From Aureimonas sp. ME7 (lineage in GTDB: Bacteria; Pseudomonadota; Alphaproteobacteria; Rhizobiales; Rhizobiaceae), in contig NZ_CAJCKW010000003.1 in assembly GCF_903970965.1 (NCBI RefSeq), positions 186,001-250,000 of the forward strand: DNA of 64,000 nucleotides, given 5' to 3'. Made by a program: the position numbers and the translations under genes. Under the pieces are notes generated by a model that had not been told where the DNA came from, searched no databases, and worked only from the letters and a program-made list of their open reading frames with translations. Positions 1 to 64,000 of the stretch are shown piece by piece; the first letter of the stretch is position 1; each line of letters begins with the position of its first letter.

Positions 1-435
1 CCCGCCGTCACCGCCGTGCGGGCCAAGGGCATCGACTGCGTGTTCCAGCCGCTGAAGGAGGGCTACCGCGCCTGGGCCTCCGGCTTCGCCCTGCCGTCCA
101 CCCTGGAAGGCCCCAAGCTCGACGCCGCCTACGAGTTCGTCAATTGGTTCCTGTCCGGCTGGGCCGGCGCCTTCCTGAACCGTCAGGGCTATTATTCCGG
201 CGTCCTGACGACGGCCCAGAAGTCCATGGAGCCCTACGAGTGGGCCTACTGGATGGAAGGCAAGCCGGCGGAGCAGGACATCAAGTCCCCGCAGGGGCAG
301 ACGATCGCCCTGAAGGGGGCGACCCGCGACGGCGGCTCCTTTGACCAGCGCATGGGCGCCGTCGCCTGCTGGAACGCGGTGATGGACGAGGACGCCTATA
401 TGATCCGCAAATGGAACGAGTTCGTCGCGGCTTGA
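1..435 (+). CDS. Polyamine-type ABC transporter substrate-binding protein, C-terminal part
   Basis: The reading frame is open from the first base of the window and ends with TGA at 433-435, so the start lies upstream and only about 144 C-terminal residues are seen. The segment resembles the C-terminal lobe of PotD/PotF-type periplasmic binding proteins (a Trp- and Tyr-rich stretch including YEFVNWFLSGWAGAF and WNEFV near the end). Two permease genes of the same transporter class follow on the same strand, which supports the call. It would capture a polyamine or similar cation in the periplasm. The ligand cannot be told from this fragment. The ATPase gene is not in the window and is presumably upstream. 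Confidence 0.75.
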   Translation, partial: PAVTAVRAKGIDCVFQPLKEGYRAWASGFALPSTLEGPKLDAAYEFVNWFLSGWAGAFLNRQGYYSGVLTTAQKSMEPYEWAYWMEGKPAEQDIKSPQGQTIALKGATRDGGSFDQRMGAVACWNAVMDEDAYMIRKWNEFVAA

Positions 436-447
436 GGCGCGAGGAAG

Positions 448-602
448 GCAGGGGCGCTGCCCCTGCGACCCCGGCAGGGGAAATGATTTCCCCTGCACCC
501 CTCTTCATTTGAGGAGGTTTCCCCGACCGGGGCGGGCCGCGGGCCCGCCCCGGTCGGGGACAGGTCATCCAACGAAAAGAAGGGTCCGGGAAGCCTTCCC
601 GG
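448..602. repeat. Row of four perfect short-loop hairpins between binding-protein and permease genes
   Basis: Four inverted repeats follow one another in the 218-base gap: arms 448-455/459-466 (8 bp), 474-483/487-496 (10 bp), 521-538/542-559 (18 bp, GC-rich) and 586-592/596-602 (7 bp). Each is perfect and each has a 3-base loop. None is followed by a T run, so they are not classic terminators. Their place just after a periplasmic binding-protein gene fits 3'-end mRNA stabilisers that raise binding-protein level over permease level. A mobile palindromic element is the other reading. Confidence 0.8.
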
Positions 603-653
603 GCGGGGACCGGGGTGGCAGCCCCGCACCTTGCGCGCCCGCCACGGAGCCTC

Positions 654-1538
654 ATGACCGCATCCAATCGCACGGGGCTTGCGCCCTATCTGCAGGCCAT
701 GCCGCTCGGGCTGGTGTTTCTCGTGTTTCTCGTGGTGCCGCTCGTCTTCATCGTGATGGTGAGCTTCTGGACCTACGAGAACTACCAGATCCAGCCCGCC
801 TTCACCCTGCAGAACTACGCGGACGTCTTCGACCGCTGCATCACGCGGCTGCCGACCCTGTGCACGACGTTCCGCACGTATGTCTCGACCTTGAGCTTCG
901 CGCTGACGGTTTGGGCGCTGACGCTCGGCATCGGCTTCACCATCGCCTACTTCCTGGCCTTCGAGGTGCGCTCCAAGGCGATCCAGTCGGTTCTGTTCCT
1001 GGTCTGCACGATCCCGTTCTGGACCTCCAACGTCATCCGTATGATCTCGTGGATCCCCCTTCTGGGTCGCGAGGGGCTGGTGAACCGGACCCTCCTCGGC
1101 CTCGGGATGATCGACCGGCCGCTGGAATGGCTGCTCTACTCGTCCTTTTCGGTGACGCTGACGCTGGTCCACCTGTTCACCTTCTTCATGGTGGTGCCGA
1201 TCTACAATTCGATGCTGCGCATCGACCGCTCGCTGATCGAGGCGGCGCGGGATGCGGGTGCCGGCGGCTGGCAGATCCTGTGGAACGTGATCGTGCCGCT
1301 GTCCAAGACCGGCATCGCCATCGGCTCGATCTTCGTTCTCACCATCGTCATGGGCGACTTCATCACGGTCGGCCTGATGGGCGGCCAGCAGATCGCCTCG
1401 GTCGGCAAGACGATCCAGACCGAGATCAGCTATCTCCAGTTCCCGGTCGCCGCGGCCAATGCCGTGGTGCTGCTGGCCACCGTGCTCCTGATCGTGTTCG
1501 CGCTTCTGCGCGTCGTCGACATCCGCAAGGAGCTGTAG
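654..1538 (+). CDS. Polyamine-type ABC transporter permease, PotB-like
   Basis: A 294-residue inner-membrane permease with about six hydrophobic segments. The first lies at about residues 15-40 (LGLVFLVFLVVPLVFIVMV). The conserved binding-protein-dependent permease loop is seen around EAARDAGAGGWQILWNVIVP, which contacts the ATPase. The frame is open further upstream to 615, but ATG at 654 is chosen because a GGAG ribosome site lies six bases before it and the protein then starts with a normal short cytoplasmic tail. The second permease starts four bases after its stop, so the two are co-translated. Expected to form the membrane channel with the next gene product. Confidence 0.85.
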   Translation: MTASNRTGLAPYLQAMPLGLVFLVFLVVPLVFIVMVSFWTYENYQIQPAFTLQNYADVFDRCITRLPTLCTTFRTYVSTLSFALTVWALTLGIGFTIAYFLAFEVRSKAIQSVLFLVCTIPFWTSNVIRMISWIPLLGREGLVNRTLLGLGMIDRPLEWLLYSSFSVTLTLVHLFTFFMVVPIYNSMLRIDRSLIEAARDAGAGGWQILWNVIVPLSKTGIAIGSIFVLTIVMGDFITVGLMGGQQIASVGKTIQTEISYLQFPVAAANAVVLLATVLLIVFALLRVVDIRKEL

Positions 1539-1542
1539 AACC

Positions 1543-2427
1543 ATGCACGAGAAACGCTCGCGCGCCTTCTGGCCCCTGTCAATCTTCTTCGCCCTGTTCG
1601 TCCTCTTCCTCTACGGGCCGACGCTCACCGTTCTGATCCTGTCCTTCCAGGGGCCGGCGGGCGGCCTGACCTTCCCGATGAACGGGGTGTCGACGCATTG
1701 GTTCGGCGTCCTGTGGGCGGGGCTCGGCGTCGTCGATGTCTGGGCGGCGTTTGCGCGGTCCCTTCGGCTCGGCCTCGTCGTCACCGCTTTGACGGTGGTG
1801 ATCTCGGTGCTGGCGGGGCTCGCGTTCCGCCGGCGGTTCCGGGGGTCGACGCTCCTGTTCTACACGGCGATCGCCTCGCTGATCCTGCCCTCGATCGCCG
1901 TTTCGCTCGGCATCGCGCTGGAGTTCCGTCTCTTCGATGATTTCGTGAAGGCCTACGGGCTCGGCGGTTCCGGCTTCCAGTCGGCGATGGGCCTCTTCAC
2001 CTCGGCGCTCGGCGCGCACCTAACCTGGACGTTGCCCTTCGGCATGCTGGTAATGTTCGCCGTGTTCAACCGCTTCGATCCGGCCTACGAGGAGGCCGCG
2101 CGCGACCTCGGCGCGACGCCCTGGCAGACGTTCCGCCACGTCGTCCTGCCGATCATCGCGCCTTACGTCGTCGGCGTCGCGCTCTTCGGCTTCACCCTGT
2201 CCTGGGACGAGATCGCGAGAACCTCCCAGGCGATCGGCGGACCCAACACGCTGCCGCTCGAACTCCAGGGCCTGACCACCACCGTCACGACGCCGGCGAT
2301 CTACGCGCTGGGAACGCTGACGACGGCCGTGTCCTTCCTGGTCATCGGCCTGACGCTCGCCACCGCGCTCGTCCTGCGCGCTCGGCGCATGCGCGGCGCC
2401 TCCGACGCCGGCAAAGGGACGCTATGA
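1543..2427 (+). CDS. Polyamine-type ABC transporter permease, PotC-like
   Basis: A 294-residue permease and partner of the preceding gene. Hydrophobic segments begin at about residue 10 (FWPLSIFFALFVLFLYGP). The ATPase-contact loop reads YEEAARDLGATPWQTFRHVV, close to the family signature EAA---G. Length and layout match PotC/PotI-type permeases. It starts four bases after the first permease and ends the operon in this window. The likely substrate is a polyamine or related small cation, inferred only from family. A 216-base gap with a terminator-like structure separates it from the amide operon downstream. Confidence 0.85.
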   Translation: MHEKRSRAFWPLSIFFALFVLFLYGPTLTVLILSFQGPAGGLTFPMNGVSTHWFGVLWAGLGVVDVWAAFARSLRLGLVVTALTVVISVLAGLAFRRRFRGSTLLFYTAIASLILPSIAVSLGIALEFRLFDDFVKAYGLGGSGFQSAMGLFTSALGAHLTWTLPFGMLVMFAVFNRFDPAYEEAARDLGATPWQTFRHVVLPIIAPYVVGVALFGFTLSWDEIARTSQAIGGPNTLPLELQGLTTTVTTPAIYALGTLTTAVSFLVIGLTLATALVLRARRMRGASDAGKGTL

Positions 2428-2499
2428 CATATCGACACCCAAACGCCGGATAGGCCGCTGCGCATAAAATAAGCAGGCCTCCAATCTCGGCAATTCCTG

Positions 2500-2567
2500 T
2501 TGACGCGCTGGAAAACCTGACGCAGGATCGCTCCCACATACCGGCCTTGATCGCCGGGCGGCAATCG
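2500..2567 (+). promoter_or_regulatory. Putative promoter and leader of the amide operon
   Basis: TTGACG at 2500-2505 could be a -35 box, but the -10 (CAGGAT at 2523-2528) is weak. A 5-bp hairpin, CCGGC/GCCGG at 2541-2545/2553-2557, lies between it and the terminator-like structure. This arrangement (promoter, leader hairpin, terminator, then amiC-amiR) is what an AmiR antitermination target would need. I did not find a clear pair of hexaloops with A at position 1 and G at position 4, the known ANTAR target signature, so the assignment is by context. Confidence 0.35.
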
Positions 2568-2627
2568 AGCCCCGTGAGTCCGATACGACGCTTCGAAGCG
2601 TCGTGGCGCGACCTCGGGGCTTTTTCG
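2568..2627 (+). terminator. Terminator-like compound hairpin before amiC
   Basis: Outer stem AGCCCCG (2568-2574) pairs with CGGGGCT (2615-2621) and runs into a TTTTT tract at 2621-2625. Inside the outer stem sits a perfect 20-base palindrome at 2585-2604 that folds as a 7-bp stem with the hexaloop TTCGAA. It could end the upstream permease operon, or act as the conditional terminator relieved by the AmiR-like protein encoded next but one. The second option is preferred because it lies only about 20 bases before the amiC start. Confidence 0.6.
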
Positions 2628-2643
2628 TTTCAGGGCAGGACAC

Positions 2644-3738
2644 TTGCGGCATCGCATCGACATCGGCGTGCTCTTCTCTCGGACCGGCAGCTACGACCGG
2701 CTCGGCGAGGCCTGCCGCAAGGGCGCCTTTGGGGCGATCGCAGCGATCAATGCCGATCCGGCGCGCCGCATCCGCTTCGAGGTCGCCGAGCGCGATCCCG
2801 AGGGGCGGATCGAGCGCTATGCCCCGCTCTGCGCCGATCTTCTGACGGGAAGCAGGGTTCGCCACGTCGTCGGCTGCATCACCTCCTGGAGCCGGAAGGA
2901 CGTCATTCCTGTCCTCGAAAAGCACGGCGGCCTTCTTTGGTATCCCGCGCCCTACGAGGGCTTCGAGGCCAGCGATCACGTCGTCTACATGAACGCGGCC
3001 CCGAACCAGCATCTCGTGCCGCTCGTCGCCCATGTGGCGGCGCGCTACGGAAGCGATGCGTTTCTCCTCGGATCCAACTACATCTGGGACTGGGAGATGA
3101 ACCGCATCGCCCGCGACCTCGTGGCCGATGCCGGCGGCGAGGTGCGGGGCGAGCGCTACCTGCCGCTCGGCGACACGGATGTCGCCCGGCTGATCGCCGA
3201 GATCCGCGCCACGGCGCCGGATTTCGTCCTCAACAACCTGATCGGCCCCTCGTCCTACGCCTTCTACGAAGCCTATGCGGCTCTCGGGCGCGAGGACGAG
3301 CGCTTCCATCCCGAGCGGCGGCCGATCCTGTCCTGCAACCTGACGGAGGCCGAACTTCCCTCGATCGCCCCCTATGGCGAAGGACACCTTTCGTCGCTGC
3401 CCTTCGTCCATGACGGTGCGCCGGGACCTACGTCTTCCTTCGAGGCGGCGGCCCACGCGGCGGTAACCGTCCTTGCCGACGCCATCGAGGCGGCGGGGAG
3501 CGACGAGCCGGATGCGGTGCGACACGCGATGGCCGCAAGCACGCATGTGACCGCGCTCGGGCCCATCCGCATCGATCCGCTCACCCAGCATGCGCAACTC
3601 CCCGTCCGGATCGCGAGCATTCGCGGCACGCGCTTCGAGGTGCTGGAGGAAAGCCCGAGGCTCGTCGCGGCGGACCCGTATCTTTCGCGCTACGACCCCG
3701 CTGCCACGTTCCGTCCGAAGCTGAGGCTGGTGCGATGA
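2644..3738 (+). CDS. amiC: AmiC-like amide sensor / antiterminator-controlling protein
   Basis: A 364-residue protein of the AmiC/UrtA periplasmic-binding-protein fold but with no signal peptide, as in Pseudomonas AmiC (about 385 residues), which is cytoplasmic. It begins HRIDIGVLFSRTGSYDRL, the usual first strand and ligand loop of this family. The start is TTG at 2644, preceded by AGGA at 2637-2640. No in-frame ATG lies nearby. AmiC binds short amides and releases AmiR. The stop codon overlaps the start of the AmiR-like gene by four bases (ATGA), so both proteins are made together, fitting an AmiC-AmiR complex. It could instead be a cytoplasmic relative sensing another ligand such as a urea compound. 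Confidence 0.8.
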   Translation: MRHRIDIGVLFSRTGSYDRLGEACRKGAFGAIAAINADPARRIRFEVAERDPEGRIERYAPLCADLLTGSRVRHVVGCITSWSRKDVIPVLEKHGGLLWYPAPYEGFEASDHVVYMNAAPNQHLVPLVAHVAARYGSDAFLLGSNYIWDWEMNRIARDLVADAGGEVRGERYLPLGDTDVARLIAEIRATAPDFVLNNLIGPSSYAFYEAYAALGREDERFHPERRPILSCNLTEAELPSIAPYGEGHLSSLPFVHDGAPGPTSSFEAAAHAAVTVLADAIEAAGSDEPDAVRHAMAASTHVTALGPIRIDPLTQHAQLPVRIASIRGTRFEVLEESPRLVAADPYLSRYDPAATFRPKLRLVR

Positions 3739-4340
3739 CGAGGGCCGTGCGCATTCCCAATCTCGGCGGGGCAAGGGCGGTCGTCCTGCATCGCGAGCAC
3801 GCCTCCGTCGACGTGCTGATCCGCCAGCTCGGCGCGATCGGGCTGGAAGTGGCACAGGCGTGGCCCGATCTGCCGGCCTCGGCCGCCGGAGCGGATTTCC
3901 TGTTCTTCGACGTCGACCACGGCTTCGACGAGCAGTTCCCTTGGGCTCCCGGCGAGGCGCCGATGCCGCTCGTGGCGCTGATCGGGTCGGAAGCGCCCGG
4001 CCGCATCGAATGGGCGCTGTCGCACCGGGCCGACGCGCAGGTCCTGAAACCCGTCGGCAGCGCCGGCGTCTACTCCGCGCTTTTGATCGCCCGGCGCGCC
4101 TTCGACGAGCGGCGGCGGCTCGGAGCGGAGATCGCCGCCCTGCGCGAGCGCATCGCCGAGCGCCAGACGGTCGTGCGCGCGGTGGTCGCCCTGTCGGGCG
4201 GTGGCATCGGCGAGGAGCAGGCCTATGCCCAGCTCCGGGCGCTCGCCATGGGCTGGCAGATGACGATGGAAGAAGCCGCGCGCCGCGTCGTCGATCTCAA
4301 GAACAAGGAGGCCTCGGATGAGCGTCCTCGTCGGGCCTGA
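3735..4340 (+). CDS. amiR: AmiR-like ANTAR-domain transcription antiterminator
   Basis: A 201-residue protein, about the length of Pseudomonas AmiR (196). Residues about 1-110 resemble the pseudo-receiver domain. A coiled stretch rich in Ala, Arg and Glu follows (AEIAALRERIAERQTVVRAV). Residues about 140-190 form the ANTAR RNA-binding domain, with the typical EEQAYAQLRALAMGWQMTME. ANTAR proteins bind paired hairpins in leader RNA and stop terminator formation. The only leader in the operon with a terminator-like hairpin is the one before amiC, so autoregulation of the whole operon is likely. Its 3' end overlaps the next permease gene by 23 bases. Confidence 0.85.
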   Translation: MTRAVRIPNLGGARAVVLHREHASVDVLIRQLGAIGLEVAQAWPDLPASAAGADFLFFDVDHGFDEQFPWAPGEAPMPLVALIGSEAPGRIEWALSHRADAQVLKPVGSAGVYSALLIARRAFDERRRLGAEIAALRERIAERQTVVRAVVALSGGGIGEEQAYAQLRALAMGWQMTMEEAARRVVDLKNKEASDERPRRA

Positions 4341-5226
4341 GGCCTCCGCCGTTCCCCCGTCCGCGCCGGTGGGCGGCGAGGGCGTCCTGCGCCGGCTCCT
4401 CGGGCGCCGGCTCGCCGTGTTCGGGCTCGCGATCATCGCCTTGGTCGTTCTGTCGGCGGTCTTCGCACCGCTCGTCGCCCCGTTCGATCCCAACGAGCAG
4501 TTCTTCGACGGCCTGTCGCTGGAGGGCTCGCCGCTGCCGCCCTCCGCCACCTACTGGCTCGGCACCGATCTTCTCGGCCGCGATCTCCTGTCGCGCCTTC
4601 TCTACGGCGCGCGCAATTCGCTCGTCATCGGCATCGTCGCCAACGGTGCGGCGCTCGTCATCGGCACGTTGGTCGGCGTCGTCGCCGGCTATTACCGCGG
4701 CCTCGTCGGCACCGTGCTGATGCGCTTCACCGACCTGATGATGGCGTTTCCGGCGCTGCTCCTGGCGATCTGCCTTGCCGCCGTCCTGCGCCCGAGCCTG
4801 TGGATCGTCGCACTCGTGATCGCGCTGGTGAACTGGGTGCAGGTGGCTCGCGTCGTCTACTCCGAGACGCGCTCGCTCGCGACACGCGAGTTCATCCAGG
4901 CTGAGGTGACGCTGGGGGCAAGCTCGTCCCGCATCCTGTTCCACCATGTTCTGCCGCACCTCACCTCCACCGTGATCGTCTACGGCACGCTCGGCATTTC
5001 GACGACCGTGCTTCTGGAAGCGACGCTGTCCTTCCTTGGCGTCGGCGTGCAGCCGCCGGACGCCTCGTGGGGCAACATCATTTTCGAGAACCAGACCTAC
5101 TTCCAGGCGGCGCCCTGGCTGGTTTTCTTCCCCGGCGCGGCGATCCTGGCTCTCGCGCTCGCCTTCAATCTCGTCGGCGACGCGCTGCGCGATGCCCTCG
5201 ACCCGACCGAGGAGGGGCGCGGCTGA
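4318..5226 (+). CDS. Dipeptide/oligopeptide-type ABC permease, DppC-like
   Basis: A 302-residue permease of the DppC/OppC class: a cytoplasmic N-terminal tail of about 35 residues, a first membrane segment at about 36-60 (LAVFGLAIIALVVLSAVF), the periplasmic signature FWLGTD-like YWLGTDLLGRDLLSRLLYGAR, and the ATPase loop EVTLGASSSRILFHHVLPH. The ATG at 4318 lies inside the end of amiR, and its stop TGA overlaps the DppB start by one base. In most dpp operons DppB comes first; here the order is C then B. It should pair with the next gene product to import a small peptide or amide. Confidence 0.88.
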   Translation: MSVLVGPEASAVPPSAPVGGEGVLRRLLGRRLAVFGLAIIALVVLSAVFAPLVAPFDPNEQFFDGLSLEGSPLPPSATYWLGTDLLGRDLLSRLLYGARNSLVIGIVANGAALVIGTLVGVVAGYYRGLVGTVLMRFTDLMMAFPALLLAICLAAVLRPSLWIVALVIALVNWVQVARVVYSETRSLATREFIQAEVTLGASSSRILFHHVLPHLTSTVIVYGTLGISTTVLLEATLSFLGVGVQPPDASWGNIIFENQTYFQAAPWLVFFPGAAILALALAFNLVGDALRDALDPTEEGRG

Positions 5227-6146
5227 TGGCGATCTATCTGGCACGCCGCCTGTTTCAGGCCGTTCTCATTCTCCTCGGCGTCAGCCTCGTCACCTTCGCG
5301 CTGCTCTACCTTCTGCCGGCGGACCCGGCCCGGCAGATCGCCGGACGCACGGCGACCGCGGCGCAGGTGGCGGGCATTCGCACCCAGCTCGGGCTCGACC
5401 AGCCCTTCCTCGTCCAGTACGCGCGCTATCTCGGCAACCTCCTGCAAGGCGATCTCGGCCGATCCTACCTCCAGCGCTCGGCGGTCGCCGACCTGATCTC
5501 AGCGCGCCTTCCCGCCAGCCTCCTCCTGATGCTGGCCGCGATCCTCTGCGAACTCGCGCTCGGCCTTTCCATGGGCATGTTGGCCGCCGTCCGGCGCGGG
5601 CGTGCCAGCGACCACGCGCTGATGGTGACCTCCTTCGTCACCGTCTCGGCGCCGCAGTTCGTGGTGGGCCTTCTTCTCCTCTACGTCTTCGCCGTGCGCC
5701 TCGGCTGGTTCCCGATCGGCGGCTACGGCACCTTTTCCCATCTCGTCCTGCCGGCGCTGACGCTCGGCATCCTCGGGGCCGGCTGGTACGCGCGCATGAT
5801 GCGCTCCTCCATGGTGGACGTTCTGCGCCAGGACTATGTTCGCACGGCCCGCGCCAAGGGCCTCAGGCGCTGGACGATCCTCGCCCGCCACGCGCTGCCC
5901 AACGCGATCCTGCCCGTCATCGCGATGATCGGCATCGACATCGGCCTCTTCATGAGCGGCATCGTCGTGGTGGAGAGCGTCTTCGGCTGGCCGGGCATCG
6001 GCCAGCTCGCCTGGCAGGCGATCCAGCGCGTCGATCTGCCGATCATCATGGGTGTCACCCTGGTTTCGGCGGTCGCCATCGTCCTCGGCAACCTTCTGGC
6101 CGACCTCGTCACCCCGCTCATCGATCCCCGCATCAAGCTTCAATAG
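5226..6146 (+). CDS. Dipeptide/oligopeptide-type ABC permease, DppB-like
   Basis: A 306-residue DppB/OppB permease. It starts AIYLARRLFQAVLILLGVSL, the standard first membrane segment of this family, and carries the conserved periplasmic region with RTQLGLDQPFLVQY. The ATPase-contact loop is DYVRTARAKGLRRWTILARH. The start ATG overlaps the upstream TGA in the form TGATG, which decides the start against a longer open frame beginning at 5067. It ends 13 bases before the binding-protein gene, with a GGAAGG site between them. Confidence 0.9.
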   Translation: MAIYLARRLFQAVLILLGVSLVTFALLYLLPADPARQIAGRTATAAQVAGIRTQLGLDQPFLVQYARYLGNLLQGDLGRSYLQRSAVADLISARLPASLLLMLAAILCELALGLSMGMLAAVRRGRASDHALMVTSFVTVSAPQFVVGLLLLYVFAVRLGWFPIGGYGTFSHLVLPALTLGILGAGWYARMMRSSMVDVLRQDYVRTARAKGLRRWTILARHALPNAILPVIAMIGIDIGLFMSGIVVVESVFGWPGIGQLAWQAIQRVDLPIIMGVTLVSAVAIVLGNLLADLVTPLIDPRIKLQ

Positions 6147-6159
6147 GAAGGAACCTCCC

Positions 6160-7776
6160 ATGACGTCCCTCTTCAAGCGGAGCGCCGCGGCGCTCGCCAT
6201 CACCGCGTCGCTCCTTTCCGCTCCGGCCGCGGCCCTGGCGCAGGACGCCAAGACGATCACCGTCACCTACAAGGACGATATCGCGACGCTCGACCCGGCG
6301 ATCGGCTACGACTGGCAAAACTTCTCGATGATCAAGTCGATCTTCGACGGGCTGATGGACTACGAGCCGGGCACCGCCACGCTGCGGCCGGGGCTGGCCG
6401 AGAGCTACGAGATCTCGCCTGACGGCAAGGTTTTCACCTTCAAGCTGCGCGACGGCGTCAAATTCCACAACGGCCGCGCGATGACGGCCGAGGACGTCAA
6501 GTATTCCTTCGAGCGCACGGTCAACCCGGCCACCCAGTCGCCGGGCGCGGGCTTCCTTGGCTCGATCGAAGGCTTCGACGCCATGCAGGGCGGCACCGCG
6601 ACCGAGCTGTCCGGCGTCAAGGTCCTCGACCCGAAGACGGTCGAAGTGACGCTGTCGCGCCCGGACGCGACGTTCCTTTCGGTGATGGCGCTGAACTTCT
6701 CCTTCATCGTGCCGAAGGAAGAGGTCGAGAAGTCCGGCGCCGACTTCGGCCGTAACCCGGTCGGCACCGGCGCCTTCAAGCTCACGGAATGGACGCTCGG
6801 CCAACGGCTCGTTCTCGAAAAGAACGCCGACTACTACCGCGAGGGCGCGCCCAAGCTCGACGGCATCACCTTCGAGATCGGGCAGGAACCGGTGGTCTCG
6901 CTCCTGCGCGTCCAGAACGGCGAGGTGGACGTGCCGGGCGATGGCATCCCCCCGGCCAAGTTCCGCGAGGTGATGGGCAATCCCGCCGAGGCCGCGCAGG
7001 TGGTGGAGGGCGTGCAGCTCCACACCGGCTACATCACTATGAACACCAAGGCCGCGCCCTTCGACGACCTGAAGGTGCGTCAGGCCGTCAACATGGCGAT
7101 CAACAAGGAGCGCATCGTCCAGATCATCAACGGCCGCGCGACACCCGCCAACCAGCCGCTGCCGCCCACGATGCCGGGCTACGTCCAGAACTTCGAGGGC
7201 TACAAGTACGACGTGGACGCGGCCAAGAAGCTCCTCGCCGAAGCCGGCCATGAGAACGGCTTCGAGACCGAGCTGTTCGTCGCCAACGTCGATCCGCAGC
7301 CGCGCATCGCGCAGGCGATCCAGCAGGATCTGGCGGCGATCGGCATCAAGGCCTCGATCCAGAGTCTGGCTCAGGCCAACGTCATCGCCGCCGGCGGCTC
7401 GGCGGAAGGGGCGCCGATGATCTGGTCGGGCGGCATGGCCTGGATCGCCGACTTTCCCGACCCGTCGAACTTCTACGGCCCGATTCTGGGCTGCGCGGGC
7501 GCGGCGGACGGCGGCTGGAACTGGGCGAAATACTGCAACGAGGCGCTGGACGGACAAGCCGCCGCCGCCGATGCCATGGTCGATCCGGCCAAGGCCGCCG
7601 AGCGCGCGAGCGCCTGGGGCGAGGTCTACAAGCAGGTGATGGCCGACGCACCTTGGGTCCCGGTCTTCAACGAGAAGCGCTACACGATGCGCTCGGCCCG
7701 CATGGGCGGCGACGACGCACTCTATGTCGATCCGGTCAACACGCCGATGAACTATCGCTACGTCGAGACCAAGTGA
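6160..7776 (+). CDS. Dipeptide/oligopeptide-type ABC substrate-binding protein (SBP family 5)
   Basis: A 538-residue periplasmic protein with a clear signal peptide (MTSLFKRSAAALAITASLLS, cleaved after about AALAQ). The SBP_bac_5 pattern follows: YEISPDGKVFTFKLRDGVKF near residues 80-100, then a long two-lobe domain typical of DppA/OppA. The start ATG at 6160 has GGAAGGAACC just before it; the frame is open upstream but that part belongs to the permease gene in another frame. Given the following amidase gene, the ligand may be a small amide, formylated compound or short peptide. The amidase gene starts one base after its stop. Confidence 0.9.
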   Translation: MTSLFKRSAAALAITASLLSAPAAALAQDAKTITVTYKDDIATLDPAIGYDWQNFSMIKSIFDGLMDYEPGTATLRPGLAESYEISPDGKVFTFKLRDGVKFHNGRAMTAEDVKYSFERTVNPATQSPGAGFLGSIEGFDAMQGGTATELSGVKVLDPKTVEVTLSRPDATFLSVMALNFSFIVPKEEVEKSGADFGRNPVGTGAFKLTEWTLGQRLVLEKNADYYREGAPKLDGITFEIGQEPVVSLLRVQNGEVDVPGDGIPPAKFREVMGNPAEAAQVVEGVQLHTGYITMNTKAAPFDDLKVRQAVNMAINKERIVQIINGRATPANQPLPPTMPGYVQNFEGYKYDVDAAKKLLAEAGHENGFETELFVANVDPQPRIAQAIQQDLAAIGIKASIQSLAQANVIAAGGSAEGAPMIWSGGMAWIADFPDPSNFYGPILGCAGAADGGWNWAKYCNEALDGQAAAADAMVDPAKAAERASAWGEVYKQVMADAPWVPVFNEKRYTMRSARMGGDDALYVDPVNTPMNYRYVETK

Positions 7777-7777
7777 G

Positions 7778-8722
7778 ATGTGCAAGGCCTGCGATTATAC
7801 GATCCACGGTCGCCAGCACCATTTCGGCTGGGACAATTCGCTCGAACCGGCGCTGAGGGTGGCGCCGGGCTCGACGATCGAGTTCGAATGCCGGGATTCC
7901 TCGGCCGGCCAGCTGACGCCGGCGTCCACGGTCGAAAGCGTCACGGCGCTCGACTTCGGCAAGATCAACCCCGTCTCCGGGCCGATCTTCGTCGAGGGCG
8001 CGGAGCCCGGCGACGCGCTGAAGGTGACGATCGACGGCTTCAAGCCGTCCGGCTTCGGCTGGACGGCCAACATCCCGGGCTTCGGGCTCCTGGCGGACCA
8101 GTTCACCGAGCCCGCCCTGACGCTCTGGAACTACGATCCGAGCGGAACCGTGCCGGCGGCCTTCGGCGCGCACGGGCGCGTGCCCCTGAAGCCCTTCGCT
8201 GGGACGATCGGCAATGCGCCGGCCGAGCCGGGGCACCACTCGGTGGTGCCGCCGCGCCGGGTCGGCGGCAATCTCGACATCCGGGACCTGTCGGCGGGCA
8301 CGGTCCTGTATCTCCCGGTGGAGGTGGCCGGCGCGCTCTTCTCGGTCGGCGACACCCACGCCGCGCAAGGCGACGGCGAGGTCTGCGGCACGGCGATCGA
8401 AAGTCCGATGAACGCCGTCCTGACGCTCGATCTCGTGAAGGGCGCCCATCTCGCCATGCCCCGCTTCACGACGCCGGGGCCGGTCACGCGCCATCTCGAC
8501 GCCAAGGGCTACGAGGTGACGACCGGTGTCGGGCCCGACCTGATGACGGGCGCGGGCCGAGCCGTCGCCGACATGGTCGAGCTTCTGGCGGCCCGCTACA
8601 ACCTGGCTCCGGTGGACGCCTACATGCTCGTCTCGGCCTGCGGCGATCTTCGGATCTCCGAGATCGTCGACATGCCGAACTGGGTCGTTTCGTTCTACTT
8701 CCCGCGCGTCGTGTTCGAATGA
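7778..8722 (+). CDS. Acetamidase/formamidase family amidohydrolase
   Basis: A 314-residue protein of the FmdA/AmdA family, which hydrolyses formamide or acetamide to the acid and ammonia. Recognised by FVEGAEPGDALKVTIDGFKP at about residues 70-90 and by the core SVGDTHAAQGDGEVCGTAIE at about 189-208, whose Asp, His and Glu are the likely metal and catalytic residues. No signal peptide, so it acts in the cytoplasm on imported substrate. It sits between the binding-protein and ATPase genes of the same transporter; its stop overlaps the ATPase start (ATGA). This makes it the probable catabolic enzyme of the AmiC/AmiR-controlled operon. Confidence 0.88.
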   Translation: MCKACDYTIHGRQHHFGWDNSLEPALRVAPGSTIEFECRDSSAGQLTPASTVESVTALDFGKINPVSGPIFVEGAEPGDALKVTIDGFKPSGFGWTANIPGFGLLADQFTEPALTLWNYDPSGTVPAAFGAHGRVPLKPFAGTIGNAPAEPGHHSVVPPRRVGGNLDIRDLSAGTVLYLPVEVAGALFSVGDTHAAQGDGEVCGTAIESPMNAVLTLDLVKGAHLAMPRFTTPGPVTRHLDAKGYEVTTGVGPDLMTGAGRAVADMVELLAARYNLAPVDAYMLVSACGDLRISEIVDMPNWVVSFYFPRVVFE

Positions 8723-10503
8723 CGATGATGCCCGCGATGGACAGGGAGGTCGGCACCCTGGCGCCGGCTCCCGAGCCCGTGCTGTCGGTTCGAGATCTGA
8801 CGATCTCGGTCGGGCAGGGCGCGCAGAGGCGCGCGCTTGTCGAAGCCTTGTCCTTCGACCTGGCACCCGGCGAGACGCTATGCATCGCGGGCGAATCGGG
8901 CTCGGGCAAGTCGCTCACCTCGCTCGCCGTGATGGGGCTCCTGCCCAAGCCCGGCCCCGTCGTATCCGGCGGCTCCATCCGTCTGGCGGGCGAGGAACTG
9001 ATGACGCTTCCCGAACGCGGGATGCGCCGGGTGCGCGGCGATCGCATCGCGATGATCTTCCAGGAGCCGATGACCTCCTTGAACCCGGTGCTCACCGTCG
9101 GGCGCCAGATCACGGAGGCGATCGAGGCGCATCGCGACGTGTCCGCGCGAGAAGCGCGGCAACTCGCGCTGGAAGCGCTCGAGGCCGTTCGCATTCCCGA
9201 AGCCGAGCGGCGGATGGGGCAGCACCCGCACGAACTCTCCGGTGGCATGCGCCAGCGCGTGATGATCGCGATGGCGCTGGCGCTCGAACCCGACGTCCTG
9301 ATCGCCGACGAGCCGACGACCGCGCTCGATGTGACGATCCAGGCGCAGGTTCTCGGTCTCCTCAAGGAAATCCAGGCGACGCGCGGCACCTCGCTGATCC
9401 TCATCACCCACGACATGGGCGTCGTGGCCGAGATGGCCGACCGGGTCATCGTGATGAGAGGGGGGCGGGCGGTCGAGGACGGCGCGGTGGCCCCGATCTT
9501 CGCCGCGCCGAGGGAAGACTACACGAAGGCGCTTTTGGCCGCCGTCCCGCGCATGGGCGACGGGCGGGGGCGCGCTGCTTCGGCGCCGACGCGGCCCGTC
9601 GCCGAGATCCGCGATCTTGCGGTCCGCTTTCCCCTGAAGGGCGGGTTCTTCGGGCGCCCGGTCGCCGAGGTTCACGCGGTCGCCGGCATTTCCTTCGAGG
9701 TGCCCGCCGGGGCGACGCTCAGTCTCGTCGGCGAAAGCGGCTGCGGCAAGTCGACGACCGCCAAGGCGATCGCGGGCCTCGTCCCCTACGAGGGACGGCT
9801 CTCGGTCGCCGGCCGTTCGGGAGAAGGCCTTTCAGTGCCCGAGCGCAAGGCGCTGCGGCGCGACGTGCAGATGATCTTCCAGGATCCGTTCGCTTCGCTC
9901 GATCCGCGCTACCGGGCCGGCGACCTCGTGGCCGAACCGATGGCGATCCATGGCATCGGCTCGGCCCGCGAGCGCGAGGAGCGCGTCGCGGCCCTGTTCG
10001 AGCGCGTCGGCCTTCAGGCGGACGCGATGCGGCGCTACCCCCATCAGTTCTCCGGCGGCCAGCGCCAGCGCATCTGCATCGCGCGCGCGCTTGCGCTGAG
10101 GCCGAAGCTCATCATCGCGGACGAAAGCGTTTCGGCGCTCGACGTGTCGGTCCAGAAGCGCGTTCTGGAACTCCTCAGGGAACTGCAGGACGAGTTCGGG
10201 ATCGCCTATCTCTTCATCAGCCACGACATGGCCGTGGTGGAGAACATCTCCGACCGGGTGGCGGTGATGTATCTCGGCCAGATCGTGGAAACCGGCACGG
10301 CCGCCCAAGTCTTCGGCGATCCGCGCCATCCCTATACGCGCCGCTTGATCGACGCGGTGCCGGTGCCCGATCCCGCCCGCCGCCGAGCCGGCTTTTCGCG
10401 CCTTACGGGCGAAATCCCGAGCGCGGTGAGACCGTTGGGCGATCCCCCCACGCGGCTCACCCTGCAGGACGTGGGCGACGGGCATCTCGTCGCGTCCTCT
10501 TAA
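8719..10503 (+). CDS. Fused two-domain Dpp/Opp-type ABC ATPase (DppD-DppF fusion)
   Basis: A 594-residue protein holding two complete ABC ATPase domains. Domain 1 has Walker A GESGSGKS at residue 58, signature ELSGGMRQR and Walker B VLIADEPTTALD. Domain 2 has Walker A GESGCGKST at residue 338, signature QFSGGQRQR and Walker B LIIADESVSALD. The first half matches DppD/OppD and the second DppF/OppF, so one gene supplies both ATPases. The ATG at 8719 overlaps the amidase stop; ATGs at 8725 and 8728 are possible alternatives. It ends the operon and faces a convergent minus-strand gene 78 bases away. Confidence 0.92.
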   Translation: MTMMPAMDREVGTLAPAPEPVLSVRDLTISVGQGAQRRALVEALSFDLAPGETLCIAGESGSGKSLTSLAVMGLLPKPGPVVSGGSIRLAGEELMTLPERGMRRVRGDRIAMIFQEPMTSLNPVLTVGRQITEAIEAHRDVSAREARQLALEALEAVRIPEAERRMGQHPHELSGGMRQRVMIAMALALEPDVLIADEPTTALDVTIQAQVLGLLKEIQATRGTSLILITHDMGVVAEMADRVIVMRGGRAVEDGAVAPIFAAPREDYTKALLAAVPRMGDGRGRAASAPTRPVAEIRDLAVRFPLKGGFFGRPVAEVHAVAGISFEVPAGATLSLVGESGCGKSTTAKAIAGLVPYEGRLSVAGRSGEGLSVPERKALRRDVQMIFQDPFASLDPRYRAGDLVAEPMAIHGIGSAREREERVAALFERVGLQADAMRRYPHQFSGGQRQRICIARALALRPKLIIADESVSALDVSVQKRVLELLRELQDEFGIAYLFISHDMAVVENISDRVAVMYLGQIVETGTAAQVFGDPRHPYTRRLIDAVPVPDPARRRAGFSRLTGEIPSAVRPLGDPPTRLTLQDVGDGHLVASS

Positions 10504-10581
10504 GCGCGATCGTCTGCCCAAATTCGTCGCTCGGCATCGGGTGCGATGGCACGGTGGTGCGTCGCCGAGAAGATTGCGCGG

Positions 10582-12036
10582 CTATGAACCGATCGCGGGG
10601 TGCGCTTCGATGTTCTCCGTCGCCCTGTGGCTCTGCGGCGTCGAGGCAGACGGTCGGCCGGGCTCGCCCAGCCCCTCGGCGATCGCCTGCGCGACGGCCT
10701 GCGCATGCGCCGTCACCTGCGGCAATCCCATGAGCTCGCCGAACGTGCCCCTGGCGAGCGGACCGGCGACGAAAAGGTTGGGAACCGCGTGGCCGTCGCG
10801 ATCGACGGCGAGATGATCGGGGCCGACCTGCAGACCCAGGCCGACGCGATCGAGGGTCGCCAGTCCCTCTTCATGGAGGGAGCGGACGGGCTGACGCTCG
10901 ACGATGCTGCGATGGGCAGGGCCTGTCGTGTTGAGAACGCTGTCGAACGCCTGCGTCCGGGTTTCGCGCGTGCCCCGGGGGCGGAATTCGACGAGAAGCT
11001 GTTCGGGGGCGGTGCGAGACGTGACGAGCCCGGCGGCGATCGAGCGCAGCCGTCCCTCGCCCTCGAGCCTTTCCAGAACGCCCGCCACCTGGGGCGCGAT
11101 CCGGAAGCGGTGAACGTCCCAGAAGCTGCGCAGGCGGCGGACGATCTTTCGCCGCTCGGGCTCGGGCAAGGCTTGCCAGATCTCCGTTCCCTGGCCTCGC
11201 AGCGCATCGAGAACACCGTGCCAGGTCTGCCCGAGCGCTTGCGCCTGCGCGATCGTGCGGCGGACCCGGCGGATCAGGTCGAGGGCCGTTCCGGCTGGCT
11301 TCGACACGAAATCGCCGAAGGGCTCGACGGGGGCGGGCGCATGGGCGCGCGAGCGCAGGCCGTTGCGCGAGAGCATCAGGATCGAGCCGCGATGCCCCAG
11401 GCGGTCGAGCGTGGCGACGGTATCCGCCGCGGTGAGGCCGTTGCCGACGATCAGGACGCGCGCGTGCGCGGATACGCTCGCCAGCGCCCCGGCTTCGGTC
11501 GGATCGGCGATGAAGCGCGGATTTCCCGCCAGCGCCTGCAAAGCGCCTGGAATGGCCGGGGGCGGGTGCGTCGTCGCCAGAACGAGACGATCGGCATGCA
11601 AGGCGCCGTCGGAGAGCGCGATCTCGAACGAACCGTCCCCCCGGCGCCGCACGCTTTGGGCGAACGCGCGCCGATGAACGATCCGGCCTGTCGCGAGCGG
11701 GGGAGCGAGGCAGTCGGCGACGTAGCGCCCGAACAGGCCGCGCTGCGGATAGCTCTGGCCCGAGCCGTCGAACGCGTCCTCGTCGCCCTCCAGCGCATCG
11801 GTTGCGGCGAGCCAGCGCTCGAACGCCTGCGGATCCTGCGTGTCGAGGCTCATGCGCGCGGCCGGAACGTTGATCCGGTGGGCGGGGTCGCTTGTCGAAT
11901 AGGCCAGCCCCGCGCCGAGCGAGGCGCGCGGTTCGACGACGACGATGGAGGTCCGGCGATCGGTGTCGATCAGCGAGAGATGGTAGGCGACGGCCGCGCC
12001 CGTGTAGCCGCCACCGAGAATCGCGACCGTCGTCAC
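10582..12036 (-). CDS. FAD/NAD(P)-binding oxidoreductase (YdhS/HcpA-like)
   Basis: A 484-residue cytoplasmic flavoprotein. An N-terminal dinucleotide-binding motif ([19 protein letters not shown]) is followed by a second at about residues 200-225 ([19 protein letters not shown]), giving sites for FAD and NAD(P)H. The sequence fits the poorly characterised FAD/NAD(P)-binding family around E. coli YdhS. The start is a GTG at 12036 that overlaps the ssuD stop as GTGA; the frame stays open far upstream but that part lies inside ssuD. Being translationally coupled to a flavin-dependent desulfonase, it may handle electrons or an oxidised intermediate in organosulfur use. That role is inference. Confidence 0.75.
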
Positions 12037-13205
12037 GACTGGCTGGCGAGCGGCGCGGGGCGCGTGTCGCCGGCGATCGACTCGCCGAAGGGGCCGGTGT
12101 TCACGCCGGCCGCCTTGGCGCGCAGCGGATGGGCGAGCGGCAGGCGCGGCAGCACGAGTTCGCCGAAGCGATAGGCTTCCTCCAGATGCGGGTAGCCCGA
12201 CAGGATGAAGCTGTCGATGCCGAGGCGCCGGTATTCGTCGATCCGTTCGGCGACCGTATCCGGATCCCCGACGAGAGCGGTGCCGGCCCCGCCGCGCACG
12301 AGGCCGACGCCCGCCCACAGGTTGGGGCTCACCTCCAACTGGTCGCGCTGGCCGCCGTGCAGGCGGCTCATGCGCGCCTGGCCGACCGAGTCCATGCGCG
12401 AGAAGACCTCCTGCGCCTTGGCGATCGTCGCGTCGTCGAGGCGGCTGATGAGGTCTTCGGCCGCTTCCCAGGCCTTCGCCGTGGTTTCGCGCACGATCAC
12501 GTGGAGGCGGATGCCGAAGGACACCGAGCGCCCTTTCGTCTCGGCAAGGGCGCGAACGGTCTCGATCTTCTCGGCGACGAGTGCCGGCGGCTCGCCCCAG
12601 GTGAGATACTTGTCCACCTGCTCGGCCGCGACCTCGTTGGCCGCCTCGGACGACCCGCCGAAGTAGAGCGGCGGGTGCGGCGTCTGGACGGGCGGGAACA
12701 GGAGACGCCCGTCGGAGATGCGGAAATGCTTGCCCTCGTGCTCGACCGTCTCGCCGGCGAGCACGCGCTTGTAGATGTCCAGGAACTCGCGCGTCACCTC
12801 GTAGCGCTCGGCATGGGACAGGAAAATGCCGTCGCCGCCGTTTTCCTTCGGATCGCCACCGGTCACCACGTTGATCAGGAGCCGGCCGTTCGAGATCCGG
12901 TCGAGCGTCGCGGTCATGCGCGCGGCGAGCGTCGGCGACTGGAGTCCGGGGCGCACGGCGACGAGGAAGCGCAGCCGCTCGGTCAGCGGGGCGAGCGCCG
13001 AGGCGACGACCCAGGAATCCTCGCACGAGCGCCCGGTCGGTAGAAGCGCGCCGTAATAGCCGAGCTGGTCGGCGGCTTGGGCGATCTGCCGGAGATAGGG
13101 AAGATCGACGGCGCGACCGCCCTCGCTGGTGCCGAGATAGCGGCTGTCGCCATGGGTGGGGAGAAACCACAGGACGTTGATGGCGTCGGGAATGGAGCGG
13201 CTCAT
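12033..13205 (-). CDS. ssuD: FMNH2-dependent alkanesulfonate monooxygenase
   Basis: A 390-residue bacterial-luciferase-like (LLM) monooxygenase of SsuD type (E. coli SsuD has 381). SsuD uses FMNH2 and O2 to turn alkanesulfonates into aldehyde and sulfite. Seen are [17 protein letters not shown] at the N-terminus, the core [18 protein letters not shown] and [16 protein letters not shown], and [20 protein letters not shown]. The start ATG at 13205 is preceded by AAGGACA; the frame is open upstream but without a site. No ssuE reductase or ssuABC transporter lies beside it. The neighbouring DszA- and SfnB-type genes suggest it performs the last, sulfite-releasing step. Confidence 0.88.
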
Positions 13206-13281
13206 GCTGAATGTCCTTCGTGGTGTCCGGTGCGACCTGCGCCGACCGGGCGGCGAGGGGCGAGGCGGGGTGCGACGGATG

Positions 13282-14694
13282 TCATGCGACCTCGATCGGC
13301 GAATGGCTGGGTTTCGCGTCGCGGCGTTCGGCCCGCGCCGCCAGATGCGCGGCGGCGCCGGCATGGCGGGTCGGCAAACTGTCCTCCGCCCCGAAAAGAC
13401 GGCGGCGCAGCGTGCCCTCGCCATAGGCGGTCTTGTATCGCCCGCGCGACTGGAGCGCGGGCACCACGTGGCGCGTGAAGTCGTGCCAGCATTCGGGCAC
13501 GACGGTGCGCGTCAGGTTGAAGCCGTCGATCTCGCCCTCGTCGATCCAGCGGATCATCTCCTCGGCCACCCGGTCGCCCGAGCCGACGATCAGCGGATAG
13601 CGACCGCCGAGCTTCAGCCCGTCCAGAAGCTGGCGCTTGGTCAGCCCCTTCCGCCGGGCCGCCGCGGTGGTGGACTGGATCGCGTTGGTCGGGCCGTAGG
13701 CGATCTCGTCGTCGAGGCCGTAAGCCGAGAAATCGATGCCGCTGCCGGCGGCGAAATGGGCGAGGCCCGCTTCGGGGTTGGCATGGGCGAGGTAGTCGGC
13801 GAGGCGCTCCTGCGCCTCCGCGTCGCTTCCCCCCGTCACGACGCTGAGGCCGACGAAGATCCGGATGTCGTCCGGCCGCCTGCCTGCCGCCACCACCGCC
13901 TCGCGCAGTTGCCGCGAGGTCCGGCGCGCCGCTTCTGGGTCGGACGCGGAGATGAAGACGCATTCGGCATGGCGCGCGGCGAAGCGCTGCCCCCGGCCCG
14001 AGGTGCCGGCCTGGAAAAGGACGGGCGTTCGCTGGGGCGAGGGCTCGCTGAGGTGGTAGCCTCGGCCCTGATAGTAGGGGCCCTCGTGCCGTATCTCGTG
14101 GAGGCCCCTGGGGTCGGTGTAGAGGCGCGCCGCCTTGTCGCGCCGCACTGCGCCCTCGTCCCAGCTCGCCTCCCAAAGCCCGTAGAGAAAGTCGAGATAG
14201 TCGTCGGCCCGGTCGTAGCGCTCGTCGTGCTCGGCCATGGCGTCGCGCCCGACCGCGCGCGCGGCGCTGTCGAGATAGCCGGTGACGATGTTCCAGCCGA
14301 TGCGCCCGCCCGTCAGGTGGTCCAGCGTCGAGAAGCGCCGGGCGAACGTATAGGGATGCTCGACCGCCGTGTTGACGGTGACCCCGAAGCCGAGATGCGT
14401 CGTCACGGCGGCCATGGCGGGCACGAGCAGCGTCGGGTCGTTGACCGGCAGCTGGATCGACTCGCGCGCGGTCAGGTCGATCGAGGCCCCGTAGACGTCG
14501 TAGACGCCGACGATGTCGGCGATGAACACGGCGTCGAAAAGGCCGGCCTCGAGCGTCCGGGCAAGATCGATCCAGTGGGACAGGCGCGTGTAGTCCTGCG
14601 AGCTGTCGCGCGAATGGGTCCACAGGCCATGGTTGATGTGGCCGACGCAGTTCATCGTGAACGCGTTGAGGAGGATTTCCTTTTGGGCGGTCAT
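13282..14694 (-). CDS. NtaA/SnaA/DszA-family FMN-dependent monooxygenase
   Basis: A 470-residue LLM-fold protein of the family containing nitrilotriacetate monooxygenase NtaA and dibenzothiophene-sulfone monooxygenase DszA. Signatures are [18 protein letters not shown] near the start, [37 protein letters not shown] and [20 protein letters not shown]. Such enzymes need FMNH2 from a separate reductase. Placed ten bases after an SfnB-type gene and before ssuD, it is the likely C-S-cleaving step on a sulfone. A homologue lies at 27700-29106 in the same cluster. The true substrate is unknown; chelator or N-compound oxidation is also possible for this family. Confidence 0.85.
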
Positions 14695-14703
14695 CGAACC
14701 CTC

Positions 14704-15930
14704 TCAGATCGCGCCGTGGCGCGGCGGGCGCTCGCCGGTCAGGGCATATCGTCCGACGATCTGGTATTTCCAGCGCAGGGGATCGTGCGTCGTGTGCGTG
14801 CGCACGTTGCGCCAATGGCGGTCGAAACCGTCGGCGGCGAAAGTCGAGGAGGCGCCGCCGAGCTCGAACAGCTTGGTGGCGGCCCTGAGACCCGCGCGGT
14901 CGCACAGGATGCGGGCCTGCGCCACCGCGATGGACGCCGCTGCGACGCTGGCCTCGTCCGGCGCGTCGCGCGCGGCGTCGACCGTCCTGCCGGCTCGGGC
15001 CAAGAGCGCTTCGGCGGCCCGGAGGCGGACCGCCGTTTCGCCGATTTCCCGAAGGGTCAGAGGGTCGTCCGACGCACGCTCGATCGCGACGTCGATCCAG
15101 GGGCGGGCGCGTGTGCGAACGAAGCGGAGCGTGTCGGCATAGGCCGCGCGGCCGATGCCGAGATCGATCGCCGCATGCATGATCTGCGCGAGCGGGCCGA
15201 CGGTGGTCGGCGCATTGAAGACGGCGCTGAACGGCACGATCCATTCCGGCTCGATCGCGACATCGTCGAAGCGCACCGAGCCCGAGCCGGTGATGCGCTG
15301 GCCGAACCCGTCCCAGTCGTCGCTCACGCTGACGCCGGGTGCATGTCTCGGCACGAAGACGAGGCGCGTGTCGCGTTGGTCGCCCTCGCGAACCAGGGCA
15401 TGGGTCGGGATCCAGTCGGCGTAAAGGGCGCCGGTACAATAGAACTTCGCGCCGTGAAGCCGAAGCCGTCCATCCTTCTCCACGAGCCGCGTGCGCCGGG
15501 AGAAGTCGCGCGTGCCGGTTTCGGCCAAGGCGTTGCCGAAGCGGCGCCCTTCGAGCGCGAGACGGAAGAAGAACGCCTTCTGCGCCTCGCTTCCCGAGAA
15601 GCGCAGCACTTCCAGCGCGTAGAAGTGGTTTTGCGGGATCTGGCCGAGCGATCCGTCGGCGGCTGAGATCGTGGCGATCACCTCGGCCAGTGTTCCGGCC
15701 GAAACGTCGGCCCCGCCGAACGCCCGCGGCACGGTGATGCCCCAAAGGCCGCTGGCGACGAAGCGCTCGAGCTCGTCCCAGGGCAGGTGGCGCTCGGCGT
15801 CGCGTCGGGCCGCCTCGCCTGCGAAGTCCTGCGCCAGGGCATGCGCGGCGCGAAGCGCGTCCGCGTCGGTTTCGATCACCGGCACCGCCGGTCTGGTTGC
15901 CGTGTCCATATTCCGTCTCGTCGCCGCCAT
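14704..15930 (-). CDS. SfnB/DszC-like flavin-dependent monooxygenase, copy 1
   Basis: A 408-residue protein of the acyl-CoA dehydrogenase fold in the SfnB/DszC branch, which uses reduced flavin and O2 to oxidise sulfur compounds rather than dehydrogenating acyl-CoA. Features: GITVPRAFGGADVSAGTLAE, SLGQIPQNHFYALEVLR, DDWDGFGQRITGSGSVRFD and the C-terminal DGFDRHWRNVRTHTTHDP with WKYQIVG. The ATG at 15930 overlaps the TGA of the upstream paralogue (TGATG); a second ATG lies at 15909. With the next gene it is an adjacent paralogous pair, perhaps acting on successive oxidation states or different substrates. Confidence 0.83.
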   Translation of the reverse strand: MAATRRNMDTATRPAVPVIETDADALRAAHALAQDFAGEAARRDAERHLPWDELERFVASGLWGITVPRAFGGADVSAGTLAEVIATISAADGSLGQIPQNHFYALEVLRFSGSEAQKAFFFRLALEGRRFGNALAETGTRDFSRRTRLVEKDGRLRLHGAKFYCTGALYADWIPTHALVREGDQRDTRLVFVPRHAPGVSVSDDWDGFGQRITGSGSVRFDDVAIEPEWIVPFSAVFNAPTTVGPLAQIMHAAIDLGIGRAAYADTLRFVRTRARPWIDVAIERASDDPLTLREIGETAVRLRAAEALLARAGRTVDAARDAPDEASVAAASIAVAQARILCDRAGLRAATKLFELGGASSTFAADGFDRHWRNVRTHTTHDPLRWKYQIVGRYALTGERPPRHGAI

Positions 15931-17123
15931 CAGTTCCACGAGTGCCGGCGGGGGAAGGTGCCGTTCACGGCGTAGTTGCCGAGGAGATGATACTTCCAGC
16001 GCACGGGGTCGTGCAGCGTGTGGACGCGGGCGTTGCGCCAATGGCGGTCGAGGGCGTGGGTGCCCCGCGTCGCCCCGGCGCCTGCCAGATCGAAGAGGGT
16101 TTCGGCCGCCTCCAGCGCGATCTCGGTGGTCAGGATCTTGGCTTCGGCGACCGCGACGGAGGCACGGGCCGAGCTTTCCGGCGTCACCGGTTCGGCGGCG
16201 ATCGCGTCGAGCGTTTCGGCGCTTTCGCGCGTCACGGCTTCGGCCGCCGCGAGCGCGGTGGACAGATGGCCGATGCCATGGCGGATCGTCGGGTCGTCGC
16301 TCGCCCGATCGACGCCCGAATCGATCCACGGCCGGCCCTGGTCGCGGACATAGGCCACCGCGTCGGCAACGGCCGCTCGCGCAATGCCGAGGTCGATCGC
16401 CGCCTGAACCAGCTGCGAGACGGGGCCCGCCAAGGTCGGCCGGTCGGCCATCGCATGAAGCGGCAGCATGTCGTCCGGCGTCACCGCGACGTTGTCGAAG
16501 GTGACCGTTCCGCTCGCGGTGGTGCGCTGGCCGAAGGCCGACCAGTCGTCGACGACGTTCACGCCCGGCGCATCGCGGCGGGCGAAGACGAAGACGGGGC
16601 GATCGTCGGTTCCAAGGGCGCGGGTCGGGATCCAGTGCGCGAAGAGCGCACCGGTGGAATAGAAGCGCTGCCCGTTCAGGCGGAGGCCGTCCGCCCCTGC
16701 CACGACGCGCGTCGTCATGTCGGTCATCCGCTGGCCTGTCCGCTCCGGCCCGGCATTGCCGAAGCGCAGGCCCGCCAGGGCGTCGGCGAAGAAGCGTCGC
16801 TTCTGCTCGGCTGTGCCGATCTCGCTGATGACGGCGAGGACGCCGACCTGGTTCTGCGGAATTTGGCCAAGCGAGGGATCGGCCGCCGAGACCGTGGCGA
16901 AGACTTCCGCGAGCGTCGCAAAGGAAACGTCGGCACCGCGGAACTCGCGCGGGACCGTGATCCCGCCGAGGCCGCTGGAACTCCAGCGATCGAGTTCGAC
17001 ACGTGGGAACACGCGGTTTCGATCGCGCTCGGCGGCACCGATGACGGCTCCCTCAGCGAGGCGCGAGGCGGCAGCGAGCGCATCGGCGTCGTCGCGGATG
17101 ACATGGGCGGGGGCCGGGCTCAT
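15930..17123 (-). CDS. SfnB/DszC-like flavin-dependent monooxygenase, copy 2
   Basis: A 397-residue paralogue of the preceding gene with the same order of motifs: GITVPREFRGADVSFATLAE, SLGQIPQNQVGVLAVISE, DDWSAFGQRTTASGTVTFD and a C-terminal HALDRHWRNARVHTLHDP with WKYHLLGNYAVNGTFP. Family members such as Pseudomonas SfnB act in dimethyl sulfone and sulfonate use under sulfate limitation. It begins 12 bases after the end of metI and its stop overlaps the start of copy 1, so transporter and oxidases are probably one transcript. A conserved catalytic base of true acyl-CoA dehydrogenases is not evident, in line with a monooxygenase role. Confidence 0.83.
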   Translation of the reverse strand: MSPAPAHVIRDDADALAAASRLAEGAVIGAAERDRNRVFPRVELDRWSSSGLGGITVPREFRGADVSFATLAEVFATVSAADPSLGQIPQNQVGVLAVISEIGTAEQKRRFFADALAGLRFGNAGPERTGQRMTDMTTRVVAGADGLRLNGQRFYSTGALFAHWIPTRALGTDDRPVFVFARRDAPGVNVVDDWSAFGQRTTASGTVTFDNVAVTPDDMLPLHAMADRPTLAGPVSQLVQAAIDLGIARAAVADAVAYVRDQGRPWIDSGVDRASDDPTIRHGIGHLSTALAAAEAVTRESAETLDAIAAEPVTPESSARASVAVAEAKILTTEIALEAAETLFDLAGAGATRGTHALDRHWRNARVHTLHDPVRWKYHLLGNYAVNGTFPRRHSWN

Positions 17124-17135
17124 GCGCGAGGCTCC

Positions 17136-17789
17136 TCAGCGGGCGCGAAGGCGGCGCACGGCGGTATCGCCGAAGAACTGGACGATCGAGACGAGCGCGA
17201 CGAGGATGGCGATGACGACCATCATCAGCGTCGTGTCGAAGCGCTGGTAGCCGTAGCGGATCGCGAGATCTCCGAGCCCGCCGGCCCCGACCGCGCCGGC
17301 CATGGCCGAAGCGCCGATCATCGTCACCAGCGTGACGGTGAAGCCGCCGACGAGGCCGGGCAGGGCTTCCGGCAGGAGAACGTGCCGGATAATATGCCGG
17401 CGACGGCAGCCCATCGCCTGGGCGGCCTCGATCAGGCCGGCGTCGACCTCGCGCAGCGAGACCTCCGCGATGCGAGCGAAGAAGGGGGTCGCCGAGATCG
17501 ACAGGGGGACGATCGCCGCCCAGACGCCGATCGTCGTACCGGTCAGAAGGCGCGTCAGCGGCAGGAGCGCCACCAGAAGCACGATGAAGGGCGTGGCGCG
17601 GAACCCGTTGACCACGGCCGACAGGATTCGGTGGGCGAGGGGCGCGGCGACGATGCCGCCGGGCGCCGAGAGAACCAGGAACAGCGCTAGCGGAATGCCG
17701 GCAAGGAGCGCGATCCCGGCCGAGATGCCGACCATCGAGAGCGTATCGATCAAGGCTGCCTGGATGCGGGCGATCATCGCGTCAGACAT
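17136..17789 (-). CDS. metI: Methionine-type ABC transporter permease
   Basis: A 217-residue permease, the same size as E. coli MetI (217). It has five or so membrane segments and the conserved [20 protein letters not shown] and [20 protein letters not shown] loop that docks on MetN. The ATG at 17789 lies eight bases inside the end of metN, which fixes the start against a longer open frame to 17924. It forms the membrane part of a MetQNI importer. In this setting it may carry methionine, methionine sulfoxide or another organosulfur compound, because it is followed directly by two SfnB-type oxidase genes. Confidence 0.9.
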
Positions 17790-18912
17790 AGCCGAGAACC
17801 TTCGCATCCAAATCCGTGGGAACCGGCAGTCCGGACGCGCCGCCGAGGCGCGCGGCGACCAGCAGGCGACCCTGCGTATGCCCGCCGATACGGTCGAGCG
17901 CGGCATCGAGCAGGCGCAGGCCATGGGGAAAGGAAGCGCCGAGCGCCGTCAGGTCGGGCTCTTCGGTCCCGGAATAGCGCAGCTCGACGATGGCTTCGGT
18001 GCGCCCCGAGGCGTCGGGCGAAAGCCGCGTGGCGAGGTCGTCCGGCAATCCCCGCGCCAAGGGTTCGAGGAGGGCCTTGGTCGCCGCATGTTGCGGCGCT
18101 CCGAAGACCTGCCAGACGGCGCCGCTTTCCGCCACCTCGCCTCGATCCAGAACGAGGACGCGGTCGCAGATCTCCCGGATCACGCTCATCTCGTGGGTGA
18201 TGAGGACGATCGTCAGGCCGAGACGGTGGTTGATGTCCTTCAGGAGCGCCAGGATCTGGAGCGTCGTTTCGGGATCGAGCGCCGATGTCGCCTCGTCGCA
18301 GAGGAGGATGTCGGGCTTCGACACCAGCGCGCGCGCGATGCCGACGCGCTGCTTCTGGCCGCCCGACAGCCGGGAGGGGTAGGCGCTTTCCTTGCCGACC
18401 AGCCCGACCAGAGCGAGCACGTCGTCGACGCGCCGGCCGATCTCGACGCGGGGCACGCCGGCGACGAGAAGCGGGAGCGCGACGTTCTCGCGCACGGTCT
18501 TGGCCGACAGGAGGTTGAAGTGCTGGAACACCATGCCGACCCGGCGCCGGAAGGCGACGAGCGCGTCGGTATCCAGCGCCGCGATGTCCTCGCCGTCGAT
18601 GAGGACGCAGCCTTCGGACGGCTCCTCCAGGCGGTTGACGAGGCGCAGGAGGGTGGACTTGCCGGCGCCGGAGCGGCCGATGATGCCGAAGATCGAGCCT
18701 CCGGGCACGTCGGCGTCGATGTGCCCAAGTGCCCTGACCTCGCCCGAACCCGCCCGGTACGTCTTGCCGATCCGTTCGAAGCGGACCGATCCGGCGCGCC
18801 TCGGCGTATCCGCGCGCTCGTCGCCCACACGAAGCTTCGCCGCCCGACCAACCCGCGCTGGCGAAGGTGTGGCGGAGCCTGCGCGCAGGAGGGGCAAAAA
18901 CATTTCGGACAT
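17782..18912 (-). CDS. metN: Methionine-type ABC transporter ATP-binding protein
   Basis: A 376-residue ATPase. Walker A is GRSGAGKST, followed by a Q-loop [12 protein letters not shown], signature [17 protein letters not shown] and Walker [18 protein letters not shown]-terminal region of about 100 residues after the ATPase domain matches the NIL regulatory domain of MetN, where methionine binding inhibits transport. The N-terminus has about 40 residues before the first ATPase strand (FERIGKTY), longer than usual (MetN about 343), so a later start is possible. It lies 48 bases after metQ and overlaps metI. Confidence 0.9.
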
Positions 18913-18960
18913 GGTCGGGCTCCGATCGAGGCTTCGGCGTCGCGGGGCGGGATCGGCCGC

Positions 18961-19764
18961 TCAGTTCTCCCAGGCGATCGTGTAGAGCTTGGGATCGTTG
19001 GCGAAGGCGGTACCGATCGCCGCGCGCACCTTCGGAGAGCTCTGGTAGATGTTCACGAACTTGGCGATGTCGGCATCGTCCGCGCGGTCCTTGCGCGCCA
19101 CGAAGCGGATCGCGAACTGGCGGTCGTCGATGCCGGAATAGATCAGCCCACTCGCCGGATCGAAGGCCTTGGCCGCCACGATGAAATGCGGGTAGCCGAG
19201 CGCAAGGTCGACATCACCGGTGACGCGCACGAGCTGCGGCCCTTCGACCTCGGTGAAGGACAGGTTCTTGGCGTTCTCGACGATGTCGTCGAGCGTCCCG
19301 CGGAAGCCGACGCCGTCCTTCAGCTTGATGAGGCCCGCCTTTTCCAGGAGCAGGAGGCCACGGCCCTGGTTGACCGGATCGTTGGCGATCGCCACCGTCC
19401 CGTCCTGCGGGATCTCGTCGAAGCCCTTATGCTTCAGCGAATAAAGGCCGATATTGGCGAGCGTACCCGTGCCGACGTCGGTGAACTCGTAGCCGCGCTC
19501 GGCCACCGCGTTGTCGAGAAACGGCTTGTGCTGGAAGTAGTTGAGGTCGATGTCGCCGGCTGCCAGCGCGACGTTGGGCGTCGTCCAGTCGGAGAACTCG
19601 ACCACCTCGACGTCGAGCCCTTGCGCCTTCGCCTCCTCGGCGGCGGCGGCCACGGAATCGGCATAGGCGCCCGGCGTCACGCCGACCTTGAGACCGGCCG
19701 CATGGCCGAGCGAGGTGAAACCGAGGAAGGCGGTGGCGACGGTGGCGAGAAGCAGCGACTTCAT
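18961..19764 (-). CDS. metQ: MetQ/NlpA-family substrate-binding protein
   Basis: A 267-residue exported protein: signal MKSLLLATVATAFLGFTSLG ending near HAAG, without a lipobox Cys, then LKVGVTPGAYADSVAAAA. Family marks include DLNYFQHKPFLDNAVAERG and VAIANDPVNQGRGLLLLEKA. MetQ proteins bind methionine and related compounds, and relatives near sulfur-oxidase genes may bind methionine derivatives or other organosulfur ligands. It is the first gene of the metQNI-sfnB-sfnB-dszA-ssuD-FAD series. An AT-rich stretch about 100 bases upstream probably holds its promoter. Confidence 0.9.
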   Translation of the reverse strand: MKSLLLATVATAFLGFTSLGHAAGLKVGVTPGAYADSVAAAAEEAKAQGLDVEVVEFSDWTTPNVALAAGDIDLNYFQHKPFLDNAVAERGYEFTDVGTGTLANIGLYSLKHKGFDEIPQDGTVAIANDPVNQGRGLLLLEKAGLIKLKDGVGFRGTLDDIVENAKNLSFTEVEGPQLVRVTGDVDLALGYPHFIVAAKAFDPASGLIYSGIDDRQFAIRFVARKDRADDADIAKFVNIYQSSPKVRAAIGTAFANDPKLYTIAWEN

Positions 19765-20019
19765 GGGAACGGTTCCAGCTCGAACGACGGATCTGACACC
19801 ATCGGGGAGAGCACTTCATTGCCCGCCGCCGAAGCGTTCCCACACCTTAAATCCGAATTATCTATCTACAAAATATAGTTTTCTGTTTGGTCGCTGAGGC
19901 GGAGATTCGTTTTCTCGAACCGGCCGCCCCCATCGCGGGGGGACGGATCGCTCCGGCCGGCCGCGATGGGCGTCGTCGGCGTGCGAGCCGAACGATCTAT
20001 AAGGCCGAGCGAATGCGGG
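19765..20019 (-). promoter_or_regulatory. Intergenic region with AT-rich promoter of the metQ operon and an inverted repeat
   Basis: Between the DszC-like gene and metQ lie 255 bases without a gene. The stretch 19850-19895 is sharply AT-rich for this genome and holds CTATCTACAAAATATAG (CTAT/ATAG arms), a plausible promoter or activator site for the minus-strand metQ operon. Farther up, CCCATCGCGG (19929-19938) and CCGCGATGGG (19961-19970) form a 10-bp inverted repeat with a 22-base spacer just after the dszC-like gene. It may be the 3' end structure of that operon, but there is no T run. Confidence 0.45.
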
Positions 20020-21248
20020 TCATGTGCCCGCCAGCCCGATACGCCACTGATAGGGTGGGGGCGTTCCGTTGACGGCGAAGTCGCCGACGATGCGGTCCTT
20101 GTAGATGCGCGGGTTGTGAGAGGAGAGTGTGCGCGCGTTGCGCCAATGGCGGTCGAGCGCGTTCGGCTTCTTCGTCGCCGAGGCGCCGAGGGCGTCGAAG
20201 AGGATCGTCGACGATTCGAGCACGAGGCTGGTCAGGACGGTGACGGCCTGCGAGGTCTCGATCTCGGCGATCGCGTTGGCGCGTTCCTCGGCCGCCTCGT
20301 CGCCGGCGAAATGCGCCTGGAAGGCGCGCTCCACCGCGCGCGCCACTTGGAGGACGATGGCGCTCGCGACATAGGCGTTGCCGCGCAGGCGGCCGACGAC
20401 CTGAAGCACCTGCGGATCCTGGGCCGAGGTCGGGCCGGCGGCGTTGGTATAGTTGCGCTTGCGCGCAGCGACCGCCGCCGCCGTCTCGTCGGCGATGGCG
20501 CGCGCCAGACCCGCGAGCGTCGCCAGATGCACCGTCTGGTAGAAGGCCGCGCCGTAGCGGAACTTGTCTTCGTCCACCACGAGGTCGGCGGGGTCCACGG
20601 GTGCGTCCCGGAACGTCGTCGTGCCGCTCGCCGTCAGGATCTGGCCGAAGCCGTCCCAGTCGTCCACCACCTCGACGCCGGGCGCGTTCCGTCGCACCTG
20701 CACCGTGCCGCCATCGCCGGACGGCGTCGCGACGCCGACATCGATCCAGTCGGCATAGAGCGAGCCGGTCGTGTAGTATTTCGCGCCGTTGAGGACGAGG
20801 CCGCCGTTCGCCTCGGAGACCTTGGTGGAAAAGCCGTCCTGCGAAGCCTGCCCGATCTCCGTCCAGGCGTTGCCGATGAGATCGCCCGCGGCGAGGCGCT
20901 CGGTCCAGCGCTTGCGATCCTCGCCCGGCGCCTTGGAGACGACGTCCTCGACGAAGCCGAAATGGCCGCGCAGCGCCTGCGTGATGTTGGAATCGGCAGC
21001 CGACAGCTCGATCAGGATGGCGAAGAGTTCGGGCAGCGTCGCGCCCGCGCCGCCCTCGGCCTCGGGCACGCGAAGCGCGCCGAGCCCGGCCTTGCGCAGG
21101 GCGTCGATCTCGGCGACCGGCAGGCCGCGCGTCAGCTCGCGCGTCACCGCGCCCGCCGCGATCTCGGCGAAGATCGGCCGGAAGCGCCCGGCCAGGGTTT
21201 CATAGCGTTCGCTCGGGCCTTCGCCCCAGCCGCGATCGATGGGCGACA

Positions 21249-21249
<1 letters not shown>
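20020..21249 (-). CDS. DszC/SfnB-like flavin-dependent monooxygenase, copy 3
   Basis: A 409-residue acyl-CoA-dehydrogenase-fold protein of the DszC (dibenzothiophene monooxygenase)/SfnB branch. Seen: GLGALRVPEAEGGAGATLPE, SNITQALRGHFGFVEDVV, NGAKYYTTGSLYADWIDVG, DDWDGFGQILTASGTTTF and NALDRHWRNARTLSSHNP near the end. Compared with copies 1 and 2 it has a longer N-terminus and looks closer to the thioether or sulfide oxidising members. ATG at 21249 overlaps the livF stop (TGATG), so it is translated with the transporter. It ends the first sulfur operon. Predicted role: initial S-oxidation of an imported thioether, using FMNH2 and O2. Confidence 0.82.
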
Positions 21250-22070
<821 letters not shown>

Positions 22071-22129
22071 GGGCGAAATCCTCGGCGGTTGGGAGGGCGC
22101 CGGAAGGGGGAACTCCCGGCGCGTGCGGT

Positions 22130-23476
22130 TCACTGGCTGGCGACGTCGCGCGGGGTGATGTTGTTCTCCTTGGCGTAGGCGGCGGACTTGGCATCGATCA
22201 GCGGGCGCAGCGTCTGCCGGTCCGCCTGCACCCAGTCGCTGATGAGGTTCCACTTCGCCCCGTCCCATTGCTGGACGCGCACCGCGCCGCCGCCTTCATG
22301 ATCGGCAGGGCTGAGCGCCAGGTTCTGCGTCAGGCCGAGGAAGCCGGCCTTTGCCAAGGCCACGTCGTCGAGCTTCAGGTGCTCCAGCGCCCATTGGCCT
22401 TCCTCGCCGGTGATCGGCCGGTTGCCGAACTTCGCCTGCGCCTGGCGCACGATCTCGACGTTGAGAAGCGCGTTGGTGAGGCCGGAATTGTAGTAGACGC
22501 TGCCGAAGAGCTTGGGATCGCGGAGGTCCGACTTGCCCTTGTCGAGGATGTTCTCCTTCAGGCGCTTGTGGATCTCGAAGTCGGTGCCGGCCGGATAGGG
22601 CGTCAGCGCCAGATAGCCCTTGGCCGCCTCGCCGGCCGGGATCACGTCGTCCTCCGAAGAGGCCCAGACGTCGCCGACGATATGGTCGGCGGGGAAGCCG
22701 AAGCGCTGCGCGGTCTTGATGGCGACCGGCGTCGACACGCCCCAGGTGCGCAGGAAGATCCAGTCGGGCTTTTCTTCGCGAACCTGTCGCCACTGCGAGT
22801 TCTGCTCGCTGCCGGGATCGGGCACCGGAATCTGGATGTTCTCGAAGCCGTACTTCTCGGCGAGCAGCGCCAGCGGGTCGAGCGTTTCGCGGCCATAGGC
22901 GGAGTCGTGATAGACGGTCGCGATCTTCTTGCCCTTGAGCTTGTCGAAGCCGCCTTCCCGCTCGGCGATGTAGTTCACCAGCGCCGAGGCCTCGCTATAG
23001 AAGGTCACGACGACGGGGAAGTTGAAGGGGAAGACGCGCCCGTCCGTGGCTTCCGTCCGGCCGTAGGCCAGGGTCACGAGTGGGATCTTGTCGGCGGCCG
23101 CGCGGTCCGACAGGGCGTAGGCGGCCGGCGCGCCGTTCGGGAAGTAGGCGGCGACGGGCGCGCCGTTCAGGCCGTTCTTCGCGCGCTCGTAGCACTCGAT
23201 GCCCTTTTCGGCGGTCCATTCCGTCTCGCATTCCTGCCAGACGATCGGCACGCCGTTGATACCGCCCTCCACCTCGTTGATGTAGCGGTAGTAGTCGATC
23301 ATTCCCGCCCAGATGGAAACGCCGGAAGCGGCATAGGCGCCGACGCGGTAGCTGGCGATGGGAAAGAACTGCTTGTCAGAATCCGGCCCCGGTGCCGTGT
23401 CGGCGGCAAAGGCCGCCGTGGCCAGCAACGCAGCGGCCATCGCGCCGAGCGTGGTCTTCAGAAGGGTGCGTGTCAT
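22130..23476 (-). CDS. Branched-chain-type ABC substrate-binding protein, tandem copy A
   Basis: A 448-residue exported protein with signal MTRTLLKTTLGAMAAALLAT ending near AFAAD, then the LivK/type-1 periplasmic-binding fold. ATG 23476 is chosen over 23491 because GGGGGATCC lies eight bases before it. The mature part is close to copy B along its whole length: both share RVGAYA-SG, YINEVEGGI-GV, NYIAEREGGFDKLKGKKI, DPG-EQ-PQWRQ, FLRTWGVST and DKGKSDLRDPKLFG. At about 420 residues it is longer than classic LivK. Ligand unknown; context suggests an organosulfur compound rather than leucine. Confidence 0.85.
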   Translation of the reverse strand: MTRTLLKTTLGAMAAALLATAAFAADTAPGPDSDKQFFPIASYRVGAYAASGVSIWAGMIDYYRYINEVEGGINGVPIVWQECETEWTAEKGIECYERAKNGLNGAPVAAYFPNGAPAAYALSDRAAADKIPLVTLAYGRTEATDGRVFPFNFPVVVTFYSEASALVNYIAEREGGFDKLKGKKIATVYHDSAYGRETLDPLALLAEKYGFENIQIPVPDPGSEQNSQWRQVREEKPDWIFLRTWGVSTPVAIKTAQRFGFPADHIVGDVWASSEDDVIPAGEAAKGYLALTPYPAGTDFEIHKRLKENILDKGKSDLRDPKLFGSVYYNSGLTNALLNVEIVRQAQAKFGNRPITGEEGQWALEHLKLDDVALAKAGFLGLTQNLALSPADHEGGGAVRVQQWDGAKWNLISDWVQADRQTLRPLIDAKSAAYAKENNITPRDVASQ

Positions 23477-23526
23477 GAAAGGATCCCCCATGGGTGATAC
23501 GGCGCGGTTCGCTTGTATCGACGTCG

Positions 23527-24849
23527 TCAGTTGGTTTCGGGCGTGCGCGGCGTGATGTTGTTCTGCGCGGCGTAGGCGGCGGCGCCCTCCTGGATCAGCG
23601 GGCGAATGAGGTCATGGTCGGCCTTGATCCAGTCGGTCTGCAGAACCCACTTCTGCCCGTCCCAGCTTTGGATGCGGGCAGCGCCCCCGCCCTCGTGGTC
23701 GGCGGGCGTGATGGCGATCGGCTGGAGAAGGCCGTCGAAGCCGATCTCCTTCAGCCGCGCTTCGTCGATCGCCAGATGCTCGAAGGCCCAGCGGCCTTCC
23801 TCGCCGTCGAGCGGCCGGGCGCCGAAATGCTTGTAGCCGGTGCGCAGCGCTTCCACGGCGAGCGCCGCGTTGACGAGGCCGATATTGTAGTTCACCGCGC
23901 CGAAGAGCTTGGGGTCGCGAAGGTCGGATTTGCCCTTGTCGAGAATTTCGGCCTTCAGACGCTTGTGGATCTCGAAGTCCGTGCCGCCGGGATAGGGGGC
24001 GAGGGCGGAGTATCCGACCGCCGCCGTTCCCGCCGGCATGACGTCGGATTCGGAGCCCGCCCACACGTCGCCGATGATATGGTCGGCGGGAAAGCCGAAA
24101 CGTTGCGCGGTCTTCAGCGCCACGACGGTGGAGACGCCCCAGGTGCGCAGGAAGATCCAGTCGGGCTTGGCCTCGCGAATCTGGCGCCACTGCGGCGACT
24201 GCTCGTTGCCGGGGTCGGCGACCGGAATCTGGATGTTCTCGAAGCCGTATTTCTCGGCGAGAAGCTCCACCGCCGGCTGGCTGGCGCGGCCATAGGCGGA
24301 GTCGTGGTAAAGGGTGACGATCTTCTTGCCCTTGAGCTTGTCGAAGCCGCCTTCCCGCTCGGCGATGTAGTTGATGCCGGTGGAGGCCTGGCTGTAATAG
24401 GAGAAGAGGAGCGGAAAGGCGTAGGGAAACACCGAGCCGTCGACGCTCTCGGTCTTGCCGCCCGCCGGGTCGATCAGCGGGATCCTGTCGGCCGCCGCCT
24501 TTTCCAGAAGCGCATAGGTCGCGGGCGTGCCGTGGGTGAAGAAGAAGGCGAGGGGCGAGCCGTTCTTGCCCGCCTTGACCCGCTCGTAGACCTCCACGGT
24601 CCGGTCCGGGCTCCACTCGGTCTCGAACTCCTCGTAGTCGAGCTTGACCCCCTCGATGCCGCCTTCCACCTCGTTGATGTAGCGGAAATAGTCGCGCTCG
24701 CCGGCCCACCAGAGCTCGCCCGACGAGGCATAGGCCCCGACGCGGTAGGTCGGCAGCGGCACGTATTGCGTTACGCCATCGGCGAAGGACGGGGCGGCGG
24801 ACCCGAGGACGGTCCCGGCCAGGAGCAGGACGGAAAGAAGGCGCTTCAC
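23527..24849 (-). CDS. Branched-chain-type ABC substrate-binding protein, tandem copy B
   Basis: A 440-residue exported protein. The start is a GTG at 24849 with AAGGTAAG upstream; the signal is VKRLLSVLLLAGTVLGSAAP followed by SFADG. The mature domain aligns end to end with copy A, including the C-terminal pattern NNITPR, so the two arose by tandem duplication. Differences cluster near the ligand side of the first lobe (for example YFRYINEVEGGIEGVKLDYE against YYRYINEVEGGINGVPIVWQ), which hints at different ligand range through one shared permease. It lies five bases after livM. Confidence 0.85.
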   Translation of the reverse strand: MKRLLSVLLLAGTVLGSAAPSFADGVTQYVPLPTYRVGAYASSGELWWAGERDYFRYINEVEGGIEGVKLDYEEFETEWSPDRTVEVYERVKAGKNGSPLAFFFTHGTPATYALLEKAAADRIPLIDPAGGKTESVDGSVFPYAFPLLFSYYSQASTGINYIAEREGGFDKLKGKKIVTLYHDSAYGRASQPAVELLAEKYGFENIQIPVADPGNEQSPQWRQIREAKPDWIFLRTWGVSTVVALKTAQRFGFPADHIIGDVWAGSESDVMPAGTAAVGYSALAPYPGGTDFEIHKRLKAEILDKGKSDLRDPKLFGAVNYNIGLVNAALAVEALRTGYKHFGARPLDGEEGRWAFEHLAIDEARLKEIGFDGLLQPIAITPADHEGGGAARIQSWDGQKWVLQTDWIKADHDLIRPLIQEGAAAYAAQNNITPRTPETN

Positions 24850-24854
24850 GGGAC

Positions 24855-25919
24855 TTACCTTTGAACGGAGGGAAAGAGAGTGCGGCGGGCAACGCCCGAT
24901 GGGCGCAGGCCGAGAAGACGGGCAAGGCCTTCGGGCTCCCGGATCAGGAACCAGATGATGAGGGCCCCGAAGATCGCCTTCTGGACGTTCTGAAGGACGC
25001 CGGCGTCGACCTGGCCGGCGAAGACATGCTGGACCAGCCAGTCGAGGCCGAGCGGGAGGAGGCTGACGAAGGCGGCGCCGAGATAGGCGCCCCGGATGGT
25101 GCCGAGACCCCCGATGATGATGATGAACAGGATCTGGTAGGAGCGCGACAGGCCGAAGCTCTGGACGCTGGCCGAGCCGAGATAGGCGAAGGCCCAAAGC
25201 GCGCCGGCGATCCCGAGGAGGAAGGAAGAGACGGCGAAGGCCTGGAGCTTGGCGCGCCGCACCGGCACGCCGATCACGGCCGCCGCCGTGTCCATGTCGC
25301 GCACCGCCATCCAGTTGCGCCCGGTCTGGGAGCGAACGAGATTGAGGGCGAGAAGGGTCGAGAGCGCGACGACCCCAAGCGTCAGCCAGTAGCGTCCATG
25401 TGGGCCGTTGAGGTCGAGGCCGAAGAGATGGAGACCGCCGGGCAGCGCGATCGTCGCCGACGAGTTGGCGTTGTAGAACCAGGGGAACTTCAGGAACAGC
25501 CACTCGAAGAAGAACTGTGCGCAGAGCGTCGAGACGATGAGGTAGAAGCCCTTGATGCGCGTCGAGGGCAGGCCGAACAGGAAGCCGACCGCGCCGGCGA
25601 TGACACCGGAAGCGACGAGGGCCAGCGGCAGCGGCAATTCGGGAAGGCGCAGCTGGAAGGCGAAGGTCGCATAGGCCCCGACCATCATGAAGGCGCCCGA
25701 ACCCAGCGACAGCTGGCCGGCATAGCCGGTCAGAAGGTTGAGCCCGAGCCCGGCGAGCGACAGGATCAGGAAGGGCACGACGATCGCGTTGACCCAATAT
25801 TCCGTGGCGAAGAAGGGCACCGCGACAAGGACGAGACCGGCAGCCATCAGAAGCGCGATGCGAGGTGCGTCCGAGCGGACAGGGGACGGGGTGACGACGG
25901 GAAGCGCGGCTTGCGACAT
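24855..25919 (-). CDS. livM: Branched-chain amino acid-type ABC permease, LivM-like
   Basis: A 354-residue permease with about ten hydrophobic segments. It shows LNLLTGYAGQLSLGSGAFMM, the LivM hallmark, then YLIVSTLCAQFFFEWLFLK and the cytoplasmic RSQTGRNWMAVRDMDTAAAVIGV loop contacting the ATPases. Start ATG 25919 follows the livH stop by only four bases; a longer open frame to 26054 would run into livH. It forms a heterodimer channel with LivH. As with the other liv genes here, the substrate is probably a sulfur compound rather than an amino acid, judged from the flanking oxidases. Confidence 0.9.
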   Translation of the reverse strand: MSQAALPVVTPSPVRSDAPRIALLMAAGLVLVAVPFFATEYWVNAIVVPFLILSLAGLGLNLLTGYAGQLSLGSGAFMMVGAYATFAFQLRLPELPLPLALVASGVIAGAVGFLFGLPSTRIKGFYLIVSTLCAQFFFEWLFLKFPWFYNANSSATIALPGGLHLFGLDLNGPHGRYWLTLGVVALSTLLALNLVRSQTGRNWMAVRDMDTAAAVIGVPVRRAKLQAFAVSSFLLGIAGALWAFAYLGSASVQSFGLSRSYQILFIIIIGGLGTIRGAYLGAAFVSLLPLGLDWLVQHVFAGQVDAGVLQNVQKAIFGALIIWFLIREPEGLARLLGLRPSGVARRTLFPSVQR

Positions 25920-25923
25920 CGGG

Positions 25924-26805
25924 TCAGACCCTTTCGATCCGGCGTTCGCCGAAAAGGCCCGCCGGGCGCACGAACAGAAAGAGAAGCGCGAGCGCGTAGG
26001 CGAACCAGGGCGTGATGCCGCCGCCGATGAACGGCCCAACATAGGTTTCGGCAAGGCTCTCCCCGGCTCCGACGATCAGGCCGCCGACGATGGCGCCGGC
26101 GATCGAGGTGAAGCCGCCGATGATGAGAACGGGGAGCGCCTTCAGTACCACCAGCGACAGCGAGAACTGGACACCCTGGCGGGCGCCCCACAGGAGACCG
26201 GCGACGAGACCGGCAATGCCCGCGACCGCCCAGACGATCTGCCAGATGCGGTTGATATCGATGCCGAGCGACAGGGCGGCGCGCGTATCGTCGGCGACGG
26301 CGCGCAGCTGGATGCCGATGCGCGTCCGGTTGAACAGGAGCGACAGGGCGAGGACGAGCGCGAGTGCGACGCCGGCGGCGACGAGGTCGAACTGGCTGAC
26401 GAGGATGTCCCCGAAAAAGACGGGGAGGTCCTCGATGCCGAGATCGAGCGCGCGCACCTGCGAGCCCATGACCCCCTGCGCCACGCCTTCCACCACGTAG
26501 GACAGGCCGAGCGTCGCCATGAAGAGCGTCAGGGGGCTGCGGTTGGTCAGCGGGCGCAGAAGCAGGCGCTCGATCGCGATCGCGGTGAGGACGAGGAGCG
26601 CGATCGTGATCGCCGCGGCTCCGACCGCCGGCACGCCGGCATCGGTCAGCGAGACGAAGGTGAGCGCGCCGAAGAGGAGGAGCGACCCTTGCGCATAGTT
26701 GAAGACGCCGGACGCCTTGTAGATGAGGACGAAGCCGATCGCGACGAGCGAATACATGGTGCCGGCGAGAAGTCCGCCGATCAGCGTTTCCAGAAACAGG
26801 CTCAT
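25924..26805 (-). CDS. livH: Branched-chain amino acid-type ABC permease, LivH-like
   Basis: A 293-residue permease starting MSLFLETLIGGLLAGTMYSL, the typical LivH N-terminus, with IYKASGVFNYAQGSLLLFGA and the ATPase loop LRAVADDTRAALSLGIDI. About eight membrane segments are apparent. The ATG at 26805 overlaps the end of livG by four bases (ATGA), so both are translated together. It partners LivM downstream to form the pore of the importer whose binding proteins are encoded at 22130-24849. Confidence 0.9.
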   Translation of the reverse strand: MSLFLETLIGGLLAGTMYSLVAIGFVLIYKASGVFNYAQGSLLLFGALTFVSLTDAGVPAVGAAAITIALLVLTAIAIERLLLRPLTNRSPLTLFMATLGLSYVVEGVAQGVMGSQVRALDLGIEDLPVFFGDILVSQFDLVAAGVALALVLALSLLFNRTRIGIQLRAVADDTRAALSLGIDINRIWQIVWAVAGIAGLVAGLLWGARQGVQFSLSLVVLKALPVLIIGGFTSIAGAIVGGLIVGAGESLAETYVGPFIGGGITPWFAYALALLFLFVRPAGLFGERRIERV

Positions 26806-27590
26806 GCGGCGAGCTCGCCATGCTCGGCGCCGAGATAGGCAGCGATGACGTCCGGGTTGTCGCGGATCGTGCCCGGCGCCCCGTCGGCGAGCTTGCGGCC
26901 GTAGTCGAGAACGACGACGTGGGTGGCGAGCTTGAGAACGATGCCGATGTCGTGCTCGATGAGGACGATCGTCAGCTTCAGATCGCGGTTGAGCCGGGCG
27001 ATCAGCGCGGCGATCTCAGCCTTTTCGGCGGCGTTCATGCCGGCCAGCGGCTCGTCCAAAAGAAGAAGCGTCGGCTCGGCGACGATGGCGCGCGCCAGCT
27101 CCACCTTCTTCTGGATGCCGTAGGCGAGTGTGCCGACCACCGTCTCGGCATGCGGCTCGAGGTCGAGAAGCGCAAGGACTTCGCGCGCCCGGGCTTCGAA
27201 ACGGCGCTCCTGGTTCCGAGCGCGCGGCAGCCGCAGCGCTTCCTCGATCAGCGTCACGGCTGAGCGCCGCGACAGTCCGGCGATGACGTTGTCGAGAACG
27301 CTCATGCCGGAAAACAGAGCGTTGTTCTGGAAGCCGCGTCCGATGCCGCGACGGGCGGCATCCCCGGGGCGCATCCGGGCGAAGCGCTCGCCCTCGAAGA
27401 CGATCTCGCCGCTATCGGGTACGTAGACGCCGTTGAGGATGTTGAGGAGCGAGCTCTTGCCCGCCCCGTTCGGGCCGATCAGGGCGCAGATCTCGCCGCG
27501 CCGGACGCGAAACGACAGATCGGAGATCGCCTTCACGCCCCGAAACGACAGGGACACGCTGCGGACCTCCAGGGCGGGATCGTGGCTCAT
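26802..27590 (-). CDS. livG: Branched-chain amino acid-type ABC transporter ATPase, LivG-like
   Basis: A 262-residue ABC ATPase: Walker A GPNGAGKSS, Q-loop GIGRGFQNNALFSGMSVLDN, signature region TLAYGIQKKVELARAIV (the usual SGGQ is replaced by AYGIQ, a variation common in LivG-like proteins) and Walker B LLLLDEPLAGMN. It is the second gene of the transcript starting at the DszA-like gene, 109 bases downstream of it. The gap holds a perfect hairpin. With LivF it powers import through LivH/LivM. Confidence 0.88.
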   Translation of the reverse strand: MSHDPALEVRSVSLSFRGVKAISDLSFRVRRGEICALIGPNGAGKSSLLNILNGVYVPDSGEIVFEGERFARMRPGDAARRGIGRGFQNNALFSGMSVLDNVIAGLSRRSAVTLIEEALRLPRARNQERRFEARAREVLALLDLEPHAETVVGTLAYGIQKKVELARAIVAEPTLLLLDEPLAGMNAAEKAEIAALIARLNRDLKLTIVLIEHDIGIVLKLATHVVVLDYGRKLADGAPGTIRDNPDVIAAYLGAEHGELAA

Positions 27591-27640
27591 GGTTGAAAGG
27601 GTTCCGGTTTCGGGAGATCAAGCGGACATGCGCCCGCCAT

Positions 27641-27663
27641 CGCCGGCGCGCGAAGCGCCGGCG
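27641..27663. repeat. Perfect hairpin between the DszA-like gene and livG
   Basis: CGCCGGCGC (27641-27649) and GCGCCGGCG (27655-27663) form a 9-bp stem with a five-base loop. It lies in the 109-base gap of a same-strand gene series and has no T run on either strand. It could stabilise the upstream mRNA end or lower expression of the transporter relative to the enzyme. Confidence 0.6.
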
Positions 27664-27699
27664 TTCGTCGATCGAAAGGGGCGGGACGCTCCTTCGGTG

Positions 27700-29106
27700 T
27701 CAGGCGGCTTGGGTGCGCCTTGCCGCTTCCTCCTCCCGCTTCACCCGCTCGATGTCGCGGAAGCGGTGGGCGGGGTGCGTCTCGGGGAGATAGGCGCCCT
27801 CGCCGAACAGTTTTTCGCGCAAGGTTCCCGGCCGGTAGGCCTTCGTGTAGACGCCGCGCTTCTGGAGTTCGGGCACGACGTAGCCGATGACGTCTGTGAA
27901 GGAATCGTGTGCCAGCGCATAAGCGAGGTTGAAGCCGTCGATATCGGTCTCCTCCACCCACTCCTGCAGGAGGTCGGCGATCGTTTCCGGCGAGCCGACG
28001 AAGAGCGGCCCCATGCCGCCGATGCCGCCCCATTGGGCGAGCTCCTCGATGGTCCAGACCTTGTCGCCCTCGGCCAGCTGCTCCACCGCCGAGACGATGG
28101 CGTTGGTCTTCACCTTCTTGACCGTGTCGCTCGGGCGGTAATGGCCGAAATCGATGCCCGTCCATCCCGACATCAGGACGAGGGCGCCGTCATAGGAGGC
28201 GTATTTTGCGTAGTCCTCGTACTTCGCCCTGGCCTTCTCATCGGTCTCGTCGACGATGATCGTCGCCATCGCGTAGATCAGGACCTTCTTCGGGTCCCGT
28301 CCTTGCGCAGCGGCGCGGGCGCGGATGTCGGCGACATAGGCCTTGGTCGCGCTTTTCAGCGGCGTCGAGATGAAGACGCATTCGGCGTGCCCGGCGGCGA
28401 ACGCCTTGCCTGCGCCGGACGCGCCGGCCTGGAAAAGGACGGGAGTTCGCTGGGGCGATGGCTCGGCGAGATGGTAGCCGGGAACGTCGAAATAGGTGCC
28501 CTTGTGGCCGATCTCATGGATTTTGGCGGGGTCGGCGAAGATCCCGCGCTCCCGGTCGCGCACCACCGCGCCCTCTTCCCAGCTTCCCTCGAACAGCTTG
28601 TAGAGGACCTCGACATATTCGGTGGCAATCTCGTAGCGGTTGTCATGCGTCTGAAGACCGCCCTGGCCGACGTTCTTCGCCCCGCTTTCGAGATAGGAGG
28701 TGACGATGTTCCAGCCGACGCGCCCCTTGGTATGGTGGTCGGCCGTGGAAAGGCGCCGGGCGAACGTATAGGGGTGCTCGAAGCTGGTGGAGGCGGTGAT
28801 GCCGATGCCCAGATGCTCGGTCGCGAGCGCGATCGGATTGGCGAGCTGCAGCGGGTCGTTGACCGGGATCTGGACGCCTTGCGTCAAGGCATGGTCGAGA
28901 TTGCCCTTGTAGACGTCGTAGTAGCCGACGACGTCGGCGATGAAGACCGAATCGAACAGCCCCCCTTCGAGAATCTTCGCCAGGTCCGTCCAGTACTCCA
29001 GATCCTTGTACTGCCAGGAACGGTCGCGCGGATGACGCCAAAGGCCCGGGGACTGGTGGCCGACGCAGTTCATTTCGAAGGCGTTGAAACGGATCGTCTT
29101 GCTCAT
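27700..29106 (-). CDS. DszA/NtaA-family FMN-dependent monooxygenase, first gene of the sulfur cluster
   Basis: A 468-residue LLM monooxygenase. Signatures: [60 protein letters not shown] and PVLFQAGASGAGKAFAAGHA. These match DszA (dibenzothiophene-5,5-dioxide monooxygenase) and NtaA-type enzymes. ATG 29106 is chosen over an upstream TTG because TTGGGGA lies just before it. Paralogue of the enzyme at 13282-14694. As the first gene before a complete Liv-type importer and a DszC-like oxidase, it probably cleaves a C-S bond of an imported sulfone, using FMNH2 from an unlinked reductase. Confidence 0.87.
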   Translation of the reverse strand: MSKTIRFNAFEMNCVGHQSPGLWRHPRDRSWQYKDLEYWTDLAKILEGGLFDSVFIADVVGYYDVYKGNLDHALTQGVQIPVNDPLQLANPIALATEHLGIGITASTSFEHPYTFARRLSTADHHTKGRVGWNIVTSYLESGAKNVGQGGLQTHDNRYEIATEYVEVLYKLFEGSWEEGAVVRDRERGIFADPAKIHEIGHKGTYFDVPGYHLAEPSPQRTPVLFQAGASGAGKAFAAGHAECVFISTPLKSATKAYVADIRARAAAQGRDPKKVLIYAMATIIVDETDEKARAKYEDYAKYASYDGALVLMSGWTGIDFGHYRPSDTVKKVKTNAIVSAVEQLAEGDKVWTIEELAQWGGIGGMGPLFVGSPETIADLLQEWVEETDIDGFNLAYALAHDSFTDVIGYVVPELQKRGVYTKAYRPGTLREKLFGEGAYLPETHPAHRFRDIERVKREEEAARRTQAA

Positions 29107-29300
29107 TTCGGTCCCCAACCTGGTGAGACCAGCCTATGGGGAAACGGGCGGGAACGCCGGTAAATATATGTCCTTTGTAGTTTTATAATGGGAAAATCGC
29201 TCTCTCAAACCCGTGATGCGCTGCGAAATTATCCGCTGTCGGGGAGTTTTGCGGATGGTCCGTTTCGCAGCGGTCGGCTGCCGACCGTCCGTTTCCCGTT
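29107..29300 (-). promoter_or_regulatory. Probable promoter region of the first sulfur operon
   Basis: No gene is seen in these 194 bases. The stretch 29161-29195 is AT-rich and, read on the minus strand, contains ATTATAAAACTACAAAGG. The AAAACTA core also occurs upstream of metQ (AAAACTATATTTTG on the minus strand), so both sulfur operons may share an activator site. No good -35/-10 pair was recognised. Confidence 0.4.
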
Positions 29301-29489
29301 TCAACCGCCCCAGAGCGCCCAGACGGCGTCAATCACCGTTGTTCCGGCGATGGGGCCGAGGAGGAGCATGAGGAGGTTGAGGCCGACGATCCAGGCGAGA
29401 GCGCTTTCCTGGCGTTTGGTGAGCCTCGGTTTGGGCCGTTCGGGCTTCCACGGCTCGGGCAGACTTCGGTCGTGAACGTCGAGGAACAT
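29301..29489 (-). CDS. Small single-span membrane protein, unknown function
   Basis: A 62-residue protein starting at ATG 29489 with a strong GGAGGAC ribosome site five bases upstream; the longer open frame to 29639 has no such site. The first half is basic and Pro-rich (LPEPWKPERPKPRLTKRQES), followed by one membrane segment (ALAWIVGLNLLMLLLGPIAG) and a short tail. It is divergent from the histidine kinase gene. No family is recognised; the layout suggests a small inner-membrane protein with its N-terminus in the cytoplasm. Confidence 0.6.
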   Translation of the reverse strand: MFLDVHDRSLPEPWKPERPKPRLTKRQESALAWIVGLNLLMLLLGPIAGTTVIDAVWALWGG

Positions 29490-29702
29490 GGTCGTCCTCC
29501 GATCTTCGGCGTCGGAACGCATGATGGCGGTCCCAACGATGACAGGTTTCGCAGAGCCTGTCGCCCGCCGAACCGACTCTCGATGCGGACCAGTTTGGAA
29601 CTTTCGACGCGACGTCTGTTTCTCGTCGCCTTCCCCCATATCTACGCATCCGCGCCGCCAGCGTTCCGCACCGGGAACGGGCGCTCAAAGGAATGGCTTT
29701 CG

Positions 29703-31703
<2,001 letters not shown>

Positions 31704-31717
31704 TCGCGGACCCGTCC

Positions 31718-33160
31718 TCAGCGCCGGATGCGGTTTCCCAGGATGTAGCCGAAGAGACCCATGAGGATGATGCCGACGGCACCCTGAAGGCCGACCAGGA
31801 TGTTGGCGGTGCGCCCGACGACCTCCATGCCGATCTCGGGCGGGTTGGCGGTCATCATGTTGAGCGCGCTATAGCTCACGAGGTCGATGACGTTGCGCGT
31901 CGCATCCTCCTGGCCCTCGGGGATCAGCCCGCCGCTGAGGCCGTAGAAGCCGGCGAAGGCGAAGATCAGGATCACGAAGGCACGAACGATCCGCGACATG
32001 CTCTCGCCGTAGTCGCAGAGCCATTCCACGAACCGATCCGCGCTCCAGGCGTAGCCATGGACGACCGCGCCCTTCCAGTTCCCCGCCTTCCAGGCGGCGA
32101 TCGCCTTGGCCCGCGAGCCGAGGCATCCCATCTTGCGGCCCTTCTTGTAGGCCCAGCCGGCCTCGGCCTTGGCGCCGATACTGGTGAAGTTCGCCTCGAG
32201 CGCCCCGTAGCTGCCGCGCGCGGCGTCGAAGTCTCCGGCCAGTTCCTCGCCGACCGTTCCGCCGATCTGCTCGATGCGGATGCGGCAGCCTTCGATCCAG
32301 GCGCCGTTGAAGCGCACGCGGGCGAGGTCGCAGGTGGACAGGTCGAGCCGCACCAGCGCGGTGTCGGACAGGTCGGCTCCGCTAAGATCGGTGCCGATCA
32401 GCGTCGCGCCCGCGAAGTTGGCGCCGCGAAGGCGCGAACCTTTGAGCTTGGCGCGCTTGAGGCTGGCACCGGAAAAGTCGGCGAAGGTCAGGTTGACGTC
32501 GGACAGGTCGGCTTCGTCGAGTCGCGCCTTGCGGAACACGGTGCGGTCGGCGTCCGCGCCGGTGAAGTCGGCGCCCCAGCCGTCCACAGCTTCGAAATCG
32601 ACGCCGTCGAGAAACGCGGCCTGGAACTGGGCGAAGCGCAGGTTGGCGCCCTTGAACCATGCATCTTCCAGCATCGCGCCCCGGAACGAGGCCTGGCCGC
32701 CGATCGCGGAGAGGAAGAACGCGCCGCTGAGATCGCTGCCCGATAGGTCGGCCTCCTCGATCTGGGCATCGTCGAAACGCGCGCCGCGCGCCACCACGTC
32801 CTTCAAGGTGGCACGCTGGAGGTTGGCATGCGTGAGGTCGGCGTCCGCGAGGCCGAAGCCGCGAAGGTCGGCATCCGCCAGATGGAGCCCCTGCCACTCG
32901 GCGTCCCACCACGACGGCGGCTCGTCCATGGCGTTCACTGCGAGCGCGAGGCGAGGCGCATCGGCAAGGACGCCGCGCAATTGCTGCGTCCGGGCAGCCC
33001 GTCGCTCTCCCACGGCGCGAACGCTTTCCAGCCATTCGAAGAACACGTCCAAGCGCCGCGCGGCGGCTTCCGCGGGACCGAGCGGCGGCTCCGCGCCGAC
33101 CCCCGCCAGCGTCTCCGCGCTGTTTTCGTCCTTCATGACGGAACTCAAGCGGCGCTCCAT
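31718..33160 (-). CDS. Pentapeptide-repeat protein with a C-terminal ion-channel-like membrane module
   Basis: A 480-residue protein. Residues about 90-310 form many A(D/N)LxX pentapeptide repeats (ADADLRGFGLADADLTHANL), predicting a right-handed quadrilateral helix. After a basic linker come two membrane segments (RAFVILIFAFAGFYGLSG and GLQGAVGIILMGLFGYIL) flanking a re-entrant-like loop, SYSALNMMTANPPEIG, placed as in two-TM potassium channels. The loop lacks the canonical TxGYG filter, so K+ selectivity is doubtful. Starts at 33160 or 33136 are both possible. It lies 21 bases downstream of the DUF2252 gene and may be co-transcribed. Confidence 0.75.
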   Translation of the reverse strand: MERRLSSVMKDENSAETLAGVGAEPPLGPAEAAARRLDVFFEWLESVRAVGERRAARTQQLRGVLADAPRLALAVNAMDEPPSWWDAEWQGLHLADADLRGFGLADADLTHANLQRATLKDVVARGARFDDAQIEEADLSGSDLSGAFFLSAIGGQASFRGAMLEDAWFKGANLRFAQFQAAFLDGVDFEAVDGWGADFTGADADRTVFRKARLDEADLSDVNLTFADFSGASLKRAKLKGSRLRGANFAGATLIGTDLSGADLSDTALVRLDLSTCDLARVRFNGAWIEGCRIRIEQIGGTVGEELAGDFDAARGSYGALEANFTSIGAKAEAGWAYKKGRKMGCLGSRAKAIAAWKAGNWKGAVVHGYAWSADRFVEWLCDYGESMSRIVRAFVILIFAFAGFYGLSGGLIPEGQEDATRNVIDLVSYSALNMMTANPPEIGMEVVGRTANILVGLQGAVGIILMGLFGYILGNRIRR

Positions 33161-33181
33161 CGGCGCGTTCGGCGGTGTGCT

Positions 33182-34681
33182 TCAGTCACCGCTGCCGCTT
33201 CCGTCGGAAATTCGACCGCTGGCGATGGCTTCGACGAGCGCCTGATGATCGCGTGCATTCTGCTCGCCGTAGCCCTCGGCCCAATCGGCCAGGGCCTCGT
33301 CGAAGCCGCGATTGTCCATGCCCCCGCAATAGCCGGCGATCGCGGCGGCATCGCCCGTGCGCGCATGGGCACGGGCGAGGAGCGCGCCGTAGCCGAAGGC
33401 GAAGAAGGTCAGCGAACGGCCGGACAGGAGCGAGTGCGGGATCTCGCCCTTCATGTTCTTCATCTGCCGGACGTAGAAGGGCCGGTCGCCGATCGTGGTC
33501 CAGCCGAGAAGCGGGTCGCCTACGGCCTGGAGCAGGCGCTGGCCGTAGACTACGCGCCGCCCGTCGTGCGAGCCGTAGGGCTCGGGAAGCGGCGGAACGA
33601 AGGGGGCATGGGCGGGGCGCACCGCTTCCTTCACCTGAAGGAAGAGGGCATCCTGGTCGGAATTGCCGAAGAGAAGCGCCAGATACGCGCGGGTGCCGAC
33701 GCTCCCGACGCCCACCACGCGGTGAACCACATCCACCACATGGTATCGCGAGAGCATGAAGCGACGCTCGCGCGGCAGCGACTCGGCATAATGCTCGAGC
33801 CCCGAAATCACCGCCTCACGCGTCGCGTCGTCGACCGCGGCGAGGATGGGCGGGTCGAGGCGGAAGCGCCAGCCGCCGTCCACCTGACGCTCGCCGACCT
33901 TTTCGAGCAGCATCGCGTTGCCGCGCCGGCGCGCCTTGTCCACCGCCTTGCGCAGGATGCCCTGGCTGTCGGCGTCGATCTGGATGCCGTCGAAGTCGAG
34001 CCGGTCGGCGCGCGCCGCACGGTGCCAGACGTCGATCGGCCCGCACGGGGCGAGATCCAGCATCGAGCGGCGATAGCCCTCGACGCAGCTCGCCACGATG
34101 CGGCGCCGCTCGGCGCGGCCGAGGCCCTGCTGGCGGGCGACGACGTTGAGACTGGCGACGAGGCGCTTCAGGTCCCATTCCCAAGGGCCGATCGTGACCT
34201 CGTCGAAATCGTTGAGGTCGAGGACGACGTCGCGCTGGGGCGTGCCGAAGAGGCCGAAATTGCTGATATGCGCATCGCCGTTGATGACGACCTCGATGCC
34301 CGATCGGGCCCCGCGCGACAGGTCGTTTGCCATGACGCTGACGGCGCCGCGCAGGAACGCGAACGGGGACTCGGCCATGCGCGCGATGCGCAGCGGCACG
34401 AGGCGCTTCTGGCGTCCCTCGTTGGTCCGGGCGATGAGTTCGACCGGATCGGGGCGGTCGGTCTGCGACACGGGCTCGGCATGGAGCGCGTAGGGCACCT
34501 CGGCGCGAAGCCGCTTGCCGGCGGCCCGCCGGCGCTCCCAGGGCTCCCCCTTGGAGCGAAGGTCGATCCGGGGAAAGGCTTCGGCGGGAGCCAGAACCAC
34601 GTCGGACGCATCCGACGAGCCGAGGCCGCCTTCCGGCTCGAAGGCGTCGATCATCTCATGGGGCGGCACGGGGATATCCAA
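33182..34681 (-). CDS. DUF2252 family protein
   Basis: A 499-residue cytoplasmic protein with the DUF2252 pattern: RMAESPFAFLRGAVSVMAND, INGDAHISNFGLFGTPQRD, LNDFDEVTIGPWEWDLKRLV and, near the C-terminus, LLARAHARTGDA. The GDAH-N and DFDE motifs recall the catalytic and metal loops of the protein-kinase/aminoglycoside-phosphotransferase fold, so a phosphotransferase activity is likely but unproven. The start is uncertain: TTG at 34681 has AGGAG nine bases before it, whereas the frame opens at 34717. The pentapeptide-repeat gene follows closely. Confidence 0.75.
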   Translation of the reverse strand: MDIPVPPHEMIDAFEPEGGLGSSDASDVVLAPAEAFPRIDLRSKGEPWERRRAAGKRLRAEVPYALHAEPVSQTDRPDPVELIARTNEGRQKRLVPLRIARMAESPFAFLRGAVSVMANDLSRGARSGIEVVINGDAHISNFGLFGTPQRDVVLDLNDFDEVTIGPWEWDLKRLVASLNVVARQQGLGRAERRRIVASCVEGYRRSMLDLAPCGPIDVWHRAARADRLDFDGIQIDADSQGILRKAVDKARRRGNAMLLEKVGERQVDGGWRFRLDPPILAAVDDATREAVISGLEHYAESLPRERRFMLSRYHVVDVVHRVVGVGSVGTRAYLALLFGNSDQDALFLQVKEAVRPAHAPFVPPLPEPYGSHDGRRVVYGQRLLQAVGDPLLGWTTIGDRPFYVRQMKNMKGEIPHSLLSGRSLTFFAFGYGALLARAHARTGDAAAIAGYCGGMDNRGFDEALADWAEGYGEQNARDHQALVEAIASGRISDGSGSGD

Positions 34682-34826
34682 ACTCTCAAAACTCCTGGCC
34701 GCAGGCGAACCTATCAAGGGAACAAAGAGCCGTTCACGGAACTGTCAAGCGAGGGGCGGGGGCGACAAAGCACCTCAAGCGTCCGAGGTTGCCCATGCGC
34801 AACGCATGATGGCGCACCCGGAAGGT

Positions 34827-35663
34827 CTATCCCCCGGATCCGATCAGGACGGCGCCGGCGGCGACCACGACGCAGGCGAGAAGCCGGGCGGCGCTCAGCC
34901 GCTCGCCGAGGAAGAAGCGTCCGATCAGCGCGGCGAAGACGACGCTCGTTTCGCGCAGCGCCGAGACCGGCCCCATGGCGCCGCGCGACATGGCAAAGAC
35001 CACGATGCCGTAGGCGAGGAGCGAGACGAGGCCGCCGGCCGCGGCCGTGCCGATCTCGCACCCGCTGCGAACGAACCCCCGCCGCCCACGAAGCGCGAGA
35101 TAGACCGCAGGAGCCATGAGGCCCCAAAGGAGGCACATCCAGACGGTATAGCCGACAGGGGTTCCGGACAGCCGAGCGCCGATCCCGTCGGTGACGCTGT
35201 AGGCACCGATGAAGCATCCCGTTCCCAACGCATAAAGAAGCGTGTCCCGCCCGATGCGCCGTCCGTGGAAGGCCAGAGACAGGATGCCGGCGGACACGAG
35301 AAGGATGCCCGCCAGCGCCATTGCGCCCGGCCATTCCTGCGCGAAGGCGGCCGCGCCGAGCGAGACGAGAAGCGGCGAGGAGCCTCGCGAGATCGGATAG
35401 GCCTGTCCGAGTTCGCCGTGCCGGTAGGTCCGCACGAGGAACAGGTTGTATCCGACATGCAGAAGGGCGGAGAGAAGCGCATAGATCCAGCTCGCCGCCG
35501 CCGGCACGGGCACGAAGGGGGCCAGCGCAGCGCAGGCCAGCGCCACGGCGAGACACATCACGCTCATCGACCAGAGCCTGTCGTCGCCCGCGCGCAGAAG
35601 CGCGTTCCAGCCGGCATGCAGCACCGCCGCGAGAAGAACGATCGAGGTGATTCCAGCCGACAT
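34827..35663 (-). CDS. EamA/DMT-superfamily transporter
   Basis: A 278-residue inner-membrane protein with ten hydrophobic segments arranged as two five-segment EamA repeats. The N-terminus (MSAGITSIVLLAAVLHAGWN) and YPISRGSSPLLVSLGAA in the first half, with PVSALRETSVVFAALIGRFF and GERLSAARLLACVVVAAGAV in the second, are typical of drug/metabolite exporters. The substrate cannot be told. It is separated by 145 bases from the DUF2252 gene start, so it is probably its own unit. Upstream lies a long non-coding gap. Confidence 0.85.
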   Translation of the reverse strand: MSAGITSIVLLAAVLHAGWNALLRAGDDRLWSMSVMCLAVALACAALAPFVPVPAAASWIYALLSALLHVGYNLFLVRTYRHGELGQAYPISRGSSPLLVSLGAAAFAQEWPGAMALAGILLVSAGILSLAFHGRRIGRDTLLYALGTGCFIGAYSVTDGIGARLSGTPVGYTVWMCLLWGLMAPAVYLALRGRRGFVRSGCEIGTAAAGGLVSLLAYGIVVFAMSRGAMGPVSALRETSVVFAALIGRFFLGERLSAARLLACVVVAAGAVLIGSGG

Positions 35664-36071
35664 GACGTCTCGCCTTCGAGAAGTGCGGAAAGGGTGGCTT
35701 TCGGTGATCCTCAGCCTTGGGTCAAACCCCCGTGTCCTCCTCCGGCCGGGCCGAGCGCCATCGACTGGCCGTGCCTGGCCTCAGGATCTTCGTATCAGGC
35801 CACGGCGGAGCCGGCCGTTATGGGCGACCGGAACGGTCGGGCGATGGCGAGAAAGGAGCATATCGGCTCCTATGCCACGGGCCTTTTGACGTTGCCTTCC
35901 AAGAAAGAATGCGCGTGATTTTTCTGGGAAATCTGTCTTTTACTGTTGCGAAGCGTTTGCAGATCAATTTCTGAAGCTGGAAAGCATTTGCAGGAGAAAT
36001 ATTCAGGTCTCATCTCCCGCCATTCATCGCAGTTATGTTTTCGAGAAGCGTTCCAATATTGTGCAGCGGTG
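35664..36071. other. Non-coding gap with AT-rich direct repeats
   Basis: About 400 bases without a supported gene. The part 35905-36065 is clearly richer in A/T than its surroundings. It holds a direct repeat, AAGCGTTTGCAG (35951-35962) and AAGCATTTGCAG (35982-35993), 31 bases apart or three helical turns, with a partial third copy AAGCGTTCCA at 36046-36055. This may be a binding array for a regulator of mntP or of the divergent exporter gene. Confidence 0.45.
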
Positions 36072-36100
36072 TTGACCGATTCCGCTCGGGCGGATAGACG
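36072..36100 (+). promoter_or_regulatory. Probable mntP promoter
   Basis: TTGACC at 36072-36077 and TAGACG at 36095-36100 are separated by 17 bases. A transcript starting about seven bases farther on would begin right at the manganese riboswitch, which supports the placement. The -10 is a poor match to TATAAT. Confidence 0.5.
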
Positions 36101-36215
36101 ATGCCGCATCGGGGAGTAGTCGCTGCGTCCAGCAGGAGCCGGTCAACATTCTCGCGCGCTCGCGCGTGGCCGGTTCAGCCGAAATTTCGGCCTGACAAGA
36201 CCGTGGTGGATCGCG
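36101..36215 (+). ncRNA. yybP-ykoY manganese riboswitch
   Basis: The family's two conserved blocks are present in order and spacing: GGGGAGTAG at 36111-36119, then GGTCAACATT at 36141-36150, then CCTGACAAGACC at 36191-36202. In this class the two internal loops meet to form a Mn2+ site. The downstream gene encodes the manganese exporter MntP, the best known partner of this riboswitch. No intrinsic terminator follows, so control of translation start, as in E. coli mntP, is likely. Ends are approximate. Confidence 0.9.
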
Positions 36216-36271
36216 TTCCGGGCAGGGCGTCGATCGGCCCGGCCCAACGCATGTCCACGAGCTTTGTCATC

Positions 36272-36835
36272 ATGTCACCGATTTCCATCGTCCTTCTGGC
36301 GCTCGGCATGTCAGTCGATGCGCTGATCGCCTCCACCAGTCGCGGCGCGGCGCTCCGGCGGCCGAGCGTCGGGGAGGCCGTGCGCACGGGGCTCGTGTTC
36401 GGCGTCATCGAGGCGATCACACCGCTGATCGGCTGGGCGGCGGGCGTCGCCGCATCGGCCTATATCGCCGAAGTGGACCATTGGATCGCCTTCGGCCTCC
36501 TCGGCGCGGTCGGCGGGCGCATGGTGCTGCATGCCTGGAGGCGCGAGGCCGACGAACCGGCACCCGCCGTCAACCGCTCGGTCTGGATCCTGCTGGCGAC
36601 CGCCGTCGGCACCAGCCTCGACGCGATGGCCGTGGGCGTCTCGCTCGCCTTTCTCGACGTCAACATCGTCGTCATCGCGGCGGCGATCGGTCTGGCGACG
36701 ATGCTGATGTCCACCGGCGGCGTCCTGGCCGGGCGGGTGATCGGTGCCCGGTTCGGGCGCTACGCCGAGATCGTCGGCGGCCTTGCGCTGATGGGAATCG
36801 GCACGTCCATCCTGATCGAGCACCTTTCGGCATGA
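36272..36835 (+). CDS. mntP: Manganese efflux pump MntP
   Basis: A 187-residue inner-membrane protein (E. coli MntP 188) with six membrane segments in two related halves. Key regions: [36 protein letters not shown] and [20 protein letters not shown]; the Asp residues in SVDAL and SLDAM correspond to conserved transport residues. ATG 36272 matches the family start; ATG 36251 in the same frame is the alternative. Neither has a strong ribosome site, consistent with translational control by the riboswitch ending about 55 bases upstream. It exports Mn2+ to prevent toxicity. Confidence 0.92.
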
Positions 36836-36912
36836 AGCTGCCGCGAATCATCGTCAGGTAGCGACTGTCCCTTGGCGGACGAACGAGAGCGTTTGCCGTT
36901 CAGGAGTGGATC

Positions 36913-37530
36913 ATGGAAACCGTCGATCTTCACAAGGTTCAGCAAAACCGGAAGCATGCCCTGCGCCTCAGCGGCCTCGGGCTTCTCGCCCTGACGCTCC
37001 TGTCCGCGCCCGTCCTGCCCGACCACGCGCCGGTGGAGAACGCGCTGGAACTGGTGGGGCTGGGGATGATCGCGCTCGGAATTCTCGGCCGGGCCTGGTG
37101 TTCGCTCTATATCGGAGGGCGCAAGAAGACGGAGATCGTCTCGGCCGGGCCTTATTCGATCAGTCGGAACCCGCTCTACATGTTCAGTTTCGTGGCGGTG
37201 GCGGGTGTCGGTGCCCAATCGGGAAGCCTGGTGCTGACGGGCCTGTTCCTGGCGGTCGCGGCGGCGGTGTTCCGTGTCGTCATCGCACGCGAGGAGCGCT
37301 TCCTGAGCGATCGCTTCGGCGCCCGATACGAGGCCTACAAGGCACGCACGCCGCGTTTCGGGCCGCGCTTTTCGGCCTGGCGGGATCAGGCGACCGTCGA
37401 GATTCGGCCAAGGCTCGTCGTGCGGACGCTTCTGGACGGCTCGGCCTTTCTTCTGGCGTGGCCCTTCTTCGAACTGCTGGAGGACGTGCGGGCGGCAGGT
37501 ATTCTCGACCCGCTCGTGATCCTGCCCTGA
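36913..37530 (+). CDS. Isoprenylcysteine carboxyl methyltransferase (ICMT)-family membrane protein
   Basis: A 205-residue membrane protein with four to five hydrophobic segments. The family core is seen: AGPYSISRNPLYMFSFVAVA at about residues 78-97, then REERFLSDRFGARYEAYKAR, which carries the RxEE...Y motif of ICMT/PEMT-like methyltransferases that use S-adenosylmethionine. Bacterial members of this family have no settled substrate; lipid or small-molecule methylation is likely. An AGGAG-like site precedes ATG 36913. It lies 77 bases after mntP on the same strand and could be co-transcribed. Confidence 0.75.
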   Translation: METVDLHKVQQNRKHALRLSGLGLLALTLLSAPVLPDHAPVENALELVGLGMIALGILGRAWCSLYIGGRKKTEIVSAGPYSISRNPLYMFSFVAVAGVGAQSGSLVLTGLFLAVAAAVFRVVIAREERFLSDRFGARYEAYKARTPRFGPRFSAWRDQATVEIRPRLVVRTLLDGSAFLLAWPFFELLEDVRAAGILDPLVILP

Positions 37531-37555
37531 CCACCAGAACCAACGGCGGCCCTCG

Positions 37556-38098
37556 TCACCGTTCCTTGGTCTTGAGGACGTTGGCGAGTTGAAAGCCGGC
37601 CTCCACCAGAACGGCACTGATCAGCTTTCCCAGCATCGGCTCCCGAACGTGTTCGGACAGGGTTCGCGCTTCCATCAGGAGTTCGATGACCTTGGCATAG
37701 GTTTGGTCCTCCGAGGGAGGAAGGGCGCTCGGTTCCCCGATCTTGGTGAGATAGCCGGAGATATGCGTGGGGTTGCCGTCCTCGTCGCGAAAGCAATGGC
37801 CCTGGGAGCGAACCCAGCATGTTCCGTGCCGCGTGCTGGTCAGCCTGTATTCGGCGACGAACGGCTGGTGATGGAAGAGAGCGTCTTCCACGCAGCGGTT
37901 CAGGCGCGTGCGATCCTGTGGGTGGATCGCGGCGATGAACCGGTCCATCGTGACGCCGTGGAGGCCGATATCGGCGGGAATGTCGATGTACTCGCAAACG
38001 TCCTGGCAGGCGACGACCATTCCCGTCCGGACGTTCCAAGTCCACACGCCCAGAAGATCGTTCAAAGGTTCAAGATCGCGCAGGAGGCTGTCGGCCAC
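37556..38098 (-). CDS. Single PAS-domain protein
   Basis: A 180-residue cytoplasmic protein. Residues about 12-125 form a PAS fold of the type found in sensor kinases (LLGVWTWNVRTGMVVACQDV, AAIHPQDRTRLNRCVEDALF, EYRLTSTRHGTCWVRSQGHC, RDEDGNPTHISGYLTKI). The last 55 residues are helical and contain no kinase, HTH or GGDEF domain. It therefore probably acts through protein contacts, or is a signalling adaptor. It is divergent from the HTH regulator gene with about 90 bases between them, so the two may be regulated together. Confidence 0.75.
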   Translation of the reverse strand: MADSLLRDLEPLNDLLGVWTWNVRTGMVVACQDVCEYIDIPADIGLHGVTMDRFIAAIHPQDRTRLNRCVEDALFHHQPFVAEYRLTSTRHGTCWVRSQGHCFRDEDGNPTHISGYLTKIGEPSALPPSEDQTYAKVIELLMEARTLSEHVREPMLGKLISAVLVEAGFQLANVLKTKER

Positions 38099-38188
38099 GA
38101 TGTTCTCCGTGTTGCGGTTTTTTAACTTGGCGCATCTGTCGCGCGAAGGCTAGAACTATGTCCATGGGACGCAGGTGAGCGATCTTGC

Positions 38189-38596
38189 GTGGCGGGGTCG
38201 GACCTGCCCGCTGTCGTCGCGTTCGTTCGAAGATGGGTCGCGTCATTGTCCGAGAACCTCGTCAACCTCCATATCGGCGAACGGATCGCGCAGGCACGCC
38301 GGCTGCGCGGCTGGAGCCTTCAGGCCGTGGCCCGGGAAGTTGGCGTCACCTACCAGCAGATCCGCAAGTATGAGCTGGGTCAGAACCGTATCGCGGCCAG
38401 TACCCTGTATCAGCTGGCCAAGGTCCTGCAGCTCGATCCGGGATACTTCTTCCACGGACTGTCCGCTTCGGGCGGCGAGTCCGCCGACGGGTTCGATGCC
38501 GCCTTGCAGCGGATCAACGATCCCCTGGTGCGCCAGCGCATGGCCGATCTAGCGGAAGTCCTTCAACTGCGGAGCGACGCTTCGCTAAAGGGCTAG
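38189..38596 (+). CDS. XRE-family helix-turn-helix regulator
   Basis: A protein of up to 135 residues with an HTH_3 (Cro/C1-type) domain at about 28-85: IGERIAQARRLRGWSLQAVA, VGVTYQQIRKYELGQNRIAA and LYQLAKVLQLDPGYFF. The C-terminal 45 residues carry no recognised domain. Short alphaproteobacterial regulators of this build are common. The start is uncertain: GTG 38189 has CAGGTGA nine bases upstream, while TTG 38246 would start just before the HTH domain. The opposite-strand PAS gene is a possible target or partner. Confidence 0.75.
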   Translation: MAGSDLPAVVAFVRRWVASLSENLVNLHIGERIAQARRLRGWSLQAVAREVGVTYQQIRKYELGQNRIAASTLYQLAKVLQLDPGYFFHGLSASGGESADGFDAALQRINDPLVRQRMADLAEVLQLRSDASLKG

Positions 38597-38732
38597 GGCG
38601 CGGCCCTGGCGGCATGTGATGGCCAACTGCGGCAATTGGCCGGTTCGTCTCCCCTGCTTCCCGTCCGGTCATTTCGTCACGGCACCTTTCCCGGCTCTTG
38701 CGCGTTGATGGGCGAAGACAAGTGAGGCAACC

Positions 38733-38933
38733 ATGACGCAAGCCAAGATCACCACCGGGGCCAACGATCGCCCTCGCGACGTTTCGATCGGCCAGACGGC
38801 GGATGGACTCCCCGACGATTCCGGTCGGCCGGTACAGGTCAGCGACGAGGAGATCGCAAAGGTGAGGGACAAACTCCTCAACGACGATGCGCAAGGCGTC
38901 GACGACGAAGAAAGCGAAGCGCATCCATCGTGA
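38733..38933 (+). CDS. Small acidic hypothetical protein
   Basis: A 66-residue hydrophilic protein from ATG 38733 with GTGAGGCAACC just upstream. The second half (VSDEEIAKVRDKLLNDDAQG) is helical and the tail is strongly acidic (DDEESE). No domain is recognised. Codon use resembles neighbouring genes. It lies in a group of small genes (lipoprotein, Rmf-like) that often belong to stress or stationary-phase sets; that grouping is inference. Confidence 0.55.
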   Translation: MTQAKITTGANDRPRDVSIGQTADGLPDDSGRPVQVSDEEIAKVRDKLLNDDAQGVDDEESEAHPS

Positions 38934-38975
38934 TGCGGCGGTGCTCCCGTACCCATTCAACGAGAAAGTCCCGAC

Positions 38976-39146
38976 ATGACCTCTTCGACCATTCGCTGGA
39001 TCCCCGTGGCGTTCTTGGTTCTCGCCCTTGGTGCCTGCAACGGTTCGGCGGGCAACAAGTCGGGCAGCGGTGACGGGCCGACCCAAGGGGCCGGTTCGTC
39101 GAACCAGCCGGCGACCGCCACCAACGGGCAGCCCGCTGCCGAGTGA
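38976..39146 (+). CDS. Small lipoprotein
   Basis: A 56-residue protein read from ATG 38976 to TGA 39144-39146. It has a lipoprotein signal peptide: basic start MTSSTIRWIP, hydrophobic VAFLVLALGAC with the lipobox LGAC, so Cys 21 would be lipidated. The mature part is only about 36 residues, rich in Gly, Ser, Asn, Pro and Gln, with no fold expected. Such short Gly/Ser-rich lipoproteins are frequent in Hyphomicrobiales and mostly uncharacterised. The start site has only a weak GAGAAAG upstream. Confidence 0.6.
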   Translation: MTSSTIRWIPVAFLVLALGACNGSAGNKSGSGDGPTQGAGSSNQPATATNGQPAAE

Positions 39147-39156
39147 GGGGGGGCGG

Positions 39157-39423
39157 TCACCACCTCTTGGGTGGACTGAGCACGGCCCGGTCGGCCGGCT
39201 CGAGGCCTGCCTGGAGGGCATTCGCCTCTGGCTCCGGATGCGGATCGTACGGCTTCGGTGCGAGATCCGAAGGCGCCTCGCCATGTTGCTTGGCCTTCAT
39301 CGCGGCAACCCAGCCTTCGCTCCATTCCTCGCAAGCGGGCGAGCCATAGCGGTAAGGGCAGGCCGAGCGAAGAGCGCCCCGCGCAAACGCATCCGCACCT
39401 TCCCTGTAATGGACCTCGGTCAT
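39157..39423 (-). CDS. Rmf/CrpP-like small protein
   Basis: An 88-residue protein from ATG 39423, with AAGGAAG six bases upstream; the frame is open to 39453 but lacks a site there. It shows the Rmf/CrpP pattern: YREGADAFARG, then ACPYRYGSPACEEWSEGWVA, in which a CPY motif is followed by W-xx-GW. Ribosome modulation factor helps form dormant 100S ribosomes; CrpP-like relatives have been linked to antibiotic modification. The C-terminal 35 residues are Pro-rich and outside the family core. Which role applies here is unknown. Confidence 0.7.
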   Translation of the reverse strand: MTEVHYREGADAFARGALRSACPYRYGSPACEEWSEGWVAAMKAKQHGEAPSDLAPKPYDPHPEPEANALQAGLEPADRAVLSPPKRW

Positions 39424-39629
39424 CGGAGCTTCCTTTCCCGAGAGGAAGATCACCGATCCGTTATCGTTCCGAAAATCGATCCCAACACTTAGTCGCGACG
39501 GCAGTGGATTCGACCTTATCCGCGCTGTCTTATGCCCCGATGGTGTCGAGCATCCTTTTGCCTCGGTTTTAAAAGCATGGTCCTTCGGCGGAATGGGATC
39601 CGTCTTGTGGCTTTGCGACGGTTTGGCCT

Positions 39630-40064
39630 TCAGTCTGCCGCCGTTCGAAGGATGACGAGGGTGCCTTCATCGTCCCGTCCACCGAAATAGGCGGCCAGCG
39701 CCTGGGCAAAGACGGGGTCGCCGTTCGAGGCAAGGCGGAACAGCGTCATGCTGGAATGGAACTTCATGTCGTCGGGCGAGCCGAAGATGTCGTGAACGGA
39801 TCGACCCGCCACCGCGTTGACCGCCGCGGTGCAGCGCCGCAGACGCTCGCCGAGAAGCGCGTGATCGAGATAGGCCTTCGCTTCGGCGAGCGAGGATAGC
39901 GCGAAGTGCTGCGCTGTCGCACTGCGGCCGAGCCCGGCGATCTGCGGAAACACGAACCACATCCAATGGCTCCTTTTGTGCCCGGCACGAAGCTCCGCCA
40001 TCACGGTGTCGATGACGGGGTCCTGCGCGTCGAGGAAGCGTTGAAGGCGATAGGGGTCGCTCAT
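39630..40064 (-). CDS. DUF1810 family protein
   Basis: A 144-residue cytoplasmic protein matching DUF1810 over its whole length: DPYRLQRFLDAQDPVIDTVM, ELRAGHKRSHWMWFVFPQIA, LGRSATAQHFALSSLAEAKA and FGSPDDMKFHSSMTLFRLAS. ATG 40064 has AAAGGCGG just upstream and is preferred over the longer frame to 40100. The family relates to calpastatin-named and NADAR-like proteins, but no activity is firmly known. It is preceded on the same strand by the DUF2161 gene 73 bases away. Confidence 0.85.
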   Translation of the reverse strand: MSDPYRLQRFLDAQDPVIDTVMAELRAGHKRSHWMWFVFPQIAGLGRSATAQHFALSSLAEAKAYLDHALLGERLRRCTAAVNAVAGRSVHDIFGSPDDMKFHSSMTLFRLASNGDPVFAQALAAYFGGRDDEGTLVILRTAAD

Positions 40065-40137
40065 GTCGCCGCCTTTCCCGATTGCTGCCAAGGCAGGCAT
40101 TTCGGGCGCAAGGAAGCGATGGGAAGGATCGGGCCCT

Positions 40138-40815
40138 TCAGGCTCCGTCGCTTGCCGGCCAGCGCACCAGCGCCTCCCGCCCGATCGCGGTCAATTCGTA
40201 GACGCCGTGCCCGGTTCGCATGAACCAGCCGTAGACGTTGCGACGCAGGATGGCGGGCGCGGTGGGAACGTCGAGCGTCAGATCCCGCGGCCGCCGGGGG
40301 CCATCTGCCATGGCACGCGCGCAGATCAGCGCCTGCTGGCGATAGGCCGTCATCACGGGCCGCCGCGAGCCGCCGCCCACCACCGGGTCGCCTTGTCGGC
40401 GGCGGTGCTCGTCGAGAAGCCGGGAGCGCCGGCGCGGGTCGCGGCGTGGCGCCAGGGCTGTCGGGCTGAGGAGAACATGGACCCGATCGTCCGCTCCAAT
40501 GCCGAGCAACCCGAAGCCGAGGCGCCGGCACAGATTGCGAAACCTGGCATCGCCCTCCCGGCCCTTGCCACGGCTGGACAGACGGGCTGCCAGCCATACC
40601 TCGTCGCAGGCCGCCGCCCGGTCGACGCCCTGAAGAACGAGTTCCAGGTTGAAGGCGAGCTTCAACTCGCACACCACCAGCACCGGCGGCTCGCCCTCGC
40701 GAACGCCGAAGAGATCGCACCCACCGACCTCGCCCTTCACGGCAAAGCCCAGCTCTTCCAGAAAGCGCTTCACGGGAGCGTAGAGTTCGGTTTCGGGCGA
40801 TCGAACGATGGGCAT
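40138..40815 (-). CDS. DUF2161 family putative PD-(D/E)XK phosphodiesterase
   Basis: A 225-residue protein. The N-terminal half holds a PD-(D/E)XK-like core: ETELYAPVKRFLEELGFAVK, then GGCDLFGV and VLVVCELKLAFNLEL, where the D...ExK arrangement supplies a metal-dependent nuclease site. Residues about 150-225 form a winged-helix-like tail (LILRRNVYGWFMRTGHGVYE-like region). The family is annotated as putative nucleases of unknown target. It is a single gene, not in a restriction or toxin context. Start ATG 40815. Confidence 0.75.
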   Translation of the reverse strand: MPIVRSPETELYAPVKRFLEELGFAVKGEVGGCDLFGVREGEPPVLVVCELKLAFNLELVLQGVDRAAACDEVWLAARLSSRGKGREGDARFRNLCRRLGFGLLGIGADDRVHVLLSPTALAPRRDPRRRSRLLDEHRRRQGDPVVGGGSRRPVMTAYRQQALICARAMADGPRRPRDLTLDVPTAPAILRRNVYGWFMRTGHGVYELTAIGREALVRWPASDGA

Positions 40816-41001
40816 TCGCCCTCTCTACAACGCGCTCGCGCTCGCAGGACAGTGTTTCCCGGCGTCGTTCCTTCCCGAGAGCGAAGGGATGCCACTGGGC
40901 GACGGCACCGGCCGAGACGGCGTGGCGACAATCGGAGATGGCCTTCCCATATGAAGGGAGTGGGACCTGCAAGGTCCATCGAGACGCGAAAGGAGCAGGC
41001 C

Positions 41002-41481
41002 ATGAGCGTGGCGTTCGTGAAGGAGCCCAACGAGGATCAGGTCGAGGCGCTGCCCGAGCGAGATCTCGGCACCGATCCGAACTTCGTCACCGCTCGCGGC
41101 CTCCGCCTTCTGGACGAGGAGATCCATTCCAACGAGGACGCGGTGGAGCGGGCGCGCGCGGCGGGCGACAAGATCGCCGTCGCGATGCTCCACCGCGATC
41201 TTCGCTACTGGCGTGCCCGTCGCTCCACGGCCCAAGTCGTCGCGCCGCAGGCGGACAGCGAACTCGTTCAGTTCGGCCATTCCGTTTCGATCGAGGGCAC
41301 GGCCGGCGGGAAGCGGACCTATCGGATCGTCGGCGTCGACGAGGCGGACCCGGCCCAAGGGCTGATATCCTACCTGTCCCCTTTGGCGCGCCAACTCGTG
41401 GGGAAGGAGGAGGGCGACACGATCCGGATCGGTGCCGTGGAGGGGGCGATCGCCGCGATCGAGATCGAGGATGCGACCTGA
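41002..41481 (+). CDS. GreA/GreB-family transcription elongation factor-like protein
   Basis: A 159-residue protein, the usual GreA size (158). ATG 41002 is preceded by AAAGGAGCAGG. An N-terminal helical region (about 25-75: LRLLDEEIHSNEDAVERARA) is followed by a C-terminal FKBP-like domain with VQFGHSVSIEG, KRTYRIVGVDEADPAQGLIS and SPLARQLVGKEEGDTIRIG, the GreA/GreB signature. The acidic tip that rescues stalled RNA polymerase is not clearly conserved in the coiled coil, so it may be a Gre-like regulator rather than the main GreA. Confidence 0.82.
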   Translation: MSVAFVKEPNEDQVEALPERDLGTDPNFVTARGLRLLDEEIHSNEDAVERARAAGDKIAVAMLHRDLRYWRARRSTAQVVAPQADSELVQFGHSVSIEGTAGGKRTYRIVGVDEADPAQGLISYLSPLARQLVGKEEGDTIRIGAVEGAIAAIEIEDAT

Positions 41482-41544
41482 ACGAGGCTCGGCACCGCCT
41501 TTTTCTCGAGTTCGGATGGGGTCGTCGCCCGCCTGGGGGAGGCG

Positions 41545-42834
41545 TCAGTCCAGCGAGATCGTGTTCGGGGTGAAGGTCTGCATCTTCTTGCCGCCGGTTA
41601 CCGCGCCGGCCATGGTCCGCGCCGTCCCGACGCTGCCCTTCAGCCAGCATTGCTTCTTCGGCTTGAGATAGGTGAAGGCGACGCATCGATCGTCGCCGAT
41701 GCAGGCGCGCCGGCAGTCGAACTGCGTGGAAGCCGGGTGCGGCCGGCGCGACAGGTCGAGACCGGGAAGATCGACGTCCTGGAAAAGGTCGGTCTGAGGA
41801 TCGATGACGCCGATCGTCAGGGGGGAGGGATCGCGCTCCGAACGGGCCAGGAGCTCGCCGGAAAAGGCCGCCGAGTTTCCGTCGATCTCGCCGCGACCCG
41901 ATTTGAGGAAGCAGTTCGGCCCGCGGCCCGGCCGCGTCTTGGTGTTGAAGGTGAAGGCCTTGCAGGCGGCGCCGAGCTCGAAGCACTTCACGGCGCAGGC
42001 TGGTGCGTCGGCGACGCTCGCGGTTCCCACATCCCTTCCGAAGAAGTCGAGCCCGGCATAGATCGCCATGCGGGTCGGCTGGCGCGTATAGGTTTCCAGC
42101 GTCGAAAGGGCGGCGGAGTTGCGTTCCGACAAGGTGGGCGGCGATGCGACCGCCAAATTCGCCGATGGCTTCGCTCGATCGGCGACGCCCGGTTCCGGGG
42201 CGGACAAAGCGGTTGAGGGCGTCGAGGATGGTATCTCGGCAACCGCCGGCGCGGTGGGCGGCTGGTCGCCGAGTTTGCGATTGATGCCGTAGCGCACCGC
42301 TTCTTCGGGGGAAAAGAAGTACATGTCGTCCGGCGGGGTGCGGAACATGATCGTCACCACGCCGATGGGCGTTCCGAAGCGGTTCAACGTGTCGATCACG
42401 TCGGCGATCGACATCTGCGCAGCCTGCAGGTCGGGCTGCTCCGACCACATCTGATGAACGCCGAGCCGGCCGTCGGCTTGCCGCTCGTTTCCGGCCAGGA
42501 AGATGTAGGCGCAGGCCGAAGCACAGGTCGAGCCGGCGGGAATCACCGTCGCGAGCTTGCGCGTGTGCACGTCGTCGGCGATCAGGAGACCCGCCGTCAC
42601 GCTTCCGCCCGGACTGTTGAGAACGACGATCCGGGCGTCGGGCGCGGCCAGAAGGGTTCGGCGAAAGGCGAGCGCCGCGCCGGGTGAGATGTCTCCGTTC
42701 AACTCGATGACGTCCGGATGCGCCGGATCGTAGCGGAACGGAACGAGGGACAAGGGCTCGGCCGCCCATACCGACGGCACGTGCCATCCGATGGCCGTCA
42801 GAAACGCGAAGAGGACGATGGCGAAGCGAGGCAT
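41545..42834 (-). CDS. Periplasmic ClpP-fold protease-like protein with two PAN/Apple domains
   Basis: A 429-residue exported protein: signal MPRFAIVLFAFLTAIGWHVP ending near VWAAE. Residues about 40-190 have a ClpP/SppA crotonase-like fold (IVVLNSPGGSVTAGLLIADD), with likely catalytic Ser 106 (STCASACAYI) and His 127 (RLGVHQ). A Pro/Ala-rich linker leads to two Cys-rich PAN-type modules, about 265-330 (CAVKCFELGAACKAFTFNTK) and 355-420 (CRRACIGDDRCVAFTYLKPK), which bind proteins or glycans. ATG 42834 gives a proper signal peptide; the frame opens earlier at 42906. Substrate unknown. Confidence 0.78.
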   Translation of the reverse strand: MPRFAIVLFAFLTAIGWHVPSVWAAEPLSLVPFRYDPAHPDVIELNGDISPGAALAFRRTLLAAPDARIVVLNSPGGSVTAGLLIADDVHTRKLATVIPAGSTCASACAYIFLAGNERQADGRLGVHQMWSEQPDLQAAQMSIADVIDTLNRFGTPIGVVTIMFRTPPDDMYFFSPEEAVRYGINRKLGDQPPTAPAVAEIPSSTPSTALSAPEPGVADRAKPSANLAVASPPTLSERNSAALSTLETYTRQPTRMAIYAGLDFFGRDVGTASVADAPACAVKCFELGAACKAFTFNTKTRPGRGPNCFLKSGRGEIDGNSAAFSGELLARSERDPSPLTIGVIDPQTDLFQDVDLPGLDLSRRPHPASTQFDCRRACIGDDRCVAFTYLKPKKQCWLKGSVGTARTMAGAVTGGKKMQTFTPNTISLD

Positions 42835-43024
42835 GCTGTCGGGCTCCGAGCGGCAGGGCGGTCGCCAGCTTGTTGCATTCCCGGTTGTGGATGCAAGCCG
42901 AAGCAATCGTCAGGCGCGAGTTGCCCTCAGGTTTCGTTCGCCCGTCGTGTGCTCGTTTTCGTAGGGCCGCGACTGCGCTCTGGCCTATCGAACGGGCTCG
43001 CCCGGTCCCTTGTGATCGAGGACG

Positions 43025-44356
43025 TCATGACCGTGTCGCCTCGCGGCGGGGAACTGGTCCCTGAAGGCCGGGCGGCGGGGTTGCGTCGTCCGCATCGGGA
43101 TCGCGGCCCTGCATACGGTCGAGCTGGCGCATGATGGGCGTGACGGTCAGCCCATGCATCAGGATCGAGACGAGGATCACCAGCCCGACGATCGCCCACA
43201 ACCTGTCGACATCCCCGACGCCCTCCATGTGATTCAGGCCGTAGGCGAGGTAGTAGATGGAGCCGACCCCTCGGATGCCGAAGAAGGCGAGTGTCAGGCG
43301 TTCGCTCCAATCGGCCGGGTGACCTAGCAGGCCGATGAGGCCCGTCGCGGGTCGGATCACCAGCAGGATGGCGAGGACGGCCGCTACGTCGCGCCAGCCG
43401 AGCGGCGCCAGCAGTCCGTTCACGATCGCCCCACCGAATAGGAGCAGCAGAACCATCATGGCAATGCGCTCGATCTGCTCGGTCAGTTCGTGCATGTGAA
43501 CCTGGAAATCGTGGTCCCGGTTGGCATGGCGGAACGTCAGGGCCGTGACGAACACGGCCAGGAACCCGTAGCAGTGAATGATCTCGCTGAAGCCGTAGGA
43601 CACGAAGGTCGCGGACAATGCGATCAACCCGTCGCCGGTCTTGGCAAGCTTGGTCTTGGCAGGCACGTGGAAGGTCAGCCAGCCGAACAGGCGGCCGACC
43701 CCGTAGCCCGCCGCCGTTCCGGCCGCGATCTCCCAGACGACGTTGGTGGTCAGCCATTCGCCCAGCCATGGCTCGCCCGTGCGCGAGGCCGCCCATAGAA
43801 CGATCGCCAGATGCACGAAGGGAAAGGCGAAGCCGTCGTTGAGCCCGGCTTCGGAGGTCAGGCCGAAGCGAACCTCGTCTTCTTCGCCCGTCTTCGGCGG
43901 CCCGACCTGCACGTCTGCCGCCAGCACGGGGTCGGTGGGCGCAAGGGCGGCGCCCAGCAGCAGCGCGACCGTCCAGGGCAGACCGATCCCCAACCCTGCG
44001 GTCGCGGTGATCGCCGCAATGCCCAGCGGCATGGTGGTCGCGATCAGGCGCCAACTGACGGACCAGGACCGGAAGCCGAAGACGCGGTCGATCTTCAGCC
44101 CAGCGCCCATCAGCGCGATGATCACGACGAACTCCGAGAAGCGCTCGGCGATCTCGGGGTGATGAACGGGCAGAGGGCGAAGCGTGACGCCCGGAAGGGC
44201 GAAGATGGCCGCGCCCAACCCGATGCAGACGATCGGCAAGGACAGGGGCAGCCGCTTCAAAGCAAGCGGGAGCCAGGCGACCAGCGCGATCAGGATCCCG
44301 GCCCCGGTGAGCACGAGAATGTAGGGGGCGGGTGTCCAGTCGGCGGATAGGTTCAT
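43025..44356 (-). CDS. CPA1-family Na+(K+)/H+ antiporter
   Basis: A 443-residue inner-membrane protein with about twelve hydrophobic segments. Ion-binding regions of CPA1 exchangers are visible: ALLLGAALAPTDPVLAADVQ and RFGLTSEAGLNDGFAFPFVH, where the SEAGLND Asp is the expected cation site, and LAFFGIRGVGSIYYLAYGL in the second half. The C-terminal 30 residues are charged and cytoplasmic. It exchanges protons for Na+ or K+ and aids pH or salt tolerance. Monocistronic as far as seen. Confidence 0.9.
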   Translation of the reverse strand: MNLSADWTPAPYILVLTGAGILIALVAWLPLALKRLPLSLPIVCIGLGAAIFALPGVTLRPLPVHHPEIAERFSEFVVIIALMGAGLKIDRVFGFRSWSVSWRLIATTMPLGIAAITATAGLGIGLPWTVALLLGAALAPTDPVLAADVQVGPPKTGEEDEVRFGLTSEAGLNDGFAFPFVHLAIVLWAASRTGEPWLGEWLTTNVVWEIAAGTAAGYGVGRLFGWLTFHVPAKTKLAKTGDGLIALSATFVSYGFSEIIHCYGFLAVFVTALTFRHANRDHDFQVHMHELTEQIERIAMMVLLLLFGGAIVNGLLAPLGWRDVAAVLAILLVIRPATGLIGLLGHPADWSERLTLAFFGIRGVGSIYYLAYGLNHMEGVGDVDRLWAIVGLVILVSILMHGLTVTPIMRQLDRMQGRDPDADDATPPPGLQGPVPRREATRS

Positions 44357-44429
44357 GGTCCCCAGCGACCCCGCGCACCAAGCGAAAGGCGAGGCCGCAG
44401 CACAGAGGCGGCCTCGCTAATCGGCTCGT

Positions 44430-44636
44430 TCAGATGCTACCGGGCATGCCCGGCACGGCCGGGGCCGGCCGCGTCGGATCTGGCTCGCCTGCGGGGTTGG
44501 GTTCGACCGGCTTTGTCGGAAGATCGTTTCCAATACCGGGGCCGCCGTCGGGGCGACCGATCGCATCGTTACCGCCCTGACCGGGGAGAATGGGTTCGGG
44601 CAGATCCTGGCCGGGTTGATGGATGGTGTTCGACAT
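44430..44636 (-). CDS. Small Pro/Gly-rich hypothetical protein
   Basis: A 68-residue protein from ATG 44636 with a strong AAGGAGGC site five bases upstream. It is almost free of large hydrophobic residues and rich in Pro and Gly (PGQDLPEPILPGQGGNDAIG), so it is probably unstructured. No family recognised. A promoter of the extracytoplasmic-function sigma type lies just upstream, fitting a general-stress gene. Confidence 0.6.
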   Translation of the reverse strand: MSNTIHQPGQDLPEPILPGQGGNDAIGRPDGGPGIGNDLPTKPVEPNPAGEPDPTRPAPAVPGMPGSI

Positions 44637-44660
44637 CGGAGCCTCCTTCTCTGCGAAGAT

Positions 44661-44685
44661 GACGCCGGCCGATGCAGTTGGTTCC
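44661..44685 (-). promoter_or_regulatory. Candidate EcfG-type general-stress promoter
   Basis: On the minus strand GGAAC (44685-44681) and CGTC (44664-44661) are separated by 16 bases, close to the alphaproteobacterial EcfG consensus GGAAC-N16/17-CGTT with one mismatch in the -10. It is correctly placed about 25 bases before the start codon of the Pro/Gly-rich small gene. Confidence 0.45.
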
Positions 44686-45046
44686 TGCCTCGCGGGTTTG
44701 ATCAGCCCGGCGCACGCTCGCATGGAGCGCGTCCTGCGCATGACGGCATGCTTCCGATGGGTGGCCCATCCGCCATGGGATCATTTGACTAACCGCCTCT
44801 TGCCGACCTCCTATCGACCCCTTCTTGCGAAGGGCAAGGCGTACCGCGCCTGCTGTTCAGCTATTCGTTCTCATCGTTTCGCCGACGCCCGTTCGGCCCC
44901 TCCAGCGAGCATGTCAGCGCGCGTCGCGGTCGAACAGGTTTCACGTCCGGCCAGCCACCGGGAAGGCCTAGCGCGACGTCCGCAATGTCGAAATGCAAGC
45001 GAGTCCTAAGGGACCCAACCGCCTCGATGGCTTCGACGGGAAGGGA
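44686..45046. other. Non-coding stretch before tRNA-Thr
   Basis: About 360 bases with no supported gene or recognised RNA. An open plus-strand frame crosses it but has no ribosome site and overlaps the small Pro/Gly-rich gene antisense. It presumably holds the 3' trailer of the minus-strand tRNA-Thr. Confidence 0.5.
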
Positions 45047-45121
45047 TGGTGCTGCGAGAGAGGATTGAACTCTCGACCTCTCCATTACCAATGGAGTGCT
45101 CTACCACTGAGCTACCGCAGC
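45047..45121 (-). tRNA. tRNA-Thr(GGT)
   Basis: Read on the minus strand the sequence begins GCTGCGGTAGCTCAGTGG and folds as a full cloverleaf: acceptor stem GCTGCGG with TCGCAGC, D arm with GCTC/GAGC, anticodon stem CTCCA/TGGAG with loop TTGGTAA (anticodon GGT), T arm with GTTCAATCC, and an encoded ACCA end. Length 75 including CCA. Confidence 0.95.
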
Positions 45122-45284
45122 CTGTCGATGGCGGCTATCTGCCATAGGTTGGTTCCGGGCGCAAGGCGTGATCTGAAAGGCTTTTTCCGGGACGCTGGGA
45201 AAGGGGGTGGACAGACGAAAGAGGCGTGACTATAAGGCCTCCACCGAACGGAGATACACGGTCAGCGTGCCACTCGCCGTCGGC

Positions 45285-45360
45285 GCCCAAGTAGCTCAGT
45301 TGGTAGAGCATGCGACTGAAAATCGCAGTGTCGGTGGTTCGATTCCGCCCTTGGGCACCA
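45285..45360 (+). tRNA. tRNA-Phe(GAA)
   Basis: GCCCAAGTAGCTCAGTTGGT starts a standard 76-base cloverleaf. Acceptor GCCCAAG pairs with CTTGGGC, the anticodon stem TGCGA/TCGCA encloses CTGAAAA (anticodon GAA), the T loop is GGTTCGATTCC, and ACCA is encoded. It is divergent from tRNA-Thr 163 bases away; there is no sign of an integrated element beside it. Confidence 0.96.
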
Positions 45361-45510
45361 TTCGTTTTCTGAAGTGACGATGATCGAGTTCCCACTCGCT
45401 TCGGGCGATCCTTGATCGTCGAACGCGCGGGGTTCCGCCGCCGACACGAGTGGTGAGAGGGGGGTGAATGCCTGATGGCATTCCGAAGCTCGCCGGTCGG
45501 CGGACTTTTT

Positions 45511-46185
45511 CTAGCTACCGCGTGTCCAGCCCATCTGCCAGAAGTCGGCCTCCAGGCGGCACGCTTTGGCAAAGATGGCCGTAAGCTCGCGCTGGCGGTG
45601 AGGCGTCGCGTAACGTTGACCTAAGCGGTCGAGTTGAAGGCGGGCGTTGGTGGCCACGCTCTGATAAGCCTCCCCGGCATATTCGGTGATCCATGCGCCG
45701 TAGGGATGCCGGTCCAAACTACGCTCGTCCGGTGGCATCAGCGAGCGGGCGATTTCGGCGTAGCCGATCATGCAGGGACTCAAGGCGACCTGCAGATCCA
45801 GAAGGTCCCCCGATTGCCCGCAGTCGAGAACGAACCGCGTGTAGGCGAGCGTTGCGGCGTGTTCGCGCGCCGACTCCAGATCCTTTCGCGTCATGCCCCA
45901 CCGAGAACAGATCTGAATGTGGAGTTCCATCTCCACGTCGAGAATGGCGTGAAGGAAACCGAGTCCGGCATGCATGTCTTCCAGGGTTCTGCTCTTGTAG
46001 ACAGCCAGCGCGCTGGCCCGTGCGAACTGGATCAGAAACAGATAGTCCTGCTCGAGATAGGAGCGGAACGCTGTTGCCGGCAACGCTCCGTCACCGAGCG
46101 CGCGGACGAAGGGATGATCCACATAGGCTGTCCATTCCTCCGCTGCGCCGAGGCGTAGGCGATCGAAAAAGTCCATCGGTTCCAT
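45511..46185 (-). CDS. tenA: Aminopyrimidine aminohydrolase / thiaminase II TenA
   Basis: A 224-residue protein of TenA size. The catalytic Cys lies at 138 (VALSPCMIGYAEIA) and the C-terminal catalytic Glu at 212 (RLEADFWQMGW); FRSYLEQDYLFLIQFARA near residue 45 is also a family mark. TenA hydrolyses 4-amino-5-aminomethyl-2-methylpyrimidine from degraded thiamine to HMP. It is the last gene of the THI operon, four bases after thiD, and feeds HMP to the kinase encoded there. A second ATG three codons in is possible. Confidence 0.92.
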   Translation of the reverse strand: MEPMDFFDRLRLGAAEEWTAYVDHPFVRALGDGALPATAFRSYLEQDYLFLIQFARASALAVYKSRTLEDMHAGLGFLHAILDVEMELHIQICSRWGMTRKDLESAREHAATLAYTRFVLDCGQSGDLLDLQVALSPCMIGYAEIARSLMPPDERSLDRHPYGAWITEYAGEAYQSVATNARLQLDRLGQRYATPHRQRELTAIFAKACRLEADFWQMGWTRGS

Positions 46186-46189
46186 TCTC

Positions 46190-46996
46190 TCAGAGTTTTG
46201 GCGACCACCAATGATGGAAATGATGAACCGGACCTCGACCGCTGCCGACGTGAAGCGCCTTGGCGGCGCGCAGGGCTTCCGTCAGATAGGTCTTGGAACG
46301 AGCGATAGCTTCGCTCAGCGGGCGACCGAGCGCGAGTTCGGCGGTGATCGCGGCGGCAAGCGTACAGCCGGTGCCGTGGTCGTTCGTGGTCGCGATGCGC
46401 GGGGCGGTGAAACGCCGTGTCGCGTTGTCCACGACAAGAAGATCGACGCTTTCGCCGGTGTTCGCATGGCCTCCTTTCACGAGCACGGCGCCCGCCCCGT
46501 CCGCCAGGACGGCGCGTCCTTGATCTGCCATGTCCTCCTCGGTTTCGGCCGCCGGTTGCCGGGAGAGGAGCGCCGCCTCGTGGAGGTTGGGGGTCGCGAG
46601 AAGAGCGAGGGGGAGAAGCTCGCTGCGCAAGGCGTCCTCGGCCTCTTCGCGCAGGAGGCGATCGCCCGAGGTCGCGACCATCACCGGGTCCAGAACGACC
46701 GACCGCCCGTGCGCGCGCAGGCGCTCGGCGATGGCACGGATCGTTTCGCTGCGCGACACCATGCCGACCTTGATGGCGCCGACCTCGAGATCATCGAGAA
46801 CGGCGTCGATCTGATCGGCGACGATGCGGGGCGAAAGATCCTCGATCGAGCGGACGCCGTGCGTGTTCTGCGCGGTGATGGCGGTGAGGGCGCTCGCGCC
46901 GTAGACGCCGAGCGCCGAGAAGGTCTTTAGGTCGGCCTGAATGCCGGCGCCGCCGCCCGAATCCGAGCCCGCGATGGTGAGCGCGATGGCGGTCAC
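46190..46996 (-). CDS. thiD: Hydroxymethylpyrimidine/phosphomethylpyrimidine kinase
   Basis: A 268-residue ribokinase-fold kinase (E. coli ThiD 266). It begins TAIALTIAGSDSGGGAGIQA and contains GVYGASALTAITAQNTHGV, then VLDPVMVATSGDRLL and the anion-hole motif NDHGTGCTLAAAI with its catalytic Asp/Gly/Thr. It phosphorylates HMP twice to HMP-PP for thiamine synthesis. Its ATG overlaps the thiY stop by four bases. Together with the HMP-precursor transporter genes and tenA it forms a salvage route. Confidence 0.95.
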   Translation of the reverse strand: MTAIALTIAGSDSGGGAGIQADLKTFSALGVYGASALTAITAQNTHGVRSIEDLSPRIVADQIDAVLDDLEVGAIKVGMVSRSETIRAIAERLRAHGRSVVLDPVMVATSGDRLLREEAEDALRSELLPLALLATPNLHEAALLSRQPAAETEEDMADQGRAVLADGAGAVLVKGGHANTGESVDLLVVDNATRRFTAPRIATTNDHGTGCTLAAAITAELALGRPLSEAIARSKTYLTEALRAAKALHVGSGRGPVHHFHHWWSPKL

Positions 46997-47940
46997 GGCT
47001 TGAGTTCCACCGCGTAGTCGGCAAGGGAAGGCATCGTGTCGAGAAGACCCTGTTTCTTCATGAAGGCGGACAGGCGCTCGTAGCGCGCACCGTCGAGCGC
47101 GGCCGGTCGTTTGGCGAAACGCGGGAGCGTGTCGTCGAACGCTCGGCGGTTCAGTTCGTCGTCGAGGTCGGGATAGGCCTTGAAGAACAGATCGCGCGCT
47201 TCATCGGGATGATTGGTCGCGAAGATCGCCGCTTCCTCGACCGCCGACAGGAAACGCGGCAGGCGCGGATCGGCGATCTTGTCCTTGGCCGTGACGAAGA
47301 TCAGCTCGTCATAGGCGGGCACGCCATGTTCCTCGGGAAAGAAGGTTCGGCCCGCCGAGCCTTCCAGGCGCATTTGCGTCAGTTCGAAATTGCGGAAGGC
47401 GCCGACCGTCGCATCGACGTTGCCGGACAGGAGCGAGGGCGTCAGGGCGAAGTTCACGTTGACGAGCTCGACGTCGCTCAAACGAAGGCCGGCGGAGCCG
47501 AGCATGGCGGACAGGAGCGCCTCCTCGATACCGGCGACGGAGTACCCGATCTTTGCGCCCTTGAGGTCGGCGAGGGAGCGTATCGGACCGTCGGCCTTCA
47601 CCATGACGGTGTTGAGCGGTGTTTCCACGAGGGTGCCGAAGCGGATCAGCGGCAGGCCGGCCTTCGTGTCCAGCATCAGGTTCGGCTGGTAGTGGATGGC
47701 GACATCAGCTTGGCCGGCCGCCACGAGGCGAGGCGGCGCGGACGGATCGGTCGGGGCTACGAGATCGACGTCGAGATCGCGGGCGGCGAAGAAGCCTTTC
47801 TCGCGAGCCACCACGAGCGGGACGTGGTCCGGGTTCACGAACCACTCCAGGAGAACCGTGAGCTTGTCGGCGGCCAGCGCCGGACTCGAAAGGGTTGCGG
47901 CGGCAAGGCCGATGGCGGCAGCGAGCGAGCGAAGAATCAT
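46993..47940 (-). CDS. thiY: ThiY-like thiamine-precursor binding protein (NMT1/THI5 family)
   Basis: A 315-residue exported protein with signal MILRSLAAAIGLAAATLSSP ending near ALAAD. The NMT1/THI5-like domain is clear: LTVLLEWFVNPDHVPLVVAR, EKGFFAARDLDVDLVAPTDP, GQADVAIHYQPNLMLDTKAG. The NPDH in the first loop is typical of ThiY, which binds formylaminopyrimidine or HMP. ATG 47940 overlaps the end of thiX; the open frame to 48153 lies in thiX. It delivers pyrimidine precursors to ThiX in this TPP-regulated operon. Confidence 0.92.
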   Translation of the reverse strand: MILRSLAAAIGLAAATLSSPALAADKLTVLLEWFVNPDHVPLVVAREKGFFAARDLDVDLVAPTDPSAPPRLVAAGQADVAIHYQPNLMLDTKAGLPLIRFGTLVETPLNTVMVKADGPIRSLADLKGAKIGYSVAGIEEALLSAMLGSAGLRLSDVELVNVNFALTPSLLSGNVDATVGAFRNFELTQMRLEGSAGRTFFPEEHGVPAYDELIFVTAKDKIADPRLPRFLSAVEEAAIFATNHPDEARDLFFKAYPDLDDELNRRAFDDTLPRFAKRPAALDGARYERLSAFMKKQGLLDTMPSLADYAVELKP

Positions 47941-48725
47941 TGGGAGAAGAACCTCTTGCGGAAGCGGAAGGAAGCGGGCGGGTCGTCCTCGGCAGCCCAG
48001 GGCGCGAGCCGGAGCGCGAGGCGATCGACGAGAGCGCGTAGCGAAAGCGTCAGAACGGCCAGAATGGCGAGTGCCGCGAAAAGGAGGTCCGTCTGCATGC
48101 GCGCGTTCGCCTGGATCATCAGGAAGCCGAGCCCACGCGAGGCGCCGACCCATTCGCCGATCACCGCGCCGAGCGGGGCGAGCGGGGCGGCCACGCGCAG
48201 GCCACTGACGAGCGAGGGCATCGCCAGGGGCACGCGCACGTGCCAGAGCGCCTTCCAGTGGCCGGCATCGGTCATCGCCGTCGCGTCGAGAAGTTCGGGA
48301 TCGGTGCGCCGGAGCCCGTCGGCAAAGGCCGAGGCGATGGGGAAGAAGATGATGAGCGTCGCCATCGCCACCTTGGAAGCGAGGCCGAAGCCGAACCAGA
48401 GAACCAGAAGCGGGGCCAGTGCGAAGACAGGCATGGCTTGGAGCACCAGCACCTGCGGCCAGAGGAACGCGGCAAGGCGCGGCGTCGCCACCGTGGCGAG
48501 ACCGATCAGAAAACCGGCGATCGTCCCGATCGCCAGCCCGAGCGCGACTTCAGCGAAGGTCGCCATGCTTTCGCGCGCCAGCCGCTCGCCCTGAGAAACA
48601 AGGACGGCGGCGACATCCAGCGGCGCGGGAAGCATGTAACGAGGGGGGTGGAGAAGGAAGACCAGGGCCTGCCATCCCAAAAGGGCGAGGCCGCATCCCG
48701 ACCCGATGCTGTGGAGCGTGCGCAA
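47937..48725 (-). CDS. thiX: ThiX-like ABC permease for thiamine pyrimidine precursor
   Basis: A 262-residue permease with six hydrophobic segments of the SsuC/TauC/ThiX class: ESMATFAEVALGLAIGTIAG, VLVLQAMPVFALAPLLVLWF and the ATPase loop LLDATAMTDAGHWKALWHVR. The only reasonable start is TTG at 48725, with no clear ribosome site. A 70-codon open frame ends nine bases before it, so it may be translated by reinitiation. No thiZ-type ATPase gene is present in the operon or anywhere in this window, so the ATPase must come from another locus. Confidence 0.85.
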   Translation of the reverse strand: MRTLHSIGSGCGLALLGWQALVFLLHPPRYMLPAPLDVAAVLVSQGERLARESMATFAEVALGLAIGTIAGFLIGLATVATPRLAAFLWPQVLVLQAMPVFALAPLLVLWFGFGLASKVAMATLIIFFPIASAFADGLRRTDPELLDATAMTDAGHWKALWHVRVPLAMPSLVSGLRVAAPLAPLGAVIGEWVGASRGLGFLMIQANARMQTDLLFAALAILAVLTLSLRALVDRLALRLAPWAAEDDPPASFRFRKRFFSQ

Positions 48726-48734
48726 CGCAGGTGC

Positions 48735-48947
48735 TCAACGCGGCAGGGCAGGGCGCCGTGACGGCTGCCACGGGGGCAGGATGGGTTCGAAAGTGGGGAT
48801 AGCGGAAGGCTGATGCCCTGCCGCCGAGCGCCGCGTCATCCCGCGCCGGGCGCCTGCAAGCCGAGCAGGGCCGCCTTCGCGGCGGGTGACAGAGTTGACG
48901 AGGCGCGCCCACGCGCCCGCGGACGCGCGAAGGTAAAGTAGCGACAT
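48735..48947 (-). CDS. Possible small leader ORF between TPP riboswitch and thiX
   Basis: A 70-codon open frame from ATG 48947 with GGGAGATC just upstream, beginning MSLLYLRASAGAWARLVNSV and turning Arg/Pro-rich. It lies about 70 bases after the riboswitch and ends nine bases before the thiX TTG. It could be the translated element whose ribosome site the riboswitch controls, with thiX coupled to it. The Arg/Pro-rich second half is also what chance GC-rich frames look like, so reality is uncertain. Confidence 0.35.
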   Translation of the reverse strand: MSLLYLRASAGAWARLVNSVTRREGGPARLAGARRGMTRRSAAGHQPSAIPTFEPILPPWQPSRRPALPR

Positions 48948-49018
48948 ACGATCTCCCTTGGCCTCGACAGCCACAAGAGATCCGGAATTCGAGCGGAGAC
49001 AACGAAGGTCGTGCGACC

Positions 49019-49108
49019 CATTCCCGTTCCTACGCCGGCATGACCCGGATCAGGTTCAAGGGTTCGGCCATGGCCATCTCAGCACCTTTCGGTGCACCCC
49101 TCGGAATG
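49019..49108 (-). ncRNA. TPP (THI-box) riboswitch
   Basis: On the minus strand the conserved parts occur in order: CCGAGGGGTGC at the 5' side, GGTGCTGAGATGG (with the CUGAGA pyrimidine-sensor loop), then ACCCTTGAACCTGATCCGGG and TCATGCCGGCGTAGGAAC. The terminal ATTCC and GGGAAT close helix P1. It precedes the thiX-thiY-thiD-tenA operon. No intrinsic terminator was seen after it, pointing to translational control. About 295 bases separate it from thiX, an unusually long leader. Confidence 0.95.
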
Positions 49109-49220
49109 GAGAAAACGTGACGCAGGTTGGCCGGGAAGTCAACCGGCTTGGGAGCGGGCGCAATCTGCCTCGCCCTTGGCAGAGGCGCGGAAGAAATCCC
49201 TCCGCGCCTTCGAATGCGTG

Positions 49221-49472
49221 TCAGACGGGCTGGCCGCCTTCTTCCTCTTCCAGCGTCACGGCGACGTCGCCGTTGGCGGACAGGCGCACCTTGTCGCCCT
49301 CGACGCCGGCCACCAGCCCGATGGAAACGTAGTGATGGTGACCCTCATGGGATCCTTCGCCGCTGTCGCGGCGCGTCAGCTTGATCCGGTGCTCCTCGAC
49401 GCGGTCCACGGTGCCGACATGGACGCCGTCCGCGCCGATCACTTCCATATGCTCTTTGATGTCGTTTCTCAT
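49221..49472 (-). CDS. DUF2171 family protein
   Basis: An 83-residue protein beginning MRNDIKEHMEVIGADGVHVG, followed by VDRVEEHRIKLTRRDSG, a His-rich turn (HEGHHHYVSIG) and an acidic end (TLEEEEG). The pattern is the DUF2171/PRC-barrel-like group of small soluble proteins found in many Hyphomicrobiales. Function unknown; genes of this type often accompany stress or photosynthesis-accessory PRC-barrel proteins. ATG at 49472 has a weak AAAGC upstream. Confidence 0.75.
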   Translation of the reverse strand: MRNDIKEHMEVIGADGVHVGTVDRVEEHRIKLTRRDSGEGSHEGHHHYVSIGLVAGVEGDKVRLSANGDVAVTLEEEEGGQPV

Positions 49473-49570
49473 GGGTCAGCTTTCCGCGCGCCGGGCGCTC
49501 GACTGTTGGCGGTTCGGTTGCAAGTGTTCGAAGCGCTTTCCAGTTCCGCAGGCGACCCGACGCCGATCGA

Positions 49571-49747
49571 TCAGCGCGCGATGAAGCGGTTCTCCTGGCC
49601 CACGTCGTCCTTCTTGACGTCTGAATCGCCTTCGACCTGCTTGGCAGCCTCCGCCCAGAAGTCGTGCTCCTGCCCGGCCGGCCGGCCCGCCTTCTCCCAA
49701 AGGAAATACGCAAGGTTCCGGATTTCCTGATCCTTGTCTGACGTCAT
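49571..49747 (-). CDS. DUF2934 family small protein
   Basis: A 58-residue protein from ATG 49747 with AGGAGACC upstream. It reads QEIRNLAYFLWEKAGRPAGQ then EHDFWAEAAKQVEGD, the DUF2934 pattern (LAY-LWE--GRP-G---HFWEA---). Family members are short, soluble and uncharacterised. It is followed by the DUF2171 gene on the same strand about 100 bases away. Confidence 0.8.
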   Translation of the reverse strand: MTSDKDQEIRNLAYFLWEKAGRPAGQEHDFWAEAAKQVEGDSDVKKDDVGQENRFIAR

Positions 49748-50154
49748 CGCGGTCTCCTCGCACGCATTCCGGTCCGTCCTTCCCCATCCGGCATAGGGAA
49801 CGATGGTTCGAACCCTTCGGAAGACGGCAGCCTTCTCCGGCCCATTACATATGGTTCGGCGCACGGGCGGGAAGTCGTCCAAAGGATAGACGTGACGACT
49901 TTTCGCAACGGCGCTCAAAGGCTCGACAACGTGCGGGCGCCGGCGCGCTGACCTGCGGCGCGCGGGCGCTTTGCGTCCGCCTCGCGATTCGTGTTAAGGG
50001 CGCGATCCATTGGATCCGCGACCCTTCGCGGCCGGAGTCGGAGCATCGACGTCAAGGCCCCTTGCCGGGGCGACAAAGCGCCTGTCGGCGACCCCGAACT
50101 CTCCCCATATCTCTTCTATCAAATCCGATTCAGCCCGGAGGCCTCGTCAGAGGA
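49748..50154. other. Non-coding gap upstream of kup
   Basis: About 400 bases with no supported gene. It contains AAGTCGTC/GACGACTT arms (49872-49879 and 49894-49901) followed by TT, and an approximate palindrome at about 49998-50024 (GATCCATTGGATC core). Either may be regulatory for kup or the end of an unseen transcript. No convincing promoter was picked. Confidence 0.4.
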
Positions 50155-52065
50155 ATGAGCAGCGGTCCAGCGGCCTCCGTGGTCGATACGCAGATCCAGA
50201 CGCGCGAGAACCCCCATGCCAAGGGGTTGGCCCCGCTCGTGCTCGGCAGCATCGGTGTCGTCTATGGCGATATCGGGACGAGCCCGCTCTACGCCATGAA
50301 GGAATCGCTGCTGCATGTCGGCGGCGTTCCCTCGGCCACCGAGATCATCGGCATCGTGTCGCTGCTCGTCTGGTCGCTGATCTTCGTCGTCACCGTGAAA
50401 TACGTGATGCTGGTGCTGCGGGCCGACAACCAGGGCGAGGGCGGGGCCCTGTCCCTGATGGCGCTGGCGCAGAAGGCGCTCGCCAAGCCCAACAAGGGCA
50501 TCCTCGCGCTCGGCATCATCGGTGCCGCCCTGTTCTACGGCGACGCCATCCTGACCCCGGCCGTCTCGGTGCTGTCGGCGGTGGAGGGGCTCAAGGTGAC
50601 GGCGCCCGGCCTCGATCCCTACATCGTCCCGATCGCGCTCGTGGTCATCATCGGCCTCTACGCCGTGCAGTCCTTCGGCACGGCCCATGTGGCGCGCTTC
50701 TTCGGGCCGATCATGGGCGTCTGGTTCGTGACGCTCGCCGCGATCGGCGTGTCGCATATCGGCGACGCGCCACAGATCCTGCAGGCGCTCAATCCATTGA
50801 ACGGCCTCGGCTTCATGACGAGCCACGGGATCGTCGGCTTCACCGTGCTCGGCTCGGTGTTCCTCGCCGTGACCGGGGCCGAGGCGCTTTATGCGGACAT
50901 GGGGCATTTCGGCAAGCGGCCGATCCAGGTCGCCTGGCTTGCCTTCGTCGGGCCGGCGCTTCTCCTGAACTATCTCGGCCAAGGCGCCTATGCCTTGAGC
51001 GACCCCACCGTCCTGCCCAACCTGTTCTTCCTGTCGGCGCCCGAATGGGCGCGCTTGCCCCTGGTGATCCTGGCGACGCTTGCCACCATCATCGCGGGCC
51101 AGGCGGTGATCACCGGGGCGTTCTCGCTCACCCAGCAGGCCATCCAACTCGGTCTCCTGCCGCGCCTCCAGATCGAGCATACGTCGGAGTCCGAGCAGGG
51201 CCAGATCTACCTGCCGACCGTGAACTGGCTGATGCTGATCGGCGTCGTGCTCCTGGTCCTGTTCTTTCAGGACTCGTCCTCGCTGGCCGCCGCCTACGGC
51301 ATCGCCGTGACCGGGACGATGGTGATCACCAGCCTGATGGCGATCGTCGTCTTCGCCTATGGCTGGAAGTGGGGCCTCGGGCTGGCGATCGGCGTGGTGA
51401 CGCCGTTCCTGATCATCGATTCTGCGTTCCTGGCGGCCAACCTCCTGAAGCTCGCGGACGGCGGCTACCTGCCGCTGATCATCGGTGGCTGCATCGTCTG
51501 CCTCATGGCGGTCTGGATCCGGGGCGTGCGCCTTCTCAACACCAAGGCCCAGCAGCAGAACCTGTCGCTCGAAACCTTCATCAAGGCGATGGAAACCTCC
51601 TCCGTCGCCCATGTGCCGGGTACGGCGATGTACCTGACCTCGACGCCCGAGACCGTTCCGTCCGCGCTTCTGCACAACCTCAAGCACAACCGCGTCCTGC
51701 ACGAGCGCAACGTCATCGTGACGATCCGCACCGCCAACACGCCCTATGTGCCGATGGCGCGGCGGATCGACTACCGCGAGCTTTCCCCCGCCTTCGCCAG
51801 GATCGAGCTGCACTACGGATTCCTGGAAGAGCCCAATCTCGTCCAGGCCCTGATTCATCTGCGCGAGCAGGGGGTGAAGTTCGACGTGATGTCGACGACC
51901 TTCTTCGTCGGGCGGCGTCGCATCAAGTCGGCGGCGCGCTCGGAGATGCCGCGCTGGCAGAGCCAGCTCTTCATCAAGATGGCCCGGCACTCCTACGACA
52001 TGATCGACTACTATCGCATCCCCGCCAATCGCGTCGTGGAACTCGGCACCTACGTGACTTTGTGA
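50155..52065 (+). CDS. kup: Kup-type potassium uptake transporter
   Basis: A 636-residue KUP/HAK/KT permease with about twelve membrane segments in the first 430 residues and a cytoplasmic C-terminal domain. The signature VLGSIGVVYGDIGTSPLYAM lies at about residues 24-43, and SLMALAQKALAKPNKGILAL, GDAILTPAVSVLSAVEGL and ALYADMGHFGKRPIQ are conserved. It imports K+ with protons. ATG 50155 has CGGAGGCC 11 bases upstream; the frame is open to 50062 without a better start. Confidence 0.93.
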   Translation: MSSGPAASVVDTQIQTRENPHAKGLAPLVLGSIGVVYGDIGTSPLYAMKESLLHVGGVPSATEIIGIVSLLVWSLIFVVTVKYVMLVLRADNQGEGGALSLMALAQKALAKPNKGILALGIIGAALFYGDAILTPAVSVLSAVEGLKVTAPGLDPYIVPIALVVIIGLYAVQSFGTAHVARFFGPIMGVWFVTLAAIGVSHIGDAPQILQALNPLNGLGFMTSHGIVGFTVLGSVFLAVTGAEALYADMGHFGKRPIQVAWLAFVGPALLLNYLGQGAYALSDPTVLPNLFFLSAPEWARLPLVILATLATIIAGQAVITGAFSLTQQAIQLGLLPRLQIEHTSESEQGQIYLPTVNWLMLIGVVLLVLFFQDSSSLAAAYGIAVTGTMVITSLMAIVVFAYGWKWGLGLAIGVVTPFLIIDSAFLAANLLKLADGGYLPLIIGGCIVCLMAVWIRGVRLLNTKAQQQNLSLETFIKAMETSSVAHVPGTAMYLTSTPETVPSALLHNLKHNRVLHERNVIVTIRTANTPYVPMARRIDYRELSPAFARIELHYGFLEEPNLVQALIHLREQGVKFDVMSTTFFVGRRRIKSAARSEMPRWQSQLFIKMARHSYDMIDYYRIPANRVVELGTYVTL

Positions 52066-52211
52066 GCCTTCGCGGCTCGCAGGATCGCTCGGGCGCCCTA
52101 TGTCTGAAGACGAGGTGGCCATGAAGGCTGCCCAGCCGGACGTCGGATGCGGGGCTCCCCGTCCCATGCGTCGCGACCACAAAGGTCCGGCCGGAAAGGA
52201 CATGCGATCTC

Positions 52212-52469
52212 ATGGACATGCCAGCAAGCAGCGAGCCGCGCCGGGCCAACGAGCTCGGTGATATCGCCAACCGCGCCGAGAAGGGATCGGCCATGCGCCT
52301 GATCCGCGCGGAAAACCAGGCCACCAGCGACAAGACCGCTCGACTTCGCGCCCTGCGCCTTGCGCGCGAAGAACAGGAGGCGGTCGCCCGCGCCGCCGAG
52401 ATCAAGGCCAAGCCCGCCAAGCGGACGCGCAAGACGGCAGCTGCCGCGGCCCTCGCCAAGTCCGCCTGA
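52212..52469 (+). CDS. Small Ala/Lys/Arg-rich helical hypothetical protein
   Basis: An 85-residue protein from ATG 52212, with AAAGGACATG upstream. The middle is a single charged helix (SDKTARLRALRLAREEQEAV) and the tail is basic (AKPAKRTRKTAAAAALAKSA), resembling nucleic-acid-binding tails. No domain is recognised. A strong bidirectional hairpin follows its stop, which supports it as a transcribed gene end. Confidence 0.6.
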   Translation: MDMPASSEPRRANELGDIANRAEKGSAMRLIRAENQATSDKTARLRALRLAREEQEAVARAAEIKAKPAKRTRKTAAAAALAKSA

Positions 52470-52480
52470 ACCGACATTCC

Positions 52481-52514
52481 GTCCGGCGGGGAGCCTTGTC
52501 GCTTCCCGCCGGAC
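52481..52514. terminator. Bidirectional terminator between convergent genes
   Basis: GTCCGGCGGG (52481-52490) and CCCGCCGGAC (52505-52514) pair perfectly and the stem extends inward by four more pairs (GAGC with GCTT, one G-U), leaving loop CTTGTC. It lies in the 54-base gap between two convergent genes. T runs are poor (TTGTCT), as often in high-GC genomes. Confidence 0.75.
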
Positions 52515-52523
52515 TTGTCTCCG

Positions 52524-53591
52524 TCAGGCGCTGTGGGTCTTCAACGCCGACCGTTCGACAGGAGTTTGCGACATCGCGATCCGCGTGAGGTTGGCCTCGA
52601 ACTCGCGCGAACATTGCTCCCAGGAAAACCCTTCCGCGAATTTCCGGCACTCGGCGCGGTCGATCCGCAGCGCTTCCAGCGCCGCCGCTCGCAGATCCTC
52701 CGACAGGACGGCATGCGGCGTTCCTCCGACGATGTCGCGCGGCCCGGGAACGGGCAGCGCCGCCACGGGCGTGCCGCAGGCCAGCGCTTCCAGGACAACG
52801 AGGCCGAACGTCTCGAAGCGCGAGGGAAACACGAAGACGTCGGCGGCCGACAGGTGCCGGGCGAGATCGCCTCCGTGCCGATAGCCGAGGAAGTGCGCGT
52901 CCGGATAGGCCGCCTTGAGCTTGGGCGCCGCCGGCCCGTCGCCGACCACCACCTTGGAGCCGGGAAGGTTGAGTCCGAGAAAGGCCGGCAGGTTCTTCTC
53001 GTCCGAAACGCGGCCGAGATACAGGAAGATCGGTCGCGGCAGGCCGAGGAAGTCCGGATCGAAGCCGGCCTCCTCCCGGCAGGGGTGAAAGAGGTCCGTA
53101 TCCACCGCCCGGCCCCAGCGGCGGATGTTGCGAAATCCGCGCGCACCCAGTTCCTCCTCCAGCGTCTGCGTCTGCACCATGAGCGCCGCGCCGCCGTTGT
53201 GGAACCAGCGTTGCACGCCGTAGGCCAGGCTGGAACCCATCCCGATCCGTCGCTCGAAATAGTCGCCGAAGCGCGTGTGGTAGGAGGTCGTGAAGGGGAG
53301 GGCGTGCCGGCGGCAGTAGCGCCGCGCGGCCAAGCCGATGGGCCCCTCCACGGGGATATGGATGGCGTCGGGCGCGAACGCCTCGATCCGCGCGGCCACC
53401 GTCCGGCCGGGGGCAAGCGCGAGGCGTACTTCCGGGTATCCCGGCGCGGGCAAGGTGATCGGGCAGTCGCCCGGCCCGAGGATCTCGACCTCGTGCCCAA
53501 ATCGGCGTAGCCAGCCGGCCGTGGTCTCGAGGACGCGCACCACCCCGTTCACTTGTGGCGCGGCCGCGTCGGACGCGATCAGGATACGCAT
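52524..53591 (-). CDS. GT4-family glycosyltransferase, possible sulfoquinovosyltransferase
   Basis: A 355-residue GT-B enzyme. N-terminal half: MRILIASDAAAPQVNGVVRV, TTSYHTRFGDYFERRIG. C-terminal half: FLYLGRVSDEKNLPAFLGLN, VVVGDGPAAPKLKAAYPDAH and the donor site FPSRFETFGLVVLEALACGT, with the E-x-FG----E motif of GT4. Start ATG 53591. It is divergent from sqdB with 117 bases between them, so it may be the SqdX-type enzyme that moves sulfoquinovose onto diacylglycerol. A general lipid mannosyl/glucosyltransferase of MgtA type is the alternative. Confidence 0.72.
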   Translation of the reverse strand: MRILIASDAAAPQVNGVVRVLETTAGWLRRFGHEVEILGPGDCPITLPAPGYPEVRLALAPGRTVAARIEAFAPDAIHIPVEGPIGLAARRYCRRHALPFTTSYHTRFGDYFERRIGMGSSLAYGVQRWFHNGGAALMVQTQTLEEELGARGFRNIRRWGRAVDTDLFHPCREEAGFDPDFLGLPRPIFLYLGRVSDEKNLPAFLGLNLPGSKVVVGDGPAAPKLKAAYPDAHFLGYRHGGDLARHLSAADVFVFPSRFETFGLVVLEALACGTPVAALPVPGPRDIVGGTPHAVLSEDLRAAALEALRIDRAECRKFAEGFSWEQCSREFEANLTRIAMSQTPVERSALKTHSA

Positions 53592-53708
53592 GTTCTGCTG
53601 TTCCCGGTATTGGAGGAATGCAAGGTCCGTTTCCCAACGCAAATTGCAATGCTAGAGCTTGCGGCAAGATCGGCGCCGACGGCGCGGTGAAACGAAAGTG
53701 GTATCCGC

Positions 53709-54887
53709 ATGAAGGTCATTGTTCTGGGCGGCGACGGCTTTTGCGGTTGGGCGACGTCCCTGCATCTGGCGGCCCAGGGGCACGAGGTGACGATCGTCGA
53801 CAATCTGGTCCGCCGGCGCACCGACGAGGAACTCGGCGTCACCAGCCTGACGCCGATCCGTTCGATCGAGGAGCGGCTCCAGGCGTGGCGCGAAACGCGC
53901 AACACGCCGATCGACTTCGTCCTTCTCGACGTCGCCAAGGACTACGATCGGTTGGAGGCCCTCTTCCGGGAGGTCTCGCCGGATGCCATCATCCACTTCG
54001 CCGAGCAGCGCGCCGCGCCCTATTCGATGAAGTCGCCCTGGCACAAGCGCTATACGGTCGACAACAACGTCAACGCGACGTCTGCGGTTCTGTGCGCGAT
54101 GGTGGAGGCCTGCCCGAATGCCCATCTCGTGCATCTCGGCACGATGGGCGTCTACGGCTACGGCAAGACCAAGGGGATGACGATCCCGGAAGGCTACATC
54201 GACGCCACGCTGCGCTCGGGCGGGGCGGAGGCGAATGTCGAGATCCTGTATCCGGTGGATCCCGGCTCGATCTACCATATGACGAAGACCCTCGATCAGC
54301 TCCTCTTTCTGTACTACGCCAAGAATGACGGTTTGAAGATCACCGACCTCCACCAGGGCATCGTCTGGGGCACCTCGACGCCGGAGACCGATCTCGACGA
54401 GCGCCTCGTCAACCGCTTCGACTACGACGGTGACTACGGGACCGTGCTCAACCGCTTCCTGGCTCAGGCCGCGATCGGCCATCCGCTGACGGTGCACGGC
54501 TCGGGCGGACAGACGCGCGCCTTCATCCACATCCGCGACACGGTGCGCTGCATCGCGCTGGCTGTCGAAACACCCCCTCAGCGCTTCGAGCGGGTGCGCA
54601 TCATGAACCAGATGACCGAAACCCACCGGGTGCGCGATCTCGCCGAGATGGTGTCGGGCATGACCGGCGTTCCAGTGGAACTGCGCGACAACCCGCGCAA
54701 GGAAATGGCCGAGAACGATCTCGTCGTCGCCAACGATCTGCTCCTCCACCTCGGGCTCGAGCCGACGCGCCTGTCGGGCGGGCTGATGGAGGAAGTGGTG
54801 GAAGTGGCCGCCCGCTACCGCGACCGATGCGACACCAGCCGCATCGTGTGCTCGTCGCTCTGGGTCAAGCCGCTGGCGGCGGAGTAG
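53709..54887 (+). CDS. sqdB: UDP-sulfoquinovose synthase
   Basis: A 392-residue extended SDR enzyme. The nucleotide-binding motif is GGDGFCGWA at residues 7-15; the catalytic Thr is at 145 (LGTMGVYGYGKTKG) and the YxxxK pair at Tyr 189/Lys 193 (IYHMTK). LVRRRTDEELGVTSLTPI and the region around DNLVRRR are typical of SqdB, which makes UDP-sulfoquinovose from UDP-glucose and sulfite for the sulfolipid SQDG. A glycosyltransferase gene lies divergently upstream. SQDG may spare phosphate in membranes and also consumes sulfite. Confidence 0.93.
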   Translation: MKVIVLGGDGFCGWATSLHLAAQGHEVTIVDNLVRRRTDEELGVTSLTPIRSIEERLQAWRETRNTPIDFVLLDVAKDYDRLEALFREVSPDAIIHFAEQRAAPYSMKSPWHKRYTVDNNVNATSAVLCAMVEACPNAHLVHLGTMGVYGYGKTKGMTIPEGYIDATLRSGGAEANVEILYPVDPGSIYHMTKTLDQLLFLYYAKNDGLKITDLHQGIVWGTSTPETDLDERLVNRFDYDGDYGTVLNRFLAQAAIGHPLTVHGSGGQTRAFIHIRDTVRCIALAVETPPQRFERVRIMNQMTETHRVRDLAEMVSGMTGVPVELRDNPRKEMAENDLVVANDLLLHLGLEPTRLSGGLMEEVVEVAARYRDRCDTSRIVCSSLWVKPLAAE

Positions 54888-54890
54888 GCG

Positions 54891-55220
54891 TCAGCCGGGA
54901 TTTCCGTCGGCGTCCAGCGTCTGGATCACCTCGAAACCTTCGAACTCGGGATGGCCGAGATAAAGCGGCTTGGTGCCGCCCGCGCCCCGGTGCGAGGCGC
55001 GGAACGCTTCGGAGCGCGTCCAGTCCTCGAAGGCCGACTTGGTGGCCCAGACCGTGTGCGAGGCGTAGAGCCGGTGATCCTCGCGCTCGGGGCCTTTCAG
55101 CATGTGGAACTCGACGAAACCGGGCACCGTATGGAGGTGCGATTGCCGGTTCGCCCAAAGCTCCTCGAAATCGGGGGCGGCGTCGGGGATGACCTTGAAC
55201 CGGTTCATGGCGATGAACAT
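54891..55220 (-). CDS. IsdG/HmuQ-like haem-degrading monooxygenase (ABM fold)
   Basis: A 109-residue protein from ATG 55220 with AAGGAG eight bases upstream; the frame opens earlier but without a site. It begins MFIAMNRFKVIPDAAPDFEE and has the antibiotic-biosynthesis-monooxygenase ferredoxin-like fold. Asn 6, Trp 67 and His 77 occupy the places of the catalytic Asn/Trp/His of IsdG-type haem monooxygenases. This favours haem breakdown for iron, as for rhizobial HmuQ. It is tail-to-tail with sqdB, three bases apart. Confidence 0.78.
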   Translation of the reverse strand: MFIAMNRFKVIPDAAPDFEELWANRQSHLHTVPGFVEFHMLKGPEREDHRLYASHTVWATKSAFEDWTRSEAFRASHRGAGGTKPLYLGHPEFEGFEVIQTLDADGNPG

Positions 55221-55517
55221 CAAGCGAACTCCTTGGGGGTTGGGCGAGGACGAATCGTCGGCCAGCATAGAGGGGGCTGGCAGGCGCGGCGAGAGCGCTC
55301 GCTCCCGCGTTCGATCGCGAAAGGTTGAGCCGGATCGGCGCGTCACGGGCGAGGAAGGCGACCTATGCGGCTCTTCGCAAACGCTTTCTTGTTGTTTAAG
55401 GGCAATAACCAATCGACGCTGGGCGCCCGCGCGCCCGCATTCGCCTCCAACCGACGGGATCATCGGCCGCCTCCTGTCTCCCCGGCCGCCGCCCGCTTCA
55501 GATCAAGGGATATTCGC

Positions 55518-56336
55518 ATGCGCAAGCTCCCAGGCCTTCGTGCCGCCCTCGTGGGTGCCGCTCTCGTCGTCAGTGCGGCCCCCGCCTTCGCGCAAGCCTG
55601 CGGCAACAACGCGTCCGGGTTCGCGCCCTGGCTCGCCAGCTTCAAGAGCCAGGCCGCGGCCAGCGGCATCTCGCAGCGCACGCTCGACACCGCGCTCGGA
55701 AATGTGACCTACGACGCCAAGGTCATCAGCCTCGACCGCAACCAGAAGAGCTTCAAGCTCTCGCTCGACGCGTTCATGGAGCGCCGCGCGCCCGCCTCCT
55801 TCGTCAAGAAGGGCAAGGGCATCATCGCCCAGAACCGCGACCTCCTGAACCGGATCGAGCAGCGCTACGGCGTCCAGAAGGAAATCCTCGTCGCGATCTG
55901 GGGCATGGAAACGGGTTTCGGCGCCAATTCCGGCAACATGAACATCTTCCGCTCCCTGGCGACCTTGTCCTACGACTGCCGCCGCTCGGACTTCTTCACC
56001 GAAGAACTCCTGGCCGCGCTGCAGATCGTCGATCGCGGCGACAAGCAGGCCGCCGACATGAAGGGCGCCTGGGCCGGCGAAATCGGACAGACGCAGTTTC
56101 TCGCCAAGAACTACTTGCGCTATGCCGTGGACTTCGACGGCGACGGCCGCCGCGACCTCATTCGCTCCAAGGCGGACGTGCTGGCCTCCACCGCCAACTT
56201 CCTGAAGCAGCACGGCTGGATCGCGGGCGCGGGCTACAATCCGGGCGAGCCGAACTTCGCGCGCCTCGTCGACTGGAACCGGGCGACCGTCTACCAGCAG
56301 GGCCTCGCCCTGTTCGCGACGAAGCTCGCCAACTGA
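55518..56336 (+). CDS. Lytic murein transglycosylase, MltB-like
   Basis: A 272-residue exported protein: signal MRKLPGLRAALVGAALVVSA ending near AFAQA. The SLT_2/MltB domain contains FAPWLASFKSQAAASGISQR, the catalytic Glu 131 in AIWGMETGFGANSGN, and AGEIGQTQFLAKNYLRYAVD. ATG 55518 has AAGGGA upstream and gives the signal peptide. It cleaves peptidoglycan glycan strands leaving 1,6-anhydro ends. It is shorter than many MltB proteins because a C-terminal peptidoglycan-binding domain is absent. Confidence 0.9.
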   Translation: MRKLPGLRAALVGAALVVSAAPAFAQACGNNASGFAPWLASFKSQAAASGISQRTLDTALGNVTYDAKVISLDRNQKSFKLSLDAFMERRAPASFVKKGKGIIAQNRDLLNRIEQRYGVQKEILVAIWGMETGFGANSGNMNIFRSLATLSYDCRRSDFFTEELLAALQIVDRGDKQAADMKGAWAGEIGQTQFLAKNYLRYAVDFDGDGRRDLIRSKADVLASTANFLKQHGWIAGAGYNPGEPNFARLVDWNRATVYQQGLALFATKLAN

Positions 56337-56352
56337 CGCCGGTTCAAGGTCG

Positions 56353-56802
56353 ATGATCGATCCACGATCGGTCGTCATTCGAAGGGCGACGGCGGATGAC
56401 GCCGGCGCCCTTTTCCATGTGCGCCTCGGCGTCACCGAGAACGCGACGACGCGCGAGGAACTGGCGCAAATCGGCCTGACACTTGAAAGCGTCGCCGCCG
56501 CGATCATGGCCTCGCCCTGCTGCTGGGTGGCAGAGCGGGAGGGGGAGATCGTCGGCTTCTCGATGATCGACGACGCCGAAGCCTGCCTCTTTGCCGCCTT
56601 CGTGCTTCCCGAGATGGAGGGCCGGGGCATCGGCCGCGCTCTGGTCGCCCGCGCCGAAGCCGCACTCTTTCGTCGTCACGACGCGATCTGGCTGGAAACC
56701 GAGCGTGCCAGCCGGGCGGCCGGGTTCTACCGACGCCTCGGATGGCGCGAGGCGGAAGCCGTCGACGAGCGCGACGTGGTGATGCGCAAGAGCCGGCGTT
56801 GA
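56353..56802 (+). CDS. GNAT-family N-acetyltransferase
   Basis: A 149-residue acetyltransferase. Motif A, the acetyl-CoA site, reads AAFVLPEMEGRGIGRALVAR (R-x-x-G-x-G/A pattern), and motif B SRAAGFYRRLGWREAE follows. The N-terminus VVIRRATADDAGALFHVRLG is the common GNAT start. Substrate cannot be told. It lies 16 bases after the transglycosylase gene on the same strand and may be co-transcribed. Confidence 0.85.
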   Translation: MIDPRSVVIRRATADDAGALFHVRLGVTENATTREELAQIGLTLESVAAAIMASPCCWVAEREGEIVGFSMIDDAEACLFAAFVLPEMEGRGIGRALVARAEAALFRRHDAIWLETERASRAAGFYRRLGWREAEAVDERDVVMRKSRR

Positions 56803-56805
56803 GTT

Positions 56806-57537
56806 CTAATCGCCGTCGAGTTCCGGATAACGGCGGAAGATCCCGTCCTCGTTGAAGCGCAGCCGTCGAGGGCTTGCGAGATAGCGCGCGATCGGGGGAT
56901 GGTCCGCGACGCGATCGTGCAGCGCGACGACGCGCGGATATCGCGTCTCCAGCACCGCCATGCGGCGGGGAAAGGCGTAGCGCAGGCCCTCCACGATCTG
57001 GAACAGGCCGAAATCCGCATAGCTGAGGCTGCGCCCGACGAGATGATCGCTGCCGCCTCGCGCCAGAATGGCTTCGTACCAGCCGAGAAACTTCGGCATC
57101 CGCTCGCGGCGAAACTCGCCGGCGCGGCGTAGGGCTTCCGGCTTCTGGTCCTCGTAGTAGAGGCCGGTGCCGACCGGATGATGCGTATCGTGCGCCTCGG
57201 CGACGAGATCGGCTGCGGTCAACGCGATCGTTCGCGCCCACGCCCGGTCGGCCTCGTTGGAGGGCATAAGGCCGAGGCGCTCGGCGAGATAGGCCGAAAT
57301 TTCCGCCGCCTGTGCGACGACGACATCCCCATGGACAAGGAAGGGCGGCGCGAACGGTGCGGGGCGATCGCTCTCGCCTCCCAGGATGCGCATCATCGCG
57401 GCAACTCCGCCGCCTTCGCTCTCCGAAAGCCGCGCCACGTCCCGGTAGTCCGCTTCCGCAGCTTCCAGGACGAGCCGCGGAAACTCGCCGCGGCCCTGGA
57501 TGGTCGGCCAATAATAAAGATCGAAGCGCTCGGGCAT
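56806..57537 (-). CDS. Glutathione S-transferase family protein
   Basis: A 243-residue protein with the GST layout: thioredoxin-like N-terminal domain (FDLYYWPTIQGRGEFPRLVL, in which the Tyr near residue 8 can activate glutathione; PPFLVHGDVVVAQAAEISAY for glutathione binding) and an all-helical C-terminal domain (LSYADFGLFQIVEGLRYAFP). It resembles sigma/alpha-like GSTs. ATG 57537 has GGAGGG eight bases upstream. Stands alone; tail-to-tail with the GNAT gene. Detoxification is likely, the substrate unknown. Confidence 0.85.
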   Translation of the reverse strand: MPERFDLYYWPTIQGRGEFPRLVLEAAEADYRDVARLSESEGGGVAAMMRILGGESDRPAPFAPPFLVHGDVVVAQAAEISAYLAERLGLMPSNEADRAWARTIALTAADLVAEAHDTHHPVGTGLYYEDQKPEALRRAGEFRRERMPKFLGWYEAILARGGSDHLVGRSLSYADFGLFQIVEGLRYAFPRRMAVLETRYPRVVALHDRVADHPPIARYLASPRRLRFNEDGIFRRYPELDGD

Positions 57538-57608
57538 GGGGAAGACCCTCCTCTTTCCCTCGCAAGTTCGGCCGCCGGTCCGTAAAGTCAAACGAACGGC
57601 GCGAATGC

Positions 57609-57635
57609 AAAAAGCCGGCACCTCGCGGCGCCGGC
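57609..57635 (-). terminator. Rho-independent terminator of the frcBCA operon
   Basis: On the minus strand GCCGGCGCC (57635-57627), loop GCGA and GGTGCCGGC (57622-57614) form a nine-pair stem with one G-U, followed at once by TTTTT (57613-57609). It lies 23 bases after the frcA stop. Confidence 0.85.
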
Positions 57636-57658
57636 CTTGCGAAGGGGGAAAGTCGGGA

Positions 57659-58449
<791 letters not shown>

Positions 58450-58450
<1 letters not shown>

Positions 58451-59526
58451 CACGCCGAAACCTTTCTGATCCACTGGTCGGCCGCGACGGCCAGGATGAT
58501 GAGAGCACCGACGGTCAGTCGTGTCCACTGCGGATCGGTGCCGTAGATGCGCAGCCCCATGGCGAAGACGCCGACAATCAGAGCCCCGACAAGCGTTCCG
58601 AGCACCGAGCCGCGCCCGCCGAAGAGCGAGGTGCCGCCGATCACGACCGCCGTGATCGCCTGGATGTTGGCCTCGTAGCCCGAGGTCGGCGAGACCGAGC
58701 CGATGCGCCCGATCAGCGCCCAGCCGGCGAAGGCGCAGATGAGGCCCGATACCGCGTAGACCGAGATCAGAACCTTGTTGGAGCGGATACCGGACAGGCG
58801 CGCCGCGTCCTCGTCGTCGCCGATCGCATAGACGTGCCGGCCCCAGGCCGTGTAGTTCAGGATGTAGTAGAACAGGGCGACGAGGATCAGGACGCTGACC
58901 ACCGCATAGGTGAAGACCGCGCCGCCGAGCTGGAACGTGTTGCCGAGGAACTGAAGGGACGGGGCGGAGGCCGCGACGTCCTGCGCCCGGATCGTGGCGT
59001 TCTGCGTATAGATGAAGTTGATCGCCTCGTAGACGAACCACATGCCGAGCGTCACGATGAAGGGGGGCAGCCGCACCTTGGCGACGAGGATGCCGTTGAC
59101 CGCGCCGCACAGCGTTCCCACGGCAAAGCCGATCAGGATGGCGATCGGCGCGGGAACGCCGTTCATCACGGCGAGATTGCCCATGATCACCGAACTCAGG
59201 ACCATGATCGCGCCGACCGACAGGTCGATGCCGGCCGTCAAGATGATCAATGTCTGGGCGACGCCGACGATCCCCACGATCGCGACCTGCTGGAGGATCA
59301 GCGTCATCGTGAAGGCGTTGAAGAAGCGCTGGCCGATCAGGAGGCCGAACACCATGATGCCGAACAGGAGCACGATGATCGGCACCATGGTCGGGTTGGC
59401 ATGGAGGAAGTGCTGAAGATGCTGGAGCGGGGTGCGGCCGTGGGCGGAAAAGTCCGCCACGCTGGCGTCGCTCTGGGCGAGCCCGGCTTCGAAGTCGCTG
59501 CCCTTGCGGGTGGTGGTGTCGCTCAT
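58450..59526 (-). CDS. frcC: Fructose/ribose-type ABC permease, FrcC-like
   Basis: A 358-residue permease with about 45 cytoplasmic residues and then eight to ten membrane segments. GVAQTLIILTAGIDLSVGAI is the RbsC-family hallmark, and ISVYAVSGLICAFAGWALIG and AVVIGGTSLFGGRGSVLGTL are also conserved. It follows frcB after 143 bases that hold a hairpin and is coupled to frcA. FrcC forms a homodimeric channel for monosaccharide import. Confidence 0.9.
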
Positions 59527-59630
59527 GGAACGGATCTCCCGAGGGCGAGCTGCGGTAGGACGGCGGATGCCGCGTTAGCGAGCCGGCGCGACGGAGCGTT
59601 TCCGCCCCGCCCGCACGGCTTCATAAGGGA

Positions 59631-59661
59631 CGCAGCGCCCGGACCTCGCCCGGGCGCTGCG
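59631..59661. repeat. Perfect 12-bp hairpin between frcB and frcC
   Basis: CGCAGCGCCCGG (59631-59642) and CCGGGCGCTGCG (59650-59661) form a perfect stem with a seven-base loop, eight bases after the frcB stop. No T run follows on the minus strand. This is the usual position of a structure that protects binding-protein mRNA or partly stops transcription, so that more binding protein than permease is made. Confidence 0.75.
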
Positions 59662-59669
59662 ATCTCCGG

Positions 59670-60701
59670 TCAGCCCCAGCAGGCCTTGGCGGCGGCGGCG
59701 GTATCCATCGACTTGACGCCGTCGACCGGCTGGTCGGTCACGAGGTCGACGCCCGTATTGGTGATCTGAAGGCCGGCCGACGCTTCGGGCTTGGCGCCGG
59801 TTTCCGCAAAGGCCTTGACCGCCTCGACACCCATCGCCGCCATCTTCAGCGGATACTGCATGGAGGTCGCGCCGATCACGCCGTCCTTGACGTTGGCGAT
59901 GCCCGGGCAGCCGCCGTCGATCGAGACGATGGTGACCTTGTCGGCGAGGCCGAGGCCCTTCAGCGCCTCGTAGGCGCCGGCCGCTGCCGGCTCGTTGATC
60001 GTGTAGACGAGGTTGATCGTCGGGTCCTTCTGGAGAAGGTTCTCCATGGCCTGACGACCGCCTTCCTCGTTGCCGTTGGTGATGTCGTGGCCGACGATGC
60101 GCGCGTCGTCCTCGTCACCCACCACGTCCTTGTTCTTCACGTCGATGCCGAAGCCCTGCATGAAGCCCTGGTCGCGAAGCACGGCGACGGAAGGCTGCTG
60201 CGGGGTCAGGTCGAGAAAGGCGATCTTGGCGTTCTCGGCCTCTGCGCCCATCTTGGCCTTGGCCCACTGGCCGATCAGGACGCCAGCTTCGAAATTGTCG
60301 GTGGCGAACGTCGCGTCGGCCGCATCGAGGGGCTCGAGCGGGGTGTCGAGCGCGATGACGATGAGGCCCGCGTCCCGCGCCTTCTTGGTGGAGGAGGCGA
60401 TCGCCTTGGTGTCGGAAGCGGCGATCAGGATGCCCTTGGCACCCGCCGCGATGCAGCTTTCGATCGCTTGGACTTGGCTGTCATGGTCGCCGTCCACCCG
60501 GCCGGCATAGGACTGGAGGTTGATCCCGAGTTCCTTCGCCTTCGCCTCGGCGCCTTCCTTCATCTTGACAAAGAACGGATTGGTGTCGGTCTTGGTGATC
60601 AGGCACACCGTGGTCGGCGACTGGGCCGAGGCGCCCGCCGTCATGGCGGCAAGACCCAGGGCACCAAGAGCGGCGGAGCAGAGAAAACGACGAAGCGGCA
60701 A
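59670..60701 (-). CDS. frcB: Fructose/ribose-type ABC substrate-binding protein, FrcB-like
   Basis: A 343-residue exported protein of the RbsB/FrcB fold. The start is TTG at 60701, preceded by GGGAGG at eight bases; it yields the signal [20 protein letters not shown] ending near ASAQS. Upstream codons in the open frame lack any site. Mature domain: [40 protein letters not shown] and [12 protein letters not shown], close to rhizobial FrcB. The first gene of the operon, controlled from the divergent operator region shared with the ROK gene. Confidence 0.9.
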
Positions 60702-60802
60702 GGAAAACCTCCCTCGGGATGAAAGCTCGGCACTCGTTCGTGCCCGACCGGGCGGACCTCCTCGTCCGCGACCGAATGCCAACATCGAGCATGGTCCAGC
60801 GG

Positions 60803-60847
60803 AAACTGTCAATCGATAACTCATCGAGATTTATTAATTGACAGTTT
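60803..60847. promoter_or_regulatory. Symmetric operator/promoter pair between frcB and the ROK regulator
   Basis: AAACTGTCAAT (60803-60813) and ATTGACAGTTT (60837-60847) are a perfect 11-bp inverted repeat with a 23-base spacer. Each arm contains TTGACA pointing outward, so both divergent promoters would have their -35 box inside an operator arm. Seventeen bases on, the frcB side has CTCGAT as a weak -10. A ROK repressor bound across both arms could shut both genes at once. Confidence 0.75.
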
Positions 60848-60911
60848 TTTGAGAGTGGGAAAGGGTAATCTATCGTTGCCTCGTCGGGTGACCAGAGATG
60901 CAGGGCAGAGG

Positions 60912-62150
60912 GTGGCCGACACGATCCATACGGTCTCCACGACGGCGAAGGGGGCAGCGGGCGATTCTACCGAAGGGCGCCTGCGTGGCTCCAACCAGGC
61001 GGGTCTGCGCGCCCATAACGAGCGGGCGGTCCTGTCCCTGATCCGGCGGCACGGCGAGCTTGCCAAATCCCAGATCGCGCGGCTTTCCGGCCTGTCGCCG
61101 CAGACGGCCTCGGTGATCATGCGCTCGCTGGAAGCGGACGGGCTGGTGCTGGCGGGCGAGCCGCGGCGCGGGCGCGTCGGCCAGCCGTCCGTGCCGATGC
61201 GGCTCGACCCGGACGGCGCCTTCGCCTTCGGGCTGAAGCTCGGGCGGCGCACCAGCGAGATCGTCTTGATGGATTTCGTTGGCCACGTTCGTGACAGCCG
61301 CGCGATCCTTTACCGATTCCCGCGCCTTGCCGAGATTTTCGAGTTCGTGACCGGGGCGATGGAGGAGCTGCGGGCCGGGCTGCCCGCGCCCTTGCGTCGG
61401 CGCATCTCCGGTTTGGGCGTCGGCATGCCCTTCGAGCTCTGGTCCTGGGGCGAGGCCAACGGCGCGCCGCCGGGCGAGATGGAGGAATGGCGCCATCTCG
61501 ACATGGCCGCCGAGCTGGAAACGCGAACGGGCGAAGCGGTGTTCATCGCCAACGACGTGACGGCCGCCTGCGGCGCCGAACAGGCCTTCGGGCGCGTCGG
61601 CTCGGCGGATTACGTGTATTTCTTCGTTGGGGCGTTCGTCGGCGGTGGCATCGTGATCGACGGGACGCTGGTGCCGGGGCGCACTGGCAATGCTGGGGCG
61701 CTCGGCTCCATGCCCGTGCCGGGGCCCGGAGGGGCCACCCATCAGCTCATCCATTCCGCCTCGATCCGCGTTCTGGAGCGCATGGTGGAAGTGGCGGGCC
61801 GGTCGGCCGTCGAGCTTTGGCGCAAGGATGCGGACTGGAGCCACCTCGGCCCGCTTCTCGACGACTGGATCGGGCTGGCCGCCGATGGCCTCGCCTACGC
61901 CATCGCTTCGGCGAGCTCGGTCTACGACTTCGAGAAGGCGGTGATCGACGGCAGTTTCCCCGAGCACGTGCGCGCCCGGCTGACGGAGGCGACGCGCCGC
62001 GCGCTCGCCGGCTTCGATCTCCAGGGCATGCCGGCGATCGCGGTCTCGGAAGGAACGATAGGGCGCTCGGCGCGCGAGGTCGGCTCGGCGAGCCTGCCCT
62101 TCTTCGCCAAGTTCCTGCTGGATCACCGGGTGCTTTTGACCGAAGGCTGA
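60912..62150 (+). CDS. frcR: ROK-family transcriptional regulator of the frc operon
   Basis: A 412-residue ROK protein. Winged-helix HTH at about 35-95 (AVLSLIRRHGELAKSQIARL, SGLSPQTASVIMRSLEADGL), then a sugar-kinase-like domain with DVTAACGAEQAFGRV and VGAFVGGGIVIDGTLV. The usual ROK zinc motif CxCGxxGC is not evident. GTG 60912 is chosen for AGGG six bases before it; TTG 60876 and TTG 60849 are in the same frame, the last abutting the operator. Divergent from frcB, it probably represses both promoters until sugar binds. Confidence 0.82.
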   Translation: MADTIHTVSTTAKGAAGDSTEGRLRGSNQAGLRAHNERAVLSLIRRHGELAKSQIARLSGLSPQTASVIMRSLEADGLVLAGEPRRGRVGQPSVPMRLDPDGAFAFGLKLGRRTSEIVLMDFVGHVRDSRAILYRFPRLAEIFEFVTGAMEELRAGLPAPLRRRISGLGVGMPFELWSWGEANGAPPGEMEEWRHLDMAAELETRTGEAVFIANDVTAACGAEQAFGRVGSADYVYFFVGAFVGGGIVIDGTLVPGRTGNAGALGSMPVPGPGGATHQLIHSASIRVLERMVEVAGRSAVELWRKDADWSHLGPLLDDWIGLAADGLAYAIASASSVYDFEKAVIDGSFPEHVRARLTEATRRALAGFDLQGMPAIAVSEGTIGRSAREVGSASLPFFAKFLLDHRVLLTEG

Positions 62151-62599
62151 GGCGGCTCGTCATCCACGGCGCGCACCCGCAGGACCGAGCCGTCCGCACC
62201 TTCGATCACGACGCTGGCGCCGACCGGCAAGTCGGGCCCTTCGACGCTCCACCAGCCGTCGTCGACCGCGATGCGCCCACGCCCGTTGCGGATCGCCTCG
62301 CTCACGCTCGCCGTGCGCCCGACGAGGCGGCGCGTACGCTCGTTGAGCGGCGCGCCGTCGCCGAGCCGCGCGCGCTGCCCGTACCAGCGATGGCCGAGAA
62401 GCGTCGCTACGCCCGACACGACCGCGAAGCCGAGGAACTGGCTCTGCCAGGACAGGTCCGGCAGGAAGAAGGCGTTGGCGCCCACCACCAGGGCGCCGAT
62501 GCCGAAGAACAGGAGGTAGACGCCCGGCAGCAGCGCCTCGCACAGGAGAAGGGTGACGCCGAGGATCCACCAGCCATAGGTCGAGACCAGTTCCCCCAT
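62123..62599 (-). CDS. NfeD-family membrane protein
   Basis: A 158-residue protein: three or four membrane segments in the first 75 residues (GWWILGVTLLLCEALLPGVY, FFGIGALVVGANAFF) and a C-terminal OB-fold domain (RLVGRTASVSEAIRNGRGRI, VEGPDLPVGASVVIEGADGS). This is the short NfeD form that partners SPFH proteins such as QmcA. ATG 62599 is five bases after the qmcA stop; a TTG at 62608 overlapping that stop is an alternative. Role: membrane organisation and protein quality control with QmcA. Confidence 0.88.
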   Translation of the reverse strand: MGELVSTYGWWILGVTLLLCEALLPGVYLLFFGIGALVVGANAFFLPDLSWQSQFLGFAVVSGVATLLGHRWYGQRARLGDGAPLNERTRRLVGRTASVSEAIRNGRGRIAVDDGWWSVEGPDLPVGASVVIEGADGSVLRVRAVDDEPPQPSVKSTR

Positions 62600-62604
62600 C
62601 GCGC

Positions 62605-63642
62605 TCAAGCGTCCGGGCGCGGAAACACGACGCCGGCCTGCGGCACGGAGGCGCCGCCCTTGCGCGGCGGGGCCGCCGGCCGGCCGGCCGGGGCGGCGGG
62701 CGCATCCGCGAAGCTCGCCCTCGCCAGCTCGGCGATACCGCCGATCGAGCCGATCAGCGACGAAGCTTCGAGCGGCATGAGGACGACGCGCTGGTTGGGC
62801 GCGGAGGCGAGCTTGGCGAGGGCCTCGGTGTATTTCTGGGCGACGAAGTAGTTGATCGCCTGGACGTCGCCGGCCGCGATCGCGTCCGACACGAGCTGCG
62901 TCGCCTTGGCCTCGGCCTCCGCCAGACGCTCGCGCGCTTCCGCCTCGCGGAACGCGGCTTCCCGCTTGCCCTCGGCTTCCAGGATCTGGCTCTGCTTCTC
63001 GCCTTCGGCGCGCAGGATCTTGGCGTTTCGCGCTCCCTCCGCCTCGAGGATCTCGGCGCGCTTCTCGCGCTCGGCCATCATCTGGCGGGCCATCGAATCC
63101 ACGAGGTTCTTCGGCGGATTGATGTCCTTGATCTCGATGCGGGTGATCTTGATGCCCCAGCCGTGCGCCGCCTGATCGACGACGCGCAGGATGCGCTCCG
63201 AGATCGTGTCGCGGTTGGACAGGAGGTCGTCGAGATCCATCGACCCCATGACCGAGCGCAGGTTGGTCATCACGAGGTTGAGGACGGCGTATTGGAGGTT
63301 CGACACCTCGTAGGCGGCCGAGGAGGCGTCGAGGATCTGGTAGAAGGCGACGCCGTCGGCGGCGACGGACGCGTTGTCGCGAGTGATGACCTCCTGTGTC
63401 GGAACGTCGAGCACCTGCTCCATCATGTTCATCTTGTGCCCGATCCGCTCCACGAAGGGCATGATCAGGTTGAGGCCCGGCGTCAGGGTGCGCACGTAGC
63501 GGCCGAAGTTCTCGACCGTGTAGTTGTAGCCCTGTGGTACGATCTTGATCGTCGAGGCCAGCACCACGAGGATCGCGAACACCACCACCACGACGAGGAT
63601 GCTGCCGAGCCCGAGGTCGAAGCCGAATGGATAATCGTTCAT
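62605..63642 (-). CDS. qmcA: SPFH/band-7 membrane protein, QmcA-like
   Basis: A 345-residue protein with one N-terminal membrane segment ([20 protein letters not shown]), a band-7 domain ([40 protein letters not shown]) and a long Ala/Glu/Arg-rich coiled coil at about 185-250 ([20 protein letters not shown]). This is the stomatin/QmcA group, which oligomerises into membrane cages and binds FtsH-type proteases. The NfeD gene follows directly, the standard pairing. Confidence 0.92.
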
Positions 63643-63669
63643 CGCGCGCCTAGTCTCCCGAATGTCATG

Positions 63670-64000
63670 TCAGTCGATTTCCCGGATCCGCCCGTCCGTC
63701 GCGGGTTTATACGAGGTGTTGCCGTCCTGGAGATAGGCGATCACCGCGTCCTCCATGTTAGGCCCGTAGTCGTAGGCGTTGACGGCCTTCGTCGCGAACA
63801 CCTCGTAGCCGTCGCCGCCCTGGCGCAGGAAGTTGTTGGACACCACCGTGTAGGTGCCCTCCGGGTCGATCGGCTCCCATTCGCCCGCCGCGTTACGCAC
63901 GCGCACCGCCTTCACGCGATCGACGCCCGCCGTGCCCTTGCGCGACCAGTCGAACTGGATGCCGGCGATCTGGGGAAAGCGGCCGGCGCCGTCCTCGACC
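63670..64000 (-). CDS. 5'-nucleotidase C-terminal domain, partial
   Basis: The frame is open to the window edge and ends at 63670, giving the last 109 residues. The sequence has the 5'-nucleotidase (UshA) C-terminal pattern: GRFPQIAGIQFDWS, DPEGTYTVVSNNFLRQGGDG and YEVFATKAVNAYDYGPNMED. The NFL-GGDGY region binds the nucleoside in UshA-type enzymes. These proteins are periplasmic metallophosphoesterases; the catalytic domain would lie beyond the window. It is 27 bases upstream of qmcA on the same strand. Confidence 0.85.
   Translation of the reverse strand, partial: VEDGAGRFPQIAGIQFDWSRKGTAGVDRVKAVRVRNAAGEWEPIDPEGTYTVVSNNFLRQGGDGYEVFATKAVNAYDYGPNMEDAVIAYLQDGNTSYKPATDGRIREID

What the first reader, a model, noticed from the sequence alone, without database searches (positions are those of the whole stretch)
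10582..29106. Organosulfur island with two importers, three SfnB/DszC-type and two DszA-type oxidases plus SsuD
Sequence shows two same-strand gene series: DszA-like, livGHM, two binding proteins, livF, DszC-like; then metQNI, two SfnB-like, DszA-like, ssuD and an FAD/NAD(P) protein. From known families (DszC/DszA, SfnB, SsuD) one can infer a route thioether to sulfone to sulfonate to sulfite. No flavin reductase, DszB-type sulfinase or ssuABC is present. The mix of a liv-type and a met-type transporter with these oxidases is not one I can match to a described pathway.
Basis: partly seen in the sequence, partly recalled or inferred. Interest (0 to 1): 0.75.

Follow-up and report, generated by a model that had tools for sequence, protein, structure and literature searches.

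The report
Two-module organosulfur scavenging gene island
A bacterium carries, side by side, two gene sets that each pair a transporter with flavin-using oxygenases to strip sulfur from small organic molecules, and one of the transporters is kin to one found beside the dimethyl-sulfone-cleaving enzyme in other bacteria.

Summary
In detail: 16 minus-strand genes (10582-29106) in the order given, with 255 bases between the halves. It is not a one-off. The liv half, in the same order, is on a Rhizobium leguminosarum plasmid; the met half, with ssuD and the FAD protein nearby, is on an Aureimonas plasmid; liv- and met-type importers also meet in a genome outside the window's class. The liv-type importer belongs to a family that elsewhere sits behind sfnG, the dimethyl-sulfone monooxygenase. 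Binding-protein and permease trees split cleanly into SfnG-linked and DmoA-like-oxygenase-linked clades; the window is in the second. Its genome shows no SfnG or MsuE and no close MsuC. The MetQ-like protein has lost two of three residues that hold the amino-acid end of methionine. The "missing" flavin reductase has a close relative on another contig. Best reading: two sulfate-starvation modules that import a small thioether, sulfoxide or sulfone, oxidise it (SfnB/Dms-type), cut C-S bonds (DmoA-like enzymes, SsuD) and release sulfite. New variant of the known sfn/msu/dms pathways; it makes the uncharacterised sulfone importer testable. No substrate is shown.

The parts
27700..29106 (-). LLM_A1: DmoA/NtaA-family FMNH2-dependent monooxygenase (first gene of the liv half); predicted C-S cleaving
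   Evidence: TIGR03860 535.8 bits, passes; best solved relative DmoA 6ak1 528.8 bits, LadA 473, DszA 210, NTA-type 179, EDTA-type 150
26802..27590 (-). LivG-like ABC ATPase
   Evidence: PF00005 and BCA_ABC_TP_C; LivG model 225.7 of 362 needed
25924..26805 (-). LivH-like permease
   Evidence: UrtB/LivH models well below cut-off; tree
24855..26054 (-). LivM-like permease; the TTG start at 26054 overlaps livH and is probably too far upstream
   Evidence: PF02653 from residue 91
23527..24849 (-). PBP1: Peripla_BP_6 substrate-binding protein
   Evidence: PF13458; signal-like N-terminus from GTG 24849
22130..23476 (-). PBP2: second Peripla_BP_6 binding protein
   Evidence: PF13458; solved relative 4ru0, 769 bits
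21249..22070 (-). LivF-like ABC ATPase; stop overlaps the next start
   Evidence: PF00005; LivF model 203 of 441
20020..21249 (-). DszCL: acyl-CoA-dehydrogenase-fold (group D) flavin monooxygenase, predicted S-oxygenase, last gene of the liv half
   Evidence: SfnB model 265 bits, below cut-off; TdsC 5xb8 132 bits, MsuC 6u76 108; relatives divergent from sfnG in 10 of 16 named Pseudomonas loci
19765..20019 (.). 255-base gap between the halves with an AT-rich stretch; probable promoter of the met half
   Evidence: sequence; no shared motif beyond shuffles with other sulfur operons of the genome
18961..19764 (-). MetQ-like binding protein with altered ligand pocket
   Evidence: PF03180; N238 to Ile, N213 to Tyr or His, Y81 to Trp, R156 kept
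17782..18912 (-). MetN-like ABC ATPase
   Evidence: 329.3 of 499.7 bits of the MetN model
17136..17789 (-). MetI-like permease; overlaps metN by 8 bases
   Evidence: PRK10782 214.2 against 212
15930..17123 (-). SfnB-a oxidase
   Evidence: TIGR04022 564.8 bits, passes
14704..15909 (-). SfnB-b oxidase
   Evidence: TIGR04022 577.8 bits, passes
13282..14694 (-). LLM_A2: second DmoA/NtaA-family monooxygenase
   Evidence: TIGR03860 517.8 bits; DmoA 452, LadA 440, DszA 248 bits
12033..13205 (-). SsuD alkanesulfonate monooxygenase
   Evidence: TIGR03565 632.6 bits, passes
10582..12036 (-). FADN: FAD/NAD(P) flavoprotein whose predicted fold resembles class B (N-hydroxylating) monooxygenases; overlaps ssuD by 4 bases
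   Evidence: PF13454; model pLDDT 84.2; FzmM 8cp5 E 2.2e-21, TMq 0.72; SsuD within the 1.5-kb flank in 8 of 13 close homologues, the window's own included

Best explanation
The island is two adjacent sulfur-scavenging modules that also occur apart. Module 1 (LLM_A1, livGHM, two binding proteins, livF, DszCL) imports a small uncharged thioether, sulfoxide or sulfone through a liv-type ABC importer that is sister to the one tied to sfnG elsewhere; DszCL puts oxygen on sulfur up to the sulfone and LLM_A1 cuts a C-S bond. Module 2 (metQNI-like, two SfnB, LLM_A2, SsuD, FADN) does the same for a second compound through a MetQ-type importer whose binding protein probably no longer fits methionine; SsuD releases sulfite from the resulting sulfonate for both modules, and FADN, a class-B-like flavoprotein, probably does one further oxidation, perhaps sulfinate to sulfonate. 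FMNH2 comes from an HpaC/RutF-like reductase encoded on another contig. Expected to be switched on when sulfate runs out. Shown: gene content, families, recurrent order, tree split, lost pocket residues, a reductase relative in the genome. Inferred: substrates, order of steps, regulation, FADN's reaction, which reductase serves.
For: Families and order. Liv cassette with LLM_A1 elsewhere (L044, L046, L055, L116, L167, and L047 with LLM_A1 after livF) and on an R. leguminosarum plasmid, 75-89% identity for all eight genes. In 11 of 20 labelled cassettes sfnG lies upstream instead, each passing the curated SfnG model; binding-protein and LivH trees need one change between LLM_A1- and SfnG-linked cassettes, supports 100/99 and 99/99, shuffled means about 7. 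Of 12 genomes of 398 with PBP2 at 50% identity or more, 11 carry SfnG; of 35 with weaker PBP2, none. Within 10 kb of the DszCL relative, SfnG (55% or more) lies in 21 of 80 named loci and LLM_A1 (55% or more) in 19 of 80. PMC13352529: group D enzymes make DMSO and DMSO2 from DMS, SfnG/MsuC/SsuD follow, one reductase serves the route, six genes tested rise about 400- to 3800-fold on DMS against sulfate. Met half in Aureimonas with reductase-ssuD-FADN beside it. MetQ pocket.
Against: No substrate, expression or growth data for this organism. The same paper found no group C (LLM-type) enzyme of A. baylyi active on DMS. LadA (an alkane monooxygenase) is almost as near to LLM_A1 and LLM_A2 as DmoA. 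In 39 of 80 named loci none of SfnG, LLM_A1, LLM_A2 or SsuD at 55% or more lies within 10 kb of the DszCL relative, though a few loci are short. Of the 13 regions read around PBP2 relatives of 50% or more outside the window, 4 show no LLM gene beside the cassette, two of these near a contig end. No shared promoter motif was found.
Confidence: 0.62

Rival explanations
1. Plain stand-in for the dimethyl-sulfone pathway: LLM_A1 simply replaces SfnG, so the liv module imports and cleaves DMSO2 itself.
For: LLM_A1 occupies the place before livG where sfnG sits elsewhere; the own genome has no SfnG over cut-off.
Against: Genome G231 has both cassettes, LLM_A1-linked and SfnG-linked (L167, L170), and G392 and G416 have an LLM_A1 cassette plus SfnG elsewhere; the importers form separate clades.
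Confidence: 0.25
2. Amino-acid thioether salvage (S-alkylcysteine, S-succinocysteine, methionine sulfone), with LLM_A1/A2 acting like CmoJ/YtnJ and the importers still binding amino-acid-like ligands.
For: liv- and met-type importers are amino acid importers by ancestry; YtnJ is a relative (244 and 207 bits).
Against: DmoA scores about twice as many bits; the MetQ-like protein lost the two Asn that clasp the amino and carboxyl groups; no acetyltransferase or deacetylase among the 16 gene models.
Confidence: 0.12
3. Chelator (NTA/EDTA-type) or other nitrogen-compound degradation.
For: The family model is named NtaA/DmoA.
Against: NTA- and EDTA-type monooxygenases score 179 and 150 bits against 529 for DmoA, and SfnB, SsuD and SfnG-linked relatives frame the cassettes.
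Confidence: 0.03
4. Aromatic thiophene desulfurisation (4S, dsz).
For: DszC/DszA homology.
Against: DszC model 109-203 bits against 850 needed; DszA 210 and 248 bits; no dszB-like gene among the 16 models; the rest of the genome was not searched for DszB.
Confidence: 0.02

Closest known systems
sfn/msu dimethyl-sulfone pathway of Pseudomonas (SfnG, MsuC, MsuD/SsuD, MsuE, SfnB)
   Same: SfnB oxidases, SsuD, and a liv-type importer that elsewhere sits behind sfnG; P. putida's sfn operon is described as holding predicted ABC transporters (PMC8234197, passages)
   Different: No SfnG over cut-off, no MsuE and no close MsuC in this genome; DmoA-like enzymes and FADN instead; a second, MetQ-type importer
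Dms1/Dms2/Dms3 DMS assimilation of Acinetobacter baylyi (PMC13352529)
   Same: Group D enzymes beside SfnB relatives; the position of DszCL relatives near sfnG in Pseudomonas fits PP_2762, called a dms2/dms3 homologue there
   Different: Dms2 itself was not compared letter by letter; there the C-S cutter is the SfnG homologue and no importer is named in the sections read
DmoA dimethyl-sulfide monooxygenase (PDB 6ak1)
   Same: Nearest solved relative of LLM_A1 and LLM_A2
   Different: DmoA has a neighbouring reductase gene (DmoB) and can serve carbon and energy supply (PMC13352529 introduction); here importers and SfnB-type oxidases accompany it
MetNIQ methionine importer
   Same: Three-gene architecture and families; Arg156 and the FQH motif kept
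   Different: MetN and MetQ below curated cut-offs; both ligand-clasping Asn lost
Met half of Aureimonas sp. AU20 plasmid pAU20a
   Same: metQNI, two sfnB, LLM in the same order; ssuD-FADN nearby (64-87% identity; FADN 59%)
   Different: There ssuD-FADN is divergent and led by a flavin reductase; no liv module in the 22 kb read (the record has other matches that were not read)

Membership tests
sfn/msu dimethyl-sulfone pathway | SfnG over its curated cut-off in the genome | tested here: not met
   Best 170.5 bits against 382.95; none at E 1e-100
sfn/msu dimethyl-sulfone pathway | MsuE-type FMN reductase | tested here: not met
   0 matches in the own genome at E 0.001
sfn/msu dimethyl-sulfone pathway | MsuC methanesulfinate monooxygenase | tested here: not met
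   No match at E 1e-90 in the own genome with a Robbsia query that I call MsuC-like from position and homology; weaker group D relatives exist
sfn/msu dimethyl-sulfone pathway | SfnB and SsuD/MsuD | tested here: met
   TIGR04022 twice and TIGR03565 once over cut-off
sfn/msu dimethyl-sulfone pathway | SfnR-type sigma-54 regulator | not tested
   not searched in the own genome
sfn/msu dimethyl-sulfone pathway | Induction by sulfate starvation | not testable with these tools
   No expression data; motif search negative
Dms2-type group D S-oxygenase (DszCL) | Orthology to A. baylyi Dms2 or P. putida PP_2762 | tested here: inconclusive
   Those sequences were not at hand; gene position beside sfnG in Pseudomonas fits
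DmoA DMS monooxygenase (LLM_A1, LLM_A2) | Sequence closest to DmoA among solved structures | tested here: met
   528.8 and 452.4 bits, LadA next
DmoA DMS monooxygenase (LLM_A1, LLM_A2) | FMNH2-dependent DMS cleavage | not testable with these tools
   needs enzyme assay
MetNIQ methionine importer | MetN and MetQ models over cut-off | tested here: not met
   329.3 of 499.7; 167.5 of 228.85 and 184.6 of 374
MetNIQ methionine importer | R156, N213, N238 around the amino and carboxyl groups of methionine | tested here: not met
   R kept, both Asn replaced
Branched-chain amino acid importer LivFGHM | Subunits over curated cut-offs | tested here: not met
   LivG 225.7/362, LivF 203/441, LivM 96.8/366, LivH 77/379
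4S dibenzothiophene pathway | DszC over curated cut-off | tested here: not met
   202.8, 198.6 and 109.4 bits against 850
Class B flavoprotein monooxygenase (FADN) | Two-dinucleotide-domain fold of the N-hydroxylase/FMO kind | tested here: inconclusive
   Predicted model only; FzmM ranks first (TMq 0.72), PvdA, SidA follow, but dihydrolipoyl dehydrogenase and thioredoxin-reductase-like folds also match
Class B flavoprotein monooxygenase (FADN) | NADPH- and O2-dependent oxygenation | not testable with these tools
   needs enzyme assay

The most novel reading that the evidence does not exclude
The liv cassette with LLM_A1 and the liv cassette with SfnG are two branches of one undescribed family of sulfone importers, each matched to its own C-S-cutting enzyme: the SfnG branch is the uncharacterised dimethyl-sulfone transporter, and the LLM_A1 branch, in the window, serves another dialkyl sulfone or thioether. 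In addition FADN is a single-component class-B flavoprotein that takes MsuC's place (sulfinate to sulfonate), so this genome runs the route without SfnG, MsuC or MsuE.
Probability: 0.3. Interest if true: 0.68.

Novelty: new variant of a known kind. Interest (0 to 1): 0.52.

Why it matters
PMC8234197 (figure legend) states that transporters for dimethyl sulfone have yet to be characterised. The liv-type family traced here is a concrete candidate with a built-in control: two sister clades, split by the oxygenase beside them, whose binding proteins can be purified and titrated; a close relative of the window's PBP2 is already a solved structure (4ru0). The MetQ-like protein with its methionine clasp removed offers a second direct test. 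If right, soil and plant bacteria import organosulfur compounds through proteins now labelled branched-chain amino acid and methionine transporters.

Tried and rejected
Shared promoter motif among five sulfur-operon upstream regions of the genome: no pair stood out from its shuffles (six shuffles a pair). FADN as a simple MsuE replacement: weakened, because L170 and L171 hold FADN and an MsuE relative of 40-43% together (these relatives were not run against the MsuE model). Chelator, 4S and methionine readings: set aside on scores and pocket residues. LLM_A1 as a pure SfnG swap: weakened by G231, G392 and G416.

Rows dropped or not used: in the cassette trees, cassettes with no LLM gene found beside them were kept as rows but not labelled (13 of 34 binding-protein rows, 12 of 32 LivH rows). 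The tally left out loci under 15 kb (6 of 107). Of the 51 match places two are the window's own; 20 of the other 49 were read as 8-20 kb regions: 3 were labelled LLM_A1, 6 SfnG and 11 neither. Passages of PMC12357092, PMC8557817 and PMC7661421 were seen and add no more than that met-type transporter and NtaA-type proteins turn up in other sulfur-starvation data sets.
Full report
What is there. Pfam and NCBIfam scans name them: LLM_A1, livG, livH, livM, two Peripla_BP_6 binding proteins, livF, a DszC-fold oxidase (here DszCL); then metQ, metN, metI, SfnB-a, SfnB-b, LLM_A2, SsuD, and a FAD/NAD(P) protein (here FADN). These short names are mine; so are the labels MsuC-like and SfnR-like for relatives, which rest on position and homology, not on a curated model. 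Neighbouring genes overlap or lie close together except for 255 bases between DszCL and metQ, so there are most likely two transcription units. Against curated cut-offs SfnB-a, SfnB-b, SsuD, both LLM proteins and MetI pass; DszCL, MetN, MetQ and all four Liv subunits do not.

Is the mixture peculiar to this genome? No. The liv half recurs in other families of the order (L044, L046, and L047 with LLM_A1 after livF), in Methylobacterium (L055) and Ensifer (L116) and in a genome of the window's own family (L167). On a Rhizobium leguminosarum plasmid (NZ_CP018236, L210) it stands in the same order with 75-89% identity per gene, both binding proteins included, with an IS transposase one gene removed and no met half in the 19 kb read. 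The met half stands in the same order on Aureimonas sp. AU20 plasmid pAU20a (L211), beside a divergent flavin reductase, ssuD and FADN. In six enterobacterial loci (L075, L085, L091, L094, L109, L111; Erwinia, Pantoea, Pseudocitrobacter) the run is SsuD, FADN, an LLM_A1 relative, metNI and a DszCL relative, with SfnG between SsuD and FADN in L075; two further Pantoea loci (L107, L118) have SsuD, FADN, LLM_A1 and DszCL relatives without metNI.

The liv importer. In Robbsia, Variovorax, Pseudomonas botevensis, Paraburkholderia nodosa, a beta-proteobacterial MAG and six unnamed-genome regions, sfnG lies upstream of livG, adjoining it or, in L084 and L165, with about 1.2 kb between. All 11 pass the curated SfnG model: 622-644 bits for the five named ones, 439-626 for the six others. 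I labelled each cassette by the LLM gene nearest upstream of livH within 2.5 kb (one, L047, by the nearest on the same strand) before building trees. Both the binding-protein tree (34 rows) and the LivH tree (32 rows) put all SfnG-linked rows on one side of a branch and all LLM_A1-linked rows, the window included, on the other: one change, supports 100/99 and 99/99, shuffled means about 7, 0 of 500 shuffles as low (a quicker tree agrees). Among 398 Pseudomonadota genomes 47 have a PBP2 match at E 1e-90. Of the 12 with 50% identity or more, 11 have SfnG; the exception is the window's own genome. Of the other 35, none has it; SfnG is in 20 of 398 overall (Fisher p about 2e-15 if genomes were independent, which they are not: the 12 fall in 8 genera, 7 of them with SfnG). 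SfnG is beside the cassette in six of the 12 (G216, G231, G380, G462, G466, G494); in the other five it lies elsewhere in the genome. G231 carries one cassette of each kind (L167, L170), so the two probably have different jobs. I take the family to import small sulfones or related compounds; the SfnG branch is a candidate for the dimethyl-sulfone transporter, which PMC8234197 calls uncharacterised (figure legend passage). That paper also says P. putida's sfn operon holds predicted ABC transporters, so the neighbourhood itself is not new to print. So I cannot say that the link is absent from print.

The oxidases. LLM_A1 and LLM_A2 are nearest DmoA (528.8, 452.4 bits), then LadA (473, 440); DszA, YtnJ and the chelator enzymes are far behind. 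DszCL is nearest TdsC, then MsuC. Of 16 named Pseudomonas loci its relative stands divergent from sfnG in 10 and near an LLM_A1 relative in 3; of 6 Acinetobacter loci it follows an SfnB relative in 4 and lies near sfnG and msuE in 2. This fits PMC13352529, of which I read abstract, introduction, results and discussion: in A. baylyi the group D enzymes Dms1 and Dms2 (ACIAD0427, ACIAD0428) and Dms3 turn DMS into DMSO and DMSO2, P. putida PP_2762 is homologous to Dms2 and Dms3, and the SfnG homologue is PP_2765. The paper's negative result, that no group C enzyme of A. baylyi oxidised DMS, counts against LLM_A1-type enzymes acting on DMS itself, if A. baylyi has one; it leaves sulfones open.

Reductase. 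The own genome has no MsuE match but has four PF03358 and three PF01613 matches. The reductase beside ssuD in Aureimonas has a 72.5% relative on contig C5, the best of the three PF01613 places, beside a GGDEF protein and imelysin-like proteins, not sulfur genes. PMC13352529 shows that one reductase can serve all oxygenases of such a route.

MetQ. PMC6739813 (passages) gives R156, N213 and N238 as contacts of the amino and carboxyl groups and Y81, F98, H100, Y103 around the thioether; N238A weakens L-Met binding more than 10^5-fold. In the window F98, H100 and R156 are kept, N238 is Ile, N213 is Tyr (MAFFT) or His (pairwise), Y81 is Trp and Y103 is Phe. Of 24 other MetQ relatives in the neighbourhoods, 9 share the Trp and lack both Asn, 9 keep both Asn, 6 are mixed; Arg is kept in 23 of 24. 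The Aureimonas protein has the same local sequences. So the importer probably carries something without an alpha-amino-acid head; that is an inference from residues.

FADN. No sequence match in the PDB below E 0.7. An AlphaFold model from 10 sequences (pLDDT 84.2) matches aspartate N-hydroxylase FzmM best (E 2.2e-21, TMq 0.72), then ornithine and lysine hydroxylases; dihydrolipoyl dehydrogenase and thioredoxin-reductase-like folds also match. Close homologues (41% or more, own genome included) occur in 13 of 398 genomes, with SsuD inside the 1.5-kb flank in 8 of 13. In 101 neighbourhoods of 15 kb or more, 12 hold FADN, all with SsuD, 11 hold the MsuC-like gene, none both. I suggest a single-component oxygenase acting near the sulfinate or sulfonate step; the count is not significant after allowing for kinship.

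Elsewhere in the genome. Eight NtaA/DmoA-family genes are over cut-off, two of them in the window, and 13 SfnB-model matches were found, two over cut-off. A second cluster (contig C6, L039) joins SsuC/SsuA-like transport genes with two LLM, an SfnB relative and SsuD; a third (C7, L040) joins an amino-acid/cystine-type importer with two LLM and an SfnB relative. The organism thus pairs different importer types with the same oxygenase families, which supports the modular reading.

Verdict. A real, recurrent, modular sulfur-scavenging island; a new variant of known pathways, with a testable candidate for a missing transporter. Substrates remain unknown.

Noticed in passing
L107:1972-3858, also L085, L091, L094, L109, L111, L118: A sigma-54 activator (SfnR-like by homology, about residues 10-320) fused in one reading frame to an SsuA-type sulfonate-binding domain (343-629; TIGR01728 166.8 bits, passes, in L107). 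The fusion is seen in 7 enterobacterial loci (Pantoea, Erwinia, Pseudocitrobacter), five of them cut by the locus end; looks like a direct sulfonate-sensing regulator.
   Followed up: partly
own genome contig C6, L039:6055-14239: Second organosulfur cluster: SsuC/SsuA-like transport genes (below cut-offs), two NtaA/DmoA-type LLM, an SfnB relative and SsuD, with a LacI-type regulator gene upstream.
   Followed up: partly
own genome contig C7, L040:1503-9239: Amino-acid/cystine-type ABC importer with two LLM monooxygenases, a GarL/HpaI-type aldolase and an SfnB relative.
   Followed up: partly
own genome contig C6, L038:8529-13204: Two tandem DszC-like oxidases followed by an LLM relative (31%).
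   Followed up: no
window 2578-10503, + strand: Convergent neighbour: Peripla_BP_5 and SBP_bac_5 binding proteins, a formamidase/acetamidase (FmdA_AmdA) and two ABC ATPase domains with oligo_HPY; looks like amide or peptide uptake and hydrolysis.
   Followed up: no
window 29472-31703, + strand: Hybrid histidine kinase (PAS, HisKA, HATPase, two receiver stretches) divergent from LLM_A1; no evidence that it controls the island.
   Followed up: no
window 31718-33160 and 33182-34717, - strand: Pentapeptide-repeat protein and a DUF2252 protein beside each other.
   Followed up: no
window 45047-45121 (-) and 45285-45360 (+): tRNA-Thr(ggt) and tRNA-Phe(gaa), divergent.
   Followed up: no
window 22130-23476: PBP2 is very close (769 bits) to solved structure 4ru0, deposited as a putative branched-chain amino acid binding protein; I do not know its ligand.
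   Followed up: partly
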